64,000 nt of DNA from an uncultured SAR116 cluster alpha proteobacterium (GTDB lineage: Bacteria > Pseudomonadota > Alphaproteobacteria > Puniceispirillales > Marisalimonadaceae), in the NCBI GenBank assembly GCA_902543145.1, contig CACBXG010000006.1, forward strand, positions 1 to 64,000, in the 5' to 3' direction. This document shows, one piece after another, positions 1 to 64,000 of this stretch. Below the pieces are notes generated by a model. It searched no databases. It saw only the letters and a list, made by a program, of their open reading frames with translations, and was not told where the DNA came from. The translations under genes and the position numbers were made by a program. The stretch's first letter is position 1; each line of letters begins with the position of its first letter.

Positions 1-2
1 AT

Positions 3-137
3 ATTAAAGGATCTGAAGATGTTCTTAATGTAGCTATAAATATGGTTAGACAAGGTAAAAGTAAGGAAGAAATTATTGAAAATACAGGTTTAAGAGAGGA
101 TGAAGTAGAAGCTATATATACTTATTATAAAAAATAA
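3..137 (+). CDS. C-terminal end of an unrecognised protein with a helix-turn-helix-like tail (partial)
   Basis: An open frame enters from the left edge and runs 44 codons to a TAA at 135-137; its start lies outside the window. The last residues read GKSKEEIIENTGLREDEVEA, a short helix-turn-helix-like pattern. A similar tail ends several small membrane-anchored coiled-coil proteins found near flagellar genes, but too little is visible to assign a family. It converges with the hypothetical gene that ends at 143, leaving only 5 bases between the stops. It could equally be any regulator with a C-terminal HTH. Coding status is likely because the frame is open to the edge and has a sensible composition. 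Confidence 0.55.
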   Translation: MKGSEDVLNVAINMVRQGKSKEEIIENTGLREDEVEAIYTYYKK

Positions 138-142
138 GTCAT

Positions 143-595
143 TTACTCATTTTCTTTTTTCTCAGTTTCTTCAAGTAATATAGCCTTATCGCCTTCTATC
201 ATTTGCTTAGCATCTTCGTCAGTTACGTCAATTTGTATGCCAGATGGAAACCTTACCCCATTAACCTCAGTTGTTTCTTTAATTTGTACTCTTACCCATT
301 CAACAGGAACATCTTTAGGTTTTTTTGAACTTTTAATAATTTTTTCAACAATATTGCTAGCATCATCACTGGCTTCTCTAATTAAATTATCATTTGCAGA
401 ATTTTCATTAATTAAGGCTTGAATTCTTTGATTTAAAACTGAAATTCTTGCAGCTAAGTATGCAATTTTAAAAATTACATCATCGTCTCGTTTTTCAATT
501 TCTTTTATTTTTTTTGCAATTTGATCAAGTGATAAATTTTCAAACTCATCTAAAAGCTCTTCTTTTTTATCAATGATTTTTTCTGACAAATCCAT
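143..595 (-). CDS. hypothetical protein, 150 aa, divergent from flgB
   Basis: The product starts MDLSEKIIDKKEELLDEF. It has a charged helical N-terminal half (about residues 1-85, probably coiled coil) and a small C-terminal segment (about 95-140) with the pattern EVNGVRFPSGIQIDVTDEDA, which looks like a short beta-rich domain. No signal peptide or membrane segment is visible. I do not recognise the family. It is transcribed away from flgB, and its 5' region shares the 125-bp gap holding the flgB sigma-54 promoter and a GTCGTA box, so co-control with the flagellar genes is possible. A flagellar role is only an inference from position. Confidence 0.7.
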   Translation of the reverse strand: MDLSEKIIDKKEELLDEFENLSLDQIAKKIKEIEKRDDDVIFKIAYLAARISVLNQRIQALINENSANDNLIREASDDASNIVEKIIKSSKKPKDVPVEWVRVQIKETTEVNGVRFPSGIQIDVTDEDAKQMIEGDKAILLEETEKKENE

Positions 596-620
596 ATTAA
601 ATATCCTACATCATAAATCT

Positions 621-631
621 AATACGACAAT
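621..631 (-). promoter_or_regulatory. GTCGTA box upstream of flgB
   Basis: Read on the minus strand this is ATTGTCGTATT. The core GTCGTATTA recurs just after the fliD sigma-54 promoter (22734-22742), and GTCGTAA recurs upstream of flagellins A and C. It lies about 36 bp upstream of the -24 element of the flgB promoter, a plausible place for an activator such as the FlbD-like proteins encoded here. Function is inferred only from recurrence. Confidence 0.35.
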
Positions 632-664
632 ATAAAAAAAACTAAAGTTTTTTTGGAAATTAAA

Positions 665-681
665 TTGGCATTCAATTTGCA
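665..681 (+). promoter_or_regulatory. sigma-54 promoter of flgB
   Basis: TTGGCATTCAATTTGCA has the -24 GG at 667-668 and the -12 GC at 679-680, exactly 10 bases apart, as required by RpoN holoenzyme. It lies 40 bp upstream of the chosen flgB ATG and is one of seven near-identical sites in the window, each before a flagellar gene. Confidence 0.8.
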
Positions 682-720
682 GAAGTATTGAAAATACGAA
701 TAATCAACGAGTTTTTAAAA

Positions 721-1107
721 ATGGATACAATTAAGGATCAAATATCTTTTTATTCATCAGCTTTACAGTTGAGAGGAAAACGCAATAATATATTAGCATC
801 TAACATAGCTAATGCTGCAACACCAAATTATAAAGCAAGAGATATAAGTTTTGAGGATGAAATAAAAAAATTCGATAAAAATGGTCCGATATTAACAACC
901 CATGATAATCATATTGTTCAAAATTCAGGTAAATCAATACATGAGACCTCCTATAGAGAACCATTGATAACTTCTTTAGATGGAAACACAGTAGAGCTAG
1001 CTGTTGAGCAAATGCAATTTGCAGAAAATTCAATGAGATACACAACTACTGTAAATTTTCTGAATGGAAAAATTAATAAAATCATTTCAGCAATAAAGGG
1101 TGAATAA
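721..1107 (+). CDS. flgB: flagellar basal-body rod protein FlgB
   Basis: This is the proximal rod subunit, exported through the flagellar type III apparatus to the periplasm. The N-terminus carries the rod/hook signature around residues 26-40 (LASNIANAATPNYKARDI), and the C-terminal helix (ELAVEQMQFAENSMRYTT) packs against it in the family. I chose the ATG at 721 (128 aa, normal length) over a TTG at 688, because 688 lies only 8 bases after the sigma-54 -12 element and would add an untypical 11-residue extension. It is the first gene of the flgBCDEF run. The stop overlaps the flgC start by one base (TAATG), suggesting translational coupling. Confidence 0.95.
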   Translation: MDTIKDQISFYSSALQLRGKRNNILASNIANAATPNYKARDISFEDEIKKFDKNGPILTTHDNHIVQNSGKSIHETSYREPLITSLDGNTVELAVEQMQFAENSMRYTTTVNFLNGKINKIISAIKGE

Positions 1108-1520
1108 TGGATATTAAATCAGTATACGACATCGCAGGAAGAGCCATGGCAGCTCAGTTAGTCAGATTAAACACTGTTGCATCTAATCTTGCTAATGCTG
1201 GTTCTACTACAGGAAATCCAAAAACAACTTATAAACCATTAAAGCCTGTATTTGAGACACAATACAGTGATTTAGTTAAAAAAAATGGTGTCGCTACTGT
1301 TGACGCTGTTGAGGTTAAAGAAATTGGTAGGGAACCAATTAAACAATATATGCCAAATCATCCAGCTGCTGACGCACAAGGATATGTTTATAAAGCCGCT
1401 GTAAACGTAGATGAGGAAATGGTCGATATGCTTGAAGCTTCCAGGCAGTATCAAAATAATGTTGAAGTTATCTCAACTTTGAGAGCTTTAACAATGAGAA
1501 CAATTAATATTGGTAAATAA
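1107..1520 (+). CDS. flgC: flagellar basal-body rod protein FlgC
   Basis: A second proximal rod subunit of 137 aa, the usual FlgC length. The N-terminal rod motif is near residues 20-32 (RLNTVASNLANAGSTTG), and the FlgC-type C-terminus reads EMVDMLEASRQYQNNVEVIS. It follows flgB with a one-base overlap and is 9 bp from flgD, so it belongs to the operon driven from the sigma-54 promoter at 665-681. Nothing unusual is seen, in contrast to the giant hook gene downstream. Confidence 0.96.
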   Translation: MDIKSVYDIAGRAMAAQLVRLNTVASNLANAGSTTGNPKTTYKPLKPVFETQYSDLVKKNGVATVDAVEVKEIGREPIKQYMPNHPAADAQGYVYKAAVNVDEEMVDMLEASRQYQNNVEVISTLRALTMRTINIGK

Positions 1521-1529
1521 GGAAATAAA

Positions 1530-2222
1530 ATGTCTGAAATTAATTCATCAAATCAATCATTAACCAAAATTTTAGATAAATTAGGAATAAACTCAGCTAA
1601 AGAGAAATTTGCACCTAAAGAAGCTAAAGATCAACTTGGTCAAGAAGATTTTTTAAAATTAATGACAACACAGTTGCAAAATCAAGATCCATTTGCACCA
1701 GTTGATAATGCTGATTTCATAGCCCAAATGGCACAATTTTCAACGGTAACAGGTATAACTTCGATGGATCAGACCATGAAGTCAGTAAGTCAACAGTTAT
1801 CTGAGATGAGAATTGCTTCAACAACACAGCTGATGGGACATTCCGTATTAGTTCCTGGAAAGTTCGCAAGGCCTGACAAAGAAGGCGTTATTAGTGGTGT
1901 GGTAGATTTACCAGACACAGCATCTAACTTAAACATTATTTTTGAAAATAGTGAAGGTGAGGTCTTACACCAAGATACATTAGGAATGCAAAAGGCAGGT
2001 TTAGTTGGTTTTGAGTGGAAGGATTTACCGGACGATATTAGAAAGTCAGGAACTCCAATAACTATTCGTGCTTTTACTGGTAATACAGGTGATACAGGTG
2101 AATTACCAACTCAGGTTTTTGCTCATGTTTCAGGAACTTCAAAAACTGATACTGGAGTAATGTTAGAGGTTGAGGATTATGGAAAAATTGATCCCTCTCA
2201 AGTTGTCAGATTTAAAAATTAA
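1530..2222 (+). CDS. flgD: hook assembly scaffold FlgD
   Basis: FlgD caps the growing hook and is discarded when FlgK replaces it. The conserved N-terminal block is visible at about residues 35-60 (LGQEDFLKLMTTQLQNQDPF), followed by FIAQMAQFSTVTGITSM. The C-terminal part (about 100-225) contains the beta-sandwich/FLgD-Tudor region. At 230 aa it has normal length, so the cap scaffold has not grown with the outsized hook protein it polymerises. The AAGGAAATAAA leader gives a reasonable ribosome binding site. Confidence 0.95.
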   Translation: MSEINSSNQSLTKILDKLGINSAKEKFAPKEAKDQLGQEDFLKLMTTQLQNQDPFAPVDNADFIAQMAQFSTVTGITSMDQTMKSVSQQLSEMRIASTTQLMGHSVLVPGKFARPDKEGVISGVVDLPDTASNLNIIFENSEGEVLHQDTLGMQKAGLVGFEWKDLPDDIRKSGTPITIRAFTGNTGDTGELPTQVFAHVSGTSKTDTGVMLEVEDYGKIDPSQVVRFKN

Positions 2223-2254
2223 GAATTATATTATAATATTAGGAGAAATTAGAG

Positions 2255-5200
2255 ATGTCATTTTACACCGCTCTTACAGGACTTAACGGATCACAAGCTG
2301 ATATTTCAGCTACTTCGAACAACATTGCTAACGTTGCAACAACAGGTTACAAAAGAAGTAAAGCTGAATTTGGTGATATATTTGCGACATCCCCATTACA
2401 AAATGCCTCATCTTCTATTGGTTCTGGAACAATTTTGAAAGGTATTAAACAACAGTTTACTCAGGGAAACGTTTCTTCTTCACTTAATGCATTGGATATG
2501 GCTATTTCTGGTCAAGGTTTTTTTGCTCTAAAGCCGTCATTAACTACTAACCAAACTGTTTATACAAGAAACGGTTCATTCTCTGTTAATAATGACAGAT
2601 TTGTTGTTGACTCAGCTGGCCAGTTTGTTCTTGCACTACCGGTGTCAGATGATGGTTCTGTGCAAGGTGGTGAAATTGTAGATGCAAAGCCATTAAAATT
2701 AGAATTGGAAGCAGGTGAGGCTAAAAAAACAGATAATCTTGAGTTGGCTGTAAACTTACCAGCATCATCTACAGTATTTGAGTCAGCTGCAGATTTTGAC
2801 CCTAAAAATCCTGCCACATTTAATTCATCAACTTCTGTCACAATTTTTGATAACTTGGGTAATCCAGTCATTGCAACTGCCTTTTTTATCAAAACTCAAG
2901 CTGCATCTGGAGATCAGGTAACGCATAAATACCAAACTAAGTTTATTGTTGATGGAAGAGAGGTTCAACCATCATTAACAGAAGCCATTTCTCCTACAGG
3001 TCAGACATTAGTTGTCGATCGTTTTGGTCAAATCATTCCAATCAATGAAAAGCCACAGATTATTTCAGTTGCTCAAACACAACCACTATTTTTCTTAGAT
3101 GATTTATCTAACAAAACTGTGTCTAAGGCAGCAACAGTTGAGTCAACAGTTTTGGAGGATGCTGCCTTTACTGCAACAGCTCCTTCCATTACAGTGGTAA
3201 CTGATCCATTACAATACTACACTACTTATGAAGCTAATCCGACATTAAATAAATCAACATATTGGGGAAAAGATTTTTTAACAGTTCGTGTTGATGATAC
3301 AACTGGTAGTGCTAGTTTTAAAAGTATAGATATAAGACCAGGCACTTACACTGCTACTACTCTTGCATCTGAAGTTCAAAGAGCAATAAACGCTGGTTTA
3401 TCAGATGATTCAAAATTAGCAATTGACCCGGTGACAGATGGAAGTTTTTCAATTCAGTTTAACCAACTTGATAACAACGATGAAATTCAAACATTGTCAG
3501 CTATTAATGTTGATCTGATGAAAGACAGTTTTGTAACTGAAAAGCTTTTTGCAGGTACAAATGGTATTGAAAACGTTGCATCACCAAACTTTACTAGAGA
3601 AGAGTTTTTATCTCATGCACAATTGAGAATTAACGACGCGCTGAATAGGGCAGCTGTATCAGCTGATGGAAATACAAATAATTCATCAACATATGGTGTA
3701 AGCTCACAATTATTTAATAGAGTAACTGGAAAAGCTCTTACAGGTGCTATTAAAGAAACAGAAGTTTTAAGTTTTAATTATAAACATCCAACAACCGATT
3801 TAACTGATGAAAATAATGTAACTATTGAAGAAAAATTTTTACTTCATAGTTATTATAATTCTTCACCTACTTTAAAGGTGTTTGATAAAGCTGTAGACGT
3901 CACTGCTGTTGGTGGAAACACAATGGTACAAGATGCGAGTGGTACATTAAAAGTTTATATAAATGATACTAGTAATACAATTAGTTCAACAAGTTTTCCT
4001 ACTGAAGTTTTTCTTGCTGGAGAATTTGACACCACTGCTTCAACAGTAAACAATTTAAAATATAATGGTGCAAAGTTTTCTGTATCAAGTGCTGGAACGG
4101 ATGCAAATGGTAATGAATTTTTAAACCTTAAATCTGATTCAACTGCAGCAATAAATATAACCGATACTAAGATCAAAGTTTTATATTCAGAATCCAAAGA
4201 TATATCAGCACAGTTTGAGGGTGGAACAGATGTTTTTTCTGGTCAAACTGAGCATTTTGGAAGTAATAGAATTGTATTAAAAGAACTTAATAAACATTCA
4301 TATATAAACAAAAATATTCAGCAGCCAGATACTTTATTAAATAGCTCTGCAGTTACTAACAGTTCTCCAGCTACTGGTGCAGCACTAACTGTAGACACAA
4401 CAGCAGGATTTCCAACATCTGGTACTTTATTGATTGGAACAGAACAAATAACATATACTGGAACTACAGCAACAACTTTTACTGGAATAACAAGAGGTGC
4501 TAATAGTACTAATCCTGCTGCACATCTTGATGATGCCTCAATAAAGTTGTTAACTTTTACGGATGGTATTATGAGTGGTTTTAAGGATATTTTAAGAAAT
4601 ACATCAACCACTGCAGCAACAAATATAATTAGAGAAACAACAGGTGCAGCAGGACAAAACAGTAACTCTTTAGTCGTAGATGGAGGAACTAAAGGTATAA
4701 GAGTAGGTGATATGGTTGTTGGTGCTGGTATACCAGCTGATACAAGGGTTACTGTCATTAATCATAGTACTTCTACTGTAACTTTAAGTGCAAACACAAC
4801 TGCAGCACTTACAGCAACAACGTCAACCGTTGCTGGTACTAAAGTTTCATTTTTGTCGAGTAGTCATACTACTGGAACTCTTGACTATTCAGCAAATCGA
4901 CGAAGCCTTACTGTTGCAGATGTAACCGGCATTACAGTAGGAGATTCTGTATATGGCACTAATATTGCCGCATCTACAACTGTAAGCGCAATCAACGGTA
5001 ATGTAATTACATTGTCAGCGGATGCAGCTACCAATGTAAATGGTGGTGATATTAATGGTGATGAGATAAATTTTGTTAATAAAGATAATTTAGGTGCACA
5101 AGTTCTTTATGACGGAGGAGGCAACGCTCTTGCCGCCGGAGCTACAACTATCGTAGTAGATGCTAATACAAATATTACAGTAGGTGACATAGTTGAGGTT

Positions 5201-7378
5201 GCCGGCGTAACAGCTGGAACAACAGTTACAAATATCAATGGAACTACAATAACTATTAGTGCACCAACAACAGCTGCCATAGCAGATAATACCTCAATAA
5301 CCTTTTTACCAGCAGATTCTGAAGTGTTAAATGTTGGATCAACAGCAGGATTTACTGACGCAACGGCTGATGCACCAGGAAAAATCAAGCTTGGCGATGA
5401 GATTATTACCTACACTGGAAAAACTGCGACAACTCTTACCGGTATTACTCGAAGTGTTGACAATAGCGAAAGTAAGGCACTTGCAGTAGGAGCTACCGTA
5501 AGTTTGTTTGATAGTGTAGTAAACTTAGGATTATCTAATAGAACAACTGACGTTAACACCGATGTAAATGCTACAGCAACAACCATTACTGTAGATTCTA
5601 CTGCAGATTTTGAGGATAGTGGTTTTATCAGAATAGGTAATGAAGTAATTTCATATACGGGTAAAACAGCAACAAGCTTTACGGGGTTAACAAGAGGTGT
5701 TGCGGGAACAACTGCGGCTAGTCACACAAATGATGCTGTTATTACTCAAGAAATTTCTAACACTGATGATTGGGTAGATGAAGATGATCCAGCATTAAGA
5801 ATAGCTTATGATATATCTGGACAAAACTTTACTTTACAGGGCATACCTTCAAAAATTGGTACTTCTACTTCAAGTAAAATGTTTTCATTTTCAGCATATG
5901 GGCCAGGTGAAGGTAGTGGTGCCAACGCTATTGGTTTAAAAACATTAAGTAATAAGGCATCGTCAAATATTGGTGGTGGTGCAGTTTTAAAAGCTGAATC
6001 AGTTCTATTTACTGGTGACCAGATTGCTGCAGATACTCAGCAAGCTTTTGGTGTAGAAGTATCTTATAACAACCTTACTAGGAAATTTAGCATTGCCAGT
6101 GGTACTACCGGTGAAAATATACCTGCAAACTCTGCTGTAGGTGTTGGAGATGCTGGTCAGGCTTCATCAAATATAGAAATTGGTAGATTAGCTATAGTAG
6201 ATGGTGTAGCAACAGCTTCTTCTGCAGGTATTGGTGGTACAAGTGCTTTGCTAGGAATAAATGCTACTAACGAAATTACTACTGTTACTGCAGACACCTC
6301 TGGTAAAGGCTTACAATCTGAAGCTGCAGTTTTAAATGGAAAAACTTCAAACGAAGATTTGTCCGAAGATTTCTTTTTATCAGACGCTGCTGAAGAAACA
6401 ATTTTTGTTGTAAACGTAAATGATATAACTGCTGCTATTAAAGTGCCTGAAGGAGTATATAACGGAACCTCTCTAGCAACGGCATTGCAATCAAGAATTA
6501 ATCAGATGGAAGACTCTTCAGGCAACACTGTCAACGGTGTTACTGTTGTCTACAATACAACAAGCAACTCATTTACATTTACAACAGGAACAACTGGGTT
6601 AAATAGTAAAATATTTGTATCAGCAAGTGCTCGTATGGGATTAAATGATCTTGAACTGCAAACAGGTACTACACCTTCATTTGTTAATATGGCTAATACG
6701 ATTGCTAAATCAGATACTGGTCAGTCTTTGTATGTTAATGATGCTGGAACAACAACAACTCTTGCACCAGATAATGCATGGACACCAACTACTGATGGTA
6801 CTTTTGCAAAAGTATTTTTAAGACCAGGAGAATTAACATTTGATACTCAAGGTAACTTAGTTAGTCCAACACAAAAAGTGAATTATAAGGGTGACTTCGC
6901 AGCAGATGCCGCAGCAGGTACTAATGCTCTGTCTATTGATTTAGATCTAGATTTTGACGGATCGACTCAATTTGCATCTGACTTTAATGTTAGAACTGTT
7001 ACTCAAGATGGGCAAACAGTTGGTAAGTTAGATGGTTTAGATATTGCTGCTAACGGATTAGTAAGTGCTAACTATACTAATGGTTTGAACATTGCTCTTG
7101 GAAGATTAGTTATGGTTAATTTTAATAACCAAAACGGATTGAAACAAATTGGTAACGCAACATATGTTGAAACTTCAGTTTCAGGTGTTGCCGCAGTTGG
7201 GGAAGCTGGTGCTGATGGTTATGGTACAATCTTATCTGGTTCTTTAGAAAGATCAAATGTTGATATTACTGAAGAGTTAGTTAACTTGATTACCGCTCAA
7301 AGAAACTTCCAAGCGAATGCGAAAACAATTGAGACTAATACAAGTCTAACACAAGCGATTATTCAAATTAGAACATAA
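2255..7378 (+). CDS. flgE: giant flagellar hook protein FlgE, 1707 aa
   Basis: The hook subunit, normally about 400-700 aa. N-terminal assembly motif: MSFYTALTGLNGSQADI, with the rod/hook signature NNIANVATTGYKRSKAEF at about 22-39. C-terminal motif: ELVNLITAQRNFQANAKT near the end. Between these conserved ends lies an enlarged Ser/Thr/Gly/Ala-rich centre. It includes three TYTG modules (about residues 708-770, 1023-1085, 1109-1165) and three VGD-type modules (about 803-865, 877-935, 960-1015). The frame is uninterrupted and both termini are intact, so this is one real gene rather than a fusion artefact. A GGAG ribosome binding site precedes the ATG. The modules resemble repeats of phage virion proteins (from memory), which suggests acquired surface domains on the hook. 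Confidence 0.93.
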   Translation: MSFYTALTGLNGSQADISATSNNIANVATTGYKRSKAEFGDIFATSPLQNASSSIGSGTILKGIKQQFTQGNVSSSLNALDMAISGQGFFALKPSLTTNQTVYTRNGSFSVNNDRFVVDSAGQFVLALPVSDDGSVQGGEIVDAKPLKLELEAGEAKKTDNLELAVNLPASSTVFESAADFDPKNPATFNSSTSVTIFDNLGNPVIATAFFIKTQAASGDQVTHKYQTKFIVDGREVQPSLTEAISPTGQTLVVDRFGQIIPINEKPQIISVAQTQPLFFLDDLSNKTVSKAATVESTVLEDAAFTATAPSITVVTDPLQYYTTYEANPTLNKSTYWGKDFLTVRVDDTTGSASFKSIDIRPGTYTATTLASEVQRAINAGLSDDSKLAIDPVTDGSFSIQFNQLDNNDEIQTLSAINVDLMKDSFVTEKLFAGTNGIENVASPNFTREEFLSHAQLRINDALNRAAVSADGNTNNSSTYGVSSQLFNRVTGKALTGAIKETEVLSFNYKHPTTDLTDENNVTIEEKFLLHSYYNSSPTLKVFDKAVDVTAVGGNTMVQDASGTLKVYINDTSNTISSTSFPTEVFLAGEFDTTASTVNNLKYNGAKFSVSSAGTDANGNEFLNLKSDSTAAINITDTKIKVLYSESKDISAQFEGGTDVFSGQTEHFGSNRIVLKELNKHSYINKNIQQPDTLLNSSAVTNSSPATGAALTVDTTAGFPTSGTLLIGTEQITYTGTTATTFTGITRGANSTNPAAHLDDASIKLLTFTDGIMSGFKDILRNTSTTAATNIIRETTGAAGQNSNSLVVDGGTKGIRVGDMVVGAGIPADTRVTVINHSTSTVTLSANTTAALTATTSTVAGTKVSFLSSSHTTGTLDYSANRRSLTVADVTGITVGDSVYGTNIAASTTVSAINGNVITLSADAATNVNGGDINGDEINFVNKDNLGAQVLYDGGGNALAAGATTIVVDANTNITVGDIVEVAGVTAGTTVTNINGTTITISAPTTAAIADNTSITFLPADSEVLNVGSTAGFTDATADAPGKIKLGDEIITYTGKTATTLTGITRSVDNSESKALAVGATVSLFDSVVNLGLSNRTTDVNTDVNATATTITVDSTADFEDSGFIRIGNEVISYTGKTATSFTGLTRGVAGTTAASHTNDAVITQEISNTDDWVDEDDPALRIAYDISGQNFTLQGIPSKIGTSTSSKMFSFSAYGPGEGSGANAIGLKTLSNKASSNIGGGAVLKAESVLFTGDQIAADTQQAFGVEVSYNNLTRKFSIASGTTGENIPANSAVGVGDAGQASSNIEIGRLAIVDGVATASSAGIGGTSALLGINATNEITTVTADTSGKGLQSEAAVLNGKTSNEDLSEDFFLSDAAEETIFVVNVNDITAAIKVPEGVYNGTSLATALQSRINQMEDSSGNTVNGVTVVYNTTSNSFTFTTGTTGLNSKIFVSASARMGLNDLELQTGTTPSFVNMANTIAKSDTGQSLYVNDAGTTTTLAPDNAWTPTTDGTFAKVFLRPGELTFDTQGNLVSPTQKVNYKGDFAADAAAGTNALSIDLDLDFDGSTQFASDFNVRTVTQDGQTVGKLDGLDIAANGLVSANYTNGLNIALGRLVMVNFNNQNGLKQIGNATYVETSVSGVAAVGEAGADGYGTILSGSLERSNVDITEELVNLITAQRNFQANAKTIETNTSLTQAIIQIRT
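4375..5750 (+). repeat. tandem ornament modules inside flgE (TYTG and VGD types)
   Basis: Type 1 copies read roughly DTTAGFPTSGTLLIGTEQIT followed by YTG...TFTGITRG. They begin near 4378, 5322 and 5580, and each ends with an AAH or similar spacer. Type 2 copies read VGDMVVGAGIPADTRV, VGDSVYGTNIAASTTV and VGDIVEVAGVTAGTTV, each followed by I-N-G and a TLS or TIS strand. They begin near 4666, 4885 and 5136. The copies are diverged in DNA, unlike the flgK/flagellin B pair, so they are older duplications. Confidence 0.75.
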
Positions 7379-7407
7379 GTGAGTAAGTAACTTAAGGGGT
7401 AAATAAT

Positions 7408-8160
7408 ATGGATCGAAGTATTTATACAGCTCTTAATAGTATGAATATATTAAGAGATAATAAATCTGTTACAGCACAAAACTTAGCAAACGTAAATGTA
7501 ACTGGTTTTCAAAAAGATATTCAAATTAACTTTGAATCCGTATATTTAGATAGAGATAAGGGTATTGATCCAAGAGTAATGGCATTACAAGATATAGGTG
7601 GCTTCGATTCAACACCTGGCCCAACTCAACCTACTGGAGTACCATTAGATCTTGCTATTGATGGAAATGGATATTTTGTAATAAAACCAGTTAATGGTAA
7701 ATTAGCACTGTCTAGACGAGGTGATTTTACAGTATCAGCTGATGGGACTTTAAGAGATGGATCTGGATCACAACCATTAAGTGTAGATCTTGAACCTATT
7801 ACGATACCACCCCATAGAAAAATATTTGTATCTGGTGATGGGATTGTTGAAATTGAGCCACTTAATGCTCCATTAGGAGAAAAGATTAGGGTAGGGCAAA
7901 TTGGTACTGTTTCTGGATCAGAAGTTCCACTAGCAAAATCTACTGATGGTTTTGTAAGAACTGTTAATGAAACAATCCCTGAACTTGACAATAGAACAAG
8001 ACTTTTAAGTGGTTTTTTAGAAGGGTCTAATGTTAAGTCAGTCGATGAATTAGTAACTGGTATCGATCAATCAAGAGCCTATGAAATAAATGTAAAATTT
8101 ATTAGTACCGCCCAAGAAATAGACGAAGCTAGTGCATCTTTAATGAGAATGCCTAGCTAA
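7408..8160 (+). CDS. flgF: flagellar basal-body rod protein FlgF
   Basis: A proximal rod subunit of 250 aa, normal length. The N-terminal motif is VTAQNLANVNVTGFQKDI at about residues 22-39. The middle contains the FlgF/FlgG signature DLAIDGNGYFVIKP, and the C-terminus has the expected SRAYEINVKFISTAQEIDE. It lies 30 bp after flgE and is likely the last gene of the first transcription unit, because a separate sigma-54 promoter follows before flgG. Its size and composition are ordinary. Confidence 0.94.
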   Translation: MDRSIYTALNSMNILRDNKSVTAQNLANVNVTGFQKDIQINFESVYLDRDKGIDPRVMALQDIGGFDSTPGPTQPTGVPLDLAIDGNGYFVIKPVNGKLALSRRGDFTVSADGTLRDGSGSQPLSVDLEPITIPPHRKIFVSGDGIVEIEPLNAPLGEKIRVGQIGTVSGSEVPLAKSTDGFVRTVNETIPELDNRTRLLSGFLEGSNVKSVDELVTGIDQSRAYEINVKFISTAQEIDEASASLMRMPS

Positions 8161-8174
8161 TTTTCCTTAAAACA

Positions 8175-8191
8175 TTGGCATATCAATTGCA
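8175..8191 (+). promoter_or_regulatory. sigma-54 promoter of flgG
   Basis: TTGGCATATCAATTGCA, with GG at 8177-8178 and GC at 8189-8190, a 10-base gap. It sits in the 64-bp gap between flgF and flgG. It nearly matches the flagellin B promoter, differing mainly in the spacer, and should drive flgGHIJKL. Confidence 0.8.
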
Positions 8192-8224
8192 TTATTATTC
8201 TATATTCAAAAGAAGGAGTAGAAT

Positions 8225-9010
8225 ATGTCTAATGCAATGCACGTGGCCAAAACTGGTTTAAATGCTCAAAATAGTAGAATGCAAGTAATTGCAAATAACC
8301 TTGCAAACGTTAATACTACTGGCTTTAAAAGAGATAGAGCAAATTTTGAAACTCTATTATATCAAGTTATAAAAGCTTCAGGTGCCCAGACATCCGGTGA
8401 AACAAGAACTAATTCTGCTTTTTCTGTAGGAACAGGTGTACGTATTGTAAATGCAGATAAACTATTTACTCAGGGCAACATTGTATCAACAGACAATGCA
8501 TTAGATTTATCAATAGATGGTTCTGGTTTTTTTCAAGTTCTAATACCAGATGGAAGAATTGGATTTACAAGAAATGGTGCTTTTGGAAGAAATGCTGAAG
8601 GTCTTCTAACTACTGCTTCTGGTTATGTTATTCAACCAGAAATTGAAATTCCTGAGGGAGTGACAAACATTAACGTATCAGCTGATGGTATTGTATCAGT
8701 TCAAAATCCTGGAGAAGTTGAAGAAGAAGAAGTTGGACAGTTCCAGTTAGCAGATTTTGCTAATGCAAGGGGTTTACAACCGATCGGGCAATCAATGTTA
8801 GTTGAAACACCTGCAAGTGGTCCAGCTGTAATAGCCAACCCTTTTGAGAATGGATTTGGAAGTTTGGTTCAGGGTGCGCTTGAAAGTTCAAATGTAAATG
8901 TTGTTCAAGAATTAGTTGATATGATTGAAACACAAAGAGCGTATGAAGTTAACTCAAAAGCAATTTCAGGAGTTGACGACATGCTTAGATTTATAAGTCA
9001 AAATCTTTAA
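8225..9010 (+). CDS. flgG: flagellar basal-body distal rod protein FlgG
   Basis: The distal rod subunit (261 aa, standard). N-terminal motif: MQVIANNLANVNTTGFKRDR at about residues 20-39. The internal signature ALDLSIDGSGFFQV is present, and the C-terminus is ELVDMIETQRAYEVNSKAIS. A strong AAGGAG site lies 5 bases before the ATG. It starts its own transcription unit behind a sigma-54 promoter. The flgA gene, which often follows flgG in this group, is missing; flgH comes 16 bp later instead. Confidence 0.96.
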   Translation: MSNAMHVAKTGLNAQNSRMQVIANNLANVNTTGFKRDRANFETLLYQVIKASGAQTSGETRTNSAFSVGTGVRIVNADKLFTQGNIVSTDNALDLSIDGSGFFQVLIPDGRIGFTRNGAFGRNAEGLLTTASGYVIQPEIEIPEGVTNINVSADGIVSVQNPGEVEEEEVGQFQLADFANARGLQPIGQSMLVETPASGPAVIANPFENGFGSLVQGALESSNVNVVQELVDMIETQRAYEVNSKAISGVDDMLRFISQNL

Positions 9011-9025
9011 TTTGTAGGATCTAGA

Positions 9026-9688
9026 ATGAAAATAATAATTTTTCTTATATCTTTCTTTATACTAGGTGGTTGTGCGACTTATATTGAAGAAGCAAACAAT
9101 CAACAGTTCAAACCCTTAAGACCATCATTTGAAGAATTTGAACGAGCTGAACCATCTAATGGTTCAATATATAGCACTAGCTCATCAGGACTTTTTTCTT
9201 CAGATAGAAGAGCAAAAAAAGTTGGAGACATTTTATCAGTTACTTTAAGTGAAACTTTTTCATCTAATAAAGCTGTTACAAATTCTTCTGCCAAAGCTGA
9301 TGTTATCGGAGCTGAGATTGGACCAACAGGTATTTTAAGAAATTTTGCAGGATTAGGTGGAAGTGCTCAAAAAACTAATTCATTTGCTGGATCTATGGCT
9401 ACAAATCAGTCTAATAGTTTAAGTGGAACACTGTCAGCTACAATAGTTAGAGTATTCCCAAATGGTAACTTAGAAATTAAAGGTCAAAAGAAGTTAAGAA
9501 TAACTGAGGGTACTGAATATATTCGTCTTAGTGGCATTATAAGACCAGAGGATATATCTACTACTAATACTGTTTCTTCTGCAAAGATTGCAGAGGCACA
9601 AATAGAGTATGTAGGTGCAGGAATACTTGATAGTGCTTCAAAACCAGGTTGGGGTAGCAAAATTTTTAGAGCCATTTCACCATTTTAA
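9026..9688 (+). CDS. flgH: flagellar L-ring lipoprotein FlgH
   Basis: Outer-membrane L-ring subunit. The N-terminus is a lipoprotein signal, [20 protein letters not shown], with the lipobox LGGC giving the acylated Cys at residue 15. The conserved core includes [20 protein letters not shown] and the end region [16 protein letters not shown] with [17 protein letters not shown]. Length 220 aa fits the family. The presence of L- and P-ring genes shows a Gram-negative outer membrane. Start and spacing to flgG and flgI (11 bp) support an operon. Confidence 0.95.
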
Positions 9689-9699
9689 GGAATTTAATT

Positions 9700-10824
9700 A
9701 TGAAAAGTTTTAAACTACATTTTTTCTTTATTTTTCTTTTTTCTACAATAACTCAAGCTGTATTTGCAGATAGATTGAAAGATATGGTTAGCTTTGCTGG
9801 AATTAGATCTAACCAATTAATGGGTTATGGAATTGTTGTGGGTCTAGATGGAACGGGTGACTCATCACTCGCAGTAACACTTCAAAGTATGCAATCAACA
9901 ATATCACAATTTGGAATGAATGTAGATGCAGGGAGCTTAAGTGGGAAAAATTCTGCTGCTGTTATGATTACTGCAGACTTAGATCCATTTACAAAAGTGG
10001 GTCAAAAAATTGGTGTGACTGTATCATCAATGGGAAAAGCTAAAAGTCTAAGAGGTGGTACTCTATTGATGACACCTTTGAAGGGGGCGGATGGTAAAAC
10101 CTATGCCATTGCTCAAGGCAATCTTGCTGTAGGAGGTTTTGGTGTTGAAGGTGCTGATGGTTCTTCATTATCAGTAAATATTCCTACAGTTGGTACTATT
10201 GCAAATGGTGCAACGGTTGAGAGAATGGTTGAAGCGCCTTTTATTAATTCTAATAATTTTGTAATGAATTTACATCAAGGAGATTTTACAACTGCCAATA
10301 GAATTACTGAAGAAATTAACAAAGTATTTGGTCCTGATGTTGCTAAAGCTTTAGATCATACTTCAATCTCTGTAAGAGCGCCCAAAGATCCTTCTCAAAA
10401 AGTAAGTTTTATGAGTTTATTAGAAAATATTGAGGTAGATCCTGCATCCCCAATCGCAAAAGTTGTTGTAAATGCAAGAACTGGAACAATTGTTATTGGT
10501 GGTGATGTTAGAGTAACTCCTGCTGCAGTTAGTCACGGAAGTTTAACTGTAAAGGTTAATGAAGATACAAATACCACACCGGGACAAACATTATTTGATG
10601 ATGCTGGAAATGTTACGCAAGCAACAGATGCCAATACACAAAACGATACAGAAATTAAAGCTGGTGCAGAAACAGCATCTGCATTTGTTTTTGATGCAGG
10701 AACTTCCCTAGCAGATGTCGTTGATGCGATCAATGCAATTGGAACTACAAGTTCTGACTTAGTTGCAATACTAGAAGCTCTGAGAGCTGCTGGTGCGTTA
10801 AGAGCACAAATGATTATAATTTAA
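9700..10824 (+). CDS. flgI: flagellar P-ring protein FlgI
   Basis: Periplasmic P-ring subunit, 374 aa. A Sec signal peptide covers about residues 1-23 with likely cleavage after VFA. The mature start [20 protein letters not shown] and the motif [15 protein letters not shown] are diagnostic. The C-terminal end [16 protein letters not shown] then [15 protein letters not shown] matches the family. The segment at about 290-330 ([15 protein letters not shown] onward) is Thr/Asn-rich and looks like a variable loop. FlgI normally needs the chaperone FlgA, whose gene is not in the window. Confidence 0.95.
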
Positions 10825-10835
10825 AGGATGAGTTA

Positions 10836-11168
10836 ATGGATAATTCATTATCTAAAGTCAAACAAATTAGTCATTTAGCTACAAAATCTGTAGATGAAAA
10901 TAAGATCACTATATTACAAAAGCATAATAATAATGATTTAGGAATTGTTGCTGATCAGTTTGAATCTATTTTTGTTTATCAAATGCTTAAACAAGCAAGG
11001 CAAAGTAAGTTAGCCGAAGGAATATTTAGTTCTGAAGCACAAGATACATTCAACAATATGCTTGATATGGAGTATTCAGAAATTTTATCCAAAAAGAATA
11101 ACTTTGGCATTGCTGAGGCATTAATAAAACAATTTCAATCCCATATACATCCAAAGAAGGATAAATAA
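10836..11168 (+). CDS. flgJ: rod-binding protein FlgJ, short form without muramidase domain
   Basis: 110 aa, matching only the N-terminal rod-binding half of enterobacterial FlgJ. The conserved stretch is VADQFESIFVYQMLKQAR at about residues 32-49, followed by EGIFSSEAQDTFNNMLDMEY. There is no glucosaminidase domain, which is common in alphaproteobacteria, where a separate lysozyme opens the cell wall; no such gene is seen here. The stop shares a base with the flgK ATG (TAATG at 11166-11170), implying translational coupling to the very long flgK. Confidence 0.88.
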   Translation: MDNSLSKVKQISHLATKSVDENKITILQKHNNNDLGIVADQFESIFVYQMLKQARQSKLAEGIFSSEAQDTFNNMLDMEYSEILSKKNNFGIAEALIKQFQSHIHPKKDK

Positions 11169-14100
11169 TGGCCTCCTTATTTGAAATTGGAAAAACAGGT
11201 GTTCAAGCATATAGACAGGCTTTATCTGTGACAGGTCAGAATATTGCTAACATAAATACTGATGGTTATAATAAAAGAAGTGCTGACATAAGTGAAGTTG
11301 CTGGCGTAACAGGAGGGCCAACAAACGTTTCAGATAGTACAGGCTTGGGTGTCAGGGTCACTAATGTTCGCAGATCGTTTGACGCTTATCTTGCAGATAA
11401 AACGAGAACCTCACAATCTGAATATGCAATGTTAAATGACTTTGTTTCTAAGTTGAGTGACTTAGAAAATATGTTATTGCCTTCAGGAAGTGATTTAGGT
11501 GTTTTTATAGGTAGATTTTTTGATACTCTTCAAGATGTCGCAAGTAATCCTGATAGCATTTCTGCAAGAACAGTATCTTTAGAAGCTGGTAAAGCATTGG
11601 CTTCAGCATTTAATAATTATGATAATCAATTTAAAAATTTCAAATCAAACTCAATAAAGCAAATCGATATCAAAATAGAAGAAGCTAACTTATATATAAA
11701 TCAGTTGGTAGAAATAAATAAACTAATTGCCACTAGTGGTTCAAGTGAAGCATCAAACGATGTCCTAGACGCAAGAGACAAGTTGCTCATAGATTTATCA
11801 AAACTTTTAAATTTTACTGTTGATTATGCAGGTACAGGAGAGGCAATAGTAAGATTGGGTGACTCAGGTAATGGTGCTTTTTTAGTTAACAGAGCTAAAG
11901 GCTCAACTATTTCATCATCGTATGATGATAAAAATGTTTCATTAGTTATAAATGAAGGTGGTGGTAAAAAAAATCCAGGTATTTTTTCTTCTGGAATTAT
12001 AAATGGAATCTCAAATTTCTATAATTTAGTTGATTCAGTGAGTAGCGAAATAAGTCAACTTGCAGAACAATTTTCAAATGATGTAAATGAAATTCAAACC
12101 TCTGGTATTGATCTAAATGGTAAATCCGGAAAAGCTATGTTTTCTGTGAATTCAATGTTACCACAAGCTAATTTTAATAATAAATCACAATTAAAATTTA
12201 ATATAATTGAGGGTGATCCAAGTAAAATTTCCCAAGAGAAAATTTTAGTTAATTATTCAAAAATAAATAATAACTGGGAAATAAGAGATTCCAAGGGTTT
12301 GTCTAAGGCTGTAGGAAATAAAATTAATTTTAATGGATTTGAGGTTGAAATTATTGGTCAACCCCAAGATGGTGACGGTTTTCAAATATCTCCATCATTA
12401 ACAAAAGCAGGAGCTATGAAATTTCATTTTCAAAATCCTGAAGATTTTGCAGCTGCTTCAAAAAATTTAGTCTCAAAAAGCGCATCTAATGTAGGTGATG
12501 TAGAATTAAATATAATAGGTTCAACTACGCAGGCTAACATAGATTATCCCCCTAGCATCGATGAAGTTTTCTCTTCTAGTGGAAACCCTTTAGTTGCTAC
12601 AACCTTTTTAAAAGATGGTCCTGTAACTACAATTCCTTCAACCACTAAATCAATCAATTTAAGCTCTCTTGGAAACCAATCATCAGCTACATTTACAATT
12701 TCAGATGCAGATATTAAAGGTTTTTCATCATTTAGTATTAAACTTACAGACGGTAGTAATAATGAAGAAATTACTATTAGCTCTGCAGCAACAGATCCTG
12801 GAGATGGCATCAGATCAGTTGAAGAATTTGCTAACTTGCTAAACTCTGGATTAATGTTAGACGGTAAAAGTCAACATGATTTTAAAAAATTAGGTTTATT
12901 TGCTACTGGATCAAATGGTTATCTTACAATTGCCTCATCTTCTTTAGATATTGAGAGTTCTTCAATTTTATCTAGAGGTAATTCATTTACTCCCTCAACT
13001 ACGAATTTAACTGCTGGTGAAACAGTAGCTAGTAATTTACAGGTTTTTACAAGGGATGGTAGGCATGTATCAGGAACATCACTTAATGCAATACAAATAG
13101 CTTCATTAATAAAAAAAGAAAATGGATTTTTAGAGAGTGCTGAATATAGAAATGATTATTTAAACAATAATTATAGAGGCACAAACGTAACAAGGAAAAC
13201 AGCAAGTGGAGATTTTGTAAGCAGTTTTGGATCAAACCTTAGTTATAATGAACAAGAAACAGATATGGATGGTTTGTTAACTTCCAAGACACTGTCTTTG
13301 ATTGAAACTACACTTAAAGAAACATCATTAAATTATACTGCTGCAACCACTGTCAGAGGTGCAGAGTCAACTTACAACAACTCTGGTGGAACATTAGGTA
13401 CTAGCGCTGTTACTCAAATACCTCTTGCGGATGCTTCAAGTTTTCCTACCACAGGAGGAACAATTAAAATTGGTTCAGAATATTTCACATATACAGGTGT
13501 GAGTGTAAATACTCTTACAGGTATAACTAGAGCTCAAGAGGGAAGTACTGCTGAAGATCATGCACATAGCGCTGCTGTATATCTAGTTATTGGAAGTGGC
13601 GACGCCATGTCTAGTTCAGGAACAATAACTGTAGAAGACACTACAGCATTTGACTCTGTTGGTGCTATTCAAATTGGTAATGAGCTTTTTACATACACAG
13701 GTAAAACAGGAACAACTTTTACTGGGGTAACTAGAGCAACAAGTGGAACAACAGCTGCAAAACATGATAGAAATGATGCTATTTCTCAAGCGTTAGACCC
13801 AACGGCGACTACCATTAATGTCCCAAGTACAACAGGATTTCCTGCATCTGGTACTTTATTAATTGGATCAGAATATGTGACTTACACTGGCGTAACTGCA
13901 ACTTCTTTTACAGGTGTAACTAGGGGAACAACATTTAATACCCTGACGTCTACTGCAACAGCACACGCAAATGGCGCCTCAATAAAAGATTATTCTTCTG
14001 GAAATATAACACTTGATGGAACGAAAATACATTCAAAAGAACTTAATTCATATATTTCAATTGCATGTGAGAAAGATGAATCAGGTAGAACATTTACTGT

Positions 14101-17100
14101 TACAGGTTATGACTTAGATGGGCTATATCAAACTGAAACTATTCCTGGTGGTAATGCTACTACAGCTGTTGGTAGTAAAGTTTTTAGTAAGGTTAGAAAT
14201 ATAAGTATAGATGGTGATTCAGCTGGCAAGATAACTATAGGAACAGAAGCGGTTGGATATTCACTTAAAGTGACTAATAATGATAATGTAGAAAAAACTA
14301 CAAATGTACCTGTGGGTTCTAGTGCTTTTTATTTAGCTAATAAATTAAATACTGAGTTAGCGGGTACTGGTGTAAATGTGACAGCAAATACAAGAGTTTT
14401 ACTTGGTCCGTTTGATGATGGTGTCAGTGGTGCAGTAACATTCGATTTAAAGGGTAAAAACTCTGATGCAGTGTCAATCAATGCAAGTATTGATGCCAGC
14501 GATATTTCAGCACTTGCAAAAAGAATTAATGAGTATTCTTCACAGACAGGTTTATTAGCAACAGTTACATCTGATTTTAAGAAAATAATTATTGAATCTA
14601 AAGATGGATATGACATTAATTTAAAAAATATAACTGCACCCTCAGATTTTTATCTTGAGGCATATGGAAAAGACTTTGAAAAATTTAGTCAAAACGACTC
14701 TCAATTAAATTCAAAATTATTAATAGACATTAGTGATACAAAGAAAGTATCAGCAAATATCAAAGGTGAGATAAAATTTATATCTAGTGAAACTTTTACA
14801 ACACAAATAAATTCAGGAGTTTCTAAAGTAGCAGTTATAGACTCATTAACTAATGGATATATAAATATTGATAGGAACAAAACAGGCGAAGTTGTTACTA
14901 TTAAACCCGAGATCTTTGATGACTTAGATAATAGTCTTGGATCTCCTGATGGTAAAAAGGCTATTGTTGGGTTATCAAAGTATGGAATTGATTTAAATCA
15001 AAAAGATTATAAATTATTCGTGAGTGACGATGATAGTTTGTTCACCTCAAATAGACCTGCTTCTTCGGGAACAATTACACTTGATGGAGCATTAAAAGAT
15101 GCTAATGACTTAAATGCAGTTGTAACCATTTATTGTTCTGCGGATGAAAGCGGAAACACATTTACTGTTACTGGAACAAACGCAAGTGGTACAACCATTA
15201 CAGAACAAATTACAGGTGCGAGAGCTACTGATGATGATAGCTTATTCACTATAGGAAATCCTGGTTCTGCAGGGGCCATCACATTAAATGGTTCTTTAAG
15301 AACTGTCGACAATTTAAATGCAGCTGTAACCATTTTCTCTTCTGCGGATGAAAGCGGAAATATATTTACAGTTACTGGAAAAAACGCAGATGGTACTATT
15401 ATTACTGAACAAATTACAGGTAAGACAGCTAATAATACAGCTGAAGGTACAAAAAAATTTAGTAAAATAATATCAATTACGACTTCAGTTACTCCAAGTG
15501 GCAACATTAAGATTGGAACAGTTGCCAATACAGCCGTGGGTTCTACAAAATTTACTACTATAAGTTCTATAAGCTCTAATGTTAGACCAGGTGGTAATAT
15601 AAATATTGGAACAATTGGTCATAATGATATTAATGACGATGATAGCTTGGTTCAATTAACAAATTTTTCTTCAGGTGCCATTTCAATGAATGGTGTATTG
15701 CGCACGTCTAATTATCTTGGAGCAAAAATTCAAATTAAGAGTAGGGAAGACACAACAGGAACAACATTTGTAATTGCTGGGTTGGGTCTGAATAACGAAG
15801 TTATTTCAGAAAGTATAGTTGGATCAAATGGTGGTGTTGTAACTACAACCAATATTTTTAAGTCTGTTAATTCTATAAATTCTTCAGGAACTAGTAATGG
15901 AAAAATTAAGATTGGAACTAAAGCAGCTGACGGAAATTGGGATACAACCATCGATGCAAATGCATTAAACATTGATACACAAAAAGAAATTTCTACTGCA
16001 TTGCTTACATCACTTAGATCCCAAACGCCAACATCTCAAGTAAAAAGTGTTGTGCTTAATGCACTACCTCAAGATGGTAAATCTGTAGATTTAAGTTTTG
16101 AAGGACAAATCTATACTCTTAAAATGGTATCAGGAGAAGTATTAGTTGAAGGACCTGAAACAAATAGAATTAAAGCACGCTTTAATGGAACATCAGAAAA
16201 CATAAATAATTTGATTGCAGTATCCCAGACTGGTACTGCAGCCACACCCCTAACTATTAATGGTTTAAATTCTACAGCAGCAGATAGTGATGGGATTGTT
16301 CAAAATATGAATCCAGACCCATCAAATGCTAATTTTCCGGTAATTCCACTTACTGGAGCACTCAAAGATAGTACATCTCTTAATTCTAGAATAACAATTA
16401 AAAATACCGACAACGATGATAATACTGCTTTTAAAATCACTATTACTGGTACTGATCTAGACGGTAATCTAATAACTGATGAAATTAATGGTGTGAATGG
16501 GCAGAATGCAACCAATACAGGAACTAAAGTTTTTAAAACAGTTACTGAGGTAAGAGTTAATGGTGACCATGGCGATGTTGAAATTGGAACTACACCTGCC
16601 TTTGTTTCATCACTAGGCACAAGAATGTCTATTACTGCCACTGCAGATGAAAGTAGTAATTCATTTACAATAGTTGGTACAGGTACAGATGGATTAAGTA
16701 AAACTGAAACTATTTTTGGGCCAAATTCTGGAAAAACTGTTGTATCTTCAGGTTTATTTAAAACAATCCACTCAATTACTCCAGCTTCAAATACTACAGG
16801 TAACGTTGAAATTGGAACAGCACCTGGATATGAGCTTATAGCAACAGCAGAAGGTACAATTGAAGGTGCTCAATTTAAATTAGTTTCTAATACCGCGAAT
16901 ACTGCTAATGCTGAAACTTTTGGTTTAAAAGAAGGAACAACAACAATGCTTGGAAATTTTGTTGTTCAACCCACAACATCTAGTCCAGCAATTGGTATTG
17001 AAGTTACTGAAAACAATGTAAAGTCAAATTATACTATAAAATTTGATAGTAAAAAAGTTCCAGTATTTTTCAATAGTGATGGATCAGCACTTAGTGGCTC

Positions 17101-18577
17101 ACCACCAAGTTCTATAACAATGTCTTGGAATGAAACATCAGGCACGACTGATGACGCCTCTATATATAATGGCAATATGTCGGCAGGAGTTGGTATAATT
17201 ACTGATGGTATTTTATCAACCACTGACGATGATGGTCTGTTAACAAGTCAATCAGTTACAGCAGGTGATTTATATTTAGAAGGAGCCTTGGCAAAATCTA
17301 AATCATTAAATGGCAAAGTAACCATTTTTTGTAATGGAAATGAAGAAAGTAACTCTTTTGTGGTTTCAGGTTACGATACATCTGGTGTTTTTAAAACTGA
17401 GACAATTTCTGGAGGTAACAACTCTACAGTAACTGGTACAATTTCCTTTAATGAAATTTCATCTATTACTGTCGCCAACAATTCAGCAAGTACTATTAAG
17501 GTTGGAATACAAGCAACTCAGGTAGTTATGGAGCCACAGGTAATTACAATCACACCAGCAGGTTCTGATGTTGGAGAAAAATATACAATTACGGGTTTGG
17601 ATCAATTTGGTAACGCACAAACTGAAGTTTTAACTGCAAAAGCAGCTAATGAAATTGTAACAGGAACCAAAGTATTTACTCAGATTTCATCTATAGTGCC
17701 TACAAGTGCATCTGCTTCAACAGTAAAGGTAGGTACTCAAAAAGTTGGTAGATTATCATTAAGCAATACTATTGATAAAGTTGACTTTAAAATTGAAAGC
17801 AGTCCTAATGCCGATTTTGTATATGGCTTAAAAACTCAAAACATTAGAGCTGTTATTGATAATGATAGTCTTAAGGTTTCATCGTTCTCAGGTGAGCCAG
17901 TAAAAGTTGATGTACCATCTGGTTCAATTCAAAATTCAGTTGCAGAAAAAATAAGTTTAACAAATTTACCACCAGAGGATTTGATTACCTTTGTTATGGG
18001 AGGTGGTGCTAGAAAAATTAGTGCTGATTATGACAAATTTTCAGAGAGCGAATATACAGAAGATATACCTGAACTTACAATTAAGGTAGATTCATCAAAT
18101 AACAATAAAGTTGAAATTTTTGATAAAGTTTCTGGTCATTCGATTGCATCAAGAATTTTAGACGTTAACAGAGTTTTTGAAATAAATAATACGAAATTTC
18201 AATTCTCTGATGAGACTATAGTTAATAATAGCTTTGATTTTTCAAGTAATAAGGATGGTTTTGGAGACAACAGAAACATTGTAAATATTTTAGGTCTTCA
18301 AGGGTCAGACAAATCAGGTGGCAATAAAGGAAATTTTCAAGAAATTTTTAATACTACTGTTGCTAAAGTAGGATCAAATGTTCAAGCAAGTAAGTTATCT
18401 CTCGATTCAGCATCAAGCACATTAGATGCAGCAGAGGCAAGTCAAAGTGAATTTGCTGGAGTTAATCTTGATGAAGAAGCTGCACACTTACTCGAGTTTC
18501 AACAAGCATATCAAGCTTCGGCACGAATTTTGCAAACTGCTAAAGAAATGTTCCAATCTCTAATAGAGGTTGTTTAG
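11168..18577 (+). CDS. flgK: giant hook-filament junction protein FlgK (HAP1), 2469 aa
   Basis: FlgK joins hook to filament and is normally about 450-700 aa. The N-terminal HAP1 region is clear: QALSVTGQNIANINTDGYNK at about residues 18-37, VRRSFDAYLADKTRTSQSEY, and PDSISARTVSLEAG. The C-terminal region is equally clear: EEAAHLLEFQQAYQASARIL. Between about residues 700 and 2200 lie three TYTG modules (about 752-935) and around eight TGTD-type modules, plus a flagellin_IN-like module (about 1088-1160). It is a single unbroken 7.4-kb frame between intact ends. Its length implies a large lateral projection from the junction. The block at 13346-13926 is almost identical in DNA to part of the flagellin B gene. 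Confidence 0.93.
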   Translation: MASLFEIGKTGVQAYRQALSVTGQNIANINTDGYNKRSADISEVAGVTGGPTNVSDSTGLGVRVTNVRRSFDAYLADKTRTSQSEYAMLNDFVSKLSDLENMLLPSGSDLGVFIGRFFDTLQDVASNPDSISARTVSLEAGKALASAFNNYDNQFKNFKSNSIKQIDIKIEEANLYINQLVEINKLIATSGSSEASNDVLDARDKLLIDLSKLLNFTVDYAGTGEAIVRLGDSGNGAFLVNRAKGSTISSSYDDKNVSLVINEGGGKKNPGIFSSGIINGISNFYNLVDSVSSEISQLAEQFSNDVNEIQTSGIDLNGKSGKAMFSVNSMLPQANFNNKSQLKFNIIEGDPSKISQEKILVNYSKINNNWEIRDSKGLSKAVGNKINFNGFEVEIIGQPQDGDGFQISPSLTKAGAMKFHFQNPEDFAAASKNLVSKSASNVGDVELNIIGSTTQANIDYPPSIDEVFSSSGNPLVATTFLKDGPVTTIPSTTKSINLSSLGNQSSATFTISDADIKGFSSFSIKLTDGSNNEEITISSAATDPGDGIRSVEEFANLLNSGLMLDGKSQHDFKKLGLFATGSNGYLTIASSSLDIESSSILSRGNSFTPSTTNLTAGETVASNLQVFTRDGRHVSGTSLNAIQIASLIKKENGFLESAEYRNDYLNNNYRGTNVTRKTASGDFVSSFGSNLSYNEQETDMDGLLTSKTLSLIETTLKETSLNYTAATTVRGAESTYNNSGGTLGTSAVTQIPLADASSFPTTGGTIKIGSEYFTYTGVSVNTLTGITRAQEGSTAEDHAHSAAVYLVIGSGDAMSSSGTITVEDTTAFDSVGAIQIGNELFTYTGKTGTTFTGVTRATSGTTAAKHDRNDAISQALDPTATTINVPSTTGFPASGTLLIGSEYVTYTGVTATSFTGVTRGTTFNTLTSTATAHANGASIKDYSSGNITLDGTKIHSKELNSYISIACEKDESGRTFTVTGYDLDGLYQTETIPGGNATTAVGSKVFSKVRNISIDGDSAGKITIGTEAVGYSLKVTNNDNVEKTTNVPVGSSAFYLANKLNTELAGTGVNVTANTRVLLGPFDDGVSGAVTFDLKGKNSDAVSINASIDASDISALAKRINEYSSQTGLLATVTSDFKKIIIESKDGYDINLKNITAPSDFYLEAYGKDFEKFSQNDSQLNSKLLIDISDTKKVSANIKGEIKFISSETFTTQINSGVSKVAVIDSLTNGYINIDRNKTGEVVTIKPEIFDDLDNSLGSPDGKKAIVGLSKYGIDLNQKDYKLFVSDDDSLFTSNRPASSGTITLDGALKDANDLNAVVTIYCSADESGNTFTVTGTNASGTTITEQITGARATDDDSLFTIGNPGSAGAITLNGSLRTVDNLNAAVTIFSSADESGNIFTVTGKNADGTIITEQITGKTANNTAEGTKKFSKIISITTSVTPSGNIKIGTVANTAVGSTKFTTISSISSNVRPGGNINIGTIGHNDINDDDSLVQLTNFSSGAISMNGVLRTSNYLGAKIQIKSREDTTGTTFVIAGLGLNNEVISESIVGSNGGVVTTTNIFKSVNSINSSGTSNGKIKIGTKAADGNWDTTIDANALNIDTQKEISTALLTSLRSQTPTSQVKSVVLNALPQDGKSVDLSFEGQIYTLKMVSGEVLVEGPETNRIKARFNGTSENINNLIAVSQTGTAATPLTINGLNSTAADSDGIVQNMNPDPSNANFPVIPLTGALKDSTSLNSRITIKNTDNDDNTAFKITITGTDLDGNLITDEINGVNGQNATNTGTKVFKTVTEVRVNGDHGDVEIGTTPAFVSSLGTRMSITATADESSNSFTIVGTGTDGLSKTETIFGPNSGKTVVSSGLFKTIHSITPASNTTGNVEIGTAPGYELIATAEGTIEGAQFKLVSNTANTANAETFGLKEGTTTMLGNFVVQPTTSSPAIGIEVTENNVKSNYTIKFDSKKVPVFFNSDGSALSGSPPSSITMSWNETSGTTDDASIYNGNMSAGVGIITDGILSTTDDDGLLTSQSVTAGDLYLEGALAKSKSLNGKVTIFCNGNEESNSFVVSGYDTSGVFKTETISGGNNSTVTGTISFNEISSITVANNSASTIKVGIQATQVVMEPQVITITPAGSDVGEKYTITGLDQFGNAQTEVLTAKAANEIVTGTKVFTQISSIVPTSASASTVKVGTQKVGRLSLSNTIDKVDFKIESSPNADFVYGLKTQNIRAVIDNDSLKVSSFSGEPVKVDVPSGSIQNSVAEKISLTNLPPEDLITFVMGGGARKISADYDKFSESEYTEDIPELTIKVDSSNNNKVEIFDKVSGHSIASRILDVNRVFEINNTKFQFSDETIVNNSFDFSSNKDGFGDNRNIVNILGLQGSDKSGGNKGNFQEIFNTTVAKVGSNVQASKLSLDSASSTLDAAEASQSEFAGVNLDEEAAHLLEFQQAYQASARILQTAKEMFQSLIEVV
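13346..13926 (+). repeat. 581-bp block near-identical to the flagellin B gene (copy 1)
   Basis: Aligned by eye with the reverse complement of 30148-30728, this block has no indels and about 35 mismatches (about 94% identity). The first 155 bases are identical. It encodes three TYTG modules, in the same reading frame in both genes. The mismatches cluster at 13500-13590, between long near-perfect tracts, as expected from partial gene conversion. Confidence 0.9.
14020..17740 (+). repeat. array of about eight TGTD-type modules in flgK
   Basis: Each unit of roughly 75-85 aa runs: L-x-G-A-L-K-D/T, S-L-N-x-x-V-T-I, SADESGNTFTVTGTNASGT, T-E-x-I-x-G, then KVFKTVTEV, then G-x-V-x-I-G-T. Units begin near 14030, 15070, 15280, 15660, 16340, 16620, 17260 and 17545. 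They are diverged from one another. The same unit is found in FliD and in flagellins A and B. Confidence 0.75.
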
Positions 18578-18595
18578 TAATTAGAGTTATTTAAA

Positions 18596-19876
18596 ATGCA
18601 GATTAGTTCAAAATTATTTAATCAACAGCAATTAAAACAATTTTCATCAACAACTGAAGAACTTCAAGATCTTCAGAATAAAATTGCTACTGGTGAAAAT
18701 ATTTTAAGGGCCTCTGATGATCCAGTTGGATCTGTTGAGTTGTCAGGCCTAAATGTTGTTAAAAAGCAAATTGAACAATATGAGAGAAACGTAAATTCAG
18801 CTGATGATAGATTATCATTAATAGATAAAAATTTAGAAAACTTATCAAATGTTTTTATAAGAGTTCAGGAATTGATCATCCAGGCTTCAAGTGACGTTTT
18901 AGGTGCATCAGATAGAGAAGCAATTGCTATTGAAGTTGATCAAATGAAAGAAGAAATATTAAGTTTAGCTAATGCACAAGATAGTAATGGAAGTTTTTTA
19001 TTCAGTGGCTACAAAACAAATACTATTCCTTTTGTAAAAGATCTAACTGGCAAAATAAATTATAAAGGAGATAGGGGTATAGCATCTTTATCTATTTCTG
19101 AGTCTAGAGTAATAGAGACGACACTTGATGGAGGAACTTTATTTCAAGCTGTAAAGGGACCATCAGGAAAGAATGTCTCAATTTTCCAAATGTTAGAAGA
19201 TATTAGCTATTCAATAAGGACGGCTTCTGGAGGTGTGGACTCAGTAAAATCAACAGGTGTAGCAGAACTTACTTTTGAGAATAAAAACCCTGGCACATGG
19301 ACTTTCGATTTAACAGGAAATTTGGGTACAGCAACAATTACAGCTGAAATTACAGGTGAAGATCCTGCAGAGTTTGTAAGGCAAATTAATCTTGGGAACA
19401 CTGGGGTTGTTGCAACTATAATGGATGATGGAAAAACCATTAAATTAACTGACTCAGTCAACGGTCCAATGGAAATAAAGAATCTTTCTGTTTATGGAAT
19501 TGAAACTGCACAAAAAGATCCTACTTCATTTTTTAAAGTTCAACCTACAGATGGAATTGGAAACAACATAGGTAGTGTTCAAAAGTTATATGATAATGAT
19601 CAATTACCATCAAAACAATTAGATAATGTAGCTTCAACTCAGGTACATATTGCAAATAATAGAGGTGAAATTGGCGCTAGAACTAACTCTCTTGAGAGAC
19701 AAGTAGAGCTTTTAGCTAACCGAAGATTAGGGGTTGAAAAAGACGTAAGTGATTTAAAGGATGCAGATCTTGCAGCATTAGTAACTAATTTACAAAGTAT
19801 GTTAACGTCTATGCAAGCAAGTCAGCAATCATTTGTAAAAATTTCACAACTTAATTTATTTGATTATTTAAGATAA
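18596..19876 (+). CDS. flgL: hook-filament junction protein FlgL (HAP3)
   Basis: 426 aa. The flagellin-like N-terminus reads LQDLQNKIATGENILRASDD at about residues 23-42, and the C-terminal helix is AALVTNLQSMLTSMQASQQS. This is only modestly longer than usual and has none of the TYTG or TGTD modules that enlarge FlgK, which makes it a useful internal contrast. It follows flgK by 18 bp and ends the rightward hook cluster. The next gene lies on the other strand, with 8 bp between stops. Confidence 0.93.
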   Translation: MQISSKLFNQQQLKQFSSTTEELQDLQNKIATGENILRASDDPVGSVELSGLNVVKKQIEQYERNVNSADDRLSLIDKNLENLSNVFIRVQELIIQASSDVLGASDREAIAIEVDQMKEEILSLANAQDSNGSFLFSGYKTNTIPFVKDLTGKINYKGDRGIASLSISESRVIETTLDGGTLFQAVKGPSGKNVSIFQMLEDISYSIRTASGGVDSVKSTGVAELTFENKNPGTWTFDLTGNLGTATITAEITGEDPAEFVRQINLGNTGVVATIMDDGKTIKLTDSVNGPMEIKNLSVYGIETAQKDPTSFFKVQPTDGIGNNIGSVQKLYDNDQLPSKQLDNVASTQVHIANNRGEIGARTNSLERQVELLANRRLGVEKDVSDLKDADLAALVTNLQSMLTSMQASQQSFVKISQLNLFDYLR

Positions 19877-19884
19877 TTAAAAGT

Positions 19885-20367
19885 TTAAAATAAATCAGTT
19901 TCTTGATTGATAATTTCACCAATCCAGTCAATATCTTCTACATCTGTGATTAACCATCCTGGTTCTGCTTTAGGAAGTGCTTCATTTCTTATACTAAAAA
20001 CGGTAGCTTTAAATATCTTAAAGCATTTATCTGAACCATAGTCTTTAACTTTTGTCGGATTAAAAGCCGACGAGAACATTCCAGATAGTTTTCTTTCACT
20101 TCCACCTGACTCATATTTAACTCTATAATGAATAAAGTCATTTATGTAATTAACTGCCTCCTCACCAGCATTTATTTCAGACAAAAATTGTAGGATTTTT
20201 TCAGCTAAATCCATAATTTCTTCAAACTTTACTTCATTAAATCGTTCAGAAATTGCTGTTGAATATTTCCTTGAAATGGCAGCAATAGAATTATTTGAAG
20301 ATAAAAATTCTTTGCTGGTCTGTGCAGCAAATGTAGAAAAAATCCATTCAGGGCAAAATTTTGACAT
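19885..20367 (-). CDS. hypothetical protein, 160 aa, between flgL and fliS
   Basis: The product begins MSKFCPEWIFSTFAAQTSKE. It appears mostly helical up to about residue 90, with a C-terminal portion (CFKIFKATVFSIRNEALPKA, then WLITDVEDIDWIGEI) that looks beta/alpha. There is no signal peptide or membrane span. I do not recognise it. Its place between flgL and fliS, on the fliS strand, suggests a flagellar accessory, for example a chaperone for FlgK/FlgL, which otherwise lacks a visible FlgN here. That is inference only. The start is the first ATG; it is preceded by AAAGGTGATAAA, an acceptable binding site. Confidence 0.7.
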   Translation of the reverse strand: MSKFCPEWIFSTFAAQTSKEFLSSNNSIAAISRKYSTAISERFNEVKFEEIMDLAEKILQFLSEINAGEEAVNYINDFIHYRVKYESGGSERKLSGMFSSAFNPTKVKDYGSDKCFKIFKATVFSIRNEALPKAEPGWLITDVEDIDWIGEIINQETDLF

Positions 20368-20446
20368 TTTATCACCTTTAAATACAAAATCACAGTATTA
20401 ATATATATGATAAATATACCTTTTTGTAGCTAAATCAATAGTAATA

Positions 20447-20830
20447 TTATTTAATTTGTTTCCATCCATCCAAGATTTCATCAATTGGAGGTATTGCGTC
20501 ATAAATAAGCTTGGAATCCCTTTTTGTAAAACCTTTCATAATTCCATCCTTAGCAAACTCGTAAATACGATAAAGGTTTTCAGCTATTTCACTTCCTTCA
20601 TCAAAGTTTAAACTTGATTGTAAAATATATATTGCCGTTAAGGATTTTGAAAAACTAGTAGATTTTATTGATGATATTACAGGTTCATGATCTATTGAAT
20701 ATGCTAAAGTTTCCATATTTTTCTTAAGATCTTTTAAAACCTCTTCAATTATTTTATGAGGATCTAAGCTAGTGGTTTTAGCATTAATTTCATCATTCAA
20801 ATATTGTCTCATAGACGCGTTATAATTCAT
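20447..20830 (-). CDS. fliS: flagellin export chaperone FliS (copy 1)
   Basis: 127 aa, a typical FliS size. The diagnostic block is SLTAIYILQSSLNFDEGSEI at about residues 63-82, followed by AENLYRIYEFAKDGIMKGF, and the end DEILDGWKQI matches the family C-terminal helix. FliS binds the disordered C-terminus of flagellin in the cytoplasm and prevents early polymerisation. It is close to fliD, the usual FliS neighbour, but on the opposite strand. A second FliS is at 32475-32912; the two share pattern but are clearly diverged. An AGGGGATTTAA leader supports the ATG. Confidence 0.85.
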   Translation of the reverse strand: MNYNASMRQYLNDEINAKTTSLDPHKIIEEVLKDLKKNMETLAYSIDHEPVISSIKSTSFSKSLTAIYILQSSLNFDEGSEIAENLYRIYEFAKDGIMKGFTKRDSKLIYDAIPPIDEILDGWKQIK

Positions 20831-20904
20831 TTAAATCCCCTAAAAAAATTATATATCTTATTATTAAACGGATGTTAATTATAATTGTTTAGAAATAATT
20901 TTAT

Positions 20905-22617
20905 TTAATGTTTTTCTATCTGATTAATTTCTTCAGAAATATCAAGATATGCTTGTAAAACATCATTTTCTGATATTATGCCAACCATTTCGTTATTCTT
21001 CTTATTAACAATTGGTATACTTTCACCGACAAACTTTGATAATTTTTTTATTACAAAAATTAAGTTGGAATTAGGATCTATAATTAAAGGCTTTTTTTCT
21101 AATAAATCTATTAGGTTAGAACTTTTTTTATTAATTAAATTTAATAGACTGATCTTACCAATATATTTGTTTTCATCTGATACTATATATCCTTCAGTTG
21201 TATTAGATTTGGTTAATAATTTGATAGCGTTTTCCGTAGAAGTTGTAAGTTTTAATTTTGTATATTGACTATCAACATAATTTTTAATCAAAGCTTCATT
21301 TAAGCGAATTTGTTCTCGACCTTTTGTAATTTCAACTCCTCTTGAAATGAGTTGTTTGTCAAACACGCTATTTGCAAAAACTCTACTAGTTATGAAAGAA
21401 CAAACCACAATTGGGAAAGTTGCAGCTATTGCATATTCATAAGATCCAGTGAGCTCTAGAACTAAAATTATAGCAGTCAAAGGTGCTCCAATCACTGAAC
21501 TAGATACAGCTGCCATTCCAGAGACTGCAAGTACAGAAAGTAAATCTGGGTTGGCTGATGTCACAGGCAATTGAAATACTATTGCACCTAAAACTCCTCC
21601 TAAAAAAAGCGCAGGCGAGAATAATCCACCAAAAAACCCAAATCCTACACAAATAGAAGTTAAGATTAGTTTTCCTAATAAAAGAGCTAAGAGATATCCG
21701 AATAATAGTTGGCTTGTTATAACAGACATCAGAACATCAGTTCCCAAACCTAAAACTTCACTAAAAATCATTCCACATATACCACAAGCAAATCCAGCTA
21801 TTATTGGAGCTTGCCAATTTTTAATATTAATTTTGGTTGGAATGGTACCCGTAAATAAAACTAGTTTCATAAAAAGTATTGCTACAATTGCAGCTAATGG
21901 GCCAATAATCCCTAGGCTTATTATTATATCACCCATATCAAAAGGAATAGCAGTAAGTAGAAGTGGAGGGCTTACGATTCCAATTTCTGTTGCAGAAAAA
22001 TTGGCTGCCATTGATGAAATTGCCAGAGCAGCAACTGCTTTCATTGAAAAATGTCTTAATACAGTTTCATGAGCAAAAATTATACCTGCTAAAGGAGCAC
22101 CAAATCCTGCAGAAATAGCCGCCGCAACACCACTACCAATTATGATATCATGGGGAATTTTAGGTATAAATTTTTGTCGTCTAATATATGATGAAACAGT
22201 TGCACCAAAATGCACAAGAGGACCATAAATACCTACTGAAGCACCGCCACTTATTGATATAAATGATGCTAATGTTGATCCAAAACCACCTTTTAAATCT
22301 AAAATACCTGCATGGTGATGTGCAGCATAAATTGTATCAGCAGGACCAAACCACCTTGGTAGTTTGAGTTTATACATTAACAGTCCAACTAAAAGAGAAC
22401 TTGGGACACATATCAATAATGGAACCAAGTTAAGTGATAAATTTCCAATATCTATTGCTACGATAAAATTTTCATTATTAAATAAGAAATCATAAATATT
22501 TTTTGCACTAATAATAAAAAGTTGTGCAACAAAAGAAATAATAGTACCTACTATTGCTGCAATAACTAATAAAGCTAAGCTTTCTTTAATCTCTTTTATG
22601 TTTATTTTTTTAAACAT
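20905..22617 (-). CDS. ClC-family chloride channel/transporter with C-terminal CBS pair
   Basis: A 570-aa membrane protein. About ten hydrophobic segments span residues 10-430, and the tail (about 440-565) has a CBS pair ending ESIPIVNKKNNEMVGIISEN. ClC landmarks: GGASVGIYGPLVHFGA at about 124-139 and FGFFGGLFSPALFLGG further on. In the first motif, family members usually read GREGP, where Glu is the external gate and proton site; here that position is Tyr131. The protein may therefore act as an ungated or uncoupled anion pathway, or carry another anion. I chose the ATG at 22617 with GGAG upstream rather than a TTG four codons earlier. It is a non-flagellar gene lodged inside the flagellar region. 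Confidence 0.9.
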   Translation of the reverse strand: MFKKINIKEIKESLALLVIAAIVGTIISFVAQLFIISAKNIYDFLFNNENFIVAIDIGNLSLNLVPLLICVPSSLLVGLLMYKLKLPRWFGPADTIYAAHHHAGILDLKGGFGSTLASFISISGGASVGIYGPLVHFGATVSSYIRRQKFIPKIPHDIIIGSGVAAAISAGFGAPLAGIIFAHETVLRHFSMKAVAALAISSMAANFSATEIGIVSPPLLLTAIPFDMGDIIISLGIIGPLAAIVAILFMKLVLFTGTIPTKINIKNWQAPIIAGFACGICGMIFSEVLGLGTDVLMSVITSQLLFGYLLALLLGKLILTSICVGFGFFGGLFSPALFLGGVLGAIVFQLPVTSANPDLLSVLAVSGMAAVSSSVIGAPLTAIILVLELTGSYEYAIAATFPIVVCSFITSRVFANSVFDKQLISRGVEITKGREQIRLNEALIKNYVDSQYTKLKLTTSTENAIKLLTKSNTTEGYIVSDENKYIGKISLLNLINKKSSNLIDLLEKKPLIIDPNSNLIFVIKKLSKFVGESIPIVNKKNNEMVGIISENDVLQAYLDISEEINQIEKH

Positions 22618-22708
22618 TATGAGCTCCAATAGAATTACTACATAATTTTAATTGATTGTCATTTTAAATTAATTGAAATTTATTAATCTAAGAAAATTTT
22701 CTTAATTA

Positions 22709-22725
22709 AAGGCATAAAAATTGCA
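22709..22725 (+). promoter_or_regulatory. sigma-54 promoter of fliD
   Basis: AAGGCATAAAAATTGCA with GG at 22711-22712 and GC at 22723-22724, 10 bases apart. It lies 47 bp upstream of the fliD ATG. The -24 flank is AA instead of TT, making this the weakest match of the seven. Confidence 0.7.
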
Positions 22726-22733
22726 GTGTTACT

Positions 22734-22742
22734 GTCGTATTA
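22734..22742 (+). promoter_or_regulatory. GTCGTA box at the fliD start region
   Basis: GTCGTATTA, the same core as the box upstream of flgB (there on the other strand). It begins about 10 bases after the -12 GC of the fliD promoter, so it overlaps the expected transcription start. A protein bound here could repress or modulate, rather than activate by looping. Inferred from recurrence only. Confidence 0.35.
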
Positions 22743-22771
22743 TAAAGTTATAACTATTATTTGGGTTTTTT

Positions 22772-25402
22772 ATGGCTGTAGTAGATTATTTAAGTGCAAT
22801 TAATCAAGGTGGTAGTGGTTTAAATATAACCCAAATTGTTGATAGTCTTGTACAAGCTGAACAGGTTCCTCAAGAAAACCAAATTCAGTCCAAAATTGAT
22901 GCAAGAAATACCGCTATTTCTGCAATTGGTGAAATAAAAAGTGCTTTATCTAAACTTTCTACGTCTTTAAATACTCTTACTGGGAACACTTCTTTAAAAG
23001 TAAGCTCAACTAGTTCAGCAGTAAGTGCAACTATTTCAGATCCGTCTACCGCGGTAGCTATAAATTCTAGTATAAGCATCTCATCACTTGCAAAAGGCCA
23101 AACATTAGCTTTTGAGGATTACGCATCAAATACTTCACTTGTTGGCGCAGGAAGCTTGGTTTTAGAAAGAGGAGACTGGTCGTCAGGAAGTTTCGTTGCT
23201 AGTTCAAAAGTAACTTCTAAAACACTTACAGTTACAGATACTGATACTTTAGAATCATTAAAGGATAAAATAAATGCACTTAACTATGGTGTAACAGCAA
23301 GTGTTTTAGGCGCAGGCGATGATACATATACACTTGTTTTAAAATCACAGGATGGAAAAGAAAATGCGTTAAGAGTTACAGCCACAGAAAGTCCATCAGG
23401 ATCAGGATTATCTACAATTGATAATACGTCAACGAATGGATCAAAACAAAAAGTTGCTGGAACTGATGCTTCTTTTACCGTTGATGGTATTTCATTAACC
23501 AGGTCATCAAATAATATTTCAGATCTTTTTACAGGTTATAATGTAAACTTACTTGCATCTACTTCATCTAATGGAGTAGATACTCCAGCAAATTTAACTG
23601 GCTCTGTAGATACAACTTCAGCAACAACTAACTTACAAACTTTTGTAACTGCAGTTAATAATGCAAGAACATTGTTAAATGAAAAAACATTTAGAGGATC
23701 AACTTCAAAAGAAGCTGGTGAATTATCTGACGATCCGGTAGTAAAAAGTATTCAAAATCAACTAAAATCTCTTACTTCTTCACAATTAACTGGATTTGGT
23801 GCAAATGGTGTATTTCTTTCGAATTTAGGAGTTCGAACTGAAAAAGACGGATTGCTTAGCCTCAATACTACTGTATTAGAAAATGAACTAAAAAATAACC
23901 CAACTTCTTTAGATGCTATATTTAATTCAATGTATTCTTCTTCTTCAAGTTTATTATCAGTAAGTGGGGGTACAAACTCTCAACCTGTTGCAGGATCTTA
24001 TGCCTTTCAAATGACAGCATATGTGTCAGGTGCTTTTACTGGTCTTGTAAGTAATGACACATCACCAGAAGTAACTGCCTCTAATAATACTATTCAAATA
24101 ACAGTTGATGGCACTCAATCAGGATCAGTAACTGTTCCTGCTGCTCATTATACTTCTGAAGCAGCTCTTGCTACAGCAATCCAAACAGCAATAAATGCAG
24201 ACAGTACATTAAGTGGGGCTGGGAAATCAGTAATTGTCACTCATGCCAATGGTAGCTATTCGATTAAGTCAGGATCTATTGGTTCATCATCTTCGATGGT
24301 TATAAATGCAATAGGAAGTAATCTTGACGGGTTTCTTAAGTTTGTAGGCTCAACTGATGCAGATAATATTGGAACATCTCAAACTGGAACTGCCAGTACA
24401 GCTTTAACTCTAAATGGAGCGTCAGTTACAGCAACCGATCCTGATGGATTAGTTGATAATGAAACTCTTGGAAGTTCAGGTAATTTTACACTTGATGGTG
24501 CACAAACAACTTCAACAAGTCCTAGATCAGCCACAGATTTAAATTCATTTGTAACCATAGAAAGTTCAAATAATTTATCATCAGTAACATTCACCATTAC
24601 GGGTACAGATATTAATGGGACATCTCAAACTGAAACTATAACTGGTCCTACAGCTGGAAGTACTGTTGTTGGTACAAAAATTTTTAAAGACATAACACAG
24701 ATTTCTTCAAATGCATCTGCTTCAGGAGTAAATATTGGTACAAAATCAGCTTTTGTTGATCTTACAGGAAAACGGCCATCAATCGTAAGTGCTGGTGGTG
24801 ATGAGAGTGGTAAAACTTTCACTGTTGTTGGAACTGATTTATCTGGTAACGCACAAACTGAAGTTATTACAGGACCAGCAGCTAATGCAACAGTCCTTGG
24901 TTCTAAAACATTTCAAACAATTTCATCAATTACTCCGTCAGCTAACACTTCAGGATCTGTGACATTAGGTTTTACAGGAGCAGGGATTACAACTAATGGT
25001 GTTACAGGTTCAGCAACATTGGACGGTGTTTCAATGTCAGCAGATATTAACAACAATACTTTTACTATTTCATCAGGAAATGCAGCAGGATTAAAAGTGA
25101 AGTATTCTGGTCTTGGTGCAAATGCAACTGTTTACTATGGCCAAAGTTTGATTGAAAAATTAACTTCATTTTTAACTGACACTCTTAATATCTCAAGTGG
25201 GCAACTTGCAACGAGAGAAACTACGATTAACCAAGAAGTAACAGATCAATCAGCATTGTTAGTTGATTTAAATTCTCAAATGGAATCTCTCAGAAATAGA
25301 TATATTAAACAATTCACAAGTATGGAACAAGCTGTAACAAGTTTAAAATCAACTGGTGAATATTTGACTAATTTGCTTGATGCTTGGAATAAAGACGATT
25401 AA
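22772..25402 (+). CDS. fliD: enlarged filament cap protein FliD (HAP2), 876 aa
   Basis: FliD caps the filament and inserts flagellin subunits; usual size is about 450-700 aa. The N-terminal FliD_N region includes SGLNITQIVDSLVQAEQVPQ at about residues 12-31 and a following coiled coil. The C-terminal FliD_C end is QSALLVDLNSQMESLRNRYI, then the terminal helix EYLTNLLDAWNKDD. Between about residues 535 and 733 sits an insert of two TGTD-type modules, colinear with part of FlgK. The promoter is sigma-54 type. The gene is separated from the rod and hook cluster by three minus-strand genes. Confidence 0.92.
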   Translation: MAVVDYLSAINQGGSGLNITQIVDSLVQAEQVPQENQIQSKIDARNTAISAIGEIKSALSKLSTSLNTLTGNTSLKVSSTSSAVSATISDPSTAVAINSSISISSLAKGQTLAFEDYASNTSLVGAGSLVLERGDWSSGSFVASSKVTSKTLTVTDTDTLESLKDKINALNYGVTASVLGAGDDTYTLVLKSQDGKENALRVTATESPSGSGLSTIDNTSTNGSKQKVAGTDASFTVDGISLTRSSNNISDLFTGYNVNLLASTSSNGVDTPANLTGSVDTTSATTNLQTFVTAVNNARTLLNEKTFRGSTSKEAGELSDDPVVKSIQNQLKSLTSSQLTGFGANGVFLSNLGVRTEKDGLLSLNTTVLENELKNNPTSLDAIFNSMYSSSSSLLSVSGGTNSQPVAGSYAFQMTAYVSGAFTGLVSNDTSPEVTASNNTIQITVDGTQSGSVTVPAAHYTSEAALATAIQTAINADSTLSGAGKSVIVTHANGSYSIKSGSIGSSSSMVINAIGSNLDGFLKFVGSTDADNIGTSQTGTASTALTLNGASVTATDPDGLVDNETLGSSGNFTLDGAQTTSTSPRSATDLNSFVTIESSNNLSSVTFTITGTDINGTSQTETITGPTAGSTVVGTKIFKDITQISSNASASGVNIGTKSAFVDLTGKRPSIVSAGGDESGKTFTVVGTDLSGNAQTEVITGPAANATVLGSKTFQTISSITPSANTSGSVTLGFTGAGITTNGVTGSATLDGVSMSADINNNTFTISSGNAAGLKVKYSGLGANATVYYGQSLIEKLTSFLTDTLNISSGQLATRETTINQEVTDQSALLVDLNSQMESLRNRYIKQFTSMEQAVTSLKSTGEYLTNLLDAWNKDD
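24373..24970 (+). repeat. two TGTD-type modules in fliD, colinear with flgK 16225-16820
   Basis: Both genes read, in the same order: SQTGTA, LTxNG, DxDGxV, a first TG-T-D unit, then IGTxxAFVxxLGxRxSI, then a second unit ending I-T-P-x-x-N-T-x-G-x-V-x-x-G. The second unit is also close to the last unit of flagellin B. This colinearity argues that a two-unit segment moved as a block. Confidence 0.75.
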
Positions 25403-25427
25403 TTAATTATTATAATTTTATAACTGT

Positions 25428-25793
25428 TTATCTGTATTTAGGCCCTAAAACCCAAGCAACAACTGACTTTCTTACACCTTTTTTTACAGGTCTTACTCTA
25501 TGCCAAAAATCTGAATAGAAGAATAGTATTGAATTTTTTTGAGTCTTGTTATCAAAAGTTACATATCTTTTTTTATTTAGAGGGTTATATATTTCTAAAT
25601 CAAATTCACCACCTTCATAATCATTATTCAAAAAAATTGAAAAACTTAGTTTTCTAATTCTGTTGTCACTACGGGGTTCTGTTTGATCAACATGCCATCC
25701 ATATCCATTACCTTTATGATATTCACTATATTGCAGTGGCTCTAATGCATCAATGTCTAATTTATAGTTTTGCTTTTCATTGATATGAAAAAT
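25428..25793 (-). pseudogene. 5'-truncated 2OG-Fe(II) oxygenase remnant
   Basis: The minus-strand frame is open for 121 codons from 25793 to a stop at 25428-25430, with an in-frame TAA at 25794-25796 and no ATG in between. The readable part holds the C-terminal half of a prolyl-4-hydroxylase-like double-stranded beta helix: iron ligands in GYGWHVDQ, the strand RKLSFSIFLNNDYEGGEFDL, and the distal ligand plus 2OG-binding basic residue in FWHRVRPVKKGVRKS. The upstream third of the domain is missing, and the DNA beyond it is the flagellin A promoter region. A short product from a TTG at 25629-25631 would lack the HxD ligand and be inactive. The sequence resembles phage and marine bacterial oxygenases (from memory). 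Confidence 0.7.
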
Positions 25794-25846
25794 TTAATTA
25801 AAAAAACTTATTTATAATAAAATATTTTCTAAACAAATACTCATGT

Positions 25847-25855
25847 TGTCGTAAC
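25847..25855 (+). promoter_or_regulatory. GTCGTA box upstream of flagellin A
   Basis: GTCGTAACA, about 94 bp before the flagellin A ATG. No GG-N10-GC sigma-54 element and no convincing sigma-28 promoter was found in this 155-bp gap, so the box is the only recognisable signal. It also occurs upstream of flagellin C. Confidence 0.35.
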
Positions 25856-25948
25856 AAAGAGTGAATAACTTTGAAACTGCGGATATTTTTAAATCTAAAA
25901 GATAAGATATTCATTAGTACTTTAACAATAAAATTGGAGAATTTAGAT

Positions 25949-28900
25949 ATGAATAGTATCAATACCAATATGAGTGCCCTTCAGGCTCAAAATAATATGA
26001 GGGAACAAAATGATGCAATGAATCAGGCTATGAACAGATTATCATCAGGTTTGAGAATAAATTCTGCTGCAGATGATGCTGCTGGTTCAGCAATTGCTTC
26101 AAAAATGGAAGCTCAAGTAAGAAGTTTAGATGTAGCAATAAGAAATTCTTATGATGCTATTTCTATGACACAGACTGCAGAGGGTGCTCTTGGGGAAATG
26201 GAAAACATTTTACAAAGAGTAAGAGAATTATCTGTACAGGCTTCTAATAGTACATTATCAACTTCTGATAGAACAATGATACAAGCAGAAATTGATGCAC
26301 TTATAAATGAGATTGATGCAATTGCTGGTAATACACACTTCAATGAAGTTAAGTTATTAGATGGTTCAAATGCAACTGTAGATTTTCAAATTGGTATTAA
26401 GGCATCTGATGCATTAACAGTTAATTTACAAAACTCTGATTCTATTTCATTAGGTTTGTCAGGTTCAACAGGTGTTGAAGGTCTAACAAGTTCAAGAATG
26501 CTTAAAACTGACTATAGTGCAACTGGAGCTGCTATTGCCGCGTCAGACATTAAGATAAATGGTTTTAACGCATTTTCTCAAGATTTCAATACTAACTTAA
26601 GTACTGCGACAGTAAATACTGCTAAAACAATAGCTGATGCTATAAACCTTAATACAGGAACACATGGCGCTAATGCAAATGCTTTTAACACATTTACATC
26701 AAATGCAATGGGTACATTTAATATGACCGCAACATTTACTATCAATGGCGAGACTGTTGCTCTAGCTAGTTCATATTCACAATTAGTTTCTAATATTAAT
26801 GAATCTGTTTCTGGTATAAATGCTTCTTTAAATGCTGATAATTCTATAACATTATCTAATACAACAGGTGATGATATTATTATAAATGGTGGTCAAACTG
26901 TTGGTTTTACATCTGCATCACAAACTTTTACTGGTTTCATAGAACTAAGCAACTTAGATGGAAGTCAAGTTACTATTGAAGCTGGATCTGTTAAAAATGG
27001 ATATACAGGCGGTGCAGGTCTATTGTCTGATGTTCAGGCTATTGGATTTAACGAATTCAGTAAAGCTGGTGTTTTAGAAACTGACACGGTAAGTGGAACT
27101 GCATTAGCTGCAAATGAAGTTAAGGTTAATGATGTTTTAATTGGTGGATCAGTAACTGGTGCTGCTAATCACGTAGCGGATGCAATCAATGCTAAAACTG
27201 CTGAACATGGTGTAACAGCAGATGCTAATAACGAAATAGAGATGACTTTTGATTTTTCAGCAGGTGCTTCTTTAGCAACTGACTTTAAAATTAATGGTAT
27301 GGCTGTTGATCTAACATCTGCAACAAGTGCTGCAAATGTTGTAACTGCAGTTAATGCTGCAGGCATTGGTGATATTAGAGCATCTGCAAATGCTGATGGT
27401 ACAGTTAAACTTGTGAGTGATAGTGGTGTTGACATCGTTGTTGCTAACTCAAATAACGATATTTTAGTATCTGCAAGAGATATCCATGGTGCTGATATTA
27501 CAAAAGGTCTATCAAATGGTGTCTTTGACCTAGATGGTTTAGTATCTGGACATACAGTTGTTGCGGGAGTTTCAACTGCTATAGATATTTCTGGAAGTTC
27601 ATTAGTAGGTGATGTTGTTGATTCACGTATTGTTGTAACAATGAACGCAGCAGCTGCATATGCTAACTCAGCTAATGAGGGTATTGTGGTAAGAGGAACT
27701 AACTCTAATGGTCAAGCTATTTCTGAGACAATCTTGTTCAAAAATGGTACCCAAGCTGTTGGTGACCAAATCTTTGGTTCCACTAATTTCCATACAGTAA
27801 CATCTGTAGAAAACACATCAACAGATCCACTTGCTGGTGGTACTATTGACATTGGTTTTTTTGGAAATAGTGACACTGATGGATTGTTTACTTCTGGAAC
27901 ATTCGCAGGAACATTAAACGGTGCTCTAAATGGTACTGACATCAACAGCTATGTTGAAGTAAAACACTCTACTGCGTCAGCAGCAACATACACTATTACT
28001 GGTGTTGGTCAAGATGGTTCAGATCTTTCTGAGACTATAACAATGACAAATACAGCTAACTTAATTGTATCTAGTGAAAATATATACAAGTCTGTTACAA
28101 GCATTGCTTTAGCCACAGGAGCTTCTCCAAATAATGCTGAAATAGGTACTAATACAGTCAATGAAGACGTAGTATTTTCTTCTAGTTCTGCCACAGCAGC
28201 TGGAGAACTTACTTTAAGTACTACTGGTCAGCTAACTGGTCTAAGAGGAGCAAGAGTAATTATTTCTGGTGGTCCAGACGTTCATCTTGCTGCAGATGGT
28301 TCAGTAAATGAGCACACAGGAGACTATTCTGGTGGTAATGCTGTTAAGTTTACAGTTACTGGAACAGATCAGTTTGGTGCAACTGTCACAGAAGAAATCA
28401 CTCTTAATAAAAATACTGGCCAGGTTCATGGAACAACAGTTTTTGACTCTATTACTAAAGTCGAAACTAATGCTGCTCTTCAAGCTGCTGGTGCCAAAAT
28501 TGGCTTAGTTAGACAGGGTGACAGAGTTGAAGCAAAAGGTAACATGACACTTACTAATGATAATCAAACAGCTATCAAGTTAGAGGCTGTAGCAGATGAT
28601 CATATTGCTGGCTTGGCAACTACTGGCGCACAAGAAATAATCATGCAAAAGCTTGGTGCAAAAAATCAAAGCCAATCTTTTGAGGTAACTGGAAAAGGTG
28701 TGTCAGTTACAAATGAGTCACAAGCAACTGCTTCATTAGCTAAAATTGATGCTGCTATAGATAAAGTATCACTTTTCAGATCATCATTTGGTGCTGTTGA
28801 AAATAGAATAGATGCTTCTATAAATAATGCTACAACATTGAAAGTTAACACTGAAGCTGCTATGTCAAGAATTCAGGACGCAGACTTCGCAGCTGAGACA

Positions 28901-29002
28901 TCAAGAATGACAAAGAGTCAGATCTTATCTCAGGCTGCTACTTCTATGTTAGCTCAAGCTAATGCTTCTAAGCAAAACTTATTAGCTCTTCTTCAAGGAT
29001 AA
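25949..29002 (+). CDS. fliC: giant flagellin A, 1017 aa
   Basis: Filament subunit, about twice to three times the usual length. N-terminal D0/D1 region: SINTNMSALQAQNNMREQND, then RLSSGLRINSAADDAAGSAI at about residues 33-52. C-terminal D0/D1: SRIQDADFAAETSRMTKSQI and the end QNLLALLQG. The centre has flagellin_IN-type modules (about 200-400), similar to those of flagellin C, and three TGTD-type modules (about 530-850). I chose the ATG at 25949 (GGAGA 8 bases upstream); a frame opening at 25871 would add an untypical leader. It ends before a strong terminator shared with flagellin B. Expression probably depends on a non-sigma-54 promoter. Confidence 0.94.
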   Translation: MNSINTNMSALQAQNNMREQNDAMNQAMNRLSSGLRINSAADDAAGSAIASKMEAQVRSLDVAIRNSYDAISMTQTAEGALGEMENILQRVRELSVQASNSTLSTSDRTMIQAEIDALINEIDAIAGNTHFNEVKLLDGSNATVDFQIGIKASDALTVNLQNSDSISLGLSGSTGVEGLTSSRMLKTDYSATGAAIAASDIKINGFNAFSQDFNTNLSTATVNTAKTIADAINLNTGTHGANANAFNTFTSNAMGTFNMTATFTINGETVALASSYSQLVSNINESVSGINASLNADNSITLSNTTGDDIIINGGQTVGFTSASQTFTGFIELSNLDGSQVTIEAGSVKNGYTGGAGLLSDVQAIGFNEFSKAGVLETDTVSGTALAANEVKVNDVLIGGSVTGAANHVADAINAKTAEHGVTADANNEIEMTFDFSAGASLATDFKINGMAVDLTSATSAANVVTAVNAAGIGDIRASANADGTVKLVSDSGVDIVVANSNNDILVSARDIHGADITKGLSNGVFDLDGLVSGHTVVAGVSTAIDISGSSLVGDVVDSRIVVTMNAAAAYANSANEGIVVRGTNSNGQAISETILFKNGTQAVGDQIFGSTNFHTVTSVENTSTDPLAGGTIDIGFFGNSDTDGLFTSGTFAGTLNGALNGTDINSYVEVKHSTASAATYTITGVGQDGSDLSETITMTNTANLIVSSENIYKSVTSIALATGASPNNAEIGTNTVNEDVVFSSSSATAAGELTLSTTGQLTGLRGARVIISGGPDVHLAADGSVNEHTGDYSGGNAVKFTVTGTDQFGATVTEEITLNKNTGQVHGTTVFDSITKVETNAALQAAGAKIGLVRQGDRVEAKGNMTLTNDNQTAIKLEAVADDHIAGLATTGAQEIIMQKLGAKNQSQSFEVTGKGVSVTNESQATASLAKIDAAIDKVSLFRSSFGAVENRIDASINNATTLKVNTEAAMSRIQDADFAAETSRMTKSQILSQAATSMLAQANASKQNLLALLQG

Positions 29003-29020
29003 ATTGGAGAGATTAAGAGA

Positions 29021-29050
29021 AAAAGGCCACCTTTAGGTGGCCTTTTTTTT
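29021..29050. terminator. intrinsic terminator between convergent flagellins A and B
   Basis: Stem GGCCACC, loop TTTA, stem GGTGGCC, followed by nine T on the + strand (29042-29050). On the minus strand the same hairpin is followed by a shorter T-rich tract (TTTTTCTCTT), so it can stop both flagellin transcripts. It is the strongest terminator in the window. Confidence 0.9.
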
Positions 29051-29069
29051 TATTCAATTTTCAAATAAT

Positions 29070-31979
29070 TTAGTTTTGTAATAATTGAAGCACATTTTGT
29101 TGTGCTTTTCCTGCTTGTGCTATCATTGCCATAGCAGATTGTTGTAAAATCTGTGCCTTTGTCATCCTTGCAGATTCTTTTGCGAAATCAGCATCCTCAA
29201 TTCTACCTCTTGAAGCATTTGTGTTTAGGGCTACGTTTGACAGATTATCAATAGCTTTTTCCATTCTACTCATTAAAGCACCAAGTTTTGCTCTTTCTTT
29301 ATGAATTCTATCTAGGGACCTATCCAAAACACGTAAGGCATCAACTGAAGATTGTCTAGTTAATAAACTTACACCAGATAACTTATCTAATGACGCTGCA
29401 CCTGGTGATGCCTCAAACAGGCCTTTTCCATCTTCACCAACTACAGTGAAACTGTTGCTAGATGACATTTCAAGTTGACCTGTAATAATAACAGAATCTG
29501 CACCTTTTACACCGATCTTGATAGCACCAGTAGTTGTATCAGAAGCTGTGATTGTATGAATTGTTTTAAATATACGTCTGCCAGTTACAGTTTTATTAGC
29601 TTCAGGTCCTGTAATGACTTCAGTAAGAGAAGTACCATCCATTCCAGTTCCAACGACTGTAAATGTTTTAGTAGACTCATCACTAGCAGAGCTTGTAATT
29701 GTTACAAGTATAGACTCATTAGCTATAGTATTTTTTACACCAACACTAATTTTTGCGTCGCTATCTGTTGTTGAAGGTTTTACACTGGTAACTGTTCCAT
29801 AAATTTTTGTAGAGGTTAATGTTTTTGGATATGTACTTCCTGTATGACCGAGAATTGTTTCAGTTTGTTCATTCCCATATACATCTGTTCCAGTTATTAC
29901 AAAATTTGCACTTGATGCAGCAGTCGAAGTAATTGTAATAAATGAATTAAGAGTAGCTGTTGCATCCACCATACTTAGACTTTCAGAGCCAGTAAAACCA
30001 GCAGCAATTGTTTGTTCTAGACAAACTTTATCATCATCAGTAGCAAGTGAAGCAGGTCCATTTAATGTAAATCTTGAGGACATATCTTTGATGGATTCAC
30101 CATTTGCATGACTTGCAGCAGTTGAAGTAACTGTGTCAACTGTTGCTCCTCTGGACACACCAGTAAAAGAATTTGCAGTTACACCAGTATAAGTCACATA
30201 TTCTGATCCAATTAATAAAGTACCAGATTCAGGAAATCCTGTTGTACTTGGAACATTAATGGTAGTTGCCGTTGGGTCTAACGCTTGAGAAATAGCATCA
30301 TTTCTATCATGTTTTGCAGCTGTTGTTCCACTTGTTGCTCTGGTTACCCCAGTAAAAGTTGTTCCTGTTTTACCTGTGTATGTAAAAAGCTCATTACCAA
30401 TTTGAATAGCACCAACAGAGTCAAATGCTGTAGTGTCTTCTACAGTTATTGTTCCTGAACCAGACATGGCGTCACCACTTCCAATAGTTAAAAATACAGA
30501 AGCGCCATGTGCATGATTCTCAGCAGTACTATCTTCTTTTTCTCTGAATACACCTGTTAGAGTATTTCCACTTACACCTGTATATGTGAAATATTCTGAA
30601 CCAATTTTAATTGTTCCTCCTGTGGTAGGAAAACTTGAAGCATCCGCAAGAGGTATTTGAGTAACAGCGCTAGTACCTAATGTTCCACCAGAGTTGTTGT
30701 AAGTTGACTCTGCACCTCTGACAGTGGTTGACCCTGTTACAACTAAAGAGGTTTCAGTTGGAGTTGCTCCAATAACTTTATTGGTGGTTGTTACTGTTCC
30801 TGAAAACAAACCATCATCATCAGTTGTCGTTACATTCGTATCTCCGAGAGATACTGGGTCACCTGCTACAACTTCATTATTATCCAAACTAGTAACTAAT
30901 AAAGTTCTTCTTGTACCTGTTGTTGTTGTATCTCCTCCAAAATTTACATCACCTAATTTAATATCATAACCTTCGTTTTGCACTAAAATCATTGATGATT
31001 TGTCTGTTGAAAGGGTAGCTGTTACACCAGTAGTAGTGGTATAATTATTAATTGAATCCCGTAATTCAGATAATACAGAACTTCCTTCATTGTTATTCAG
31101 TGTAACATTTGCAGCTATTGTAACGGCTGTTGTATTTTTACCTTGTATACTAAATGATAGGCTTGTTTGGCCATTATAAGCATCATCCAAAGTTTTAGCT
31201 TGAAGTTTAAGTTGAGTAGAAGCTATGGCTGAAACTCCAGTGGAGTCAAAAACTGCATTAACAGAAGTAGCGATGTCTCTTACATTAGATCCAGCTGCTG
31301 CTGTAACAGATGAGCTTCCAAGAATGCCATGAACTGTAAATGATTCTGCCTGTACCAAATTGGTTTCTGATGTATCTGCAACAGCATAAGCATTTAATGC
31401 TAAGTTATCATTGTCAACTGGACCACCAGTATCATCAGTCGTTTCTGTTCCCTGTGATGTTGCTTTATATGCTCCTAAACTGTCTATTCTCATTGAAGAA
31501 ACTGATAATTGAGCAAATTCACGCTCATGAGTTCCAATTTGGAAACGTCTATCAGCAAATGACCCATCTAATACAGCTATTTCATTAAAGGTTGTATCTC
31601 TAGTCACACGATCTAATTCTGCCAATAATTGGTCAACCTCAGCATCAATATATGCACGTTCTTCACCATTGTAAGTGTCTGATGCTGATTGAATAGCTAG
31701 TTCTCTTATTCTTTGTATAATTGATGATGATTCATCCAATGCACCTTCAGTAACCTGTGCCATAGAAATAACGTCAGCAGCATTTCTTACTGATTGCTCC
31801 AATCCTCTAATCTGTGCAGTCATCCTGTCAGCAATTGCAGCACCAGCTGCGTCATCACCAGCATGATTAATACGTTTTCCTGATGACAAACGTTCCATCG
31901 AAGTTGTCATTTCGCGTTCTGTTGCATTTAACTTATTAAGTGCAAACTGTGCAGCGGAGTTAGTATTTACTGTTGGCAT
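29070..31979 (-). CDS. fliC: giant flagellin B, 969 aa
   Basis: N-terminus: MPTVNTNSAAQFALNKLNAT, then RLSSGKRINHAGDDAAGAAI at about residues 30-49. C-terminus: RGRIEDADFAKESARMTKAQ and QNVLQLLQN. The central part contains a flagellin_IN-like module also found in FlgK, three TYTG modules (about 418-611, near-identical to FlgK in DNA) and two TGTD-type modules (about 630-830). I chose the ATG at 31979 (GGAG 8 bases upstream); a frame open to 32012 would begin inside the sigma-54 promoter. It is the only flagellin of the three with a sigma-54 promoter. It is convergent with flagellin A. Confidence 0.94.
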   Translation of the reverse strand: MPTVNTNSAAQFALNKLNATEREMTTSMERLSSGKRINHAGDDAAGAAIADRMTAQIRGLEQSVRNAADVISMAQVTEGALDESSSIIQRIRELAIQSASDTYNGEERAYIDAEVDQLLAELDRVTRDTTFNEIAVLDGSFADRRFQIGTHEREFAQLSVSSMRIDSLGAYKATSQGTETTDDTGGPVDNDNLALNAYAVADTSETNLVQAESFTVHGILGSSSVTAAAGSNVRDIATSVNAVFDSTGVSAIASTQLKLQAKTLDDAYNGQTSLSFSIQGKNTTAVTIAANVTLNNNEGSSVLSELRDSINNYTTTTGVTATLSTDKSSMILVQNEGYDIKLGDVNFGGDTTTTGTRRTLLVTSLDNNEVVAGDPVSLGDTNVTTTDDDGLFSGTVTTTNKVIGATPTETSLVVTGSTTVRGAESTYNNSGGTLGTSAVTQIPLADASSFPTTGGTIKIGSEYFTYTGVSGNTLTGVFREKEDSTAENHAHGASVFLTIGSGDAMSGSGTITVEDTTAFDSVGAIQIGNELFTYTGKTGTTFTGVTRATSGTTAAKHDRNDAISQALDPTATTINVPSTTGFPESGTLLIGSEYVTYTGVTANSFTGVSRGATVDTVTSTAASHANGESIKDMSSRFTLNGPASLATDDDKVCLEQTIAAGFTGSESLSMVDATATLNSFITITSTAASSANFVITGTDVYGNEQTETILGHTGSTYPKTLTSTKIYGTVTSVKPSTTDSDAKISVGVKNTIANESILVTITSSASDESTKTFTVVGTGMDGTSLTEVITGPEANKTVTGRRIFKTIHTITASDTTTGAIKIGVKGADSVIITGQLEMSSSNSFTVVGEDGKGLFEASPGAASLDKLSGVSLLTRQSSVDALRVLDRSLDRIHKERAKLGALMSRMEKAIDNLSNVALNTNASRGRIEDADFAKESARMTKAQILQQSAMAMIAQAGKAQQNVLQLLQN
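30148..30728 (-). repeat. 581-bp block near-identical to flgK (copy 2)
   Basis: Reverse complement of this block aligns without gaps to 13346-13926 of flgK, with about 35 mismatches. It encodes residues about 418-611 of flagellin B. Because the genes face opposite ways, the two copies form an inverted repeat separated by about 16.2 kb that holds flgL, a hypothetical gene, fliS, the ClC gene, fliD, the oxygenase remnant and flagellin A. Confidence 0.9.
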
Positions 31980-32012
31980 TTTAATCTCCAAATTAATTTC
32001 GTAGGAAATCAC

Positions 32013-32029
32013 TGCAATTGTTATGCCAA
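32013..32029 (-). promoter_or_regulatory. sigma-54 promoter of flagellin B
   Basis: On the minus strand TTGGCATAACAATTGCA. The GG is at 32027-32026 and the GC at 32015-32014, 10 bases apart. It lies 33 bp upstream of the flagellin B ATG and is almost the same as the flgG promoter. Confidence 0.8.
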
Positions 32030-32046
32030 AATTTAATGAATTTTAC

Positions 32047-32403
32047 TTAAGCTAGTTTTTCAAAAGATTTTTTTAATTGTGTTATATTATTAGGAACGGC
32101 ACTTATCATATTATATCGCGTAATTATTTCATTGTGGAAATATGAAGGAGATAAAGAAGCCCGTGATCTTATAAAACTTTCTGTAAGTGAGCCATTGCTC
32201 GCACTTTGATTATTAACATATACATGCCTGATGAAATTAGGAGGTTCATTATTTAAAGCCCTTTTTGGAACGCCAGTTTCGGTTACAATTCTGTTTTTAG
32301 TTGGCATACTGTTTGCAGTTAGACTAGAGCTTTCATTCCTTAATGGTCTAGAAGCGTAAATCTCATTAATAGCATATGGGTTATGTAAATTATTATTAAT
32401 CAT
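32047..32403 (-). CDS. hypothetical protein, about 118 aa, upstream of flagellin B
   Basis: The frame opens at ATG 32418 (MFIYIM) or ATG 32403 (MINNNLHNPYAINEIYASRP). I list the second because the first adds only five hydrophobic residues; neither has a good ribosome binding site. The product is Asn/Ser-rich and basic, with no signal peptide or domain that I recognise, and ends NNITQLKKSFEKLA in a helix. It is co-directional with flagellin B, but the sigma-54 promoter lies between them. It could be a small flagellar accessory or a poorly conserved open frame. Confidence 0.5.
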   Translation of the reverse strand: MINNNLHNPYAINEIYASRPLRNESSSLTANSMPTKNRIVTETGVPKRALNNEPPNFIRHVYVNNQSASNGSLTESFIRSRASLSPSYFHNEIITRYNMISAVPNNITQLKKSFEKLA

Positions 32404-32474
32404 AATGTAAATAAACATAAAAACTATGAAAAATCAAATTTTTGACAATTATTTTGTAACGTTGAGACTGTATC

Positions 32475-32912
32475 ATGACAAATAGCCAATATATAGATGC
32501 ATACAAGAAGGCACAACAATCATCAAATTCTGTTACATCTTCACACGAAATAGTGAGAACATTGATGAAAGAATTAGTAAATTCAATGCAGAAAATTGTT
32601 TTAGATATTCAAGATGAAAGAAAAAGAAAACAAGATCAATTTTCAGTTGATAAAGATTTTGAAGAAAAATATGCGCATCAAAAGTCAAAAAATCTAACTA
32701 AATCACTTTCTATTATTTATGGTCTACAGACTAGCTTAGATTTTGATAAAGCTCTAGAAATTGCTAATAACTTATTTCAATTATATGAGTACTGTCGTCA
32801 CGAAATTATCAAAGGTTTTAGTCAAAAAATTGAAGATGGGATTATCAAAGCTATTGATGTTATAAAACAAATTATGGAAGGATGGGAAGAAATACCATCT
32901 TTAGAGAAATAA
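32475..32912 (+). CDS. fliS: flagellin export chaperone FliS (copy 2)
   Basis: 145 aa. The FliS block LTKSLSIIYGLQTSLDFDKA at about residues 75-94 is followed by LEIANNLFQLYEYCRHEIIK and the terminal EGWEEIPSLEK. It carries a charged insertion (about 45-70, RKRKQDQFSVDKDFEEKY) not present in copy 1 at 20447-20830. It sits between flagellins B and C and directly before a FliT-like gene, the classic fliS-fliT pairing. Two FliS copies beside three very different flagellins suggest client specialisation; that is inference. Confidence 0.82.
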   Translation: MTNSQYIDAYKKAQQSSNSVTSSHEIVRTLMKELVNSMQKIVLDIQDERKRKQDQFSVDKDFEEKYAHQKSKNLTKSLSIIYGLQTSLDFDKALEIANNLFQLYEYCRHEIIKGFSQKIEDGIIKAIDVIKQIMEGWEEIPSLEK

Positions 32913-32914
32913 AG

Positions 32915-33211
32915 ATGGACAACCTAAACTCAGACCTAGATTTGTTAGAAAATCTATCAAAAAAAATTTCAGATTTAATCTATAATAATGAGTTTTCTCA
33001 GATTTCCTTTATTGATGCTCAACGAAGAGCATTAATAAAAAAAATTATAGAAAGCGAAAGTAAAAAGAATGCTATCAAGAAAAGAATTGGCAAACTATTA
33101 GAAAATAATATTGAAAATATAAAAGCTACAGAAAATAAATTACAAAATCTCTCAAAAAATCATGATAAATTCAGCAAAAGACTTAAAGCATATTCATCAA
33201 TTAAATATTAA
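32915..33211 (+). CDS. small helical protein, candidate FliT-type flagellar chaperone
   Basis: 98 aa from ATG 32915, two bases after the fliS stop; a frame open from 32882 overlaps fliS and is less likely. The product is nearly all helical and strongly charged (LDLLENLSKKISDLIYNNEF, then IDAQRRALIKKIIES). The spacing, length and the repeated helix pattern resemble FliT, the FliD/FliI-binding chaperone usually encoded after fliS. Sequence similarity to FliT is generic, so it could instead be FlgN-like or an unrelated coiled-coil protein. Confidence 0.55.
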   Translation: MDNLNSDLDLLENLSKKISDLIYNNEFSQISFIDAQRRALIKKIIESESKKNAIKKRIGKLLENNIENIKATENKLQNLSKNHDKFSKRLKAYSSIKY

Positions 33212-33265
33212 TCAGGTATATAATTAAATTTTTTTTAAAAAATAATTAAACAAATTTCATTTTCA

Positions 33266-33286
33266 GTCGTAATTACTGCCGTAACT
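33266..33286 (+). promoter_or_regulatory. paired GTCGTAA / GCCGTAA boxes upstream of flagellin C
   Basis: GTCGTAATTA (33266-33275) is followed by GCCGTAACT (33278-33286), a tandem pair about one helical turn apart. A TATAAT lies at 33291-33296, so the pair covers the -35 position of a possible sigma-70-type promoter, the arrangement expected for an activator site. No sigma-54 element is present. Confidence 0.4.
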
Positions 33287-33314
33287 TTAATATAATTCGT
33301 GGAGGAATTTATTT

Positions 33315-35309
33315 ATGTTTAATATTGGTAGTTTGTCTGCTTCTCAATTTATTCAAAGAAATATGGCTAATCAAATTAAGGATATAACTGAAAGTACAGA
33401 AAGGTTATCATCAGGTAAAAGAATTAATAGTGCCTCAGATGATCCATCATCAATTGGTCCAATTTCCAGACTTAATGCACAAATCTTATCACTTGAAGAA
33501 GCAATCTCTAACGGAGGAGAGGGTAAATTACTTACCCAAACTGCAGATGGTGGTCTGAGTTCAATAAATAATATTCTTGCTCGAATAAGAGAATTAGCTG
33601 TTCAAGGCGGAAGTACTACTCTAACAACTGCAGATAGAAATATCTTACAAGTTGAAATAGATGCATATTTAACTGAAATTGACGCTTTAACTAAATTAAT
33701 AAAATTTAATACTATCAAATTGTTAGATGGAACTAAAGAGAAGGTAAGTTTTTTAGTCGGAGAAACTAAAGATGATATAGTTTCTATTGATTTAGTTAAA
33801 TCAGACAGTACAGCCCTGGGTTTATCTGGCTCGTCGGGTGTAAAAGAGTTTACCGGTGGACGAGTAACAGGATTTACTTACAATAGTAGTAATCTTGCAG
33901 CAAGTGATATTAAAATTAATTCACAAAACGCTTTAGCAGCAAATCTAACTGATAACTTATCATCAGGAAACAATACAGCAGCGGCACTTGTAACAGCTAT
34001 TAATGCAAATTCAAATTCTCATGGCGCAACAGCTACTGGTTTTAATAAAGTTACATCAGCAGCAAAAAGCTCTTTAAGCATGAGTAACACATTCACAATT
34101 AATGCAAACGTAATATCCATTCAAACAAGTTTAGAAAATTTAGTAACTGAAATTAACCAAGAAGCAGGTGGCATAACAGCTACATTAAACTCTGATAATA
34201 CAATAACATTATCAAATACAACTGGTAATGACATTGTTATTGGAGGGAATGCACCAACTGATGCAGGGTTCACGGCAGGCACCTATTTGGGCTATATTAA
34301 ATTAGAAAATGTTGATGGTACTTTTGTAAAAATTGAAGCTATGACAAAAGCTAACGGATACGCCTCAAATAGTGGAAATATAGATGACTTAGCACGATTT
34401 GGCTTTAATGAAGTAGATTCAAGTACTGTTATAAGATCAGATTTAGTGTCAACTAATGCTCTAACAGCATCTCATGATATTAAAATAAATGACGTTGCAA
34501 TTGGTGCATCTGATAGTGCTTCAGCTGCTGCAAAAGCTATTGCTATTAATTCTGTATCATCCTCAACAAATATATCTGCTTCAGGTAATAATATTGTGAC
34601 ACTTGATATTAATGTTGGTGAGGCCTCTTCAGCCGCTTCTAATATAAGTATAAATGGAAATGCAATTAATTTTTCTAGTGTTACTAATACTACTGAAACT
34701 ATCACTGCAATAAATAACGCATCTATTGGTGATATAATAGCATCTGCAAACTCAGATGGCGACGTTCAACTTACAAGTGCAAGTGGAGCCGATATTGTAA
34801 TAGCACACGCAGGAACTCCTGGTGTTTTTATTGACGGTCATACTGACGCAACAGGAGCGACTATTTCTGTAGGTAGCTCAGTTACATTCAAGGGCCAAAT
34901 ACTTCTCACTCACACAGCTGGTGATGTAATTAAAATCTCTGGTGATGATGTGGGTGAGCTTGGATTTCAAGCACAGGCTTCGAGCAGTGCTTCTACTCCT
35001 GGAGCAATAATTTCTGTATCAAGTTCTTCAAATGCAACTTCTGCTTTGACTAGTATTGATAATGCAATTAATACAATTGCCAACACAAGAGCAAAATTTG
35101 GAGCAAGTGAAAATGTTATTGATCATAGATTAAATTTTTTACTAGATGCCAAGAATAATTCTTCTTCAAGATTATCTAAAATAGAGGATGCAGATTTTGC
35201 TCTAGAAACAGCAAGACTTACAAAAGCGCAGATAATGTCAAAAGCTGCTTCTTCTATGCTTGCTCAAGCTAACGCAAGTGGTGAAGTTTTTTTAAGATTA
35301 ATCAATTAA
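33315..35309 (+). CDS. fliC: flagellin C, 664 aa
   Basis: N-terminal D0/D1: RLSSGKRINSASDDPSSIGP at about residues 31-50, then ILARIRELAVQGGSTTLTTA. C-terminal D0/D1: LSKIEDADFALETARLTKAQ. The final residues are SGEVFLRLIN, unlike the usual LLxLL ending. The centre (about 190-560) holds flagellin_IN-type modules homologous to those of flagellin A (ASDIKINSQNALAANL). It has neither TYTG nor TGTD modules. GTGGAGG precedes the ATG. Its 3' end overlaps the 3' end of the convergent sigma-54 activator gene by 8 bases, so there is no room for a terminator outside the coding sequence. Confidence 0.92.
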   Translation: MFNIGSLSASQFIQRNMANQIKDITESTERLSSGKRINSASDDPSSIGPISRLNAQILSLEEAISNGGEGKLLTQTADGGLSSINNILARIRELAVQGGSTTLTTADRNILQVEIDAYLTEIDALTKLIKFNTIKLLDGTKEKVSFLVGETKDDIVSIDLVKSDSTALGLSGSSGVKEFTGGRVTGFTYNSSNLAASDIKINSQNALAANLTDNLSSGNNTAAALVTAINANSNSHGATATGFNKVTSAAKSSLSMSNTFTINANVISIQTSLENLVTEINQEAGGITATLNSDNTITLSNTTGNDIVIGGNAPTDAGFTAGTYLGYIKLENVDGTFVKIEAMTKANGYASNSGNIDDLARFGFNEVDSSTVIRSDLVSTNALTASHDIKINDVAIGASDSASAAAKAIAINSVSSSTNISASGNNIVTLDINVGEASSAASNISINGNAINFSSVTNTTETITAINNASIGDIIASANSDGDVQLTSASGADIVIAHAGTPGVFIDGHTDATGATISVGSSVTFKGQILLTHTAGDVIKISGDDVGELGFQAQASSSASTPGAIISVSSSSNATSALTSIDNAINTIANTRAKFGASENVIDHRLNFLLDAKNNSSSRLSKIEDADFALETARLTKAQIMSKAASSMLAQANASGEVFLRLIN

Positions 35310-36444
35310 TACTCTGATTTACGTTGATTGAATATTTTTTCATTTTTTCAATTAAAGTAGTTCTTCTGAGCTTAAGCTTATCTGCTGCAAGTGCTACCTT
35401 ATTATTTGTTTTCTCAAGTGCTTCTTCAATTAAAACAATCTCTACATCTTGAAGATGCCTTCTAATATCAATTTCATCGTAAAAAGAAAACCAATTTTTA
35501 TAATTCTTTGGATGTGGTAAATAATCCTCTAGGTTATTGCTCAAGTTATTTTCTTCTAGGTTTGTTATTCCGCTTAAGTCGGATGTCATGTCCCACAATG
35601 CTTCTTGTTCCTCAGCAACAGTTGGAACTTTTAGTCTAAGTAAATTTTCATAAATATTAGTGCTGGTGATTTCTTTTCCAGGGAAAATAATACAAGCTCT
35701 TTCAATTACATTTTTTAACTCACGAACATTACCTGGCCAGTTGTGTTTGCATAAAGCCGTTATAGCATCTGGAGTAAAGATTGGCTTTTGTGTTTCATCT
35801 ACTTTCAAGTTGCTTAGGAGTGTTTTTTGCAGACTTGGTATGTCAGTTCTTCTCTCAGCTAGTGAGGGTACATTTATTGGAAGGACATTGATCCTAAAAA
35901 ATAAGTCAGCCCTAAATTCACCATTTTCTACCTTTTTTTCAAGATCTCTATGTGTTGCACAAATCAATCTTAAATCTATTTTTATATCTTGTGCGCCACC
36001 GACTCTTTGTATTGTTTTGCTTTCAATAGCTCTTAAAAGTTTAGCTTGAAGAGGTAAGGGCATATCGCCAATCTCATCAAGAAAAAGAGATCCTCCACTA
36101 GACTGTTCAAATCTTCCTTTTCTTTGCTTGTCTGCACCCGTAAATGATCCTTTTTCATGTCCAAAAAGTTCTGATTCTAGTAACTCAGACGGAATTGCTG
36201 CACAGTTTACAGTAATAAACGGACCTGTTTTATTTGAACACTTGTGAATAGCTTGAGCAACAATATCTTTACCAGTACCAGTTTCGCCTAAAATTAATGC
36301 GGTACTATCTGTTTGAGAAACCATCGCAATTAGGTTTTTCATTGATTTTGTCTCAGGACTTTCACCATCAATCATTTTATTAAGTTTGTCTAATGTAGAT
36401 TGATTTTGTTCTGATGGACTTGTTGATTTATCGACAACATTCAT
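35302..36444 (-). CDS. sigma-54-dependent activator with Fis-type HTH but no receiver domain
   Basis: 380 aa, predicted cytoplasmic. A short N-terminal stretch (1-30) leads straight into a AAA+ domain: Walker A GETGTGKD at 53-60, the sigma-54 contact loop GSFTGA at 99-104 (usual form GAFTGA), Walker B LFLDEIGD at 120-127. A Fis-type HTH ends the protein (LEKTNNKVALAADKLKLRRT). Receiver-less activators of this form are often enhancer-binding proteins controlled by partner proteins. I chose ATG 36444 over a TTG five codons earlier. It is divergent from the other activator across 189 bp holding two palindromes. A flagellar role is inferred from location and the seven sigma-54 promoters. Confidence 0.88.
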   Translation of the reverse strand: MNVVDKSTSPSEQNQSTLDKLNKMIDGESPETKSMKNLIAMVSQTDSTALILGETGTGKDIVAQAIHKCSNKTGPFITVNCAAIPSELLESELFGHEKGSFTGADKQRKGRFEQSSGGSLFLDEIGDMPLPLQAKLLRAIESKTIQRVGGAQDIKIDLRLICATHRDLEKKVENGEFRADLFFRINVLPINVPSLAERRTDIPSLQKTLLSNLKVDETQKPIFTPDAITALCKHNWPGNVRELKNVIERACIIFPGKEITSTNIYENLLRLKVPTVAEEQEALWDMTSDLSGITNLEENNLSNNLEDYLPHPKNYKNWFSFYDEIDIRRHLQDVEIVLIEEALEKTNNKVALAADKLKLRRTTLIEKMKKYSINVNQSIN

Positions 36445-36484
36445 AAAAATAACCGTCAAATTATTGAAAGATTAATGTTAGTTT

Positions 36485-36500
36485 TGTCATAATAATGACA
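36485..36500. promoter_or_regulatory. inverted repeat between the two activator genes
   Basis: TGTCAT-AATA-ATGACA, a perfect 6-bp dyad with a 4-base spacer, 41 bp upstream of the receiver-less activator ATG. It fits a dimeric regulator operator, for example autoregulation by the HTH-bearing activator. It lacks a GC-rich stem and T tract, so it is not a terminator. Confidence 0.4.
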
Positions 36501-36532
36501 TTTTTATAAAAAAATCAATATTATTAGTTAAA

Positions 36533-36546
36533 AAATAACGTTATTT
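36533..36546. promoter_or_regulatory. 14-bp perfect palindrome in the activator intergenic region
   Basis: AAATAACGTTATTT, about 40 bp upstream of the -24 element of the rightward activator promoter. Its position would suit an enhancer-type binding site. In such AT-rich DNA a chance palindrome is possible. Confidence 0.25.
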
Positions 36547-36584
36547 AAATTTAGGGTTACTTATAAACTCTTATAAATTAAAGT

Positions 36585-36601
36585 TTGGCAAGCTTCTTGC
36601 T
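36585..36601 (+). promoter_or_regulatory. sigma-54 promoter of the FlbD-like activator / fliE operon
   Basis: TTTGGCAAGCTTCTTGCTT contains GG at 36587-36588 and GC at 36599-36600, 10 bases apart, 33 bp upstream of the activator ATG. The activator gene is thus itself under sigma-54 control and would be transcribed with fliEFGHIJ. Confidence 0.75.
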
Positions 36602-36633
36602 TCTTAGATTTCTGATAATTTTAGGAGTATATT

Positions 36634-37830
36634 ATGAGCCAAGTTATTGTTGTAAATAACAGTCTAAAGATCGCTAATAATTTATGTGATATTTTAGAAC
36701 AAAGAGATATCACCGTTATTAAAGCAGGAGTGGGTAGCTCAAAACCAGATTTTTTTGGAATTGATCTTGTAGGATACCAAGCAGATACAATTGTTTGCTC
36801 AGATATTTTTGAGAAAGAAATTGGTGGTTCATCAAAATTAGTTTCAATCGCAAGACAGGCCAAATTGACAAAAATTATTATTATTGCTGATGACAGTAAT
36901 TGTAGTGGTATAGAAATTAAAGATGAGTTAGGTGGTGCTGTAAAAAGAATAAATATTGCAGATTATACTGATCAATATTCTTTAGAATTAATCTTTAACA
37001 TATGTTGTCCAAATATATCCTTTTCAGCAGGTGATACAAAAACATATGAGTTATTATCATTAGCTAGAAGAGTAGCAATTACTGATGTAACAGTTTTCAT
37101 AAATGGTCCGACAGGTTCAGGTAAAGAAGTTCTTGCAAACTACCTTCATGAAAACTCTAATAGGAAAGAAGAGCCATTTGTTGCAGTGAATTGTGCAGCA
37201 ATTCCAGAAAACATGTTAGAAGCTATTCTTTTTGGTCACGAAAAGGGAGCCTTTACTGGTGCCTCAAATGCAAATAAAGGTATTTTTAGAGCTGCAGATA
37301 AGGGCACTTTACTTTTAGATGAAATTTCAGAAATGCCTCTATCTTTACAGGCAAAATTACTTAGGGTATTGCAAGAAAGAAAAGTAACACCTGTTGGTGG
37401 TCAAAGAGATATCGATGTAGATGTTAGGGTTTTGGCAACATCTAATAGAGATATGGCTCATGAAGTAAATCAGTCTAGGTTCAGAGAAGATTTATATTAT
37501 AGGCTTAATGTATTTCCCCTACAAACACGTAATTTATCATCAAGGAAAGATGATATACTACCAATTGCAATAAAAATTTTAGATAAACACAGTCAAGAAG
37601 GTAAGTCATCACCTTACCTAACTATTGAGGCAAGAGAATTACTATTAAGTCATAATTGGCCAGGTAATGTAAGAGAGCTTGAAAATACCCTTCAAAGAGC
37701 TCTTGTCCTGAGTAATGAAAATATCATAGATGAAAAATCAATTATGATAGACAAATCATTATCAAAAATTAATGAAAGTTCATCAGTTGATACTTTTGCA
37801 GATCAATTAGCTTTTGCAAAAGTAACTTAA
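36634..37830 (+). CDS. FlbD-like sigma-54 activator with receiver-like N-terminus and no HTH
   Basis: 398 aa. Residues 1-125 form a receiver-like alpha/beta domain (SQVIVVNNSLKIANNLCDIL; TIVCSDIFE around 52-60) without the full acidic pocket, similar to FlbD/FleQ-type degenerate receivers. The AAA+ domain has Walker A GPTGSGKE at 158-165, GAFTGA at 205-210 and Walker B TLLLDE at 225-230. After the AAA+ lid the protein ends within about 35 residues (MIDKSLSKINESSSVDTFAD), with no Fis-type HTH. Activators lacking a DNA-binding domain are known in Helicobacter (FlgR). It directly precedes fliE and would need a partner for site-specific binding, or act from solution. Confidence 0.88.
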   Translation: MSQVIVVNNSLKIANNLCDILEQRDITVIKAGVGSSKPDFFGIDLVGYQADTIVCSDIFEKEIGGSSKLVSIARQAKLTKIIIIADDSNCSGIEIKDELGGAVKRINIADYTDQYSLELIFNICCPNISFSAGDTKTYELLSLARRVAITDVTVFINGPTGSGKEVLANYLHENSNRKEEPFVAVNCAAIPENMLEAILFGHEKGAFTGASNANKGIFRAADKGTLLLDEISEMPLSLQAKLLRVLQERKVTPVGGQRDIDVDVRVLATSNRDMAHEVNQSRFREDLYYRLNVFPLQTRNLSSRKDDILPIAIKILDKHSQEGKSSPYLTIEARELLLSHNWPGNVRELENTLQRALVLSNENIIDEKSIMIDKSLSKINESSSVDTFADQLAFAKVT

Positions 37831-37844
37831 AAGGAAAATAGATT

Positions 37845-38156
37845 ATGAAGATTGCAGATCAAAATGTAAGTACAGGAATGCTAAGGCAAAATATTTTAGA
37901 AAAAGCAAATGAAGCTTTTTCAGAAAACAAAACAACTGAAGAATTCTCAAAAAAGATAAATGATGCCATTAATTCTGTAGCTGATAGTCAGAATAAGGCT
38001 TCAAAAATAACTAAAGATTATGAACTGGGAAAAGAAACTGACCTTACAAAGGTTATTATGCAACAGCAAATTTCAAATATTGCATTCCAAATGACATTAA
38101 ATGTAAGAAATAAAGTTCTAAGTTCTTACAAAGATATCATGAATATGCCCGTTTAA
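37845..38156 (+). CDS. fliE: flagellar hook-basal body protein FliE
   Basis: 103 aa. FliE links the MS ring to the rod. The recognisable C-terminal half reads TDLTKVIMQQQISNIAFQMT followed by LNVRNKVLSSYKDIMNMPV, the standard FliE ending. The N-terminal half (FSKKINDAINSVADSQNKAS) also fits. An AAGGAAAATAGATT leader lies before the ATG, and the gene sits 14 bp after the activator and 23 bp before fliF, in the usual fliE-fliF order. Confidence 0.92.
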   Translation: MKIADQNVSTGMLRQNILEKANEAFSENKTTEEFSKKINDAINSVADSQNKASKITKDYELGKETDLTKVIMQQQISNIAFQMTLNVRNKVLSSYKDIMNMPV

Positions 38157-38179
38157 TTTAGAATTGTTAGGAAAAGATT

Positions 38180-39892
38180 ATGGCAGAAGCAACAACAGGA
38201 AATGATATTACAGGTTCAACTCAAAGTACTGGTATTATAAGTAGGATTTCTACATCAATTTCAAATGTAAGAAGAATGACAGCAGATCCTGCAGTACAAA
38301 AATCAATTCCATTGATGTTTGGAGTAATTGTTGCTTTTGCTGGACTAGTAGTATTTTTTACTATGCAAAAGTCTGATATGACAACACTTTTTGCCTCACT
38401 TCCAGAAAGTGAGAAAGCTTTGGTAGTCCAAACTTTAAAGCAGAATGGTGTCAGTGCATCACTTAATCCAGCTACTGGAGAAGTTGTTGTTCCAGTAAAA
38501 GATTATCATGAATCTAGAATGTTGCTTGCAGGTGAGGGTCTACCATCATCAGTTCCTGATGGTTATGATAGTTTAGGTGATATGCCAATGGGAACAAGCA
38601 GATCTGTTGAAGCTATTAAAATTAAACAATCTTTGGAAGCAGAATTAGCGCGGTCAGTCAATCACATATCTGGAGTAAGCTCTGCAAGAGTTCACTTAGC
38701 CATTCCTGAAAAAACAGTATTTGCAAGAGAGATAGCTCTACCTTCAGCATCTGTATTTGTTAAATTAGCTAATGGTAGATCTCTTGGAAGGCAGCAAGTA
38801 CAGTCAATAGTTCATCTTGTTGCATCTTCAGTTCCAAATTTACCCTCAGAAAACATAACTGTGGTTGATCAATTTGGTGAACTTTTATCAAAACCATCAA
38901 ACGATGCGTCTGCTTCAATTTCTAGTGAACAAATGTCACAGACAATGAGGCTTGGCGAAATATATAAATCTAGAATTATTTCATTGCTTACACCGATGGT
39001 AGGAGCAGGTAATTTAAAAGCTGAAATAAATGTAGATATGAATTTTACTCAGAGAGAAATCACAGAAGAATCCGTAGATCCTAAAGGTAACGCACTTAGA
39101 AGTGAACAAAGTTCATTAGATGAGAGTGCCAATCCTGAAGCTAGAGGTATTCCAGGAGCTCTTTCAAATGCTCCTCCTCTAGCCCCCGATTTAAAAACAG
39201 AAGCCCCTGAAGGTCAAGGTGCTAGCAATACTCTTAAACAGAGAAGTCAAACATCTGTTAAAAATTATGAGGTAAGTAGAAAAGTTGAAACTACTAAGGC
39301 TCAATATGGAGAAATTAAAAAAATTAAAGCAGCTGTAATTATTCGTGAAAAGAAAATCATCTCTCCTGAGGGTGTTGAAACATTTGAAAAGTTTAGTGAT
39401 GAAAAATTATTAGAAATAAAATCTCTTGTTCAAGAAGCTCTTGGTTTTGATGAAGCAAGAGGAGATAGTGTTACAGTTACAAGCAGTCCCTTCGTAGATA
39501 TTTTAGAAGCAGAAGTAGCTCCATGGTATGAAAATGCGTCTGTAAAGGAACTTGCTCAACAATTAGCAACCGTATTAATTTTAGCAATTGTTATATTCGG
39601 AGCATTTCTTCCTTTATTAAAAAGAGTTCTTGTTCCTGCTGGATACCAATCTGGTCCTGGTGCAATGGCTTCTGATTCAGATGATGACGAAGACGATAAA
39701 ATCGAAGTTCAAGAAGGTGAATCTCTTGAAGATATAAAAGCAAAGTTAAAACCTAAAAAGGCAGCTATATCTGCAGAAATGCTAGATACAGCTAATACGT
39801 ATGATGACAAAGTTGCTGTAATTCGAATGATAGTTGGCGATGAGGCAGCTAGGGTTTCCAGCGTCTTTAAAAATATGATGGAAAAAGAATAA
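38180..39892 (+). CDS. fliF: flagellar MS-ring protein FliF
   Basis: 570 aa inner-membrane ring protein. First membrane span at about residues 46-65 (IPLMFGVIVAFAGLVVFF). Periplasmic ring-building motifs include VVVPVKDYHESRMLLAGEGL, then EGELARSV-like LEAELARSVNHISGVSSARV. Second span near 455-475 (LATVLILAIVIFGAFLPLL). The C-terminal cytoplasmic tail (about 495-570) is acidic (DSDDDEDDKIEVQEG) and ends in the FliG-binding helix. Normal length and no added modules: the motor base has not expanded with the axial proteins. Confidence 0.95.
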   Translation: MAEATTGNDITGSTQSTGIISRISTSISNVRRMTADPAVQKSIPLMFGVIVAFAGLVVFFTMQKSDMTTLFASLPESEKALVVQTLKQNGVSASLNPATGEVVVPVKDYHESRMLLAGEGLPSSVPDGYDSLGDMPMGTSRSVEAIKIKQSLEAELARSVNHISGVSSARVHLAIPEKTVFAREIALPSASVFVKLANGRSLGRQQVQSIVHLVASSVPNLPSENITVVDQFGELLSKPSNDASASISSEQMSQTMRLGEIYKSRIISLLTPMVGAGNLKAEINVDMNFTQREITEESVDPKGNALRSEQSSLDESANPEARGIPGALSNAPPLAPDLKTEAPEGQGASNTLKQRSQTSVKNYEVSRKVETTKAQYGEIKKIKAAVIIREKKIISPEGVETFEKFSDEKLLEIKSLVQEALGFDEARGDSVTVTSSPFVDILEAEVAPWYENASVKELAQQLATVLILAIVIFGAFLPLLKRVLVPAGYQSGPGAMASDSDDDEDDKIEVQEGESLEDIKAKLKPKKAAISAEMLDTANTYDDKVAVIRMIVGDEAARVSSVFKNMMEKE

Positions 39893-39913
39893 GGTAGAGA
39901 GTAGGATACTAAA

Positions 39914-40951
39914 ATGGCAGAAGCAGAAAAAAAACCAAATGCTGATGAGATTTACGAAGGTCTAACTGGCACTCAAAAATGTGCAATTCTTATGATGTTG
40001 ATTGGTGAAGATGAAGCCGCAGAAATAATGGGCAACCTCTCACCTAAAGAAGTTCAAGTCCTTGGATCGGCTATGTATTCTGTGCAAGGTTTAGGACAAG
40101 ATACAGTTAATTTAGTATTAGATGAATTTTTAGCAATAATTAAGGCGCAAACAAGTCTTGGTATATCTGGGGGTGGGTATATTAAAAATGTTCTCACCAA
40201 ATCATTGGGTGAAGACAAAGCGCAAACTGTTTTAGGAAAAATAACCCCATCAGATAGCAACAAAGCAATCGAAATACTTGACTGGCTCGATGCTAGGTCA
40301 GTTGCGGACTTAATAATTGACGAGCATCCTCAAATTATAGCTTTAATTATTTCTTACTTAGATCCTTCTACTGCATCGGATGTTTTGACATTTATGCCTG
40401 AAAAAAGTCAATCAGACATAATTAAAAGGATAGCAACTTTGGAAACAGTGCAGCCAGAAGCATTAAAAGAGTTAGATAGAGTAATGCAAAAAGTCTTTTC
40501 TTCCAATGCAAGTCTAAGAGCTAGCAAAGTTGGTGGTGTGCCAGCAGCAGCTAAAATCATGAATTTTTTGAGTCAAGATGGTGAAGCAAAAATAATGAAA
40601 GAAATCTTGAAAGACGATAAGCAGCTAATGCAAGACATCCAAGATAGTATGTTTGTATTTGAGACATTATTATTGTCTGATGACAAATCACTTCAGACAC
40701 TTCTTCGTGCTGTAGAAGATGATTTAATTATACTAGCCCTAAAAGGCGCAGATGAAGAGCTGAAGACAAAGTTATTTGGATGTATGTCACAACGAGCGGC
40801 AGCCAACATACAAGATGAAATGGAAGCACTTGGCCCAGTTAGATTAACAGAAGTTCAAGAGGCACAAAAGCAAATAATTGCCGTAGCAAGAAGAATGTCT
40901 GATGAAGGTGCAATAGTGTTGGCAGGTCGTGGTGGCGATGATTACGTTTAA
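39914..40951 (+). CDS. fliG: flagellar motor switch protein FliG
   Basis: 345 aa rotor protein. N-terminal FliF-binding domain: TGTQKCAILMMLIGEDEAAE. The middle-domain EHPQ motif is at about residues 135-138 (DEHPQIIALIISYLDPSTAS). The C-terminal torque helix carries the expected charges (LLRAVEDDLIILALKGADEE). The end LAGRGGDDYV is a typical alphaproteobacterial tail. It is encoded between fliF and fliH in standard order, 21 bp after fliF. No unusual substitutions were noticed. Confidence 0.96.
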   Translation: MAEAEKKPNADEIYEGLTGTQKCAILMMLIGEDEAAEIMGNLSPKEVQVLGSAMYSVQGLGQDTVNLVLDEFLAIIKAQTSLGISGGGYIKNVLTKSLGEDKAQTVLGKITPSDSNKAIEILDWLDARSVADLIIDEHPQIIALIISYLDPSTASDVLTFMPEKSQSDIIKRIATLETVQPEALKELDRVMQKVFSSNASLRASKVGGVPAAAKIMNFLSQDGEAKIMKEILKDDKQLMQDIQDSMFVFETLLLSDDKSLQTLLRAVEDDLIILALKGADEELKTKLFGCMSQRAAANIQDEMEALGPVRLTEVQEAQKQIIAVARRMSDEGAIVLAGRGGDDYV

Positions 40952-40965
40952 TTTATTTTAATATT

Positions 40966-42006
40966 ATGAATTTTGCTATGAATCAAGACCAAGAAAATCA
41001 TGATGCTCAAAACATTGTACCTTTAGGTAATGATGAAATCAGATCTATTTTAAAATCTCAATCTGAGTCTGTTTTTGAGGATAAAAATATTTCGAATAAT
41101 TCCAATTTTGTAAAAAAATCATTAATTGATATTGCTCTTGATTTTGAATCTAAACAAAACATTAAAGAAAATAAAGATAATGAACCAATCAACAATGCAC
41201 CAGAAAATAATAAAAATTTTCATAACGAAAATGATGTTCCTAGCGACGAACAAAATACTGAAGAGGCAATGTTAGATGAAAATAAAGAGAGTGATAATAC
41301 AAAAGATATTCAAACTGAAACAGAGCAATCAAGTAATGAAGTAGATAAAAATATCAATAGTGATACAAAAATAAATCAACCTAAAGAAGATATTCAATCA
41401 GAAAAACTGTTACAAGATGAAAGTCCAAAGGATCTCGTAAGTGAGACCCAAAAACAACAAGAAGAAATTAAAGCTGATGCAAAGTCTGATGAAGCTACAA
41501 AGACTGATAATGAAACACAACAAGCTTTAGATTCTGTAAGAGATGCTGTTTCTCAATCAATGAGTAAAAGTGATGATAAAAACACAACAACTTTTAAAGA
41601 AAATAACGAATTATCAAATAATGAATCAGATACAATTAGCAATGATCTTCAAGATTTTAAAAATATTTTATCATCACTTCCAACATTAGCTGAGGAAGCA
41701 ATATATGAAATATTTCAAAATAAAATTCTTGAAATTTCTTATGACCTTGCAGGCTACCAAATAGATAAAATGCCAAAAAAATATGAAAAGAAAATTAAGT
41801 CATTTTTAAAAAATATAAATTGTTTTGAAGATAAAATTACAGTTGAGATTAATGAAGAAGATTTTGAAGCACTCTCAAAAATAAAAAATTTTAATGAAAA
41901 TGAAGATAAAAAAATCTTTATTTCAAATAAAGAACTCTCAAGAGGTGACATAGTCTTAAATTGTGGTGGAATGCGTTATTCAGAAAAAAGCAATTACAAT
42001 GTTTGA
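40966..42006 (+). CDS. fliH: FliH-type regulator of the export ATPase, with long acidic disordered N-terminus
   Basis: 346 aa. Residues about 1-225 are acidic and Asn/Gln/Ser-rich low complexity (repeated DNTKD, EQSSNE, KTDNETQ), predicted disordered. A helical segment follows at about 230-250 (LPTLAEEAIYEIFQNKILEI), and the C-terminal domain (TVEINEEDFEALSKIKNF; ELSRGDIVLNCGGMRYSEKS) matches the FliH/HrpE fold. Identification rests on this C-terminus and on its position between fliG and fliI. Start ATG 40966 or 40978 cannot be decided. The tail is 2-3 times longer than that of typical FliH N-termini. Confidence 0.8.
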   Translation: MNFAMNQDQENHDAQNIVPLGNDEIRSILKSQSESVFEDKNISNNSNFVKKSLIDIALDFESKQNIKENKDNEPINNAPENNKNFHNENDVPSDEQNTEEAMLDENKESDNTKDIQTETEQSSNEVDKNINSDTKINQPKEDIQSEKLLQDESPKDLVSETQKQQEEIKADAKSDEATKTDNETQQALDSVRDAVSQSMSKSDDKNTTTFKENNELSNNESDTISNDLQDFKNILSSLPTLAEEAIYEIFQNKILEISYDLAGYQIDKMPKKYEKKIKSFLKNINCFEDKITVEINEEDFEALSKIKNFNENEDKKIFISNKELSRGDIVLNCGGMRYSEKSNYNV

Positions 42007-42024
42007 AAATATTGGAAGTAACTC

Positions 42025-43353
42025 ATGAATTTTGAGACAAAATTAATTGATAATATTTCCCAAATAAAAAGACCTAAATTAATTTTTAGTTCAGGGAGAG
42101 TTAATCATTTTGATGGAAATATTATTTACTGCGATCCTTTTCCAGCTCCTATAGGAAGTCTTTGTATTGTAAAAGATCAAATGGGTAAAGAAGTCTTAGC
42201 AGAAGTTATTCGTTTTAACGAAAAGCATAACATGCTTGCAATTTTAGAACATTCTTCACATATAGTTTCTGGATGTGAGGTCTCGTTGCAAAATGATGGC
42301 AGATATATTGAAGTAGATAATACTTTGCTGGGAAGAGTAACTGACGCATTTGGGAAACCATTAGATGAGAAACCTTTAAGTAAAATAAAAAATAAATGGC
42401 CTCTTATGGGTAAAGTTATGAATCCACTTAAAAGAAGTTTAATCAAAAAACCATTAGATGTAGGGGTAAGAATAATAAATGCTCTATTAACTGTAGGTCA
42501 AGGTCAAAGGCTTGGCATCATTGCTGGTTCAGGAGTTGGTAAGTCAGTATTGCTTGGAATGATGAGTAAATATACAGAGGCAGATGTTGTAGTAATTGCC
42601 CTAATTGGTGAACGAGCTAGAGAAGTTGGAACTATGGTCAATGAATTATTTAGGGACGACTCAGCTAAAAAAATTACTGTAGTTGCTGTGCCAGCGGATA
42701 GATCACCATTAATGAGAATTAGGGGGGCTAACAGGGCTACTGCTATAGCAGAATATTTTAGAGATCAAGGTAAAAATGTATTACTAATAATGGACAGTTT
42801 GACTAGAATTGCACATGCTAAAAGAGAAATTGGATTGTCATTAGGTGAAGCTGCTACCTCGAAAGGTTATCCTCCATCTGTAATTTCTATGATCCCTAAT
42901 TTGATTGAGAGAACAGGAACGAGTGATCAAGGAGATGGCAGTATTACTTCGTTTTATACAATTTTGGCTGATGGAGATGACAATAATGATCCAGTAGTTG
43001 ATACGGCTAGAGCAATACTTGATGGTCATATCGTGCTTAGCAGATTAAACGCACAAATGGGTATTTATCCAGCAATTGATATCCCAAATTCAATTAGTAG
43101 AGTTATGAATGATCTAATTGCAGATGATCACTCAAATGCTTCAAAACTCTTTAGAAAACATGTAAGTGCTTACATAGAAAATAAGGACTTATTATTAATG
43201 GGGGGATATACTTCCGGACAAGATAAGGATCTTGATGATGCCATAGCTATATGGCCAAAGTTAATTGATTTTATTTCACAAAGCAGTTCTGAAAAAGCAA
43301 ACTTTGAGAGTTCAAGAATGGCATTATTAAAATTATATGAACAGGTAAGATAG
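42025..43353 (+). CDS. fliI: flagellum-specific export ATPase FliI
   Basis: 442 aa, F1-beta-like hexameric ATPase. Walker A is IIAGSGVGKSVLLGMM at about residues 166-181. Conserved blocks follow: ALIGERAREVGTMVNELF, VAVPADRSPLMRIRGANRAT, and Walker B LLIMDSLTRIAHAKREIGLS. The substrate-exit region SITSFYTILADGDDNNDPVV is intact. Normal length; it lies 18 bp after fliH and abuts fliJ. Confidence 0.96.
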   Translation: MNFETKLIDNISQIKRPKLIFSSGRVNHFDGNIIYCDPFPAPIGSLCIVKDQMGKEVLAEVIRFNEKHNMLAILEHSSHIVSGCEVSLQNDGRYIEVDNTLLGRVTDAFGKPLDEKPLSKIKNKWPLMGKVMNPLKRSLIKKPLDVGVRIINALLTVGQGQRLGIIAGSGVGKSVLLGMMSKYTEADVVVIALIGERAREVGTMVNELFRDDSAKKITVVAVPADRSPLMRIRGANRATAIAEYFRDQGKNVLLIMDSLTRIAHAKREIGLSLGEAATSKGYPPSVISMIPNLIERTGTSDQGDGSITSFYTILADGDDNNDPVVDTARAILDGHIVLSRLNAQMGIYPAIDIPNSISRVMNDLIADDHSNASKLFRKHVSAYIENKDLLLMGGYTSGQDKDLDDAIAIWPKLIDFISQSSSEKANFESSRMALLKLYEQVR

Positions 43354-43743
43354 TTGAAAAAAAAAATAAAAAGATTTCAAAGACTTGCTACAATTAGAAA
43401 AAAAGATGTTTCAAAAGAAATTAATAATTCTAATTTATTGCAAAATGAAATTACTAAAAATGAAGGTCTAATTGAACAGATAAACACTATTATGGAGAGC
43501 AGCAATAATTCTTCAAACAAAATAATTAATTCAGGATTTTTTAAAAATAATGCTCTATTGTTAACTACACTTCAAAGTCAAAAAGATATTGCTTTAAATA
43601 GAAACAAATATTTACTTTCTGAAAAAGAGATAATCAGAAAAAAAATTATTGATAACAATTTCAAAAAAATGAAAGCTGAAGAAAAAGCTAAAGATTATAA
43701 AAGACATTATATTAGTCAATTGGAAAACAAAATTTATCAATAA
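43354..43743 (+). CDS. fliJ: flagellar export chaperone-escort FliJ (TTG start)
   Basis: 129 aa, entirely helical and Lys/Asn-rich (RFQRLATIRKKDVSKEINNS), as expected for the two-helix coiled coil of FliJ, the central stalk of the FliI ring. The frame begins with TTG directly after the fliI TAG (43351-43353), with no intervening base; no ATG in this frame gives a family-length protein. This implies translation by re-initiation from fliI. Sequence conservation in FliJ is always low, so identification is mainly by position and form. Confidence 0.75.
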   Translation: MKKKIKRFQRLATIRKKDVSKEINNSNLLQNEITKNEGLIEQINTIMESSNNSSNKIINSGFFKNNALLLTTLQSQKDIALNRNKYLLSEKEIIRKKIIDNNFKKMKAEEKAKDYKRHYISQLENKIYQ

Positions 43744-43770
43744 AGTATTTTCAAATTACATATTTTAATA

Positions 43771-43787
43771 ATGGCATTGTATTTGCA
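43771..43787 (+). promoter_or_regulatory. sigma-54 promoter of fliK
   Basis: ATGGCATTGTATTTGCA with GG at 43773-43774 and GC at 43785-43786, 10 bases apart. It lies just 15 bp before the fliK frame start at 43802 (27 bp before the second ATG at 43814), in the 58-bp gap after fliJ. Confidence 0.75.
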
Positions 43788-43801
43788 GATAATTTTGAAA
43801 T

Positions 43802-45175
43802 ATGGAATTTAAAATGAAAATTACAAATGACGTAAATAACAATTCTGACTTTTTGTCTAATGCAAATAAAGGGGAAGAAGATACTTCTTTATTGGGATCC
43901 TTATTTTCAATGAACTTTAATAGTAATGAAGTGAAATCAAAAGATATTTCTGATGACTTTGAATTTGTTTTTAAAAAAGAAGATATAGAAATTCTAGATT
44001 ATTTATCTAATATTCTTCCTAACTTAAACATTAATAACTTAGGCTTAGCTGATTTCAAAAAAATTCAAAGTGAAATTGAAACAGATCAAAATCTTAAAAC
44101 TGAAGTTAAAGACAAATTATTAAGCTTATTAGATACAGCAAAGGGTTTTAATAAAAATTTCTTCATTAATTTACCTGAATATAAAAAATTTAAAGCATTA
44201 AATAATAAAAGTGTTGTTGATAATAAAATTGATCCTAGAATTAAAAAAGAAAGTTCAAATGATTTATCATCTGTTTTAAAAAACATGGAACATGCTATTA
44301 ATCAAAGCAAACAAAAATCTACTAAATCAAACATTATAAATAAAAACACCGGTGAAATAAAGTTTGAAAATAACTTAGAAAATCAAACAACTATAAATTC
44401 AAATAATACAAAACTAAATTTTGTTAAAAAAATTAACAAAAATGATCACCCTAATAAATTATATCAGATATCAAATTCTAATTCTTTAAAATATAAAGAA
44501 AAACTAGATCCATCTTCGTTATTAGACTCAAAATTGTCGAACAACACAAATTTAAATTATATTAATAATCAATTTGGTGATGAGTTTAAAAAGAATAATA
44601 TGAATGAAATTAAAGCCAATGATAAAGTTTTCAACATTCAAAACTCCTCTGATTCTAGCAATAAGGGAAATCAATTTGCTCAACAAAACAGCACTTCCTT
44701 TTCAAACAGTGGAGTGAATTCCATCTTAGAAGGGCTATTAGATAGTCTTGATTTAAGTCAAAAAGGCTGGACTACAAAACTTGTTTCTAGAATAGAAAAT
44801 GCTCTAGAAAATGGCGGTGAAGAAATAGAATTTAACCTTAAGCCAAAAAATTTAGGAAGATTAAAAGTTTCTATAAGTTTAAATAATGGAACAGGTCATG
44901 TTAAAATTATTACAGAAAATTCATTTGTTACTAACGCATTAACTCAAAATGAAAATCATTTACAAAAACTCTTTAATGATCAAGGAATAAATTTAGAATT
45001 TTCAGCTCACGACGATACAAAATATTTTGGCTCAAGAAATAGTTTTAACAAAAACTCAAATAATAATAACCAAAACAATTTTCTAGAGTCTGAAAATGAA
45101 AAAGAAAAACAAAATACGATAACAGGTTTGGATGATAATGTTTCATCTAGACATATTGTAAACGTAATAGCATAA
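43802..45175 (+). CDS. fliK: hook-length control protein FliK
   Basis: 457 aa. The C-terminal Flg_hook domain is clear at about residues 335-405 (GGEEIEFNLKPKNLGRLKVS, then VKIITENSFVTNALTQNENH). It binds FlhB and switches export specificity. The long N-terminal part (about 1-320) is Asn/Lys/Ser-rich and disordered and would act as the molecular ruler. MEFKMK offers two ATGs (43802 and 43814); the promoter at 43771-43787 puts transcription start near 43798, so the second ATG is more probable. A 1707-aa hook subunit does not by itself change hook length, so FliK of near-normal size is consistent. Confidence 0.88.
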   Translation: MEFKMKITNDVNNNSDFLSNANKGEEDTSLLGSLFSMNFNSNEVKSKDISDDFEFVFKKEDIEILDYLSNILPNLNINNLGLADFKKIQSEIETDQNLKTEVKDKLLSLLDTAKGFNKNFFINLPEYKKFKALNNKSVVDNKIDPRIKKESSNDLSSVLKNMEHAINQSKQKSTKSNIINKNTGEIKFENNLENQTTINSNNTKLNFVKKINKNDHPNKLYQISNSNSLKYKEKLDPSSLLDSKLSNNTNLNYINNQFGDEFKKNNMNEIKANDKVFNIQNSSDSSNKGNQFAQQNSTSFSNSGVNSILEGLLDSLDLSQKGWTTKLVSRIENALENGGEEIEFNLKPKNLGRLKVSISLNNGTGHVKIITENSFVTNALTQNENHLQKLFNDQGINLEFSAHDDTKYFGSRNSFNKNSNNNNQNNFLESENEKEKQNTITGLDDNVSSRHIVNVIA

Positions 45176-45199
45176 TAATAACTGAGTAGTGAGAAAAAA

Positions 45200-45799
45200 A
45201 TGGCAGAAGAAGTAGAAGAAGAACCAAAAAAAAGTAATCTGTTAAAAATAATTATTTTTGTGGTAGGCGGCATTTTGCTAATAGCTGTTGGCCTAGGAAT
45301 TGGTTATTTTTTATTTGGAGGTGAGCCTGAGCCTGATCCTTCTGCAGAAGTTAATCAAATCATCGAAGGTAAAGAAGCTGAGAAGAAAAAAACTGAAGAT
45401 GCTGAAAATAAAGAAGGTGAAGAAGAAGGTGAGGATGGTATTATAAAAAAGAATGTTAAAGCCATTCCAGAAGTTGATAGTTATGAAACTACTTATTTTG
45501 AATTTCCAGGAGATTTCACAACAAACTTAAAAGGAAGTAGGAAATTTTTACAAGTAAGTGTTGGTGTGTCTACACAGTATGATGAAAAAGTAATGGAAGT
45601 AGTTGACTCTCATCAATTAGCTTTACGTTCTGAAATATTATCAACTATAAGTGATTTTACTGAAGAAGATATTTCAGGAAGTGAGGGTAAGAAAAAATTA
45701 TCTGAAAGATTAATAGTAGTTTTGAACAAAAAATTAGAATCTCTTGATGAATTTCCAGGTATAGAAGATGTATATTTTACCGCGTTCATTTTACAATAA
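45200..45799 (+). CDS. fliL: flagellar basal-body-associated protein FliL
   Basis: 199 aa single-span inner-membrane protein that surrounds the stator. Membrane segment at about residues 15-38 (IIIFVVGGILLIAVGLGIGY). An acidic Glu/Lys linker (about 50-85) leads to the periplasmic FliL domain (FEFPGDFTTNLKGSRKFLQV, ending ELDE-type LDEFPGIEDVYFTAFILQ). A GAGAAAAAA leader precedes the ATG. It is in the usual fliL-fliM order. The stator genes motA and motB are not in this window. Confidence 0.92.
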   Translation: MAEEVEEEPKKSNLLKIIIFVVGGILLIAVGLGIGYFLFGGEPEPDPSAEVNQIIEGKEAEKKKTEDAENKEGEEEGEDGIIKKNVKAIPEVDSYETTYFEFPGDFTTNLKGSRKFLQVSVGVSTQYDEKVMEVVDSHQLALRSEILSTISDFTEEDISGSEGKKKLSERLIVVLNKKLESLDEFPGIEDVYFTAFILQ

Positions 45800-45817
45800 G
45801 TTAGGATTTATAAATTA

Positions 45818-46786
45818 ATGTCTAATACATCTAGAAAATTATCTTCTGACGAAGTATCAGCTTTAATGGAAGGGTTGCAATCTGGTGACATTACCGCAAA
45901 TTCAGGATTGAATAATGATGTTGAAGTTACAGATTTTACATTTGGTTCAGATAATTTGGAACTTCTTGGTGATTACTATGCATTAAGGTTAATTAATGAG
46001 AGATTTGCTCGATTAGTTAGAAGTATATTTTTACCTATGATAAGATTGCAGCCAAAAATCAACCCATTTCCTCCAGAAGTAAAAACATATGATGAATATA
46101 GCGCAGGCTTAAATAGTTTTATGAGCTTAAGTACAAGCAGGATTGATGAACTTAGAGGATCAATGCTACTTGTTCTTGAACCGTCTTTTATAAGTGTTTT
46201 AACAAATTGTTATTATGGTGGTAAATTAGCTAATTTTCCCTCTGCTAAGGCAGAGTTTACTGCTACTGAAGATAGAATAATTGAAATAGTTTCAGATGGA
46301 ATTACCCAATGCCTTGAAGTTGCTTGGAAAGATCTCATGCCAATATCCATTAAGCATCAAAGTAGAGAAATTAATCCACAATTTGCAACTTTAGTTGAAT
46401 CATCAGATTCAGTAATAATTTGTTCTTTTGTGGTTCAACTTCCAAACGTTGACTCAGCGTCATTTGATATAATTTATCCGTTACAAACTTTAAAACCAAT
46501 TGCTTCCTTATTACGTTCTAGAGTTCAAAGTGATATAATTAATGACGATGTGAGCTGGAGAGAGCGCTTAGAAAAATCGGTATTGAATATTCCACTTCCT
46601 GTATCAGCAATTTTGAGTGAACCATCTGTTCAACTATCTAATCTCGTTCAATTTAAAGAAGGAGACGTAATGAATTTACCTCCAGTTGATGGAGTAGATT
46701 TTTTTGTAAATGATAAAATTTTATTCAAAGCAGAAATTGGCGAAACAAATGGCCAAGTTGCAGTCAGTTTAAAAAATAGATTATAA
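45818..46786 (+). CDS. fliM: flagellar motor switch protein FliM
   Basis: 322 aa C-ring protein. The N-terminal CheY-P binding segment is present in modified form (KLSSDEVSALMEGLQSG; family form LSQDEIDALL). The middle CheC-like domain and C-terminal SpoA domain (EGDVMNLPPVDGVDFFVNDK) follow. The presence of the N-terminal motif implies chemotactic switching through a CheY encoded elsewhere. It lies 18 bp after fliL and is directly followed by fliN. Confidence 0.94.
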   Translation: MSNTSRKLSSDEVSALMEGLQSGDITANSGLNNDVEVTDFTFGSDNLELLGDYYALRLINERFARLVRSIFLPMIRLQPKINPFPPEVKTYDEYSAGLNSFMSLSTSRIDELRGSMLLVLEPSFISVLTNCYYGGKLANFPSAKAEFTATEDRIIEIVSDGITQCLEVAWKDLMPISIKHQSREINPQFATLVESSDSVIICSFVVQLPNVDSASFDIIYPLQTLKPIASLLRSRVQSDIINDDVSWRERLEKSVLNIPLPVSAILSEPSVQLSNLVQFKEGDVMNLPPVDGVDFFVNDKILFKAEIGETNGQVAVSLKNRL

Positions 46787-46804
46787 ATATTGAGGAGTAA
46801 TTTA

Positions 46805-47119
46805 ATGGCAGAAAACGAAGCTGAAGCTCAAGTTGAAGAGACAGTAACGGATAAAACAGGACTAGATAATCTCAAGGTTCTAGAAAACATCGAAGTAAAA
46901 CTCACTGTTGAAGTTGGTTCAACTGAACTTAAGATAAGAGACCTATTAAGACTCAATGAAGGATCTGTGGTGGAACTCGAAAGATTAGCAGGTGATCCAT
47001 TAGATATTTTAGCAAATGGAGTTAAAATTGCTAAAGGAGAGGTGGTTATGGTAGGAGAAAGATTTGGGATCAGATTTACAGAGGTTACAAACCCAGAAAA
47101 TCGAGTACAAAAACTATAA
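46805..47119 (+). CDS. fliN: flagellar motor switch protein FliN
   Basis: 104 aa from ATG 46805, placed 7 bases after GAGGAG. A TTG at 46790 would overlap that binding site and is rejected. The SpoA domain covers about residues 20-95: LENIEVKLTVEVGSTELKIR, LNEGSVVELERLAGDPLDIL and EVVMVGERFGIRFTEV, all typical of FliN. It completes the C-ring set FliG-FliM-FliN. A 109-bp gap with a sigma-54 promoter separates it from fliO. Confidence 0.95.
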   Translation: MAENEAEAQVEETVTDKTGLDNLKVLENIEVKLTVEVGSTELKIRDLLRLNEGSVVELERLAGDPLDILANGVKIAKGEVVMVGERFGIRFTEVTNPENRVQKL

Positions 47120-47182
47120 TTTACAAAAAATTGACAAAAAATTAATTAATTAAAAACAATGACTTAATACAGAAATATGTTG

Positions 47183-47199
47183 ATGGCATATTTCTTGCT
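47183..47199 (+). promoter_or_regulatory. sigma-54 promoter of fliO
   Basis: ATGGCATATTTCTTGCT with GG at 47185-47186 and GC at 47197-47198, 10 bases apart, 30 bp upstream of the fliO ATG. It should drive fliOPQR-flhB and possibly the small genes downstream. Confidence 0.75.
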
Positions 47200-47228
47200 T
47201 CCTTATATAAAAGATAAGGAAATTTTAA

Positions 47229-47645
47229 ATGTCACAGTCAGTCCCAGATTTTACTACAGTTATTATTGTAATTTTATTTTTATTTGTATTAGGTGTAGTT
47301 GCTTTTATTATTAAGAAAAAAAGTGGACATCTAAAAAAAATCATTAAAAAAGAAAATAGTTTTGATGTAATGCATCAGATGCCTCTTAACAATGGTTTCT
47401 TAGCTTATGTTTTTAAAGTTGATGAAGAAAAATTTTTCTTTGTAGGACATAAGTCTGGTAGGGGATCACTTACACAAATTGATCAACCTAAACTTAAAAA
47501 TAGCAATGAAAATTACAAAGCTACTGAACAGTTATCAATTAAAAATACTCCTGTGAAGGAGAAAGCTAGAAATTCTAAACCTCTGCAACATGTTAATATC
47601 TCTGATTTATTAACAGCTCATAAAAAAGGTAATGAAAATGCGTAG
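47229..47645 (+). CDS. fliO: flagellar export protein FliO
   Basis: 138 aa. A single membrane segment lies at about residues 8-29 (FTTVIIVILFLFVLGVVAFI). A short cytoplasmic domain follows, with MHQMPLNNGFLAYVFKVDEE and FFVGHKSGRGSLTQID, similar to the FliO/YscJ-like fold. The basic tail is disordered. FliO helps assemble the FliP ring. Its 3' end overlaps fliP by 14 bases, with the fliP ATG embedded in AATGAAAATGCG, implying coupling. Identification is mainly from topology and position. Confidence 0.8.
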   Translation: MSQSVPDFTTVIIVILFLFVLGVVAFIIKKKSGHLKKIIKKENSFDVMHQMPLNNGFLAYVFKVDEEKFFFVGHKSGRGSLTQIDQPKLKNSNENYKATEQLSIKNTPVKEKARNSKPLQHVNISDLLTAHKKGNENA

Positions 47646-48480
47646 AGCAATTTGCCCACAACCAATTAAAAGACATCATTTTTCAAATACTAAAGAAGAA
47701 ATTTATAAAATTATAATAAATTTACTTAAGAAATTATCTTTTTTGATGGCTTTAGTTTTAATAAGTGGATTTCCTGTTCAAGCTATAGGAGAACCTATTG
47801 CTTCTGGGTTTCCTGCATTAAATGTATCAACTAACGGTGATACAACTGAGTACTCATTTCCATTACAAATTTTGTTATTAATGACAGCTTTGACAGTTTT
47901 ACCTTCTTTGGTTCTTGGAATGACAAGTTTTACAAGGATTATTATTGTTATGTCAATTCTCCGTCAAGCTTTAGGAACACAACAAACACCTCCTAATCAA
48001 GTATTAATCGCAATATCTCTTTTTCTAACTTTTTTTATTATGGCTCCAACCTTCAATAAGGTTTACGAGAATGCTGCGGTGCCGTATATGGAGAAAAGTT
48101 TACCAGCAGAACAAGCTATTGAAACAGCAAGTAGTGAAATGAAACAGTTTATGGTTAAAAATACTAGAAAAACAGACTTAATTATGTTCACTGAATTAGC
48201 TGGCTTAGAAAAATTTGATAAAGTATCTGATATTCCTTTCAGAATAGCTCTTCCTGCGTTTATGACCAGTGAACTTAAAACTGCTTTTCAAATAGGCTTT
48301 CTTTTATTTCTACCTTTTTTGGTAATTGATATGGTTATTTCCTCCATTTTAATGTCACTTGGAATGATGATGTTGTCTCCAATGTTAGTTGCGCTTCCAT
48401 TTAAATTATTATTATTTGTTTTAGTTGATGGATGGAGTATGACAGTTGGATCTTTAGTAAGTACCTTTTCGGCAGGATGA
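47632..48480 (+). CDS. fliP: flagellar export-gate protein FliP
   Basis: 282 aa export-gate subunit. Residues about 1-50 include an N-terminal signal-like segment (KKLSFLMALVLISGFPVQAI). The core is highly conserved: LTVLPSLVLGMTSFTRIIIV, SILRQALGTQQTPPNQVLIA, and the C-terminal membrane pair SILMSLGMMMLSPMLVALPF with LLFVLVDGWSMTVGSLV. Two possible ATGs (47632 and 47638) both overlap fliO. The somewhat long N-terminal extension before the signal segment (about 35 residues) may mean the true start is further in, but no better ATG is apparent. Confidence 0.95.
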   Translation: MKMRRAICPQPIKRHHFSNTKEEIYKIIINLLKKLSFLMALVLISGFPVQAIGEPIASGFPALNVSTNGDTTEYSFPLQILLLMTALTVLPSLVLGMTSFTRIIIVMSILRQALGTQQTPPNQVLIAISLFLTFFIMAPTFNKVYENAAVPYMEKSLPAEQAIETASSEMKQFMVKNTRKTDLIMFTELAGLEKFDKVSDIPFRIALPAFMTSELKTAFQIGFLLFLPFLVIDMVISSILMSLGMMMLSPMLVALPFKLLLFVLVDGWSMTVGSLVSTFSAG

Positions 48481-48484
48481 AAAA

Positions 48485-48757
48485 ATGAACTTTGATGAAA
48501 ATATTAGCATGTTAAGTATGGCCTTTTATCAGGTTTTGCTTGTTTCTGGTCCAATCTTAGCTTTAGCACTTGGTATAGGTCTTTTGATAGGTATTATTCA
48601 AGCTGCAACATCAATCAATGAAATGACTCTTAGTTTTGTCCCCAAAGTTATTGTAGTAATGTTAGGGATAGGATTATTGGGAAATTTTTTCATGATGGGA
48701 CTTGTTGATTACTTCAACTTTATTTTTGATCAGGTTGCTGGTGTAGGACAAAATTAA
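48485..48757 (+). CDS. fliQ: flagellar export-gate protein FliQ
   Basis: 90 aa with two membrane hairpin helices: about residues 17-38 (VSGPILALALGIGLLIGIIQ) and 52-72 (VIVVMLGIGLLGNFFMMGLV). The link AATSINEMTLSFVPKVI is the FliQ signature. It starts 4 bases after the fliP stop and precedes fliR by 18 bp, the universal PQR order. Confidence 0.95.
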   Translation: MNFDENISMLSMAFYQVLLVSGPILALALGIGLLIGIIQAATSINEMTLSFVPKVIVVMLGIGLLGNFFMMGLVDYFNFIFDQVAGVGQN

Positions 48758-48775
48758 ATACGAAAGAAATTTATT

Positions 48776-49588
48776 ATGAATGGGATAGAGTTTGCTTTAC
48801 CAGGAGTTAATTTATTTAACTTATACCAATATATAGTTATTTTTTTTGTATCTTCTCTTCGTATTTCTTCCTTTTTAATTAGTGCGCCTTTTTTTTCATT
48901 AGGAGGAATTCCCTTACAAGTAAGAATTATTGCAAGTATAAGTTTAACTGCGTTTTTATTTCCTGTGATTAAAGTACCAGAAATCCAAAATATGCAAGGT
49001 TTTAATTTAGTTTTACTTATATTGTCTGAAATTGGTATTGGACTTTCGGTTGGATTGATTTTAAATATAATTTTTTCTGCAGCAGCAGTTGCAGGTGAGA
49101 AAATAGCATCTACAGCAGGACTATCAATGTCAAGCATGATTGATCCCCAATCTGGAGGGCAAACACTTGTTTTGAGTACAGTCTTAACTTTATTTTTAAT
49201 ATCTTGTTTTTTATCGTTAGATGGTCATTTGTATTTACTAAAATTACTTATTGAAAGCTATGTCTATCTACCAATTGGTCTAATTCTTGATTTTTCTGAG
49301 GTCAGCAATGTTGCTGTCAATACCTTTGGAGATATGTTATATCTAGCTGCTTTAATCAGTTTACCGGTTGTGGGTGGATTATTATTAATACAATGTTCAA
49401 TTGGTATAATTACTAGATCTGCACCATCTCTAAATCTATTTTCCTTTGGTTTTCCAATTGCGTTAATAAGTGTTTTTATCTTTTTATATTTGGGGGTTGG
49501 GCCAATTTCAAATGCTTTTTCTGATTTAACAGCTACGGCAATTAATTTAATTGACGAGGTTCTTCATTCTTATAAAGAAGGGAATTAG
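48776..49588 (+). CDS. fliR: flagellar export-gate protein FliR
   Basis: 270 aa polytopic protein. The N-terminal region includes FFVSSLRISSFLISAPFFSL, and later SEIGIGLSVGLILNIIFSAA and GEKIASTAGLSMSSMIDPQS, all family hallmarks. About six hydrophobic segments are visible. It forms the single FliR of the P5Q4R1 gate. Only two bases separate its stop from the flhB ATG. The binding site for fliR (AAAGAAATTT) is weak. Confidence 0.95.
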   Translation: MNGIEFALPGVNLFNLYQYIVIFFVSSLRISSFLISAPFFSLGGIPLQVRIIASISLTAFLFPVIKVPEIQNMQGFNLVLLILSEIGIGLSVGLILNIIFSAAAVAGEKIASTAGLSMSSMIDPQSGGQTLVLSTVLTLFLISCFLSLDGHLYLLKLLIESYVYLPIGLILDFSEVSNVAVNTFGDMLYLAALISLPVVGGLLLIQCSIGIITRSAPSLNLFSFGFPIALISVFIFLYLGVGPISNAFSDLTATAINLIDEVLHSYKEGN

Positions 49589-49590
49589 TA

Positions 49591-50736
49591 ATGGCTGAAG
49601 AAGATAATTCACAAGATAAAACCGAAGAACCTTCCCAAAGAAAACTAGATAAAGCGGCTGAGGATGGTCAGGTATTATCGTCTAAAGAAATGTTTGTGTT
49701 TACATCATTAATAATTGGTTTAATGGTTCTGTCTTCAATACCCTTTTTTGCTAAAGATTTTTTAGCAATCTGGAAGACATTTTTTTTATTTGATCTTGAT
49801 TATATAATAAATGTTTCTCCAGCGTATGGTATGGAAAAATTGATTAAATATGTAATTAACATAACTCTAATTGTTGGTGTTCCTCTAATATTAATTATTT
49901 TAATAACTCAAATGGCTGTTGGAGGTATTAATTTTGCTCCAAAAGCTTTTCAATTTAAATCTAATAGGATTAACTTATTATCAGGTTTAAAAAGAATTTT
50001 TTCTTCTAAAGGTCTGTTTGAACTTATCAAGTCTTTATTCAAAGTTGGATTATTAGGTGGAATTACATTCTTCGTAATTTATTATAATTTAAAAGATATA
50101 ATAAATTTATCTGAACGAAATTTATATTCCGCTTTATCAAATCTACTTTACAACTTTCCCCAACTAACAATTGCTATGTTAATTGTTCTAGGTTTCATAG
50201 CAATTTTTGATTTTATTTGGCAGAAATACCAACATGTAGAAAAATTAAAAATGACAATTAAAGAAGTTAAAGATGAGCATAAAGATACGGATGGCTCGCC
50301 AGAGGTTAAACAAAAAATTAGAAAATTACAAAATGAAATTGCAAATAGAGCTGCTACTCAGTCTGCTGCGCTAAATGATGTTAAAGATGCATCAGCTGTT
50401 ATCACAAACCCAACTCATTTTGCAGTTGCAATAAAATATGAAGTTGGTTCAGAAGGTGCTCCAATAATTTTAGCCATGGGAAGAGGAATGATAGCAGAAA
50501 AAATAATAAAATTAGCTGATGAAAATAAAGTTACAGTTTTTCAAAGCCCTTTATTAGCTAGAGCTCTATATTTTACAGGAGAAATTGGAAAGGAAATTTC
50601 TGAAAATCTTTATTCAGCTGTTGCATCTGTATTAGCTTATATCTTTAAAATTGAAAGAGGAGAGGAAACTGATTATCCTGAGTTTGATATTCCTGAAAAT
50701 ATGAGTTTTGATGAATATGGGAAAACAATTAAATAA
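49591..50736 (+). CDS. flhB: export-gate and specificity-switch protein FlhB
   Basis: 381 aa. The N-terminal signature KTEEPSQRKLDKAAEDGQV is present, followed by four membrane segments (about residues 30-210). The cytoplasmic domain contains the autocleavage motif NPTH at residues 273-276 (ASAVITNPTHFAVAIKYEVG), cut between Asn and Pro to switch export from hook to filament substrates. The tail ends with a short acidic extension. FlhA, its usual partner gene, is not in the window. Four small unknown genes follow on the same strand. Confidence 0.96.
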   Translation: MAEEDNSQDKTEEPSQRKLDKAAEDGQVLSSKEMFVFTSLIIGLMVLSSIPFFAKDFLAIWKTFFLFDLDYIINVSPAYGMEKLIKYVINITLIVGVPLILIILITQMAVGGINFAPKAFQFKSNRINLLSGLKRIFSSKGLFELIKSLFKVGLLGGITFFVIYYNLKDIINLSERNLYSALSNLLYNFPQLTIAMLIVLGFIAIFDFIWQKYQHVEKLKMTIKEVKDEHKDTDGSPEVKQKIRKLQNEIANRAATQSAALNDVKDASAVITNPTHFAVAIKYEVGSEGAPIILAMGRGMIAEKIIKLADENKVTVFQSPLLARALYFTGEIGKEISENLYSAVASVLAYIFKIERGEETDYPEFDIPENMSFDEYGKTIK

Positions 50737-50751
50737 ATCTTTGTTGATAAT

Positions 50752-50976
50752 ATGAAAAAAAGAAAAACATTTGGACAAATTATTATTACTGCAATGTTTG
50801 TTTGGTCTGCTCTTTTATGTCATTTTGAAGCAAGCACTCTTCGTGAAGAAGGTGATATTTCAAATGCTGCTTTGTATTGGTTTTTTGGTTTTACAGCAGT
50901 TTTAGGGGCTTTTAGATTTAAGATAGCTGAATTAATATATGGCTTAATTGAATTTAAAAATAAAAATAAAAAATAA
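50752..50976 (+). CDS. small membrane protein of unknown function downstream of flhB
   Basis: 74 aa. Two hydrophobic segments lie at about residues 8-26 (IITAMFVWSALLCHFEAS) and 40-58 (LYWFFGFTAVLGAFRFKI), separated by a charged loop; the tail is Lys/Asn-rich. I do not recognise it. It lies 15 bp after flhB and 11 bp before the next small gene, so it is likely co-transcribed with the export genes. The binding site before the ATG is poor. Confidence 0.6.
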   Translation: MKKRKTFGQIIITAMFVWSALLCHFEASTLREEGDISNAALYWFFGFTAVLGAFRFKIAELIYGLIEFKNKNKK

Positions 50977-50987
50977 AGCTAATACCT

Positions 50988-51179
50988 ATGGTTAAAAATA
51001 TTAAAAATGAAAATAATAAAATAACTTGCCATGGATGTATCTATTTTTTCATTACTCATAGGAAACAAAGGCCGTGGGGATGTAAAAAGTTTGGTTTTAT
51101 TTCTAAAATCATACCATCATTGGAAGTGTTTAGTACAACTGGTATGGAATGTGCATATAAAAAAGATAAGAATTTATAA
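50988..51179 (+). CDS. small cysteine-motif protein of unknown function
   Basis: 63 aa. Four conserved-looking cysteines: CHGC at about residues 14-17, WGC at 31-33 and MEC near 53-55 (RPWGCKKFGFISK and TTGMECAYKK). This spacing is like a zinc- or iron-binding knuckle. Short proteins with this C-x-x-C...RPWGCxxFGF...TGxxC pattern occur in other proteobacteria, from memory, without a settled function. It lies in the tail of the flhB operon. The start is the first ATG; no strong binding site is visible. Confidence 0.6.
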   Translation: MVKNIKNENNKITCHGCIYFFITHRKQRPWGCKKFGFISKIIPSLEVFSTTGMECAYKKDKNL

Positions 51180-51217
51180 TTTTATGTTTGTTTAGTTTAA
51201 AACTATAGGAAAATAAA

Positions 51218-51931
51218 ATGGATACTAAAATGGAAGCTGTTCAAGAAAGCATTAAATTAGCTTTAGACGCAGCAGATGCAGCAACTGATGTGACATCAGA
51301 ATATAATAAAGTTAAAAAAGCGCATGAAAAATTGGAGGCTAAAGTGAAACAAATCCATAAATATACTACAATTGTATTTTTATCTTCTATTATATCAGGT
51401 TTGGTAGTTATAGTTGTTAGTGCCTTTTTGTTTATGCAATCTTCAGATAAATTAACAAATATGACAGAAACAAGTAGGGAGGCCTTAGTTGTGTTTGCAG
51501 AGAATGTCGATGGGGTTAATGCTTCTTTGAAAAATCTAGATACGGCTATAAAAAAACAAGGAGATTTACTTGAGATTAACAAGAAATTAGTTGTTACCCT
51601 TGATAAAATTGAAAAAAGAGTTCAAACATCTAACGAAAATACAGTTGCTGAATTACAGTTAATTACAAACACTCTTGTAAATGAATTGAACAAAAACACT
51701 CAAGCAAGCATAGAAAATAATAACAAACTTGTTTCAAATATTGAAAAGTTAAATAAATCTAATAACAAATCTATTTCTAAGGCTATTCAACAAATTAGTA
51801 ACAAAGCTATCTACAAAAAAATTGTAGCAAACCAAGCAATTCAAGCACAACAAATTTCAAAGCTTTTAAAACAAAACAATAATGTATTGAGTAAGATCGC
51901 AGATAAAACTAGTAGGATTAAATACCCATAA
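51218..51931 (+). CDS. membrane-anchored coiled-coil protein of unknown function
   Basis: 237 aa. Residues about 1-48 are charged and helical, a membrane span follows at about 50-74 (TTIVFLSSIISGLVVIVVSA), then a long heptad-rich, Asn/Lys-rich coiled coil to the end (LQLITNTLVNELNKNTQASI; SKAIQQISNKAIYKKIVANQ). The topology suggests a single-pass anchor with an extended rod. No family is recognised. AGGAAAATAAA before the ATG is an adequate binding site. It might be a motility or stator accessory given its neighbours, but this is not shown by the sequence. Confidence 0.7.
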   Translation: MDTKMEAVQESIKLALDAADAATDVTSEYNKVKKAHEKLEAKVKQIHKYTTIVFLSSIISGLVVIVVSAFLFMQSSDKLTNMTETSREALVVFAENVDGVNASLKNLDTAIKKQGDLLEINKKLVVTLDKIEKRVQTSNENTVAELQLITNTLVNELNKNTQASIENNNKLVSNIEKLNKSNNKSISKAIQQISNKAIYKKIVANQAIQAQQISKLLKQNNNVLSKIADKTSRIKYP

Positions 51932-51963
51932 TTTAACCTTTTACATTTAGTGAGTTTAGTAAA

Positions 51964-52671
51964 ATGAACGAAGAAATTGTAACTGAAAAATCATTTTTAC
52001 AGATTAAATCAATAAGAACATCTTCAAATGCATTTATGATGAAGCTTAAAGAAGGTGATGTTATCATAGCAATTGATGGTGAAATGGTTTATAAAAGTTA
52101 TGAAGAACTATCTAAGGAATTATCTGGAATAAAAGAAAAAAAAGTAATTACTCTATTTAGAGATGGAGTTTTTTTTAATACGTTTATTTATGGTTCTTTA
52201 GGAGTAATTTGCGAAAGTATAACACCTGAAAAAATACCAGAATTAGAAATTTCAAATATAAATGAACATTTTCAAAAAGATGAATTTTATCTTTTATTTG
52301 AAATTTTTAAAAAACCTGGAAAATTTGCTATATTACTCAATACAATGCCTTCAGTTCTTGCAAGTATTGCCCCACCTTTATGGATGTTACAGAACAGGTT
52401 GTGGAACTTGTTTTTTTTTACTATGGTTTTTTACATCATGCTATTTGTAATTTCTCCGTGGTTGTTTTTCATAGGTTGGATATTAAAATCTTGGTATGTA
52501 GGTAATAGTCAGATAGAACTTCTACGATTTTTTTATAGGTTAAACAATTATAGATTAAGTTTAAGTTTTTGTGCTCGAAGTGATAAAGAGGCTCAAGAGA
52601 TTGCTAGAAAATTTGATGAAAAAATTGATTTTCATTTCTCTTATTTGGAGCCAGTGTTAATTGAAGATTAA
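51964..52671 (+). CDS. PDZ-like and membrane-helix protein of unknown function
   Basis: 235 aa. Residues about 10-75 look like a PDZ domain (MKLKEGDVIIAIDGEMVYKS, then a strand with KKVITLFRDGVFF). A membrane region spans about 118-180, with the element IAPPLWMLQNRLWNLFFFTM and a second hydrophobic segment (LFVISPWLFFIGWILKSW); from memory this resembles the DUF2628-type helix pair. The C-terminal part (about 185-235) is soluble. Last gene of the rightward flagellar run; its stop and that of the convergent SDR gene share the bases TTAA at 52668-52671. Confidence 0.7.
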   Translation: MNEEIVTEKSFLQIKSIRTSSNAFMMKLKEGDVIIAIDGEMVYKSYEELSKELSGIKEKKVITLFRDGVFFNTFIYGSLGVICESITPEKIPELEISNINEHFQKDEFYLLFEIFKKPGKFAILLNTMPSVLASIAPPLWMLQNRLWNLFFFTMVFYIMLFVISPWLFFIGWILKSWYVGNSQIELLRFFYRLNNYRLSLSFCARSDKEAQEIARKFDEKIDFHFSYLEPVLIED

Positions 52672-53384
52672 TCTAACTTAAATCTTATTAAATCAATTAC
52701 TTCACCTTTATAAATTTCATTTGAAAAAATAATATCTTTTATTTTTTCTGCCACCTCATTTGGCTCTTGTAGATTATTACTATTTTCACCCGGCATTGCC
52801 TGTTTTCTCATCTTAGTATTTGTCTTTCCAGGATTTATTATTGAAATTGACAAATTATTGTTTTTATTCTCTGTAGACCATATTTTGACCATATGTTGAA
52901 GTGATGCCTTAGATACAGCATAAGCACCCCAGAAAGGTCTTACTTCATTAGCTACTGTCGAAGATAGAAAACAAGCTTTAGGTTGATCACTATTTTTTAA
53001 TAGTGGCTCTAGAGATCTAATTAGTCTGTGATTACTTACTAAATTTATGTTAAGTACTTCAATGAACTCATCATTGCTTTGATGATGTATAGGTCCAAGT
53101 GTCCCTAGAATTGCAGCATTTGATATTAATAAATCTAATTTTCCCCATCTTTTAAATATTTCTAAACCTAATTTGTCAATACCAATAAAATCATTCATAT
53201 CTAGTTTAACTAAAGTACAAGAACCACCATCATCAACAATTGTTTTTTCGGTTTTTTCAAGACTAGCTAAAGATTTTCCGGTAATAATTGTATGGTAATC
53301 ATGTTTTGAAAGTACGATGGCTGTTTCTGCTCCAATGCCACTTCCTGCCCCTGTAATAAGAGCAATTTTTTTAATATTATTCAT
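52668..53384 (-). CDS. short-chain dehydrogenase/reductase
   Basis: 238 aa classical SDR. The dinucleotide-binding motif TGAGSGIG is at about residues 11-18, the structural ISNAAI motif near 86-91, the catalytic Ser in FLSSTVANE and the Tyr-Lys pair in YAVSK. Substrate is unknown. It lies six bases after purF on the same strand, an arrangement seen in other alphaproteobacteria, so it is probably the end of the rpsF-to-purF run. It is not obviously linked to purine synthesis. Confidence 0.88.
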   Translation of the reverse strand: MNNIKKIALITGAGSGIGAETAIVLSKHDYHTIITGKSLASLEKTEKTIVDDGGSCTLVKLDMNDFIGIDKLGLEIFKRWGKLDLLISNAAILGTLGPIHHQSNDEFIEVLNINLVSNHRLIRSLEPLLKNSDQPKACFLSSTVANEVRPFWGAYAVSKASLQHMVKIWSTENKNNNLSISIINPGKTNTKMRKQAMPGENSNNLQEPNEVAEKIKDIIFSNEIYKGEVIDLIRFKLD

Positions 53385-53390
53385 TCGTTT

Positions 53391-54803
53391 TTATCTATTA
53401 AGTTTTAGAATTTCAGTTACATCTATTGGGTATTCACCTGTAAAACAATGATCAGTAAATTGAGGTGTCTTAGAGTTTCTTTTTTCACACCCCATTGCTT
53501 TGTAGGTACCATTTAATGAAAGAAAAAATAATGATTTAGCTCCAACTAATTTTGTCATTTCTTTTAAACTAGATTTAGAAGCAATCAATTGATTATAGTT
53601 TGGTGTATCAATACCATAAAAATCTGGGTGCAAAATTGGAGGGCATGAAATCCCTAAATGAACTTCATTTGCCCCTGCTTCGTAAACCATTTTTACAATT
53701 TTGCTCGCTGTTGTCCCTCTAACTATTGAGTCATCAATTAATATAACTTTTTTATTTTCAATACATGATCTATTGACACTATGTTTCAGTTTTACTCCAA
53801 ATTGTCTTATGGTTTGGGAGGGCTCAATAAAAGTACGACCAACATAATGACTTCTAATTATACCAAGTTCAAATGGGATTTGTGATTTTTGTGAAAATCC
53901 TATAGCTGCTGAAACTCCTGAATCTGGGATTGGAACAACTACATCTGCAATTATATCATTTTCAATAGCTAATTGTTCACCAAGAGCTTTTCTGTATGTA
54001 TAAACTGTTTTATTTCCTACTATACTGTCAGGGCTCGCAAAATAAATTCTCTCAAAAATACAAGGTCTTTCAGGGATTTTTTTAAAGGGTTTAATAGACT
54101 CCATTCCACTTTCAGTGATCACAATCATCTCACCATTTTCTATGTCACGTACATACTTTGCTCCTATCATATCTAAAGCACAGGTTTCTGAAGCTAAAAC
54201 AGGAGAACCATTTTTATCACCTAGAACTAAAGGTCTAATCCCAAAAGGATCTCTTACACCAATAAGTTTTTTATTTGTTAAGATTACAAGTGAATAAGCT
54301 CCTTTTATCTGATGGAGTGTATCTATTAGCTTATCAATTATTTTGTTCTTTTTTGATCGCGCAACTAATTGAAGAATAATTTCAGTATCAGACGAAGTTT
54401 GAAAAATAGAGCCACTTTCTACTAATTGTTTTTTTATTGAATAAGTATTTGTTAGATTTCCATTATGTGCGCATGCAAATCCTCCAATAGCTAAATTTGC
54501 AAAAAAAGGTTGTAGATTTTCAGGTTTGGATTCACCAGTTGTAGAATATCTGACATGGCCTATGGCTGTTTTGCCAGGAAGTTTAGACAAAATATCCTTA
54601 TTGTTGAAATTGTCTCCAACTAAACCTTGTTTACGTACTGAATGAAAAGCTTTTCCATCAAAGCTGACTATTCCTGCGCCTTCTTGACCTCTATGTTGAA
54701 GTGAATGAAGCCCTAAAGTAGTTAGAACAGAGGCTTCTTTAGTCCCAAAAATACCAAATACTCCACATTCTTCTTTAAACTTATCATTCATTTTGCAGTA
54801 CAT
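53391..54803 (-). CDS. purF: amidophosphoribosyltransferase PurF
   Basis: Catalyses the first step of purine synthesis, PRPP plus glutamine to phosphoribosylamine. 470 aa. The N-terminal nucleophile is Cys13 in EECGVFGIFG, exposed after removal of a 12-residue leader. The glutaminase domain has GHVRYSTTGESKPENLQPFF. The PRPP-binding motif is VILIDDSIVRGTTASK. I kept ATG 54803, because AGGAAG lies 5 bases upstream; ATG 54791 has no binding site. It follows cvpA by 24 bp, the classical pairing. Confidence 0.96.
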   Translation of the reverse strand: MYCKMNDKFKEECGVFGIFGTKEASVLTTLGLHSLQHRGQEGAGIVSFDGKAFHSVRKQGLVGDNFNNKDILSKLPGKTAIGHVRYSTTGESKPENLQPFFANLAIGGFACAHNGNLTNTYSIKKQLVESGSIFQTSSDTEIILQLVARSKKNKIIDKLIDTLHQIKGAYSLVILTNKKLIGVRDPFGIRPLVLGDKNGSPVLASETCALDMIGAKYVRDIENGEMIVITESGMESIKPFKKIPERPCIFERIYFASPDSIVGNKTVYTYRKALGEQLAIENDIIADVVVPIPDSGVSAAIGFSQKSQIPFELGIIRSHYVGRTFIEPSQTIRQFGVKLKHSVNRSCIENKKVILIDDSIVRGTTASKIVKMVYEAGANEVHLGISCPPILHPDFYGIDTPNYNQLIASKSSLKEMTKLVGAKSLFFLSLNGTYKAMGCEKRNSKTPQFTDHCFTGEYPIDVTEILKLNR

Positions 54804-54827
54804 TATATCTTCCTAGAATTATTTTTT

Positions 54828-55364
54828 TCACAATTCTTTTGCTCTTTCATTATCAGATTTTAATTCTTCATGATTGAAAAACTCTATCAACATTTCAGCT
54901 GAAAAATTTATGTATTTGAATGAATATGCTTCAAGAAGCGTGTCAGGTAAATTTTTATCTTTACCTATTAAATATAAAAATCCTAAATAGAATAAGAGAA
55001 TTAGTAAAAAACCTCTTAAAGCACCAAAAACAAATCCACAAATTTTATCAAAAATCAAGACTCCATTTACATCAAACTTTGGGGACAACCAATTTGAGAT
55101 AAAACTAGATAAAATTAGAGTTCCTAAAAATGGAAAACCAAAAGCAAGAAAATCTACAATTATTTCTTGTGATATATGATCTAACAATTTTAATTTAAAT
55201 TTTTCAAAGAAATTAAATGCTAAAATCAATGACAAAATCCAAGAAATAATACTAAAGAATTCTTTAACAAATCCTCTCAATGTGGCTACTAGGCAAGATG
55301 TAAGAATAACTCCAAAAACTATAATATCGATTATATTAAAATATAGATTATTAAAATATTCCAT
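54828..55364 (-). CDS. cvpA: CvpA family membrane protein
   Basis: 178 aa with four hydrophobic segments (IDIIVFGVILTSCLVATLRG; then about 30-50, 65-85, 100-128). The CvpA hallmark after the first segment, LRGFVKEFFSIISWILSLIL, is clear. The C-terminal tail is acidic and soluble. CvpA is required for colicin V export in E. coli and linked to envelope stress elsewhere; exact biochemistry is unknown. It abuts radA (the radA stop shares base 55364) and precedes purF, as in many proteobacteria. Confidence 0.9.
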   Translation of the reverse strand: MEYFNNLYFNIIDIIVFGVILTSCLVATLRGFVKEFFSIISWILSLILAFNFFEKFKLKLLDHISQEIIVDFLAFGFPFLGTLILSSFISNWLSPKFDVNGVLIFDKICGFVFGALRGFLLILLFYLGFLYLIGKDKNLPDTLLEAYSFKYINFSAEMLIEFFNHEELKSDNERAKEL

Positions 55365-56731
55365 CAGTCTCTTTGATCTTTATTAATTAATTCCACTAGG
55401 TCACTCAAAATACTAAGGTTGTTATAACGCATATCTTCATTAATTATAACTTTTTGTTTAGTGGGAAGGTTAATTTTATTGAAACCTAATTTAGATGCTT
55501 CTTTAATTCTTAATTCTGGTTGATTAACTTTTCTAATTTCTCCTGAGAGGCCAACTTCACCAAAAAAAACACTGGAAAACGATAAGGGAATATTTTTAAC
55601 AGAAGAAATTATAGCTGCTGCTACAGCTAAATCTGCAGCTGGTTCAAATAATTTAATACCTCCTGCAATATTCAAAAAAATGTCCATATTGGAGAGATGA
55701 ATTTTACACCTTGCCTCTAATACAGCACATAACATCGCAAGCCTTGATATGTCCCAACCTACTATTACTCTTCTTGGTGTCGCTAATGTAGAATGAGTAA
55801 CTAATGCCTGAATTTCCACTAAAATAGGCCTGGTGCCTTCTAAGCCAGCAAAAATTGAAGTTCCTGATATATTTTTTTGTCTATCTGACAAAAACATTGC
55901 TGAAGGATTTACAATTTCTTTTAAACCATTACTTAACATTTCGAATACACCGATTTCATTATTAGCACCAAATCTATTTTTAAAACTTCTTAAAATCCTA
56001 TATTGAAAATTATTATCTCCCTCAATGTATAAGACAGTATCAACCATATGTTCTAAAACTTTTGGTCCAGCTATAGCTCCATCTTTTGTTAGATGACCAA
56101 TTAAAATTAGTATCGTATTTGTTTTTTTTGCAGCTAGTATTAATTCATGTGCACTAGCTCTTACTTGTGACACCGTTCCAGGTGAACTCTCTAATTGTGG
56201 TAAATACATAGTTTGTATAGAATCAATTACTAATACACATCGTTTTTTTTCTGAATTTATTGTAATGGAAATGTCAGAGGCATTTGTGATTGAAGCAAAT
56301 TCTATATCATTATTATTAACACCTAAACGATCAGCTCTCATTTTTATTTGAGATAAACTTTCCTCTCCAGAAACATAGATACATTTTTCTTTTTGATCAG
56401 ACAGTTTGCCTACGAGTTGTAATAATAAAGTAGACTTTCCAATACCAGGGTCTCCACCAATTAGAGTTACCGAACCCGGAACAAAGCCACCTCCAATAAC
56501 TCTATCTAGCTCATTAAGATTAGTTTTAATCCTTGAATACTCGTAATTGACATCATTCAGCTTTTCAAAGTTTATTCTTTTCCCTCTTGATTTGGATAAA
56601 ACACCAGAGGGTTTAGAATTATTTTCTTCAACTATTGTATTCCATTGATTACATTGTTCGCATTTGCCAATCCATCTTGAATAAATATTTCCACAAGATT
56701 GACAAATAAATTGTTTTTTGGATTTTATCAT
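55364..56731 (-). CDS. radA: DNA repair protein RadA
   Basis: 455 aa, full length. Zinc finger at about residues 9-27 (CQSCGNIYSRWIGKCEQC). RecA-like core with Walker A GGDPGIGKSTLL (about 93-104). The RadA-specific KNRFG motif is present (SFKNRFGANNEIGVFEM). The Lon-like C-terminal domain follows (VEIQALVTHSTLATPRRVIV; FGEVGLSGEIRKVNQ). It promotes branch migration in recombination. It overlaps the upstream mlaF gene by four bases (56728-56731). Confidence 0.96.
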   Translation of the reverse strand: MIKSKKQFICQSCGNIYSRWIGKCEQCNQWNTIVEENNSKPSGVLSKSRGKRINFEKLNDVNYEYSRIKTNLNELDRVIGGGFVPGSVTLIGGDPGIGKSTLLLQLVGKLSDQKEKCIYVSGEESLSQIKMRADRLGVNNNDIEFASITNASDISITINSEKKRCVLVIDSIQTMYLPQLESSPGTVSQVRASAHELILAAKKTNTILILIGHLTKDGAIAGPKVLEHMVDTVLYIEGDNNFQYRILRSFKNRFGANNEIGVFEMLSNGLKEIVNPSAMFLSDRQKNISGTSIFAGLEGTRPILVEIQALVTHSTLATPRRVIVGWDISRLAMLCAVLEARCKIHLSNMDIFLNIAGGIKLFEPAADLAVAAAIISSVKNIPLSFSSVFFGEVGLSGEIRKVNQPELRIKEASKLGFNKINLPTKQKVIINEDMRYNNLSILSDLVELINKDQRD

Positions 56732-57501
56732 TTAAAAAATATTTCAGAATTAATTGGTTTGACAAATTCTTGTATTTTTTTATTTCTTGAATTAAACATT
56801 TCTTTTGGTGTGCCAGTCCATGAAATTGTTTGCTTATCAATTAAGATTACCTTGTCAGCAATTCTACATACTGATGCCATATCATGAGTAATTGTAATCG
56901 CGCTTCCTCCAACTGTTTTAACAGCTGTTTTAATTAACTCATCTATTAAACTTCCTGTCACAGGGTCTAATCCAGAGGTAGGTTCATCAAATAATAAAAT
57001 TTTTGGATTTCCACAAATTGCTCTTGCAATAGCAACTCTTTTTTGCATCCCGCCTGAAATTTCAGAGGGATATAGATCTAAAATTTCAGGTTGAAGTCCT
57101 AGTTGTTTAATTATTGAAAATGCTAGTTGTTTACCCTGTTTGTTATTAATTTTTTCTTTATTAGCTGTTTTAAAAATTATATTTTCCCAATTTTTAAGAG
57201 AATCAAATAAAGCGCCATGTTGAAAAGTAATACCAAGATCTAGCAAAAGTTTCTCTTTTAAATTTCTAGATAAATTTACCATTTCAGTGTCATTAATTAC
57301 AATTGATCCTTTATCAGGTTGTAATATGCCAATTATATTTTTTAAAAGTACAGATTTTCCTGAACCAGACGCGCCAATAATTGCTAGAGACTCTCCTTCG
57401 AGTAATTGAAAATTTATATTTTTAAGCACAAAATTGTTGTTAAAGCTCTTTGATAAATCACTTATTTTTATTATAACTTTTTTGTTATTTCTTTTTTCCA
57501 T
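56728..57501 (-). CDS. mlaF: phospholipid/lipid ABC transporter ATP-binding protein MlaF
   Basis: 257 aa ABC ATPase. Walker A GASGSGKSVLL (about 38-48), signature EISGGMQKRVAIARAI, Walker B ILLFDEPTSGLDP. The GGMQKR form is typical of the MlaF/Ttg2A group that powers retrograde lipid transport between the membranes. It lies three bases after mlaE. The substrate-binding MlaD gene that often follows is absent; radA follows instead, so MlaD must be elsewhere. Confidence 0.92.
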   Translation of the reverse strand: MEKRNNKKVIIKISDLSKSFNNNFVLKNINFQLLEGESLAIIGASGSGKSVLLKNIIGILQPDKGSIVINDTEMVNLSRNLKEKLLLDLGITFQHGALFDSLKNWENIIFKTANKEKINNKQGKQLAFSIIKQLGLQPEILDLYPSEISGGMQKRVAIARAICGNPKILLFDEPTSGLDPVTGSLIDELIKTAVKTVGGSAITITHDMASVCRIADKVILIDKQTISWTGTPKEMFNSRNKKIQEFVKPINSEIFFK

Positions 57502-57504
57502 ATT

Positions 57505-58305
57505 TTAACCAAAAAATAATGCTGTTATAATATATGTACTTGTTAAAATCATCACAGATGAAATAACTACTGATGATGTTGTTGCAAACCCAACTCCTTC
57601 AGCTCCTTTGCTTGCATTATATCCAAAATAACAACTTACCATTGATATTATTAAGCCAAATACAGCAGCCTTTACAGTACCTTGTATAATGTCAATTAAT
57701 TGTAAATATTCCATTGTTGCATAAAGATATAGACTTGGATTAAAATTGAGTTTGTAAATAGCTATTATATAACCTCCTAATATACCAATTGTATTTCCAA
57801 TTAAAACTAAAAGAGGTATACAAACAAATGATGCAATTATTTTAGGTGCTATTAAATATTGCATAGGTCTAGTGCCTAATGTTCCTAGGGCATCTATCTG
57901 TTCAGTAACTCTCATAGTTGCTATTTCTGCAGCCATTTTTGCCCCTATACGACCTGCCACCATCAAACCTGTTAATACTGGGCCTAATTCTCTAGTAATT
58001 GAGGCTAAAACAATTCTTGCAACAGTAGACTCTGAGTTAAAGTCAGTAAAACCGTTATAAGTCTGTAGAGCTAAAACCATACCTGAAAAAAATGTAGTTA
58101 GACCGACTACAGGTAATGAGAAGTATCCGATATCTAATATTTGTTGAAAAATCTTTTTAAAATACCAAGGTGGTTTAAATACCCAATAGAGAGCACTTCC
58201 AAAAAAAATAAAAAAATGTCCAATACTTGCAACAAAATTGATAAATTTTTTCCCTGTTGTGCCGAGAATTTCTAAAAAAAGATCGAGCAAAGTTAACCAC
58301 CACAT
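57505..58305 (-). CDS. mlaE: lipid ABC transporter permease MlaE
   Basis: 266 aa permease with about five to six hydrophobic segments. MlaE hallmarks: RELGPVLTGLMVAGRIGAKM and EIATMRVTEQIDALGTLGTR, followed by VAPKI-type LIAPKIIASFVCIPLLVLIG. Paired with mlaF directly downstream. It lies 16 bp after alr in the same strand run, an alr-mlaE-mlaF-radA order familiar in alphaproteobacteria. Confidence 0.93.
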   Translation of the reverse strand: MWWLTLLDLFLEILGTTGKKFINFVASIGHFFIFFGSALYWVFKPPWYFKKIFQQILDIGYFSLPVVGLTTFFSGMVLALQTYNGFTDFNSESTVARIVLASITRELGPVLTGLMVAGRIGAKMAAEIATMRVTEQIDALGTLGTRPMQYLIAPKIIASFVCIPLLVLIGNTIGILGGYIIAIYKLNFNPSLYLYATMEYLQLIDIIQGTVKAAVFGLIISMVSCYFGYNASKGAEGVGFATTSSVVISSVMILTSTYIITALFFG

Positions 58306-58321
58306 TCAAAATTGATAAGAG

Positions 58322-59404
58322 CTAATATTTTCTATCTAAACGATCACCCATAAGTGTTAATAGCTCATAGCTTATAATGTTATTATTCTTAAGTATATGT
58401 TCAATATTAGAATTATCTAATAAACAAATGTGATCTCCTTCTTTTAGCTTGTTTTTTTTAATGTCAGTAATATCTAGAACAAAACTATCCATAGTTATAT
58501 TACCAACAATTTTACACTTTTCATTTCCAATAAAAAAAACACTATTTGTTTTTAATATTCTTAGCCATCCATCAGCATAACCTACTCCAACTGTAGCAAG
58601 TATCGAACTTCTTTTTAAAACATCAATTCCACCATATGAAACTTTTTCGCCGGCATTTACTTTTTTTATTTGAATAATTGGAGCATATAATTTTATGGGT
58701 AAATTTAATTTTTTTGAATTAAAATAAAAACTTTTACCAAAATTATCTATTCCATATAAACCAATGCCAGGTCTAGTTTGATCAAAACAAAAATTGGATC
58801 CAAGTTTTATTCCATGAGTATTTGCAAAACTAACTTTTATATTTGGAAAGTTGCTAGAAAAATTTTTAATTTCATTAAGTTGAAGCAAATTAATTTTACT
58901 TTCATTTTCATTTGCATTTGAAAGATGAGACATAATGTAATCAATCCTTACATTATTTAATAAGTCTCTATTATAAATTAAAAAATCTTTTTCTTTCTTA
59001 TTTAAACCCAATCTATTCATTCCAGTATCAATATTGATAATAGCTTTTTGTTCTGTAAATGTTGTTGAAAAATTATTTAATCTTTTAAGTTGTTCAAGGT
59101 TATTTAAAATTGGAGTTAAATTGTTTTCAGCATAAATTCTTTGATTGCCTTCCAAATAACCTTCAAAAATAGCAATTGATATTTTGCTAGAGTTAAATTT
59201 TTTTCTAAGTTTTAATCCTTCAAAAATATTTGCTACATAAAAATAATTACACCCACTTTCTAATAATGCACCAGCCACTTCTATCATACCCATACCATAA
59301 GCATTAGCTTTTACAACTGCAGCAGCTTTCCCATTAGAGGCGGTATTTATTAATTTCCAGTTATATCGAATATCATCAAGAGAAATTTTTAAAATAGATT
59401 TCAT
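58322..59404 (-). CDS. alr: alanine racemase
   Basis: 360 aa PLP enzyme making D-alanine for peptidoglycan. The PLP lysine is in AAVVKANAYGMGMIEV (about residues 28-43). The internal INIDTGMNRLGL motif and the second catalytic region GEKVSYGGIDV with GYADGW are present, and the C-terminal domain holds GNITMDSFVLDIT. Normal length. It lies 32 bp after dnaB. Confidence 0.95.
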   Translation of the reverse strand: MKSILKISLDDIRYNWKLINTASNGKAAAVVKANAYGMGMIEVAGALLESGCNYFYVANIFEGLKLRKKFNSSKISIAIFEGYLEGNQRIYAENNLTPILNNLEQLKRLNNFSTTFTEQKAIINIDTGMNRLGLNKKEKDFLIYNRDLLNNVRIDYIMSHLSNANENESKINLLQLNEIKNFSSNFPNIKVSFANTHGIKLGSNFCFDQTRPGIGLYGIDNFGKSFYFNSKKLNLPIKLYAPIIQIKKVNAGEKVSYGGIDVLKRSSILATVGVGYADGWLRILKTNSVFFIGNEKCKIVGNITMDSFVLDITDIKKNKLKEGDHICLLDNSNIEHILKNNNIISYELLTLMGDRLDRKY

Positions 59405-59436
59405 AAAAAGATAATAAACAAATTTAAATAATTTTA

Positions 59437-60930
59437 CTAATAGATTTGGTCTGGTAAACGCTCACTTTGGACTAAATCCATGAACCTTGTAAGTTTTGCC
59501 TCAAACTGTACTTGGATGACGCCTGTTGGTCCATGACGTTGTTTAGAAATAATAATTTCTGCCTTTCCATCAGCAGCACTTCTTCTATCCTGCCATTTTA
59601 TAAACCGTTCATTAAAACTTTCTTGATTTTCATTCTCTCTTTGACTTGGTTCACTCTTATCAAGATAGTATTCTTCTCTATATACAAACATTACTACATC
59701 AGCATCTTGTTCGATAGACCCTGATTCTCTTAAGTCTGCTAGTATAGGTCTTTTGTCTTCTCTTTGTTCAACAGCCCTACTTAACTGAGATAAAGCTAGT
59801 ATAGGAACATTTAATTCTTTTGCTAATGATTTTAAGCCTCTAGTAATGTTAGATATTTCTTGGACTCTGCCTTGACTTTCACTGGATTTTGATCCTTGGA
59901 TTAATTGTATATAATCAATTATAATTAAGCCCAATCCATTTGTTCTCTTTAATCTTCTTGCTCTTGATGCAATTTGACTAACAGAGATTGCAGGAGTATC
60001 GTCAATAAAAAAAGGTAGGCTGTGTATGTTATTTTGAGTTACAACAAGTTTTGAAAACTCATCATCATTAATATCACCACTTCTTAATCTGTGAGAATCG
60101 ATAGTAGACTGCTCTGCAAGTATTCGTTGAGCTAATTGTTCTGCTGACATTTCTAAAGAGAATATTAATATTGATTCATTTTGATCTGATGTACTGCTTT
60201 TAGCTGCATTAAAACCAATATTTGTAGCCAAAGCTGTCTTTCCCATTGCAGGTCTTCCAGCTAGAACAATAAGGTCTGATTTATTCAAACCTCCCAAATG
60301 ACGATTTATTCCAGAAAATCCAGTATCTATTCCAGATAATTTACCTTTTCTATTGTAGGCTGAATTAATTTGTTTAGTTGTGCTAGCTAGGACTGTTTTA
60401 AAATCGGACGGTCCCGAATTAATTTGATCTTTTTCAGCTAGATTATATAATTTCTCTTCTGTATTCGATATCTCTTGATCAGGAGTGGTGTCAATAGTAG
60501 GGTGATTTGCCATTTGAATCATTTCATCCGCTATAACTATTAAACATCTTCTGACATAACAATTACGTATTTCTTCAGCATAAAATTTAGCTTTACTTAG
60601 AGATAAAACACCATCTCTTAGGTCTATAAGATATTGTTCAATATCTATATCTAAATTGTGTTTATTATCATTAAGATAGTTTTTTAATGTAAGAGGGTCC
60701 GCTAAGCGACCATTATCAATTAATGAAACACAGGCATCATAAATATTGGAATGAAGAGGATCAAAAAAATAATTAGAACTGAAATGTGTTGGTAGATTTT
60801 CTAAAATCTTATTATCATATAGTATTGAACCTATAAGACTTTGTTCAGCCTCCAGGTTTTGAGGCATTACATTTTTATTTTTTGTTGTCTCATTAGAATT
60901 AACATAGTCATCGACTAAACTATCATCCAT
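59437..60930 (-). CDS. dnaB: replicative DNA helicase DnaB
   Basis: 497 aa. N-terminal DnaG-interacting domain: NLEAEQSLIGSILYDNKILE. Walker A is GRPAMGKTALATNI in the RecA-like C-terminal domain, followed by LIFSLEMSAEQLAQRILAEQ, IDYIQLIQGSKSSESQGRVQ and the arginine-finger region with KQRHGPTG. I chose ATG 60930, which sits 6 bases after AGGAG; a TTG start at 60951 would place that binding site inside the gene. No intein is present. Confidence 0.96.
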   Translation of the reverse strand: MDDSLVDDYVNSNETTKNKNVMPQNLEAEQSLIGSILYDNKILENLPTHFSSNYFFDPLHSNIYDACVSLIDNGRLADPLTLKNYLNDNKHNLDIDIEQYLIDLRDGVLSLSKAKFYAEEIRNCYVRRCLIVIADEMIQMANHPTIDTTPDQEISNTEEKLYNLAEKDQINSGPSDFKTVLASTTKQINSAYNRKGKLSGIDTGFSGINRHLGGLNKSDLIVLAGRPAMGKTALATNIGFNAAKSSTSDQNESILIFSLEMSAEQLAQRILAEQSTIDSHRLRSGDINDDEFSKLVVTQNNIHSLPFFIDDTPAISVSQIASRARRLKRTNGLGLIIIDYIQLIQGSKSSESQGRVQEISNITRGLKSLAKELNVPILALSQLSRAVEQREDKRPILADLRESGSIEQDADVVMFVYREEYYLDKSEPSQRENENQESFNERFIKWQDRRSAADGKAEIIISKQRHGPTGVIQVQFEAKLTRFMDLVQSERLPDQIY

Positions 60931-60998
60931 AATCTTATCTCCTGAAGGCAATGGAGATTAATTTTTATTAATCTATCAATAAAAAACAAGACTATCAT

Positions 60999-61688
60999 TT
61001 ATTCTTCTTCTTTATCTTCTTTTTCTGTTTTATTTTTATCTTTATCTATAGTGTCTAGTTTATTTGAAGTCTCAGTGTTATTTGTTTCTAAAACTTCTTT
61101 TGGATCTTTGTCAATTTTTATATAATTGTTTTTCTTTTCAAAACGTTTTGCATCTTTTTGTGCCCTCTCTGATCTTATATCTCCCCCAGTTATTTCTGTC
61201 GTAATAATAGCCTTGCCAGATTTTGATTGTTCTTTTGCTTCCTCAGTTGATCTAGCTATATTTAATTTTAATTTTACATATACTTCTGGATGAAGTTTTA
61301 TTGACACATCTTCAAATGATAAGGTTTTAAGTGTTTTATTTAAAACAATCTGAGACTTATTGATTGATAAACCTAGGTTTGTTACTTCTTGAGCAATGTC
61401 TTTAGCTGAAACAGAACCATATAATTGACCAGACTCACTCGCAGCCCTTATTATAATTATTTCTTTAAATTTTAGGTTTTTAGCTAAATTTTCAGCTTCT
61501 TTTTTTCTTTCTATATTTTCACCTTCGAGTTGTGCTTTCTTATCTTCAAACATTTTAATGTTTTCTTTAGAAGCAAATACAGCTTTTCCTTGTGGTAAAA
61601 GGAAGTTTCTTGCATATCCAGACTTAACTGTTACCAGATCACCTATTTGACCTAATTTTTCAATACGTTCTAATAATATAATGTTCAT
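60999..61688 (-). CDS. rplI: 50S ribosomal protein L9 with charged C-terminal extension
   Basis: 229 aa from ATG 61688, with GGAG 6 bases upstream; an open frame to 61715 is not supported. The N-terminal signature LVTVKSGYARNFLLPQGKAV (about residues 18-37) and the linker helix plus C-terminal domain (to about 148) are standard. Residues about 150-229 form a Lys/Glu/Asp-rich tail (DKDKNKTEKEDKEEE) that roughly adds half again to the usual 150-aa length. Long L9 tails are known in some alphaproteobacteria. Part of the rpsF-rpsR-rplI operon. Confidence 0.95.
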   Translation of the reverse strand: MNIILLERIEKLGQIGDLVTVKSGYARNFLLPQGKAVFASKENIKMFEDKKAQLEGENIERKKEAENLAKNLKFKEIIIIRAASESGQLYGSVSAKDIAQEVTNLGLSINKSQIVLNKTLKTLSFEDVSIKLHPEVYVKLKLNIARSTEEAKEQSKSGKAIITTEITGGDIRSERAQKDAKRFEKKNNYIKIDKDPKEVLETNNTETSNKLDTIDKDKNKTEKEDKEEE

Positions 61689-61701
61689 TTGATTCTCCGA
61701 T

Positions 61702-61956
61702 TTAACCAACAACATAAGGCATTAAAGCTAGAAACCTGGCTCTTTTAATAGCTTTAGAAAGTTCTCTTTGTCTTTTGGCTGAAACTGCAGAAATCCTAGA
61801 TGGTATTATTTTTCCTCTTTCAGACACATATCTTGTTAATACTTTTAGATCCTTATAGTCGATTTCAGGAGTATTAGGAGCTGCAAATGGGCAAGATTTT
61901 CGTCTTTTTTGATTAGGCTTTCTAAGAGCTTCTCTTGTTATGTTAAATTGTGTCAT
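61702..61956 (-). CDS. rpsR: 30S ribosomal protein S18
   Basis: 84 aa. The signature [20 protein letters not shown] then [20 protein letters not shown] and [15 protein letters not shown] are as expected for the family. S18 forms a heterodimer with S6, encoded 12 bp upstream. The rplI start lies 13 bp downstream. Confidence 0.97.
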
Positions 61957-61968
61957 ATTTTTATTCCA

Positions 61969-62355
61969 TTATTGTTCGTAGCCAAAAACTTCAATGTTTT
62001 CATCTGCAATTGATTCATTCTTTGATCTGTCAGATTTATTAACCATTAAAGGTGAGGGTTTATGATTAATAGATTTAATTTTAATTGTAAGAAATCTAAT
62101 AATATCTTCATCCAATCTCATTAACCGTTCATATTCTTGAATAGCTTCTGGAGGGCCATCAATATTTAAGAGCATATAATGCCCTTTTCTGTTTTTATTG
62201 ATTTTGTAAGCTAGGTTTCTAACGCCCCAATTCTCTCTTTTTACAATTTTACCTTCAAAAGATTGAATAATTGCTATAAATTTTTCTAATAATGTTTCAA
62301 ATTGACCAGGAGTTAGGTCTTGTCGTCCAATTATTACACTTTCGTATAATGCCAT
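61969..62355 (-). CDS. rpsF: 30S ribosomal protein S6
   Basis: 128 aa. N-terminal MALYESVIIGRQDLTPGQFE, the core ENWGVRNLAYKINKNRKGHY and MLLNIDGPPEAIQEYERLMR are standard. A short acidic tail (ENIEVFGYEQ) follows. It is first gene of the operon, with AGAAGGAGAAAACG giving a strong binding site. The 183-bp gap to the divergent fabD contains two hairpins on this strand's leader. Confidence 0.97.
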   Translation of the reverse strand: MALYESVIIGRQDLTPGQFETLLEKFIAIIQSFEGKIVKRENWGVRNLAYKINKNRKGHYMLLNIDGPPEAIQEYERLMRLDEDIIRFLTIKIKSINHKPSPLMVNKSDRSKNESIADENIEVFGYEQ

Positions 62356-62375
62356 CGTTTTCTCCTTCTGGCTTT

Positions 62376-62416
62376 TGGGTGTTAATACCCAGGTTATCCA
62401 GCAAGTAATTTGCTGG
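62376..62416 (-). promoter_or_regulatory. hairpin-forming leader of rpsF (candidate autoregulatory element)
   Basis: Two inverted repeats lie in the transcribed direction of rpsF. The first is a 7-bp stem CCAGCAA/TTGCTGG (62398-62404 with 62410-62416, 5-base loop); the second, nearer the gene, is a weaker GGGT/ACCC stem (about 62377-62390). S6:S18 is known to repress its own mRNA through a leader stem in many bacteria. I cannot confirm the family-specific bulge here, so this is only a candidate. Confidence 0.35.
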
Positions 62417-62538
62417 AAAGGAGCACATAAATAATAATAAGATTTATGTTGGTATTTTATTTATTTGTGGAACATAAATGTTTATAAAAATTATGCAATA
62501 AATAATTATAAATTTTTAATAATTTACGAGGAATAAAT

Positions 62539-63468
62539 ATGAACTTTATAGTTTTCCCTGGACAAGGTTCCCAAAAAATTGGGATGGGTAAAAAGCTATC
62601 GGAAAATTTTCCTGAAGCTAAAGAAGTTTTTGACGAGGTTAATGATGCTTTGAACTTAAATTTAACTAAAATTATGTGGGAAGGTTCAGATAGTGAAATT
62701 TCATTAACTACTAATGCACAACCTGCTCTTATGGCATGTGGAGTAGCTGCTTTTAGGGTTTTAAGCAAATTAAAAGATAAAAATTTAAAACAATTAGCTG
62801 ATTTTACCGCAGGACACTCATTAGGTGAATATACTGCTATGACAGTTGCACAAGTTTTTTCTCTCAAAGAATGCTCAATTCTACTTAGATTAAGAGGCGA
62901 AGCTATGCAACAAGCAGTCCCTGTTGGTAAAGGGGCTATGGCAGCTTTGATTGGTGTTAGTATTAATCAAACAATTGAAATTATTGAAAAAGCTCAAATT
63001 CATGGAATTTGTGATATTGGAAATGATAACGCAGATGGTCAAATAGTAGTAAGTGGAGATGCAAAAGCTATTGAAAACGCAATTGAAATTGCAAAAAATA
63101 ACAGTATTAAAAGAGCAATTTTACTTCCAGTTAGCGCTCCTTTCCATTGTAGATTGATGGAGCCCGCTCGTGAAATTATGCAAGAAGCCCTAAATAACTT
63201 AAAATTTGATGCACCCTTAATCCCAATAGTTTCTAACATTACAGCTTTACCTCACACAGATCCTTCAATATTAAGAAAAAATTTAATTGACCAAGTTACT
63301 GGAACTGTTAGATGGCGAGAAACAATGGATTTTGCAAAAAATAAAGATATTAAGAAAATAACTGAATTGGGAAGTGGAAAAGTTCTTACAGGAATTGCAA
63401 AAAGGATGATAAAAGATGCTACATATGAAAGTTTTGAAAATCCAGAAGATTTTGATATTTTCCTATAA
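62539..63468 (+). CDS. fabD: malonyl CoA-acyl carrier protein transacylase FabD
   Basis: 309 aa, normal length. The substrate-loop motif FPGQGSQKIGMGKKL is at about residues 5-19, the nucleophile Ser lies in GHSLGEYTA (about 94-102), and the catalytic His in SAPFHCRLM (about 200). It loads malonyl groups onto acyl carrier protein for fatty acid synthesis. ACGAGGAATAAAT precedes the ATG. fabG follows after 20 bp, the usual pair. Confidence 0.96.
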   Translation: MNFIVFPGQGSQKIGMGKKLSENFPEAKEVFDEVNDALNLNLTKIMWEGSDSEISLTTNAQPALMACGVAAFRVLSKLKDKNLKQLADFTAGHSLGEYTAMTVAQVFSLKECSILLRLRGEAMQQAVPVGKGAMAALIGVSINQTIEIIEKAQIHGICDIGNDNADGQIVVSGDAKAIENAIEIAKNNSIKRAILLPVSAPFHCRLMEPAREIMQEALNNLKFDAPLIPIVSNITALPHTDPSILRKNLIDQVTGTVRWRETMDFAKNKDIKKITELGSGKVLTGIAKRMIKDATYESFENPEDFDIFL

Positions 63469-63488
63469 ATTAATAACGGAGTACAGAA

Positions 63489-64000
63489 ATGTTTGATCTA
63501 ACAGATAAGGTTGTTTTATTAACAGGAGCGACAGGAGGTATTGGTAAATCTATAGCAAAAAAGATGAAAGAAAAAGGCGCTAAGCTTATTCTTTCTGGAA
63601 CGCGACAAAATATTCTTAATGAACTTACTGAAGAACTAGGAGATGATACTAAAGCAATAACCACGGACTTAACCTCTAAAGAAAGTATTTTATCTCTAGC
63701 AAAAGAAGCTGAAACTTCTTTTGGACATATAGATATTCTTATTAATAATGCAGGTATTACAGCAGACAATCTTTTTTTAAGGATGAAAGATGAAGAATGG
63801 GAAAATGTTTTAAATGTTAACCTATCTGCCAGTATGAGACTTACAAGGCAAGTCATAAAAGGTATGCTTAAAAGAAAATATGGAAGAGTTATTTTTATTA
63901 GTTCAATTGTAGGATTTACTGGTAATCCAGGTCAAGCTAACTATTCGGCTTCTAAATCAGCTTTGTCAGGTCTTACAAAATCTATCGCTTTGGAAGTGGC
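63489..64000 (+). CDS. fabG: 3-oxoacyl-ACP reductase FabG (partial, runs off the right edge)
   Basis: The frame starts at ATG 63489 with GGAG upstream, and 170 codons are visible. SDR features: TGATGGIG at about residues 12-19, INNAGIT near 83-89, catalytic Ser in FISSIVGFTGNPGQ, and the Tyr-Lys pair in NYSASKSAL. Position directly after fabD identifies it as FabG rather than a generic SDR. The C-terminal part lies beyond the window. Confidence 0.94.
   Translation, partial: MFDLTDKVVLLTGATGGIGKSIAKKMKEKGAKLILSGTRQNILNELTEELGDDTKAITTDLTSKESILSLAKEAETSFGHIDILINNAGITADNLFLRMKDEEWENVLNVNLSASMRLTRQVIKGMLKRKYGRVIFISSIVGFTGNPGQANYSASKSALSGLTKSIALEV

Follow-up and report, generated by a model that had tools for sequence, protein, structure and literature searches.

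The giant flagellins described in PMC6248924 form thick filaments. In the passages of that paper on which we draw, those of the Oceanospirillales are marine proteins of more than about 1000 aa with tandem repeats, in which an insert replaces domains D2/D3. This DE region is described there for flagellins; FliD, FlgK and phages do not occur in these passages, and the likeness to the proteins treated below is one of description. Replacement of the flagellin hypervariable region by recombination has also been described, and phages and immunity have been put forward as its selective forces (PMC7018530); the passages concerned deal with flagellin genes, and FlgK is not part of their text. In flagellinolysins, a foreign domain, a single protease domain, is inserted into the centre of flagellin alone. 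Hypervariable outer domains have been discussed mainly for flagellin. Flagellin_IN (PF07196) is a module found in several axial proteins.

The window analyzed here is a stretch of 64,000 nucleotides (contig CACBXG010000006.1 of assembly GCA_902543145.1), to which the coordinates below refer. It comes from a draft genome of 1.9 Mb that is 76% complete and belongs to SAR116, a common marine group. As in the giant flagellins of PMC6248924, a long central insert is present. FlaA is longer than 1000 aa (1043 aa as called, about 1017 aa from its probable start), and FlaB, at 980 aa, is slightly shorter. Unlike in the passages on those flagellins, the modules, TYTG and TGTD, occur also in hook, junction and cap proteins, and they match virion proteins. 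The replacement of a presumably exposed centre between conserved ends is shared with the cases in PMC7018530, whose passages concern flagellin genes, whereas here one block is found in a junction and a filament gene of a single genome. In contrast to flagellinolysins, a module set extends across four axial families.

Our preferred reading, to which we assign a probability of roughly 60%, is that TYTG and TGTD, which match phage virion modules, are an outward decoration that recombination shuffles between genes and between species, so that the flagellar surface varies. The ancestor of the genus would have acquired the modules from phages, tandem duplication would have spread them, and recombination between repeats would move blocks. 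By analogy, the modules would sit outside, in a D2/D3-like outer region. Phages that bind to the flagellum, or grazers, would be the likely selective force. It becomes testable whether the whole appendage, beyond the filament, is under surface selection, and whether virion domains are reused by bacteria to decorate their surfaces. Because SAR116 is common, the effect may carry ecological weight.

The hook/junction gene cluster extends up to position 19876 and is followed by the genes for FliD, FlaA, FlaB (on the minus strand) and FlaC, up to position 35309. The features are:

2255..7378, plus strand: FlgE, hook protein, 1707 aa, with a giant centre (Pfam FlgE_D2, Flg_bb_rod, Flg_bbr_C)
4379..4540, plus strand: TYTG module 1 of FlgE (HMM, 77 bits)
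5324..5497, plus strand: TYTG module 2 of FlgE (HMM, 71 bits)
5576..5737, plus strand: TYTG module 3 of FlgE (HMM, 82 bits)
11168..18577, plus strand: FlgK, hook-filament junction protein, 2469 aa (Pfam FlgK_D1, Flg_bbr_C)
13301..13990, plus strand: block of three TYTG modules in FlgK, inverted-repeat arm paired with 30084-30773 (sequence self-comparison, blastn)
13409..13576, plus strand: TYTG module 1 of FlgK (HMM, 84.5 bits)
13616..13780, plus strand: TYTG module 2 of FlgK (HMM, 84.2 bits)
13805..13981, plus strand: TYTG module 3 of FlgK (HMM, 77.6 bits)
14042..14248, plus strand: TGTD module of FlgK (HMM, 84.7 bits)
15110..15229, plus strand: incomplete TGTD module of FlgK (about 50 bits, profile positions 1-40)
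15314..15523, plus strand: TGTD module of FlgK (HMM, 77.4 bits)
15716..15922, plus strand: TGTD module of FlgK (HMM, 66.1 bits)
16379..16594, plus strand: TGTD module of FlgK (HMM, 66.2 bits)
16613..16822, plus strand: TGTD module of FlgK (HMM, 79.1 bits)
17306..17512, plus strand: TGTD module of FlgK (HMM, 69.8 bits)
17534..17740, plus strand: TGTD module of FlgK (HMM, 74.1 bits)
22772..25402, plus strand: FliD, filament cap, 876 aa (Pfam FliD_N, FliD_C)
24539..24745, plus strand: TGTD module 1 of FliD (HMM, 81 bits)
24779..24976, plus strand: TGTD module 2 of FliD (HMM, 73.5 bits)
25871..29002, plus strand: flagellin A (FlaA), 1043 aa as called (Flagellin_N/C)
27632..27862, plus strand: TGTD module 1 of FlaA (HMM, 48 bits)
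27941..28153, plus strand: TGTD module 2 of FlaA (HMM, 64 bits)
28316..28510, plus strand: TGTD module 3 of FlaA (HMM, 57 bits)
29070..32012, minus strand: flagellin B (FlaB), 980 aa as called (Flagellin_N/C, Flagellin_IN)
30084..30773, minus strand: block of three TYTG modules in FlaB, the same as the FlgK block (sequence self-comparison, blastn)
30498..30665, minus strand: TYTG module 1 of FlaB (HMM, 87.0 bits)
30294..30458, minus strand: TYTG module 2 of FlaB (HMM, 85.6 bits)
30093..30269, minus strand: TYTG module 3 of FlaB (HMM, 81.1 bits)
29733..29951, minus strand: TGTD module 1 of FlaB (HMM, 71.7 bits)
29505..29714, minus strand: TGTD module 2 of FlaB (HMM, 75.9 bits)
33315..35309, plus strand: flagellin C (FlaC), a FlaA paralogue and contrast case that contains neither TYTG nor TGTD (BLASTP, Pfam, HMM)

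Judged from the sequence, the true start of FlaA is probably the later ATG at 25949, which would give the protein of about 1017 aa, and that of FlaB is probably the ATG at 31979.

An earlier note on this DNA had described ordinary terminal assembly domains around centres built from recurring modules. The terminal domains are confirmed by Pfam matches above cut-off at both ends of all six proteins: Flg_bb_rod/FlgE_D2/Flg_bbr_C in FlgE, FlgK_D1/Flg_bbr_C in FlgK, FliD_N/FliD_C in FliD (where FliD_C is split into two stretches flanking an insert) and Flagellin_N/C in FlaA, FlaB and FlaC. Large centres lie between these ends in FlgE, FlgK, FliD, FlaA and FlaB. The description of the centres holds in part: the modules are present, but TYTG and TGTD fill just part of each centre.

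The TYTG module has about 55 residues and occurs in nine copies, three each in FlgE, FlgK and FlaB (71-87 bits by HMM, with at most 8.5 bits in shuffled sequence). The TGTD module has about 70 residues and occurs in 14 full copies, seven in FlgK, two in FliD, three in FlaA and two in FlaB (48-85 bits, with at most 9.6 bits in shuffled sequence); fragments score 47.6, 19.2 and 16.6 bits in FlgK and 12.1 bits in FlaB. Each module lies in the proteins named for it in the earlier note. The shuffle maxima come from 10 window proteins, each shuffled 200 times. Since the profiles were built from the window's own copies, then iterated and searched with filters off, the high scores arise partly by construction. 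BLASTP between the proteins is a check that is independent of the profiles, and it aligns FlaB with FlgK (60% over 419 aa, E 1e-113), FlgK with FliD (44% over 220 aa), FlaB with FliD (43% over 201 aa) and FlaB with FlgE (39% over 174 aa). It is extremely improbable that the modules are unrelated low-complexity sequence rich in T, S and G, or generic flagellin inserts. The central regions are visibly enriched in T, S, G and A, as low complexity would have it, but shuffled sequence stays at or below 9.6 bits against 48-87 bits for the full copies, and both modules have invariant columns.

No Pfam family matches the TYTG and TGTD stretches at Pfam cut-offs. Flagellin_IN is a different sequence family: PF07196 has no match on these stretches, and its matches in FlgK (E=0.001, below cut-off) and FlaB (3e-7) lie outside them. 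The sharing of this module by FlgK and FlaB had been proposed before and is thus upheld. For the Flagellin_IN-like module attributed to both FlaA and FlaC, paralogy has to be substituted, as the two flagellins are related across most of their length (BLASTP, 44% over 491 aa and 40% over 171 aa), while Pfam detects no Flagellin_IN in FlaA and just E=0.03 in FlaC.

Structure models predict that TYTG and TGTD fold as small beta domains. The models are confident on the modules and poor on the flagellin core; because they are weak overall (mean pLDDT 62.1 and 63.5) and the core is badly placed, the proposed outward position rests on analogy. Two further repeats were seen in the window. In flgK, positions 15025-15432 consist of two adjoining 204-nt copies that are 75% identical, a tandem duplication around a TGTD unit. 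A third repeat type is seen in the translation of FlgE, around VGD (positions 4652-5314), which matched no phage record at E<=0.01.

Within this bacterium, the modules are nearly confined to axial flagellar proteins. All 16 TGTD matches of its draft genome are in axial genes, as are nine of the ten TYTG matches, the tenth being weak (34 bits). This weak match is located 13 kb beyond the window in a 464-aa frame (L014:481-1875, at about position 77276 of G000:C6) that has no Pfam match at E<=0.01, and many genomes of the genus have a frame of about this length in which the weak match recurs. Of the 37 drafts of the genus, our own included, 31 have TGTD and 29 have TYTG, five of the latter being positive just through the weak match, whose frame is non-flagellar and has about 450 aa. 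The misses, for either module, all fall in genomes that are 52-80% complete. The claim that one module set is present on hook, junction, cap and filament proteins thus extends from the window to the genus, throughout which this set is retained.

Architecture was surveyed in the flagellar stretches of 21 genus genomes (own included), which were picked for having modules, so that the counts are not unbiased presence frequencies. TYTG was found in 18 of 19 FlgE frames; the exception is the 404-aa piece of the split FlgE of G025, whose partner half has TYTG. TGTD was found in FlgK (18/18), FliD (18/18), FlaB (13/13) and FlaA (11/19), and FlaC had neither TYTG (0/8) nor TGTD (0/8). In FlgK (5/18) and FlaB (5/13), TYTG always comes in three copies. 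With TYTG always in FlgE and TGTD always in FliD of the surveyed genomes, what varies is the block of three TYTG copies. The split FlgE of G025 (L298, G025:C73:40204-44907) consists of frames of 404 and 1160 aa and reflects a frameshift or a sequencing error. G030 (L323, L324) has two FlgE frames that are 95% identical over 1651 aa, by duplication or in a mixed bin; both contain TYTG, and FliD has one TGTD.

Outside the genus, neither module was found in 24 order-mates of other genera, 13 of which have FlgK. We also sampled the class and the phylum evenly, which covers a subset of each. In the alphaproteobacterial sample, FlgK is present in 220 of 386 genomes; among the 385 other genomes, TYTG was found in none and TGTD in three, none of them in a protein that is flagellar by its end profiles. 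As the modules were not found in the flagella of these 385 genomes, generic flagellin inserts do not account for them. In the phylum sample (288 other genomes), TYTG was found in six and TGTD in one. The frames in 12 loci fetched for the matches in these two samples have no flagellar end profile at E<=0.01, three of the frames being cut by the locus end (L386, L388, L393/L394) and one frame of G547 being left out. TGTD copies lie in an alphaproteobacterial open frame of 9496 aa (G688:C2; L393, L394), of which a piece of 1065 aa has no flagellar end; a TGTD frame from another alphaproteobacterium has 650 aa and a BNR-repeat match (L312:688-2637). Named records yielded 23 loci matching the FlgK block region, 19 from the SAR116 cluster, three from alpha proteobacterium SCGC and one from an Alphaproteobacteria bacterium; it is through these nearest named relatives that the host is assigned to SAR116.

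In IMG/VR, the TYTG pattern is present in at least 600 stretches, and 516 of the 600 listed were confirmed; for the TGTD pattern, which derives from 5 of the 14 copies, these figures are at least 600 and 487 of 600. From these pattern-picked loci, the best 80 of at least 516 were fetched for TYTG and the best 80 of at least 487 for TGTD. The TYTG profile matches an open frame in 80 of the 80 TYTG-picked viral loci, and the TGTD profile matches frames in 82 of 83 loci (the 80 TGTD-picked viral ones and three bacterial ones). In 5 of the 80 TGTD viral loci, TYTG is on a nearby frame. No flagellar end profile was detected in the viral frames of the fetched pieces at E<=0.001; by profile, the module is the same in phage virion proteins and here, with at most 80% identity. 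The best viral identity among the fetched copies is 80% for FlgE TYTG, 71% for FlgK/FlaB TYTG and 60-63% for TGTD.

All ten TYTG viral frames tested match PHROG families beyond the module; these families are of the tail, tail-fibre, baseplate-wedge and virion structural classes or bear an amidase label. The virion PHROGs bearing TYTG are 3287, 2885, 4406, 9851 and 376. Six further TYTG frames all match some PHROG family, two of them chiefly one of unknown function. For TGTD, three of seven viral frames tested have a PHROG class, in virion structural and amidase-labelled families, and no class was obtained for the smaller frames tested (209-314 aa). In the window itself, FlgE and FlaB match PHROG 4406, and FlaB also 2885 and 708, while FlgK and FliD match none at E<=0.1. 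Among GenBank phages, 403 records match TYTG (E<=0.1); most belong to Synechococcus phages and cyanophages, others to Prochlorococcus, Pelagibacter and Roseobacter phages. With the FliD pair as query, TGTD gave one GenBank phage match at E<=0.1, to a Pelagibacter phage. The relation to marine phage virion proteins, which the earlier note had put forward, is thus backed by PHROG, IMG/VR and GenBank.

A viral origin of the flagellar modules, as the earlier note had ventured, is likely from their distribution, but the module trees fit either direction. These trees (54 and 67 columns, midpoint-rooted) keep viral and flagellar copies mostly apart, with 10 and 5 label changes, and the captures therefore look few and old. 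On such short trees with midpoint roots, phages could also have taken the modules from flagella, perhaps for mimicking or binding them. We consider this very unlikely, as TYTG-bearing phages are known from Synechococcus, Prochlorococcus, Pelagibacter and Roseobacter, but TYTG-bearing flagella from one genus only among the sampled genomes. In addition, the module occurs in phage-like frames of other proteobacteria: of six such TYTG frames tested, five have matches to phage families of tail, baseplate or virion proteins. In four of these, TYTG itself accounts for most of the match, and in the fifth (L388) the match covers 460 aa of a tail-fibre family.

The presence of TYTG in phage tail-fibre and baseplate proteins raises the question of whether the modules are adhesins, that is, phage-type binding domains through which the hook, the junction, the filament and the cap would adhere to algae, to particles or to the surfaces of cells. 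One viral tail-fibre-like frame (L149:319-4467) joins three TYTG copies to four CBM_5_12 stretches, which are carbohydrate-binding modules. However, it may be the CBM part of this protein that binds, TYTG serving as a spacer. Neither profile has a solved relative by sequence at E<=0.1, and no putative binding sites were identified, so that we regard an adhesive function as doubtful.

Evidence for exchange comes from the three-TYTG block. The FlgK and FlaB blocks form an inverted repeat of 690 bases (89% ungapped; 647 bases at 91.5% by blastn), and their context is alike, with TDxDGL before and TLxG after the block. In alignments with relatives, about 230 residues of FlgK are present or absent at one place with well-conserved neighbours, and about 220 residues of FlaB are present or absent, adjoining residues differing too. 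Divergence in the block contradicts that of its flanks. Between the FlaB of G000 (our genome) and of G019, dS is 0.15 in the N-core, 0.02 in the N-variable part, 0.13 in TGTD and 0.32 in the C-core, and it is 0.90 in the block, with a pN of 0.23. Between G000 and G013, FlaB has dS values of 1.34, 1.35, 0.50 and 1.45 outside the block and 0.17 within it. The FlaB of G011 has ends close to those of G000 and G019, lacks the block and has a third TGTD copy. Within a genome, the FlgK and FlaB blocks differ by a dS of 0.20 (G000), 0.29 (G013) and 0.26 (G022), and the N-terminal cores of G000 and G013 differ by 0.85 (FlgK) and 1.34 (FlaB). The FlaB block of G019 is of a second, diverged class with 65% DNA identity to its FlgK block. 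Fisher tests on third positions gave p values of 9e-36, 1.5e-15 and 2.9e-12 for three comparisons, which serve as guides because codons are not independent.

In the module tree, the block modules fall into three clades by position, each made up of five copies from FlgK and five from FlaB (support 0.97-0.999), as would be expected if the block is shared as a unit. For the G000/G013 pair taken alone, slow change of the block may be an alternative to exchange. The G000 FlaB block is 90.2% identical both to the G013 FlaB block and to its own FlgK block; the pair within G000 is thus no closer than the FlaB pair and gives no sign of very recent conversion. The FlaB TGTD flank (dS 0.50 for G000/G013) is also below the core, which means that exchange is not limited to the block. 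As in hypervariable-region replacement, core and centre divergence contradict each other between close relatives, and the three-module block has likely been swapped between junction and filament genes. The exchangeability which the earlier note had read from one genome is thus substantiated by comparison. Between G000 and G019, pN is 0.077 in the FlgK block versus 0.008 in the FlgK core; whole blocks that are exchanged and also change more in amino-acid sequence suggest that an altered surface is selected for, an argument that has been made for the hypervariable regions of flagellin (PMC7018530).

The modules might instead be neutral spacers by which the appendage becomes thicker or stiffer, a role proposed for giant flagellins, with the likeness among axial proteins due to chance duplication. 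Giant flagellins do make thick filaments (PMC6248924, in the passages used), and long FlgE and FlgK proteins are found in the 12 order-mates read, which have neither TYTG nor TGTD: FlgE has 1261-1576 aa (987 aa in one case cut by the contig end) and FlgK 962-2031 aa. Selection for a different surface explains the replacement of blocks and their raised amino-acid change better than selection for thickness does, and we consider neutral spacers unlikely.

These order-mates have shared modules of their own. We compared the centres of different axial families of the same genome at a single BLASTP threshold, and found sharing in 18 of 22 genus genomes and, among 12 order-mates from other genera, in 6. 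Outside the order, 1 of 24 genomes had central sharing, which is a weak control since few of the stretches had FliD or flagellin. At least four of the 12 order-mates share other central modules among FlgE, FlgK, FliD and flagellins. The clear cases are G038, G042, G044 and G053 (L314-L319, L335-L336), with a best E of 2e-17 or lower. In G042, FlgE shares 99 aa at 67% with FliD and 205 aa at 50% with FlgK, and in G053, FlgK shares 120 aa at 71% with FliD. The modules of G038, G042 and G053 are not TYTG or TGTD, and a search for viral relatives found none. The best-shared stretches tested from these three genomes (FlgE of G042 aside) have no Pfam family above cut-off. A viral origin is therefore not required for the arrangement. 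Tentatively, SAR116 may have a common coat, in which the hook, the junction, the cap and the filament bear lineage-specific outer modules that recombination keeps matched, the set of one genus stemming from captured phage virion modules. If the pattern in the order-mates holds, sharing among axial proteins would be habitual in the order, and one genus would have chosen phage-type modules for it. Sharing in G045 is weak, and that in G047 is borderline (E=0.001) and located where Flagellin_IN is expected. Pfam detects Flagellin_IN in FlgK of G038.
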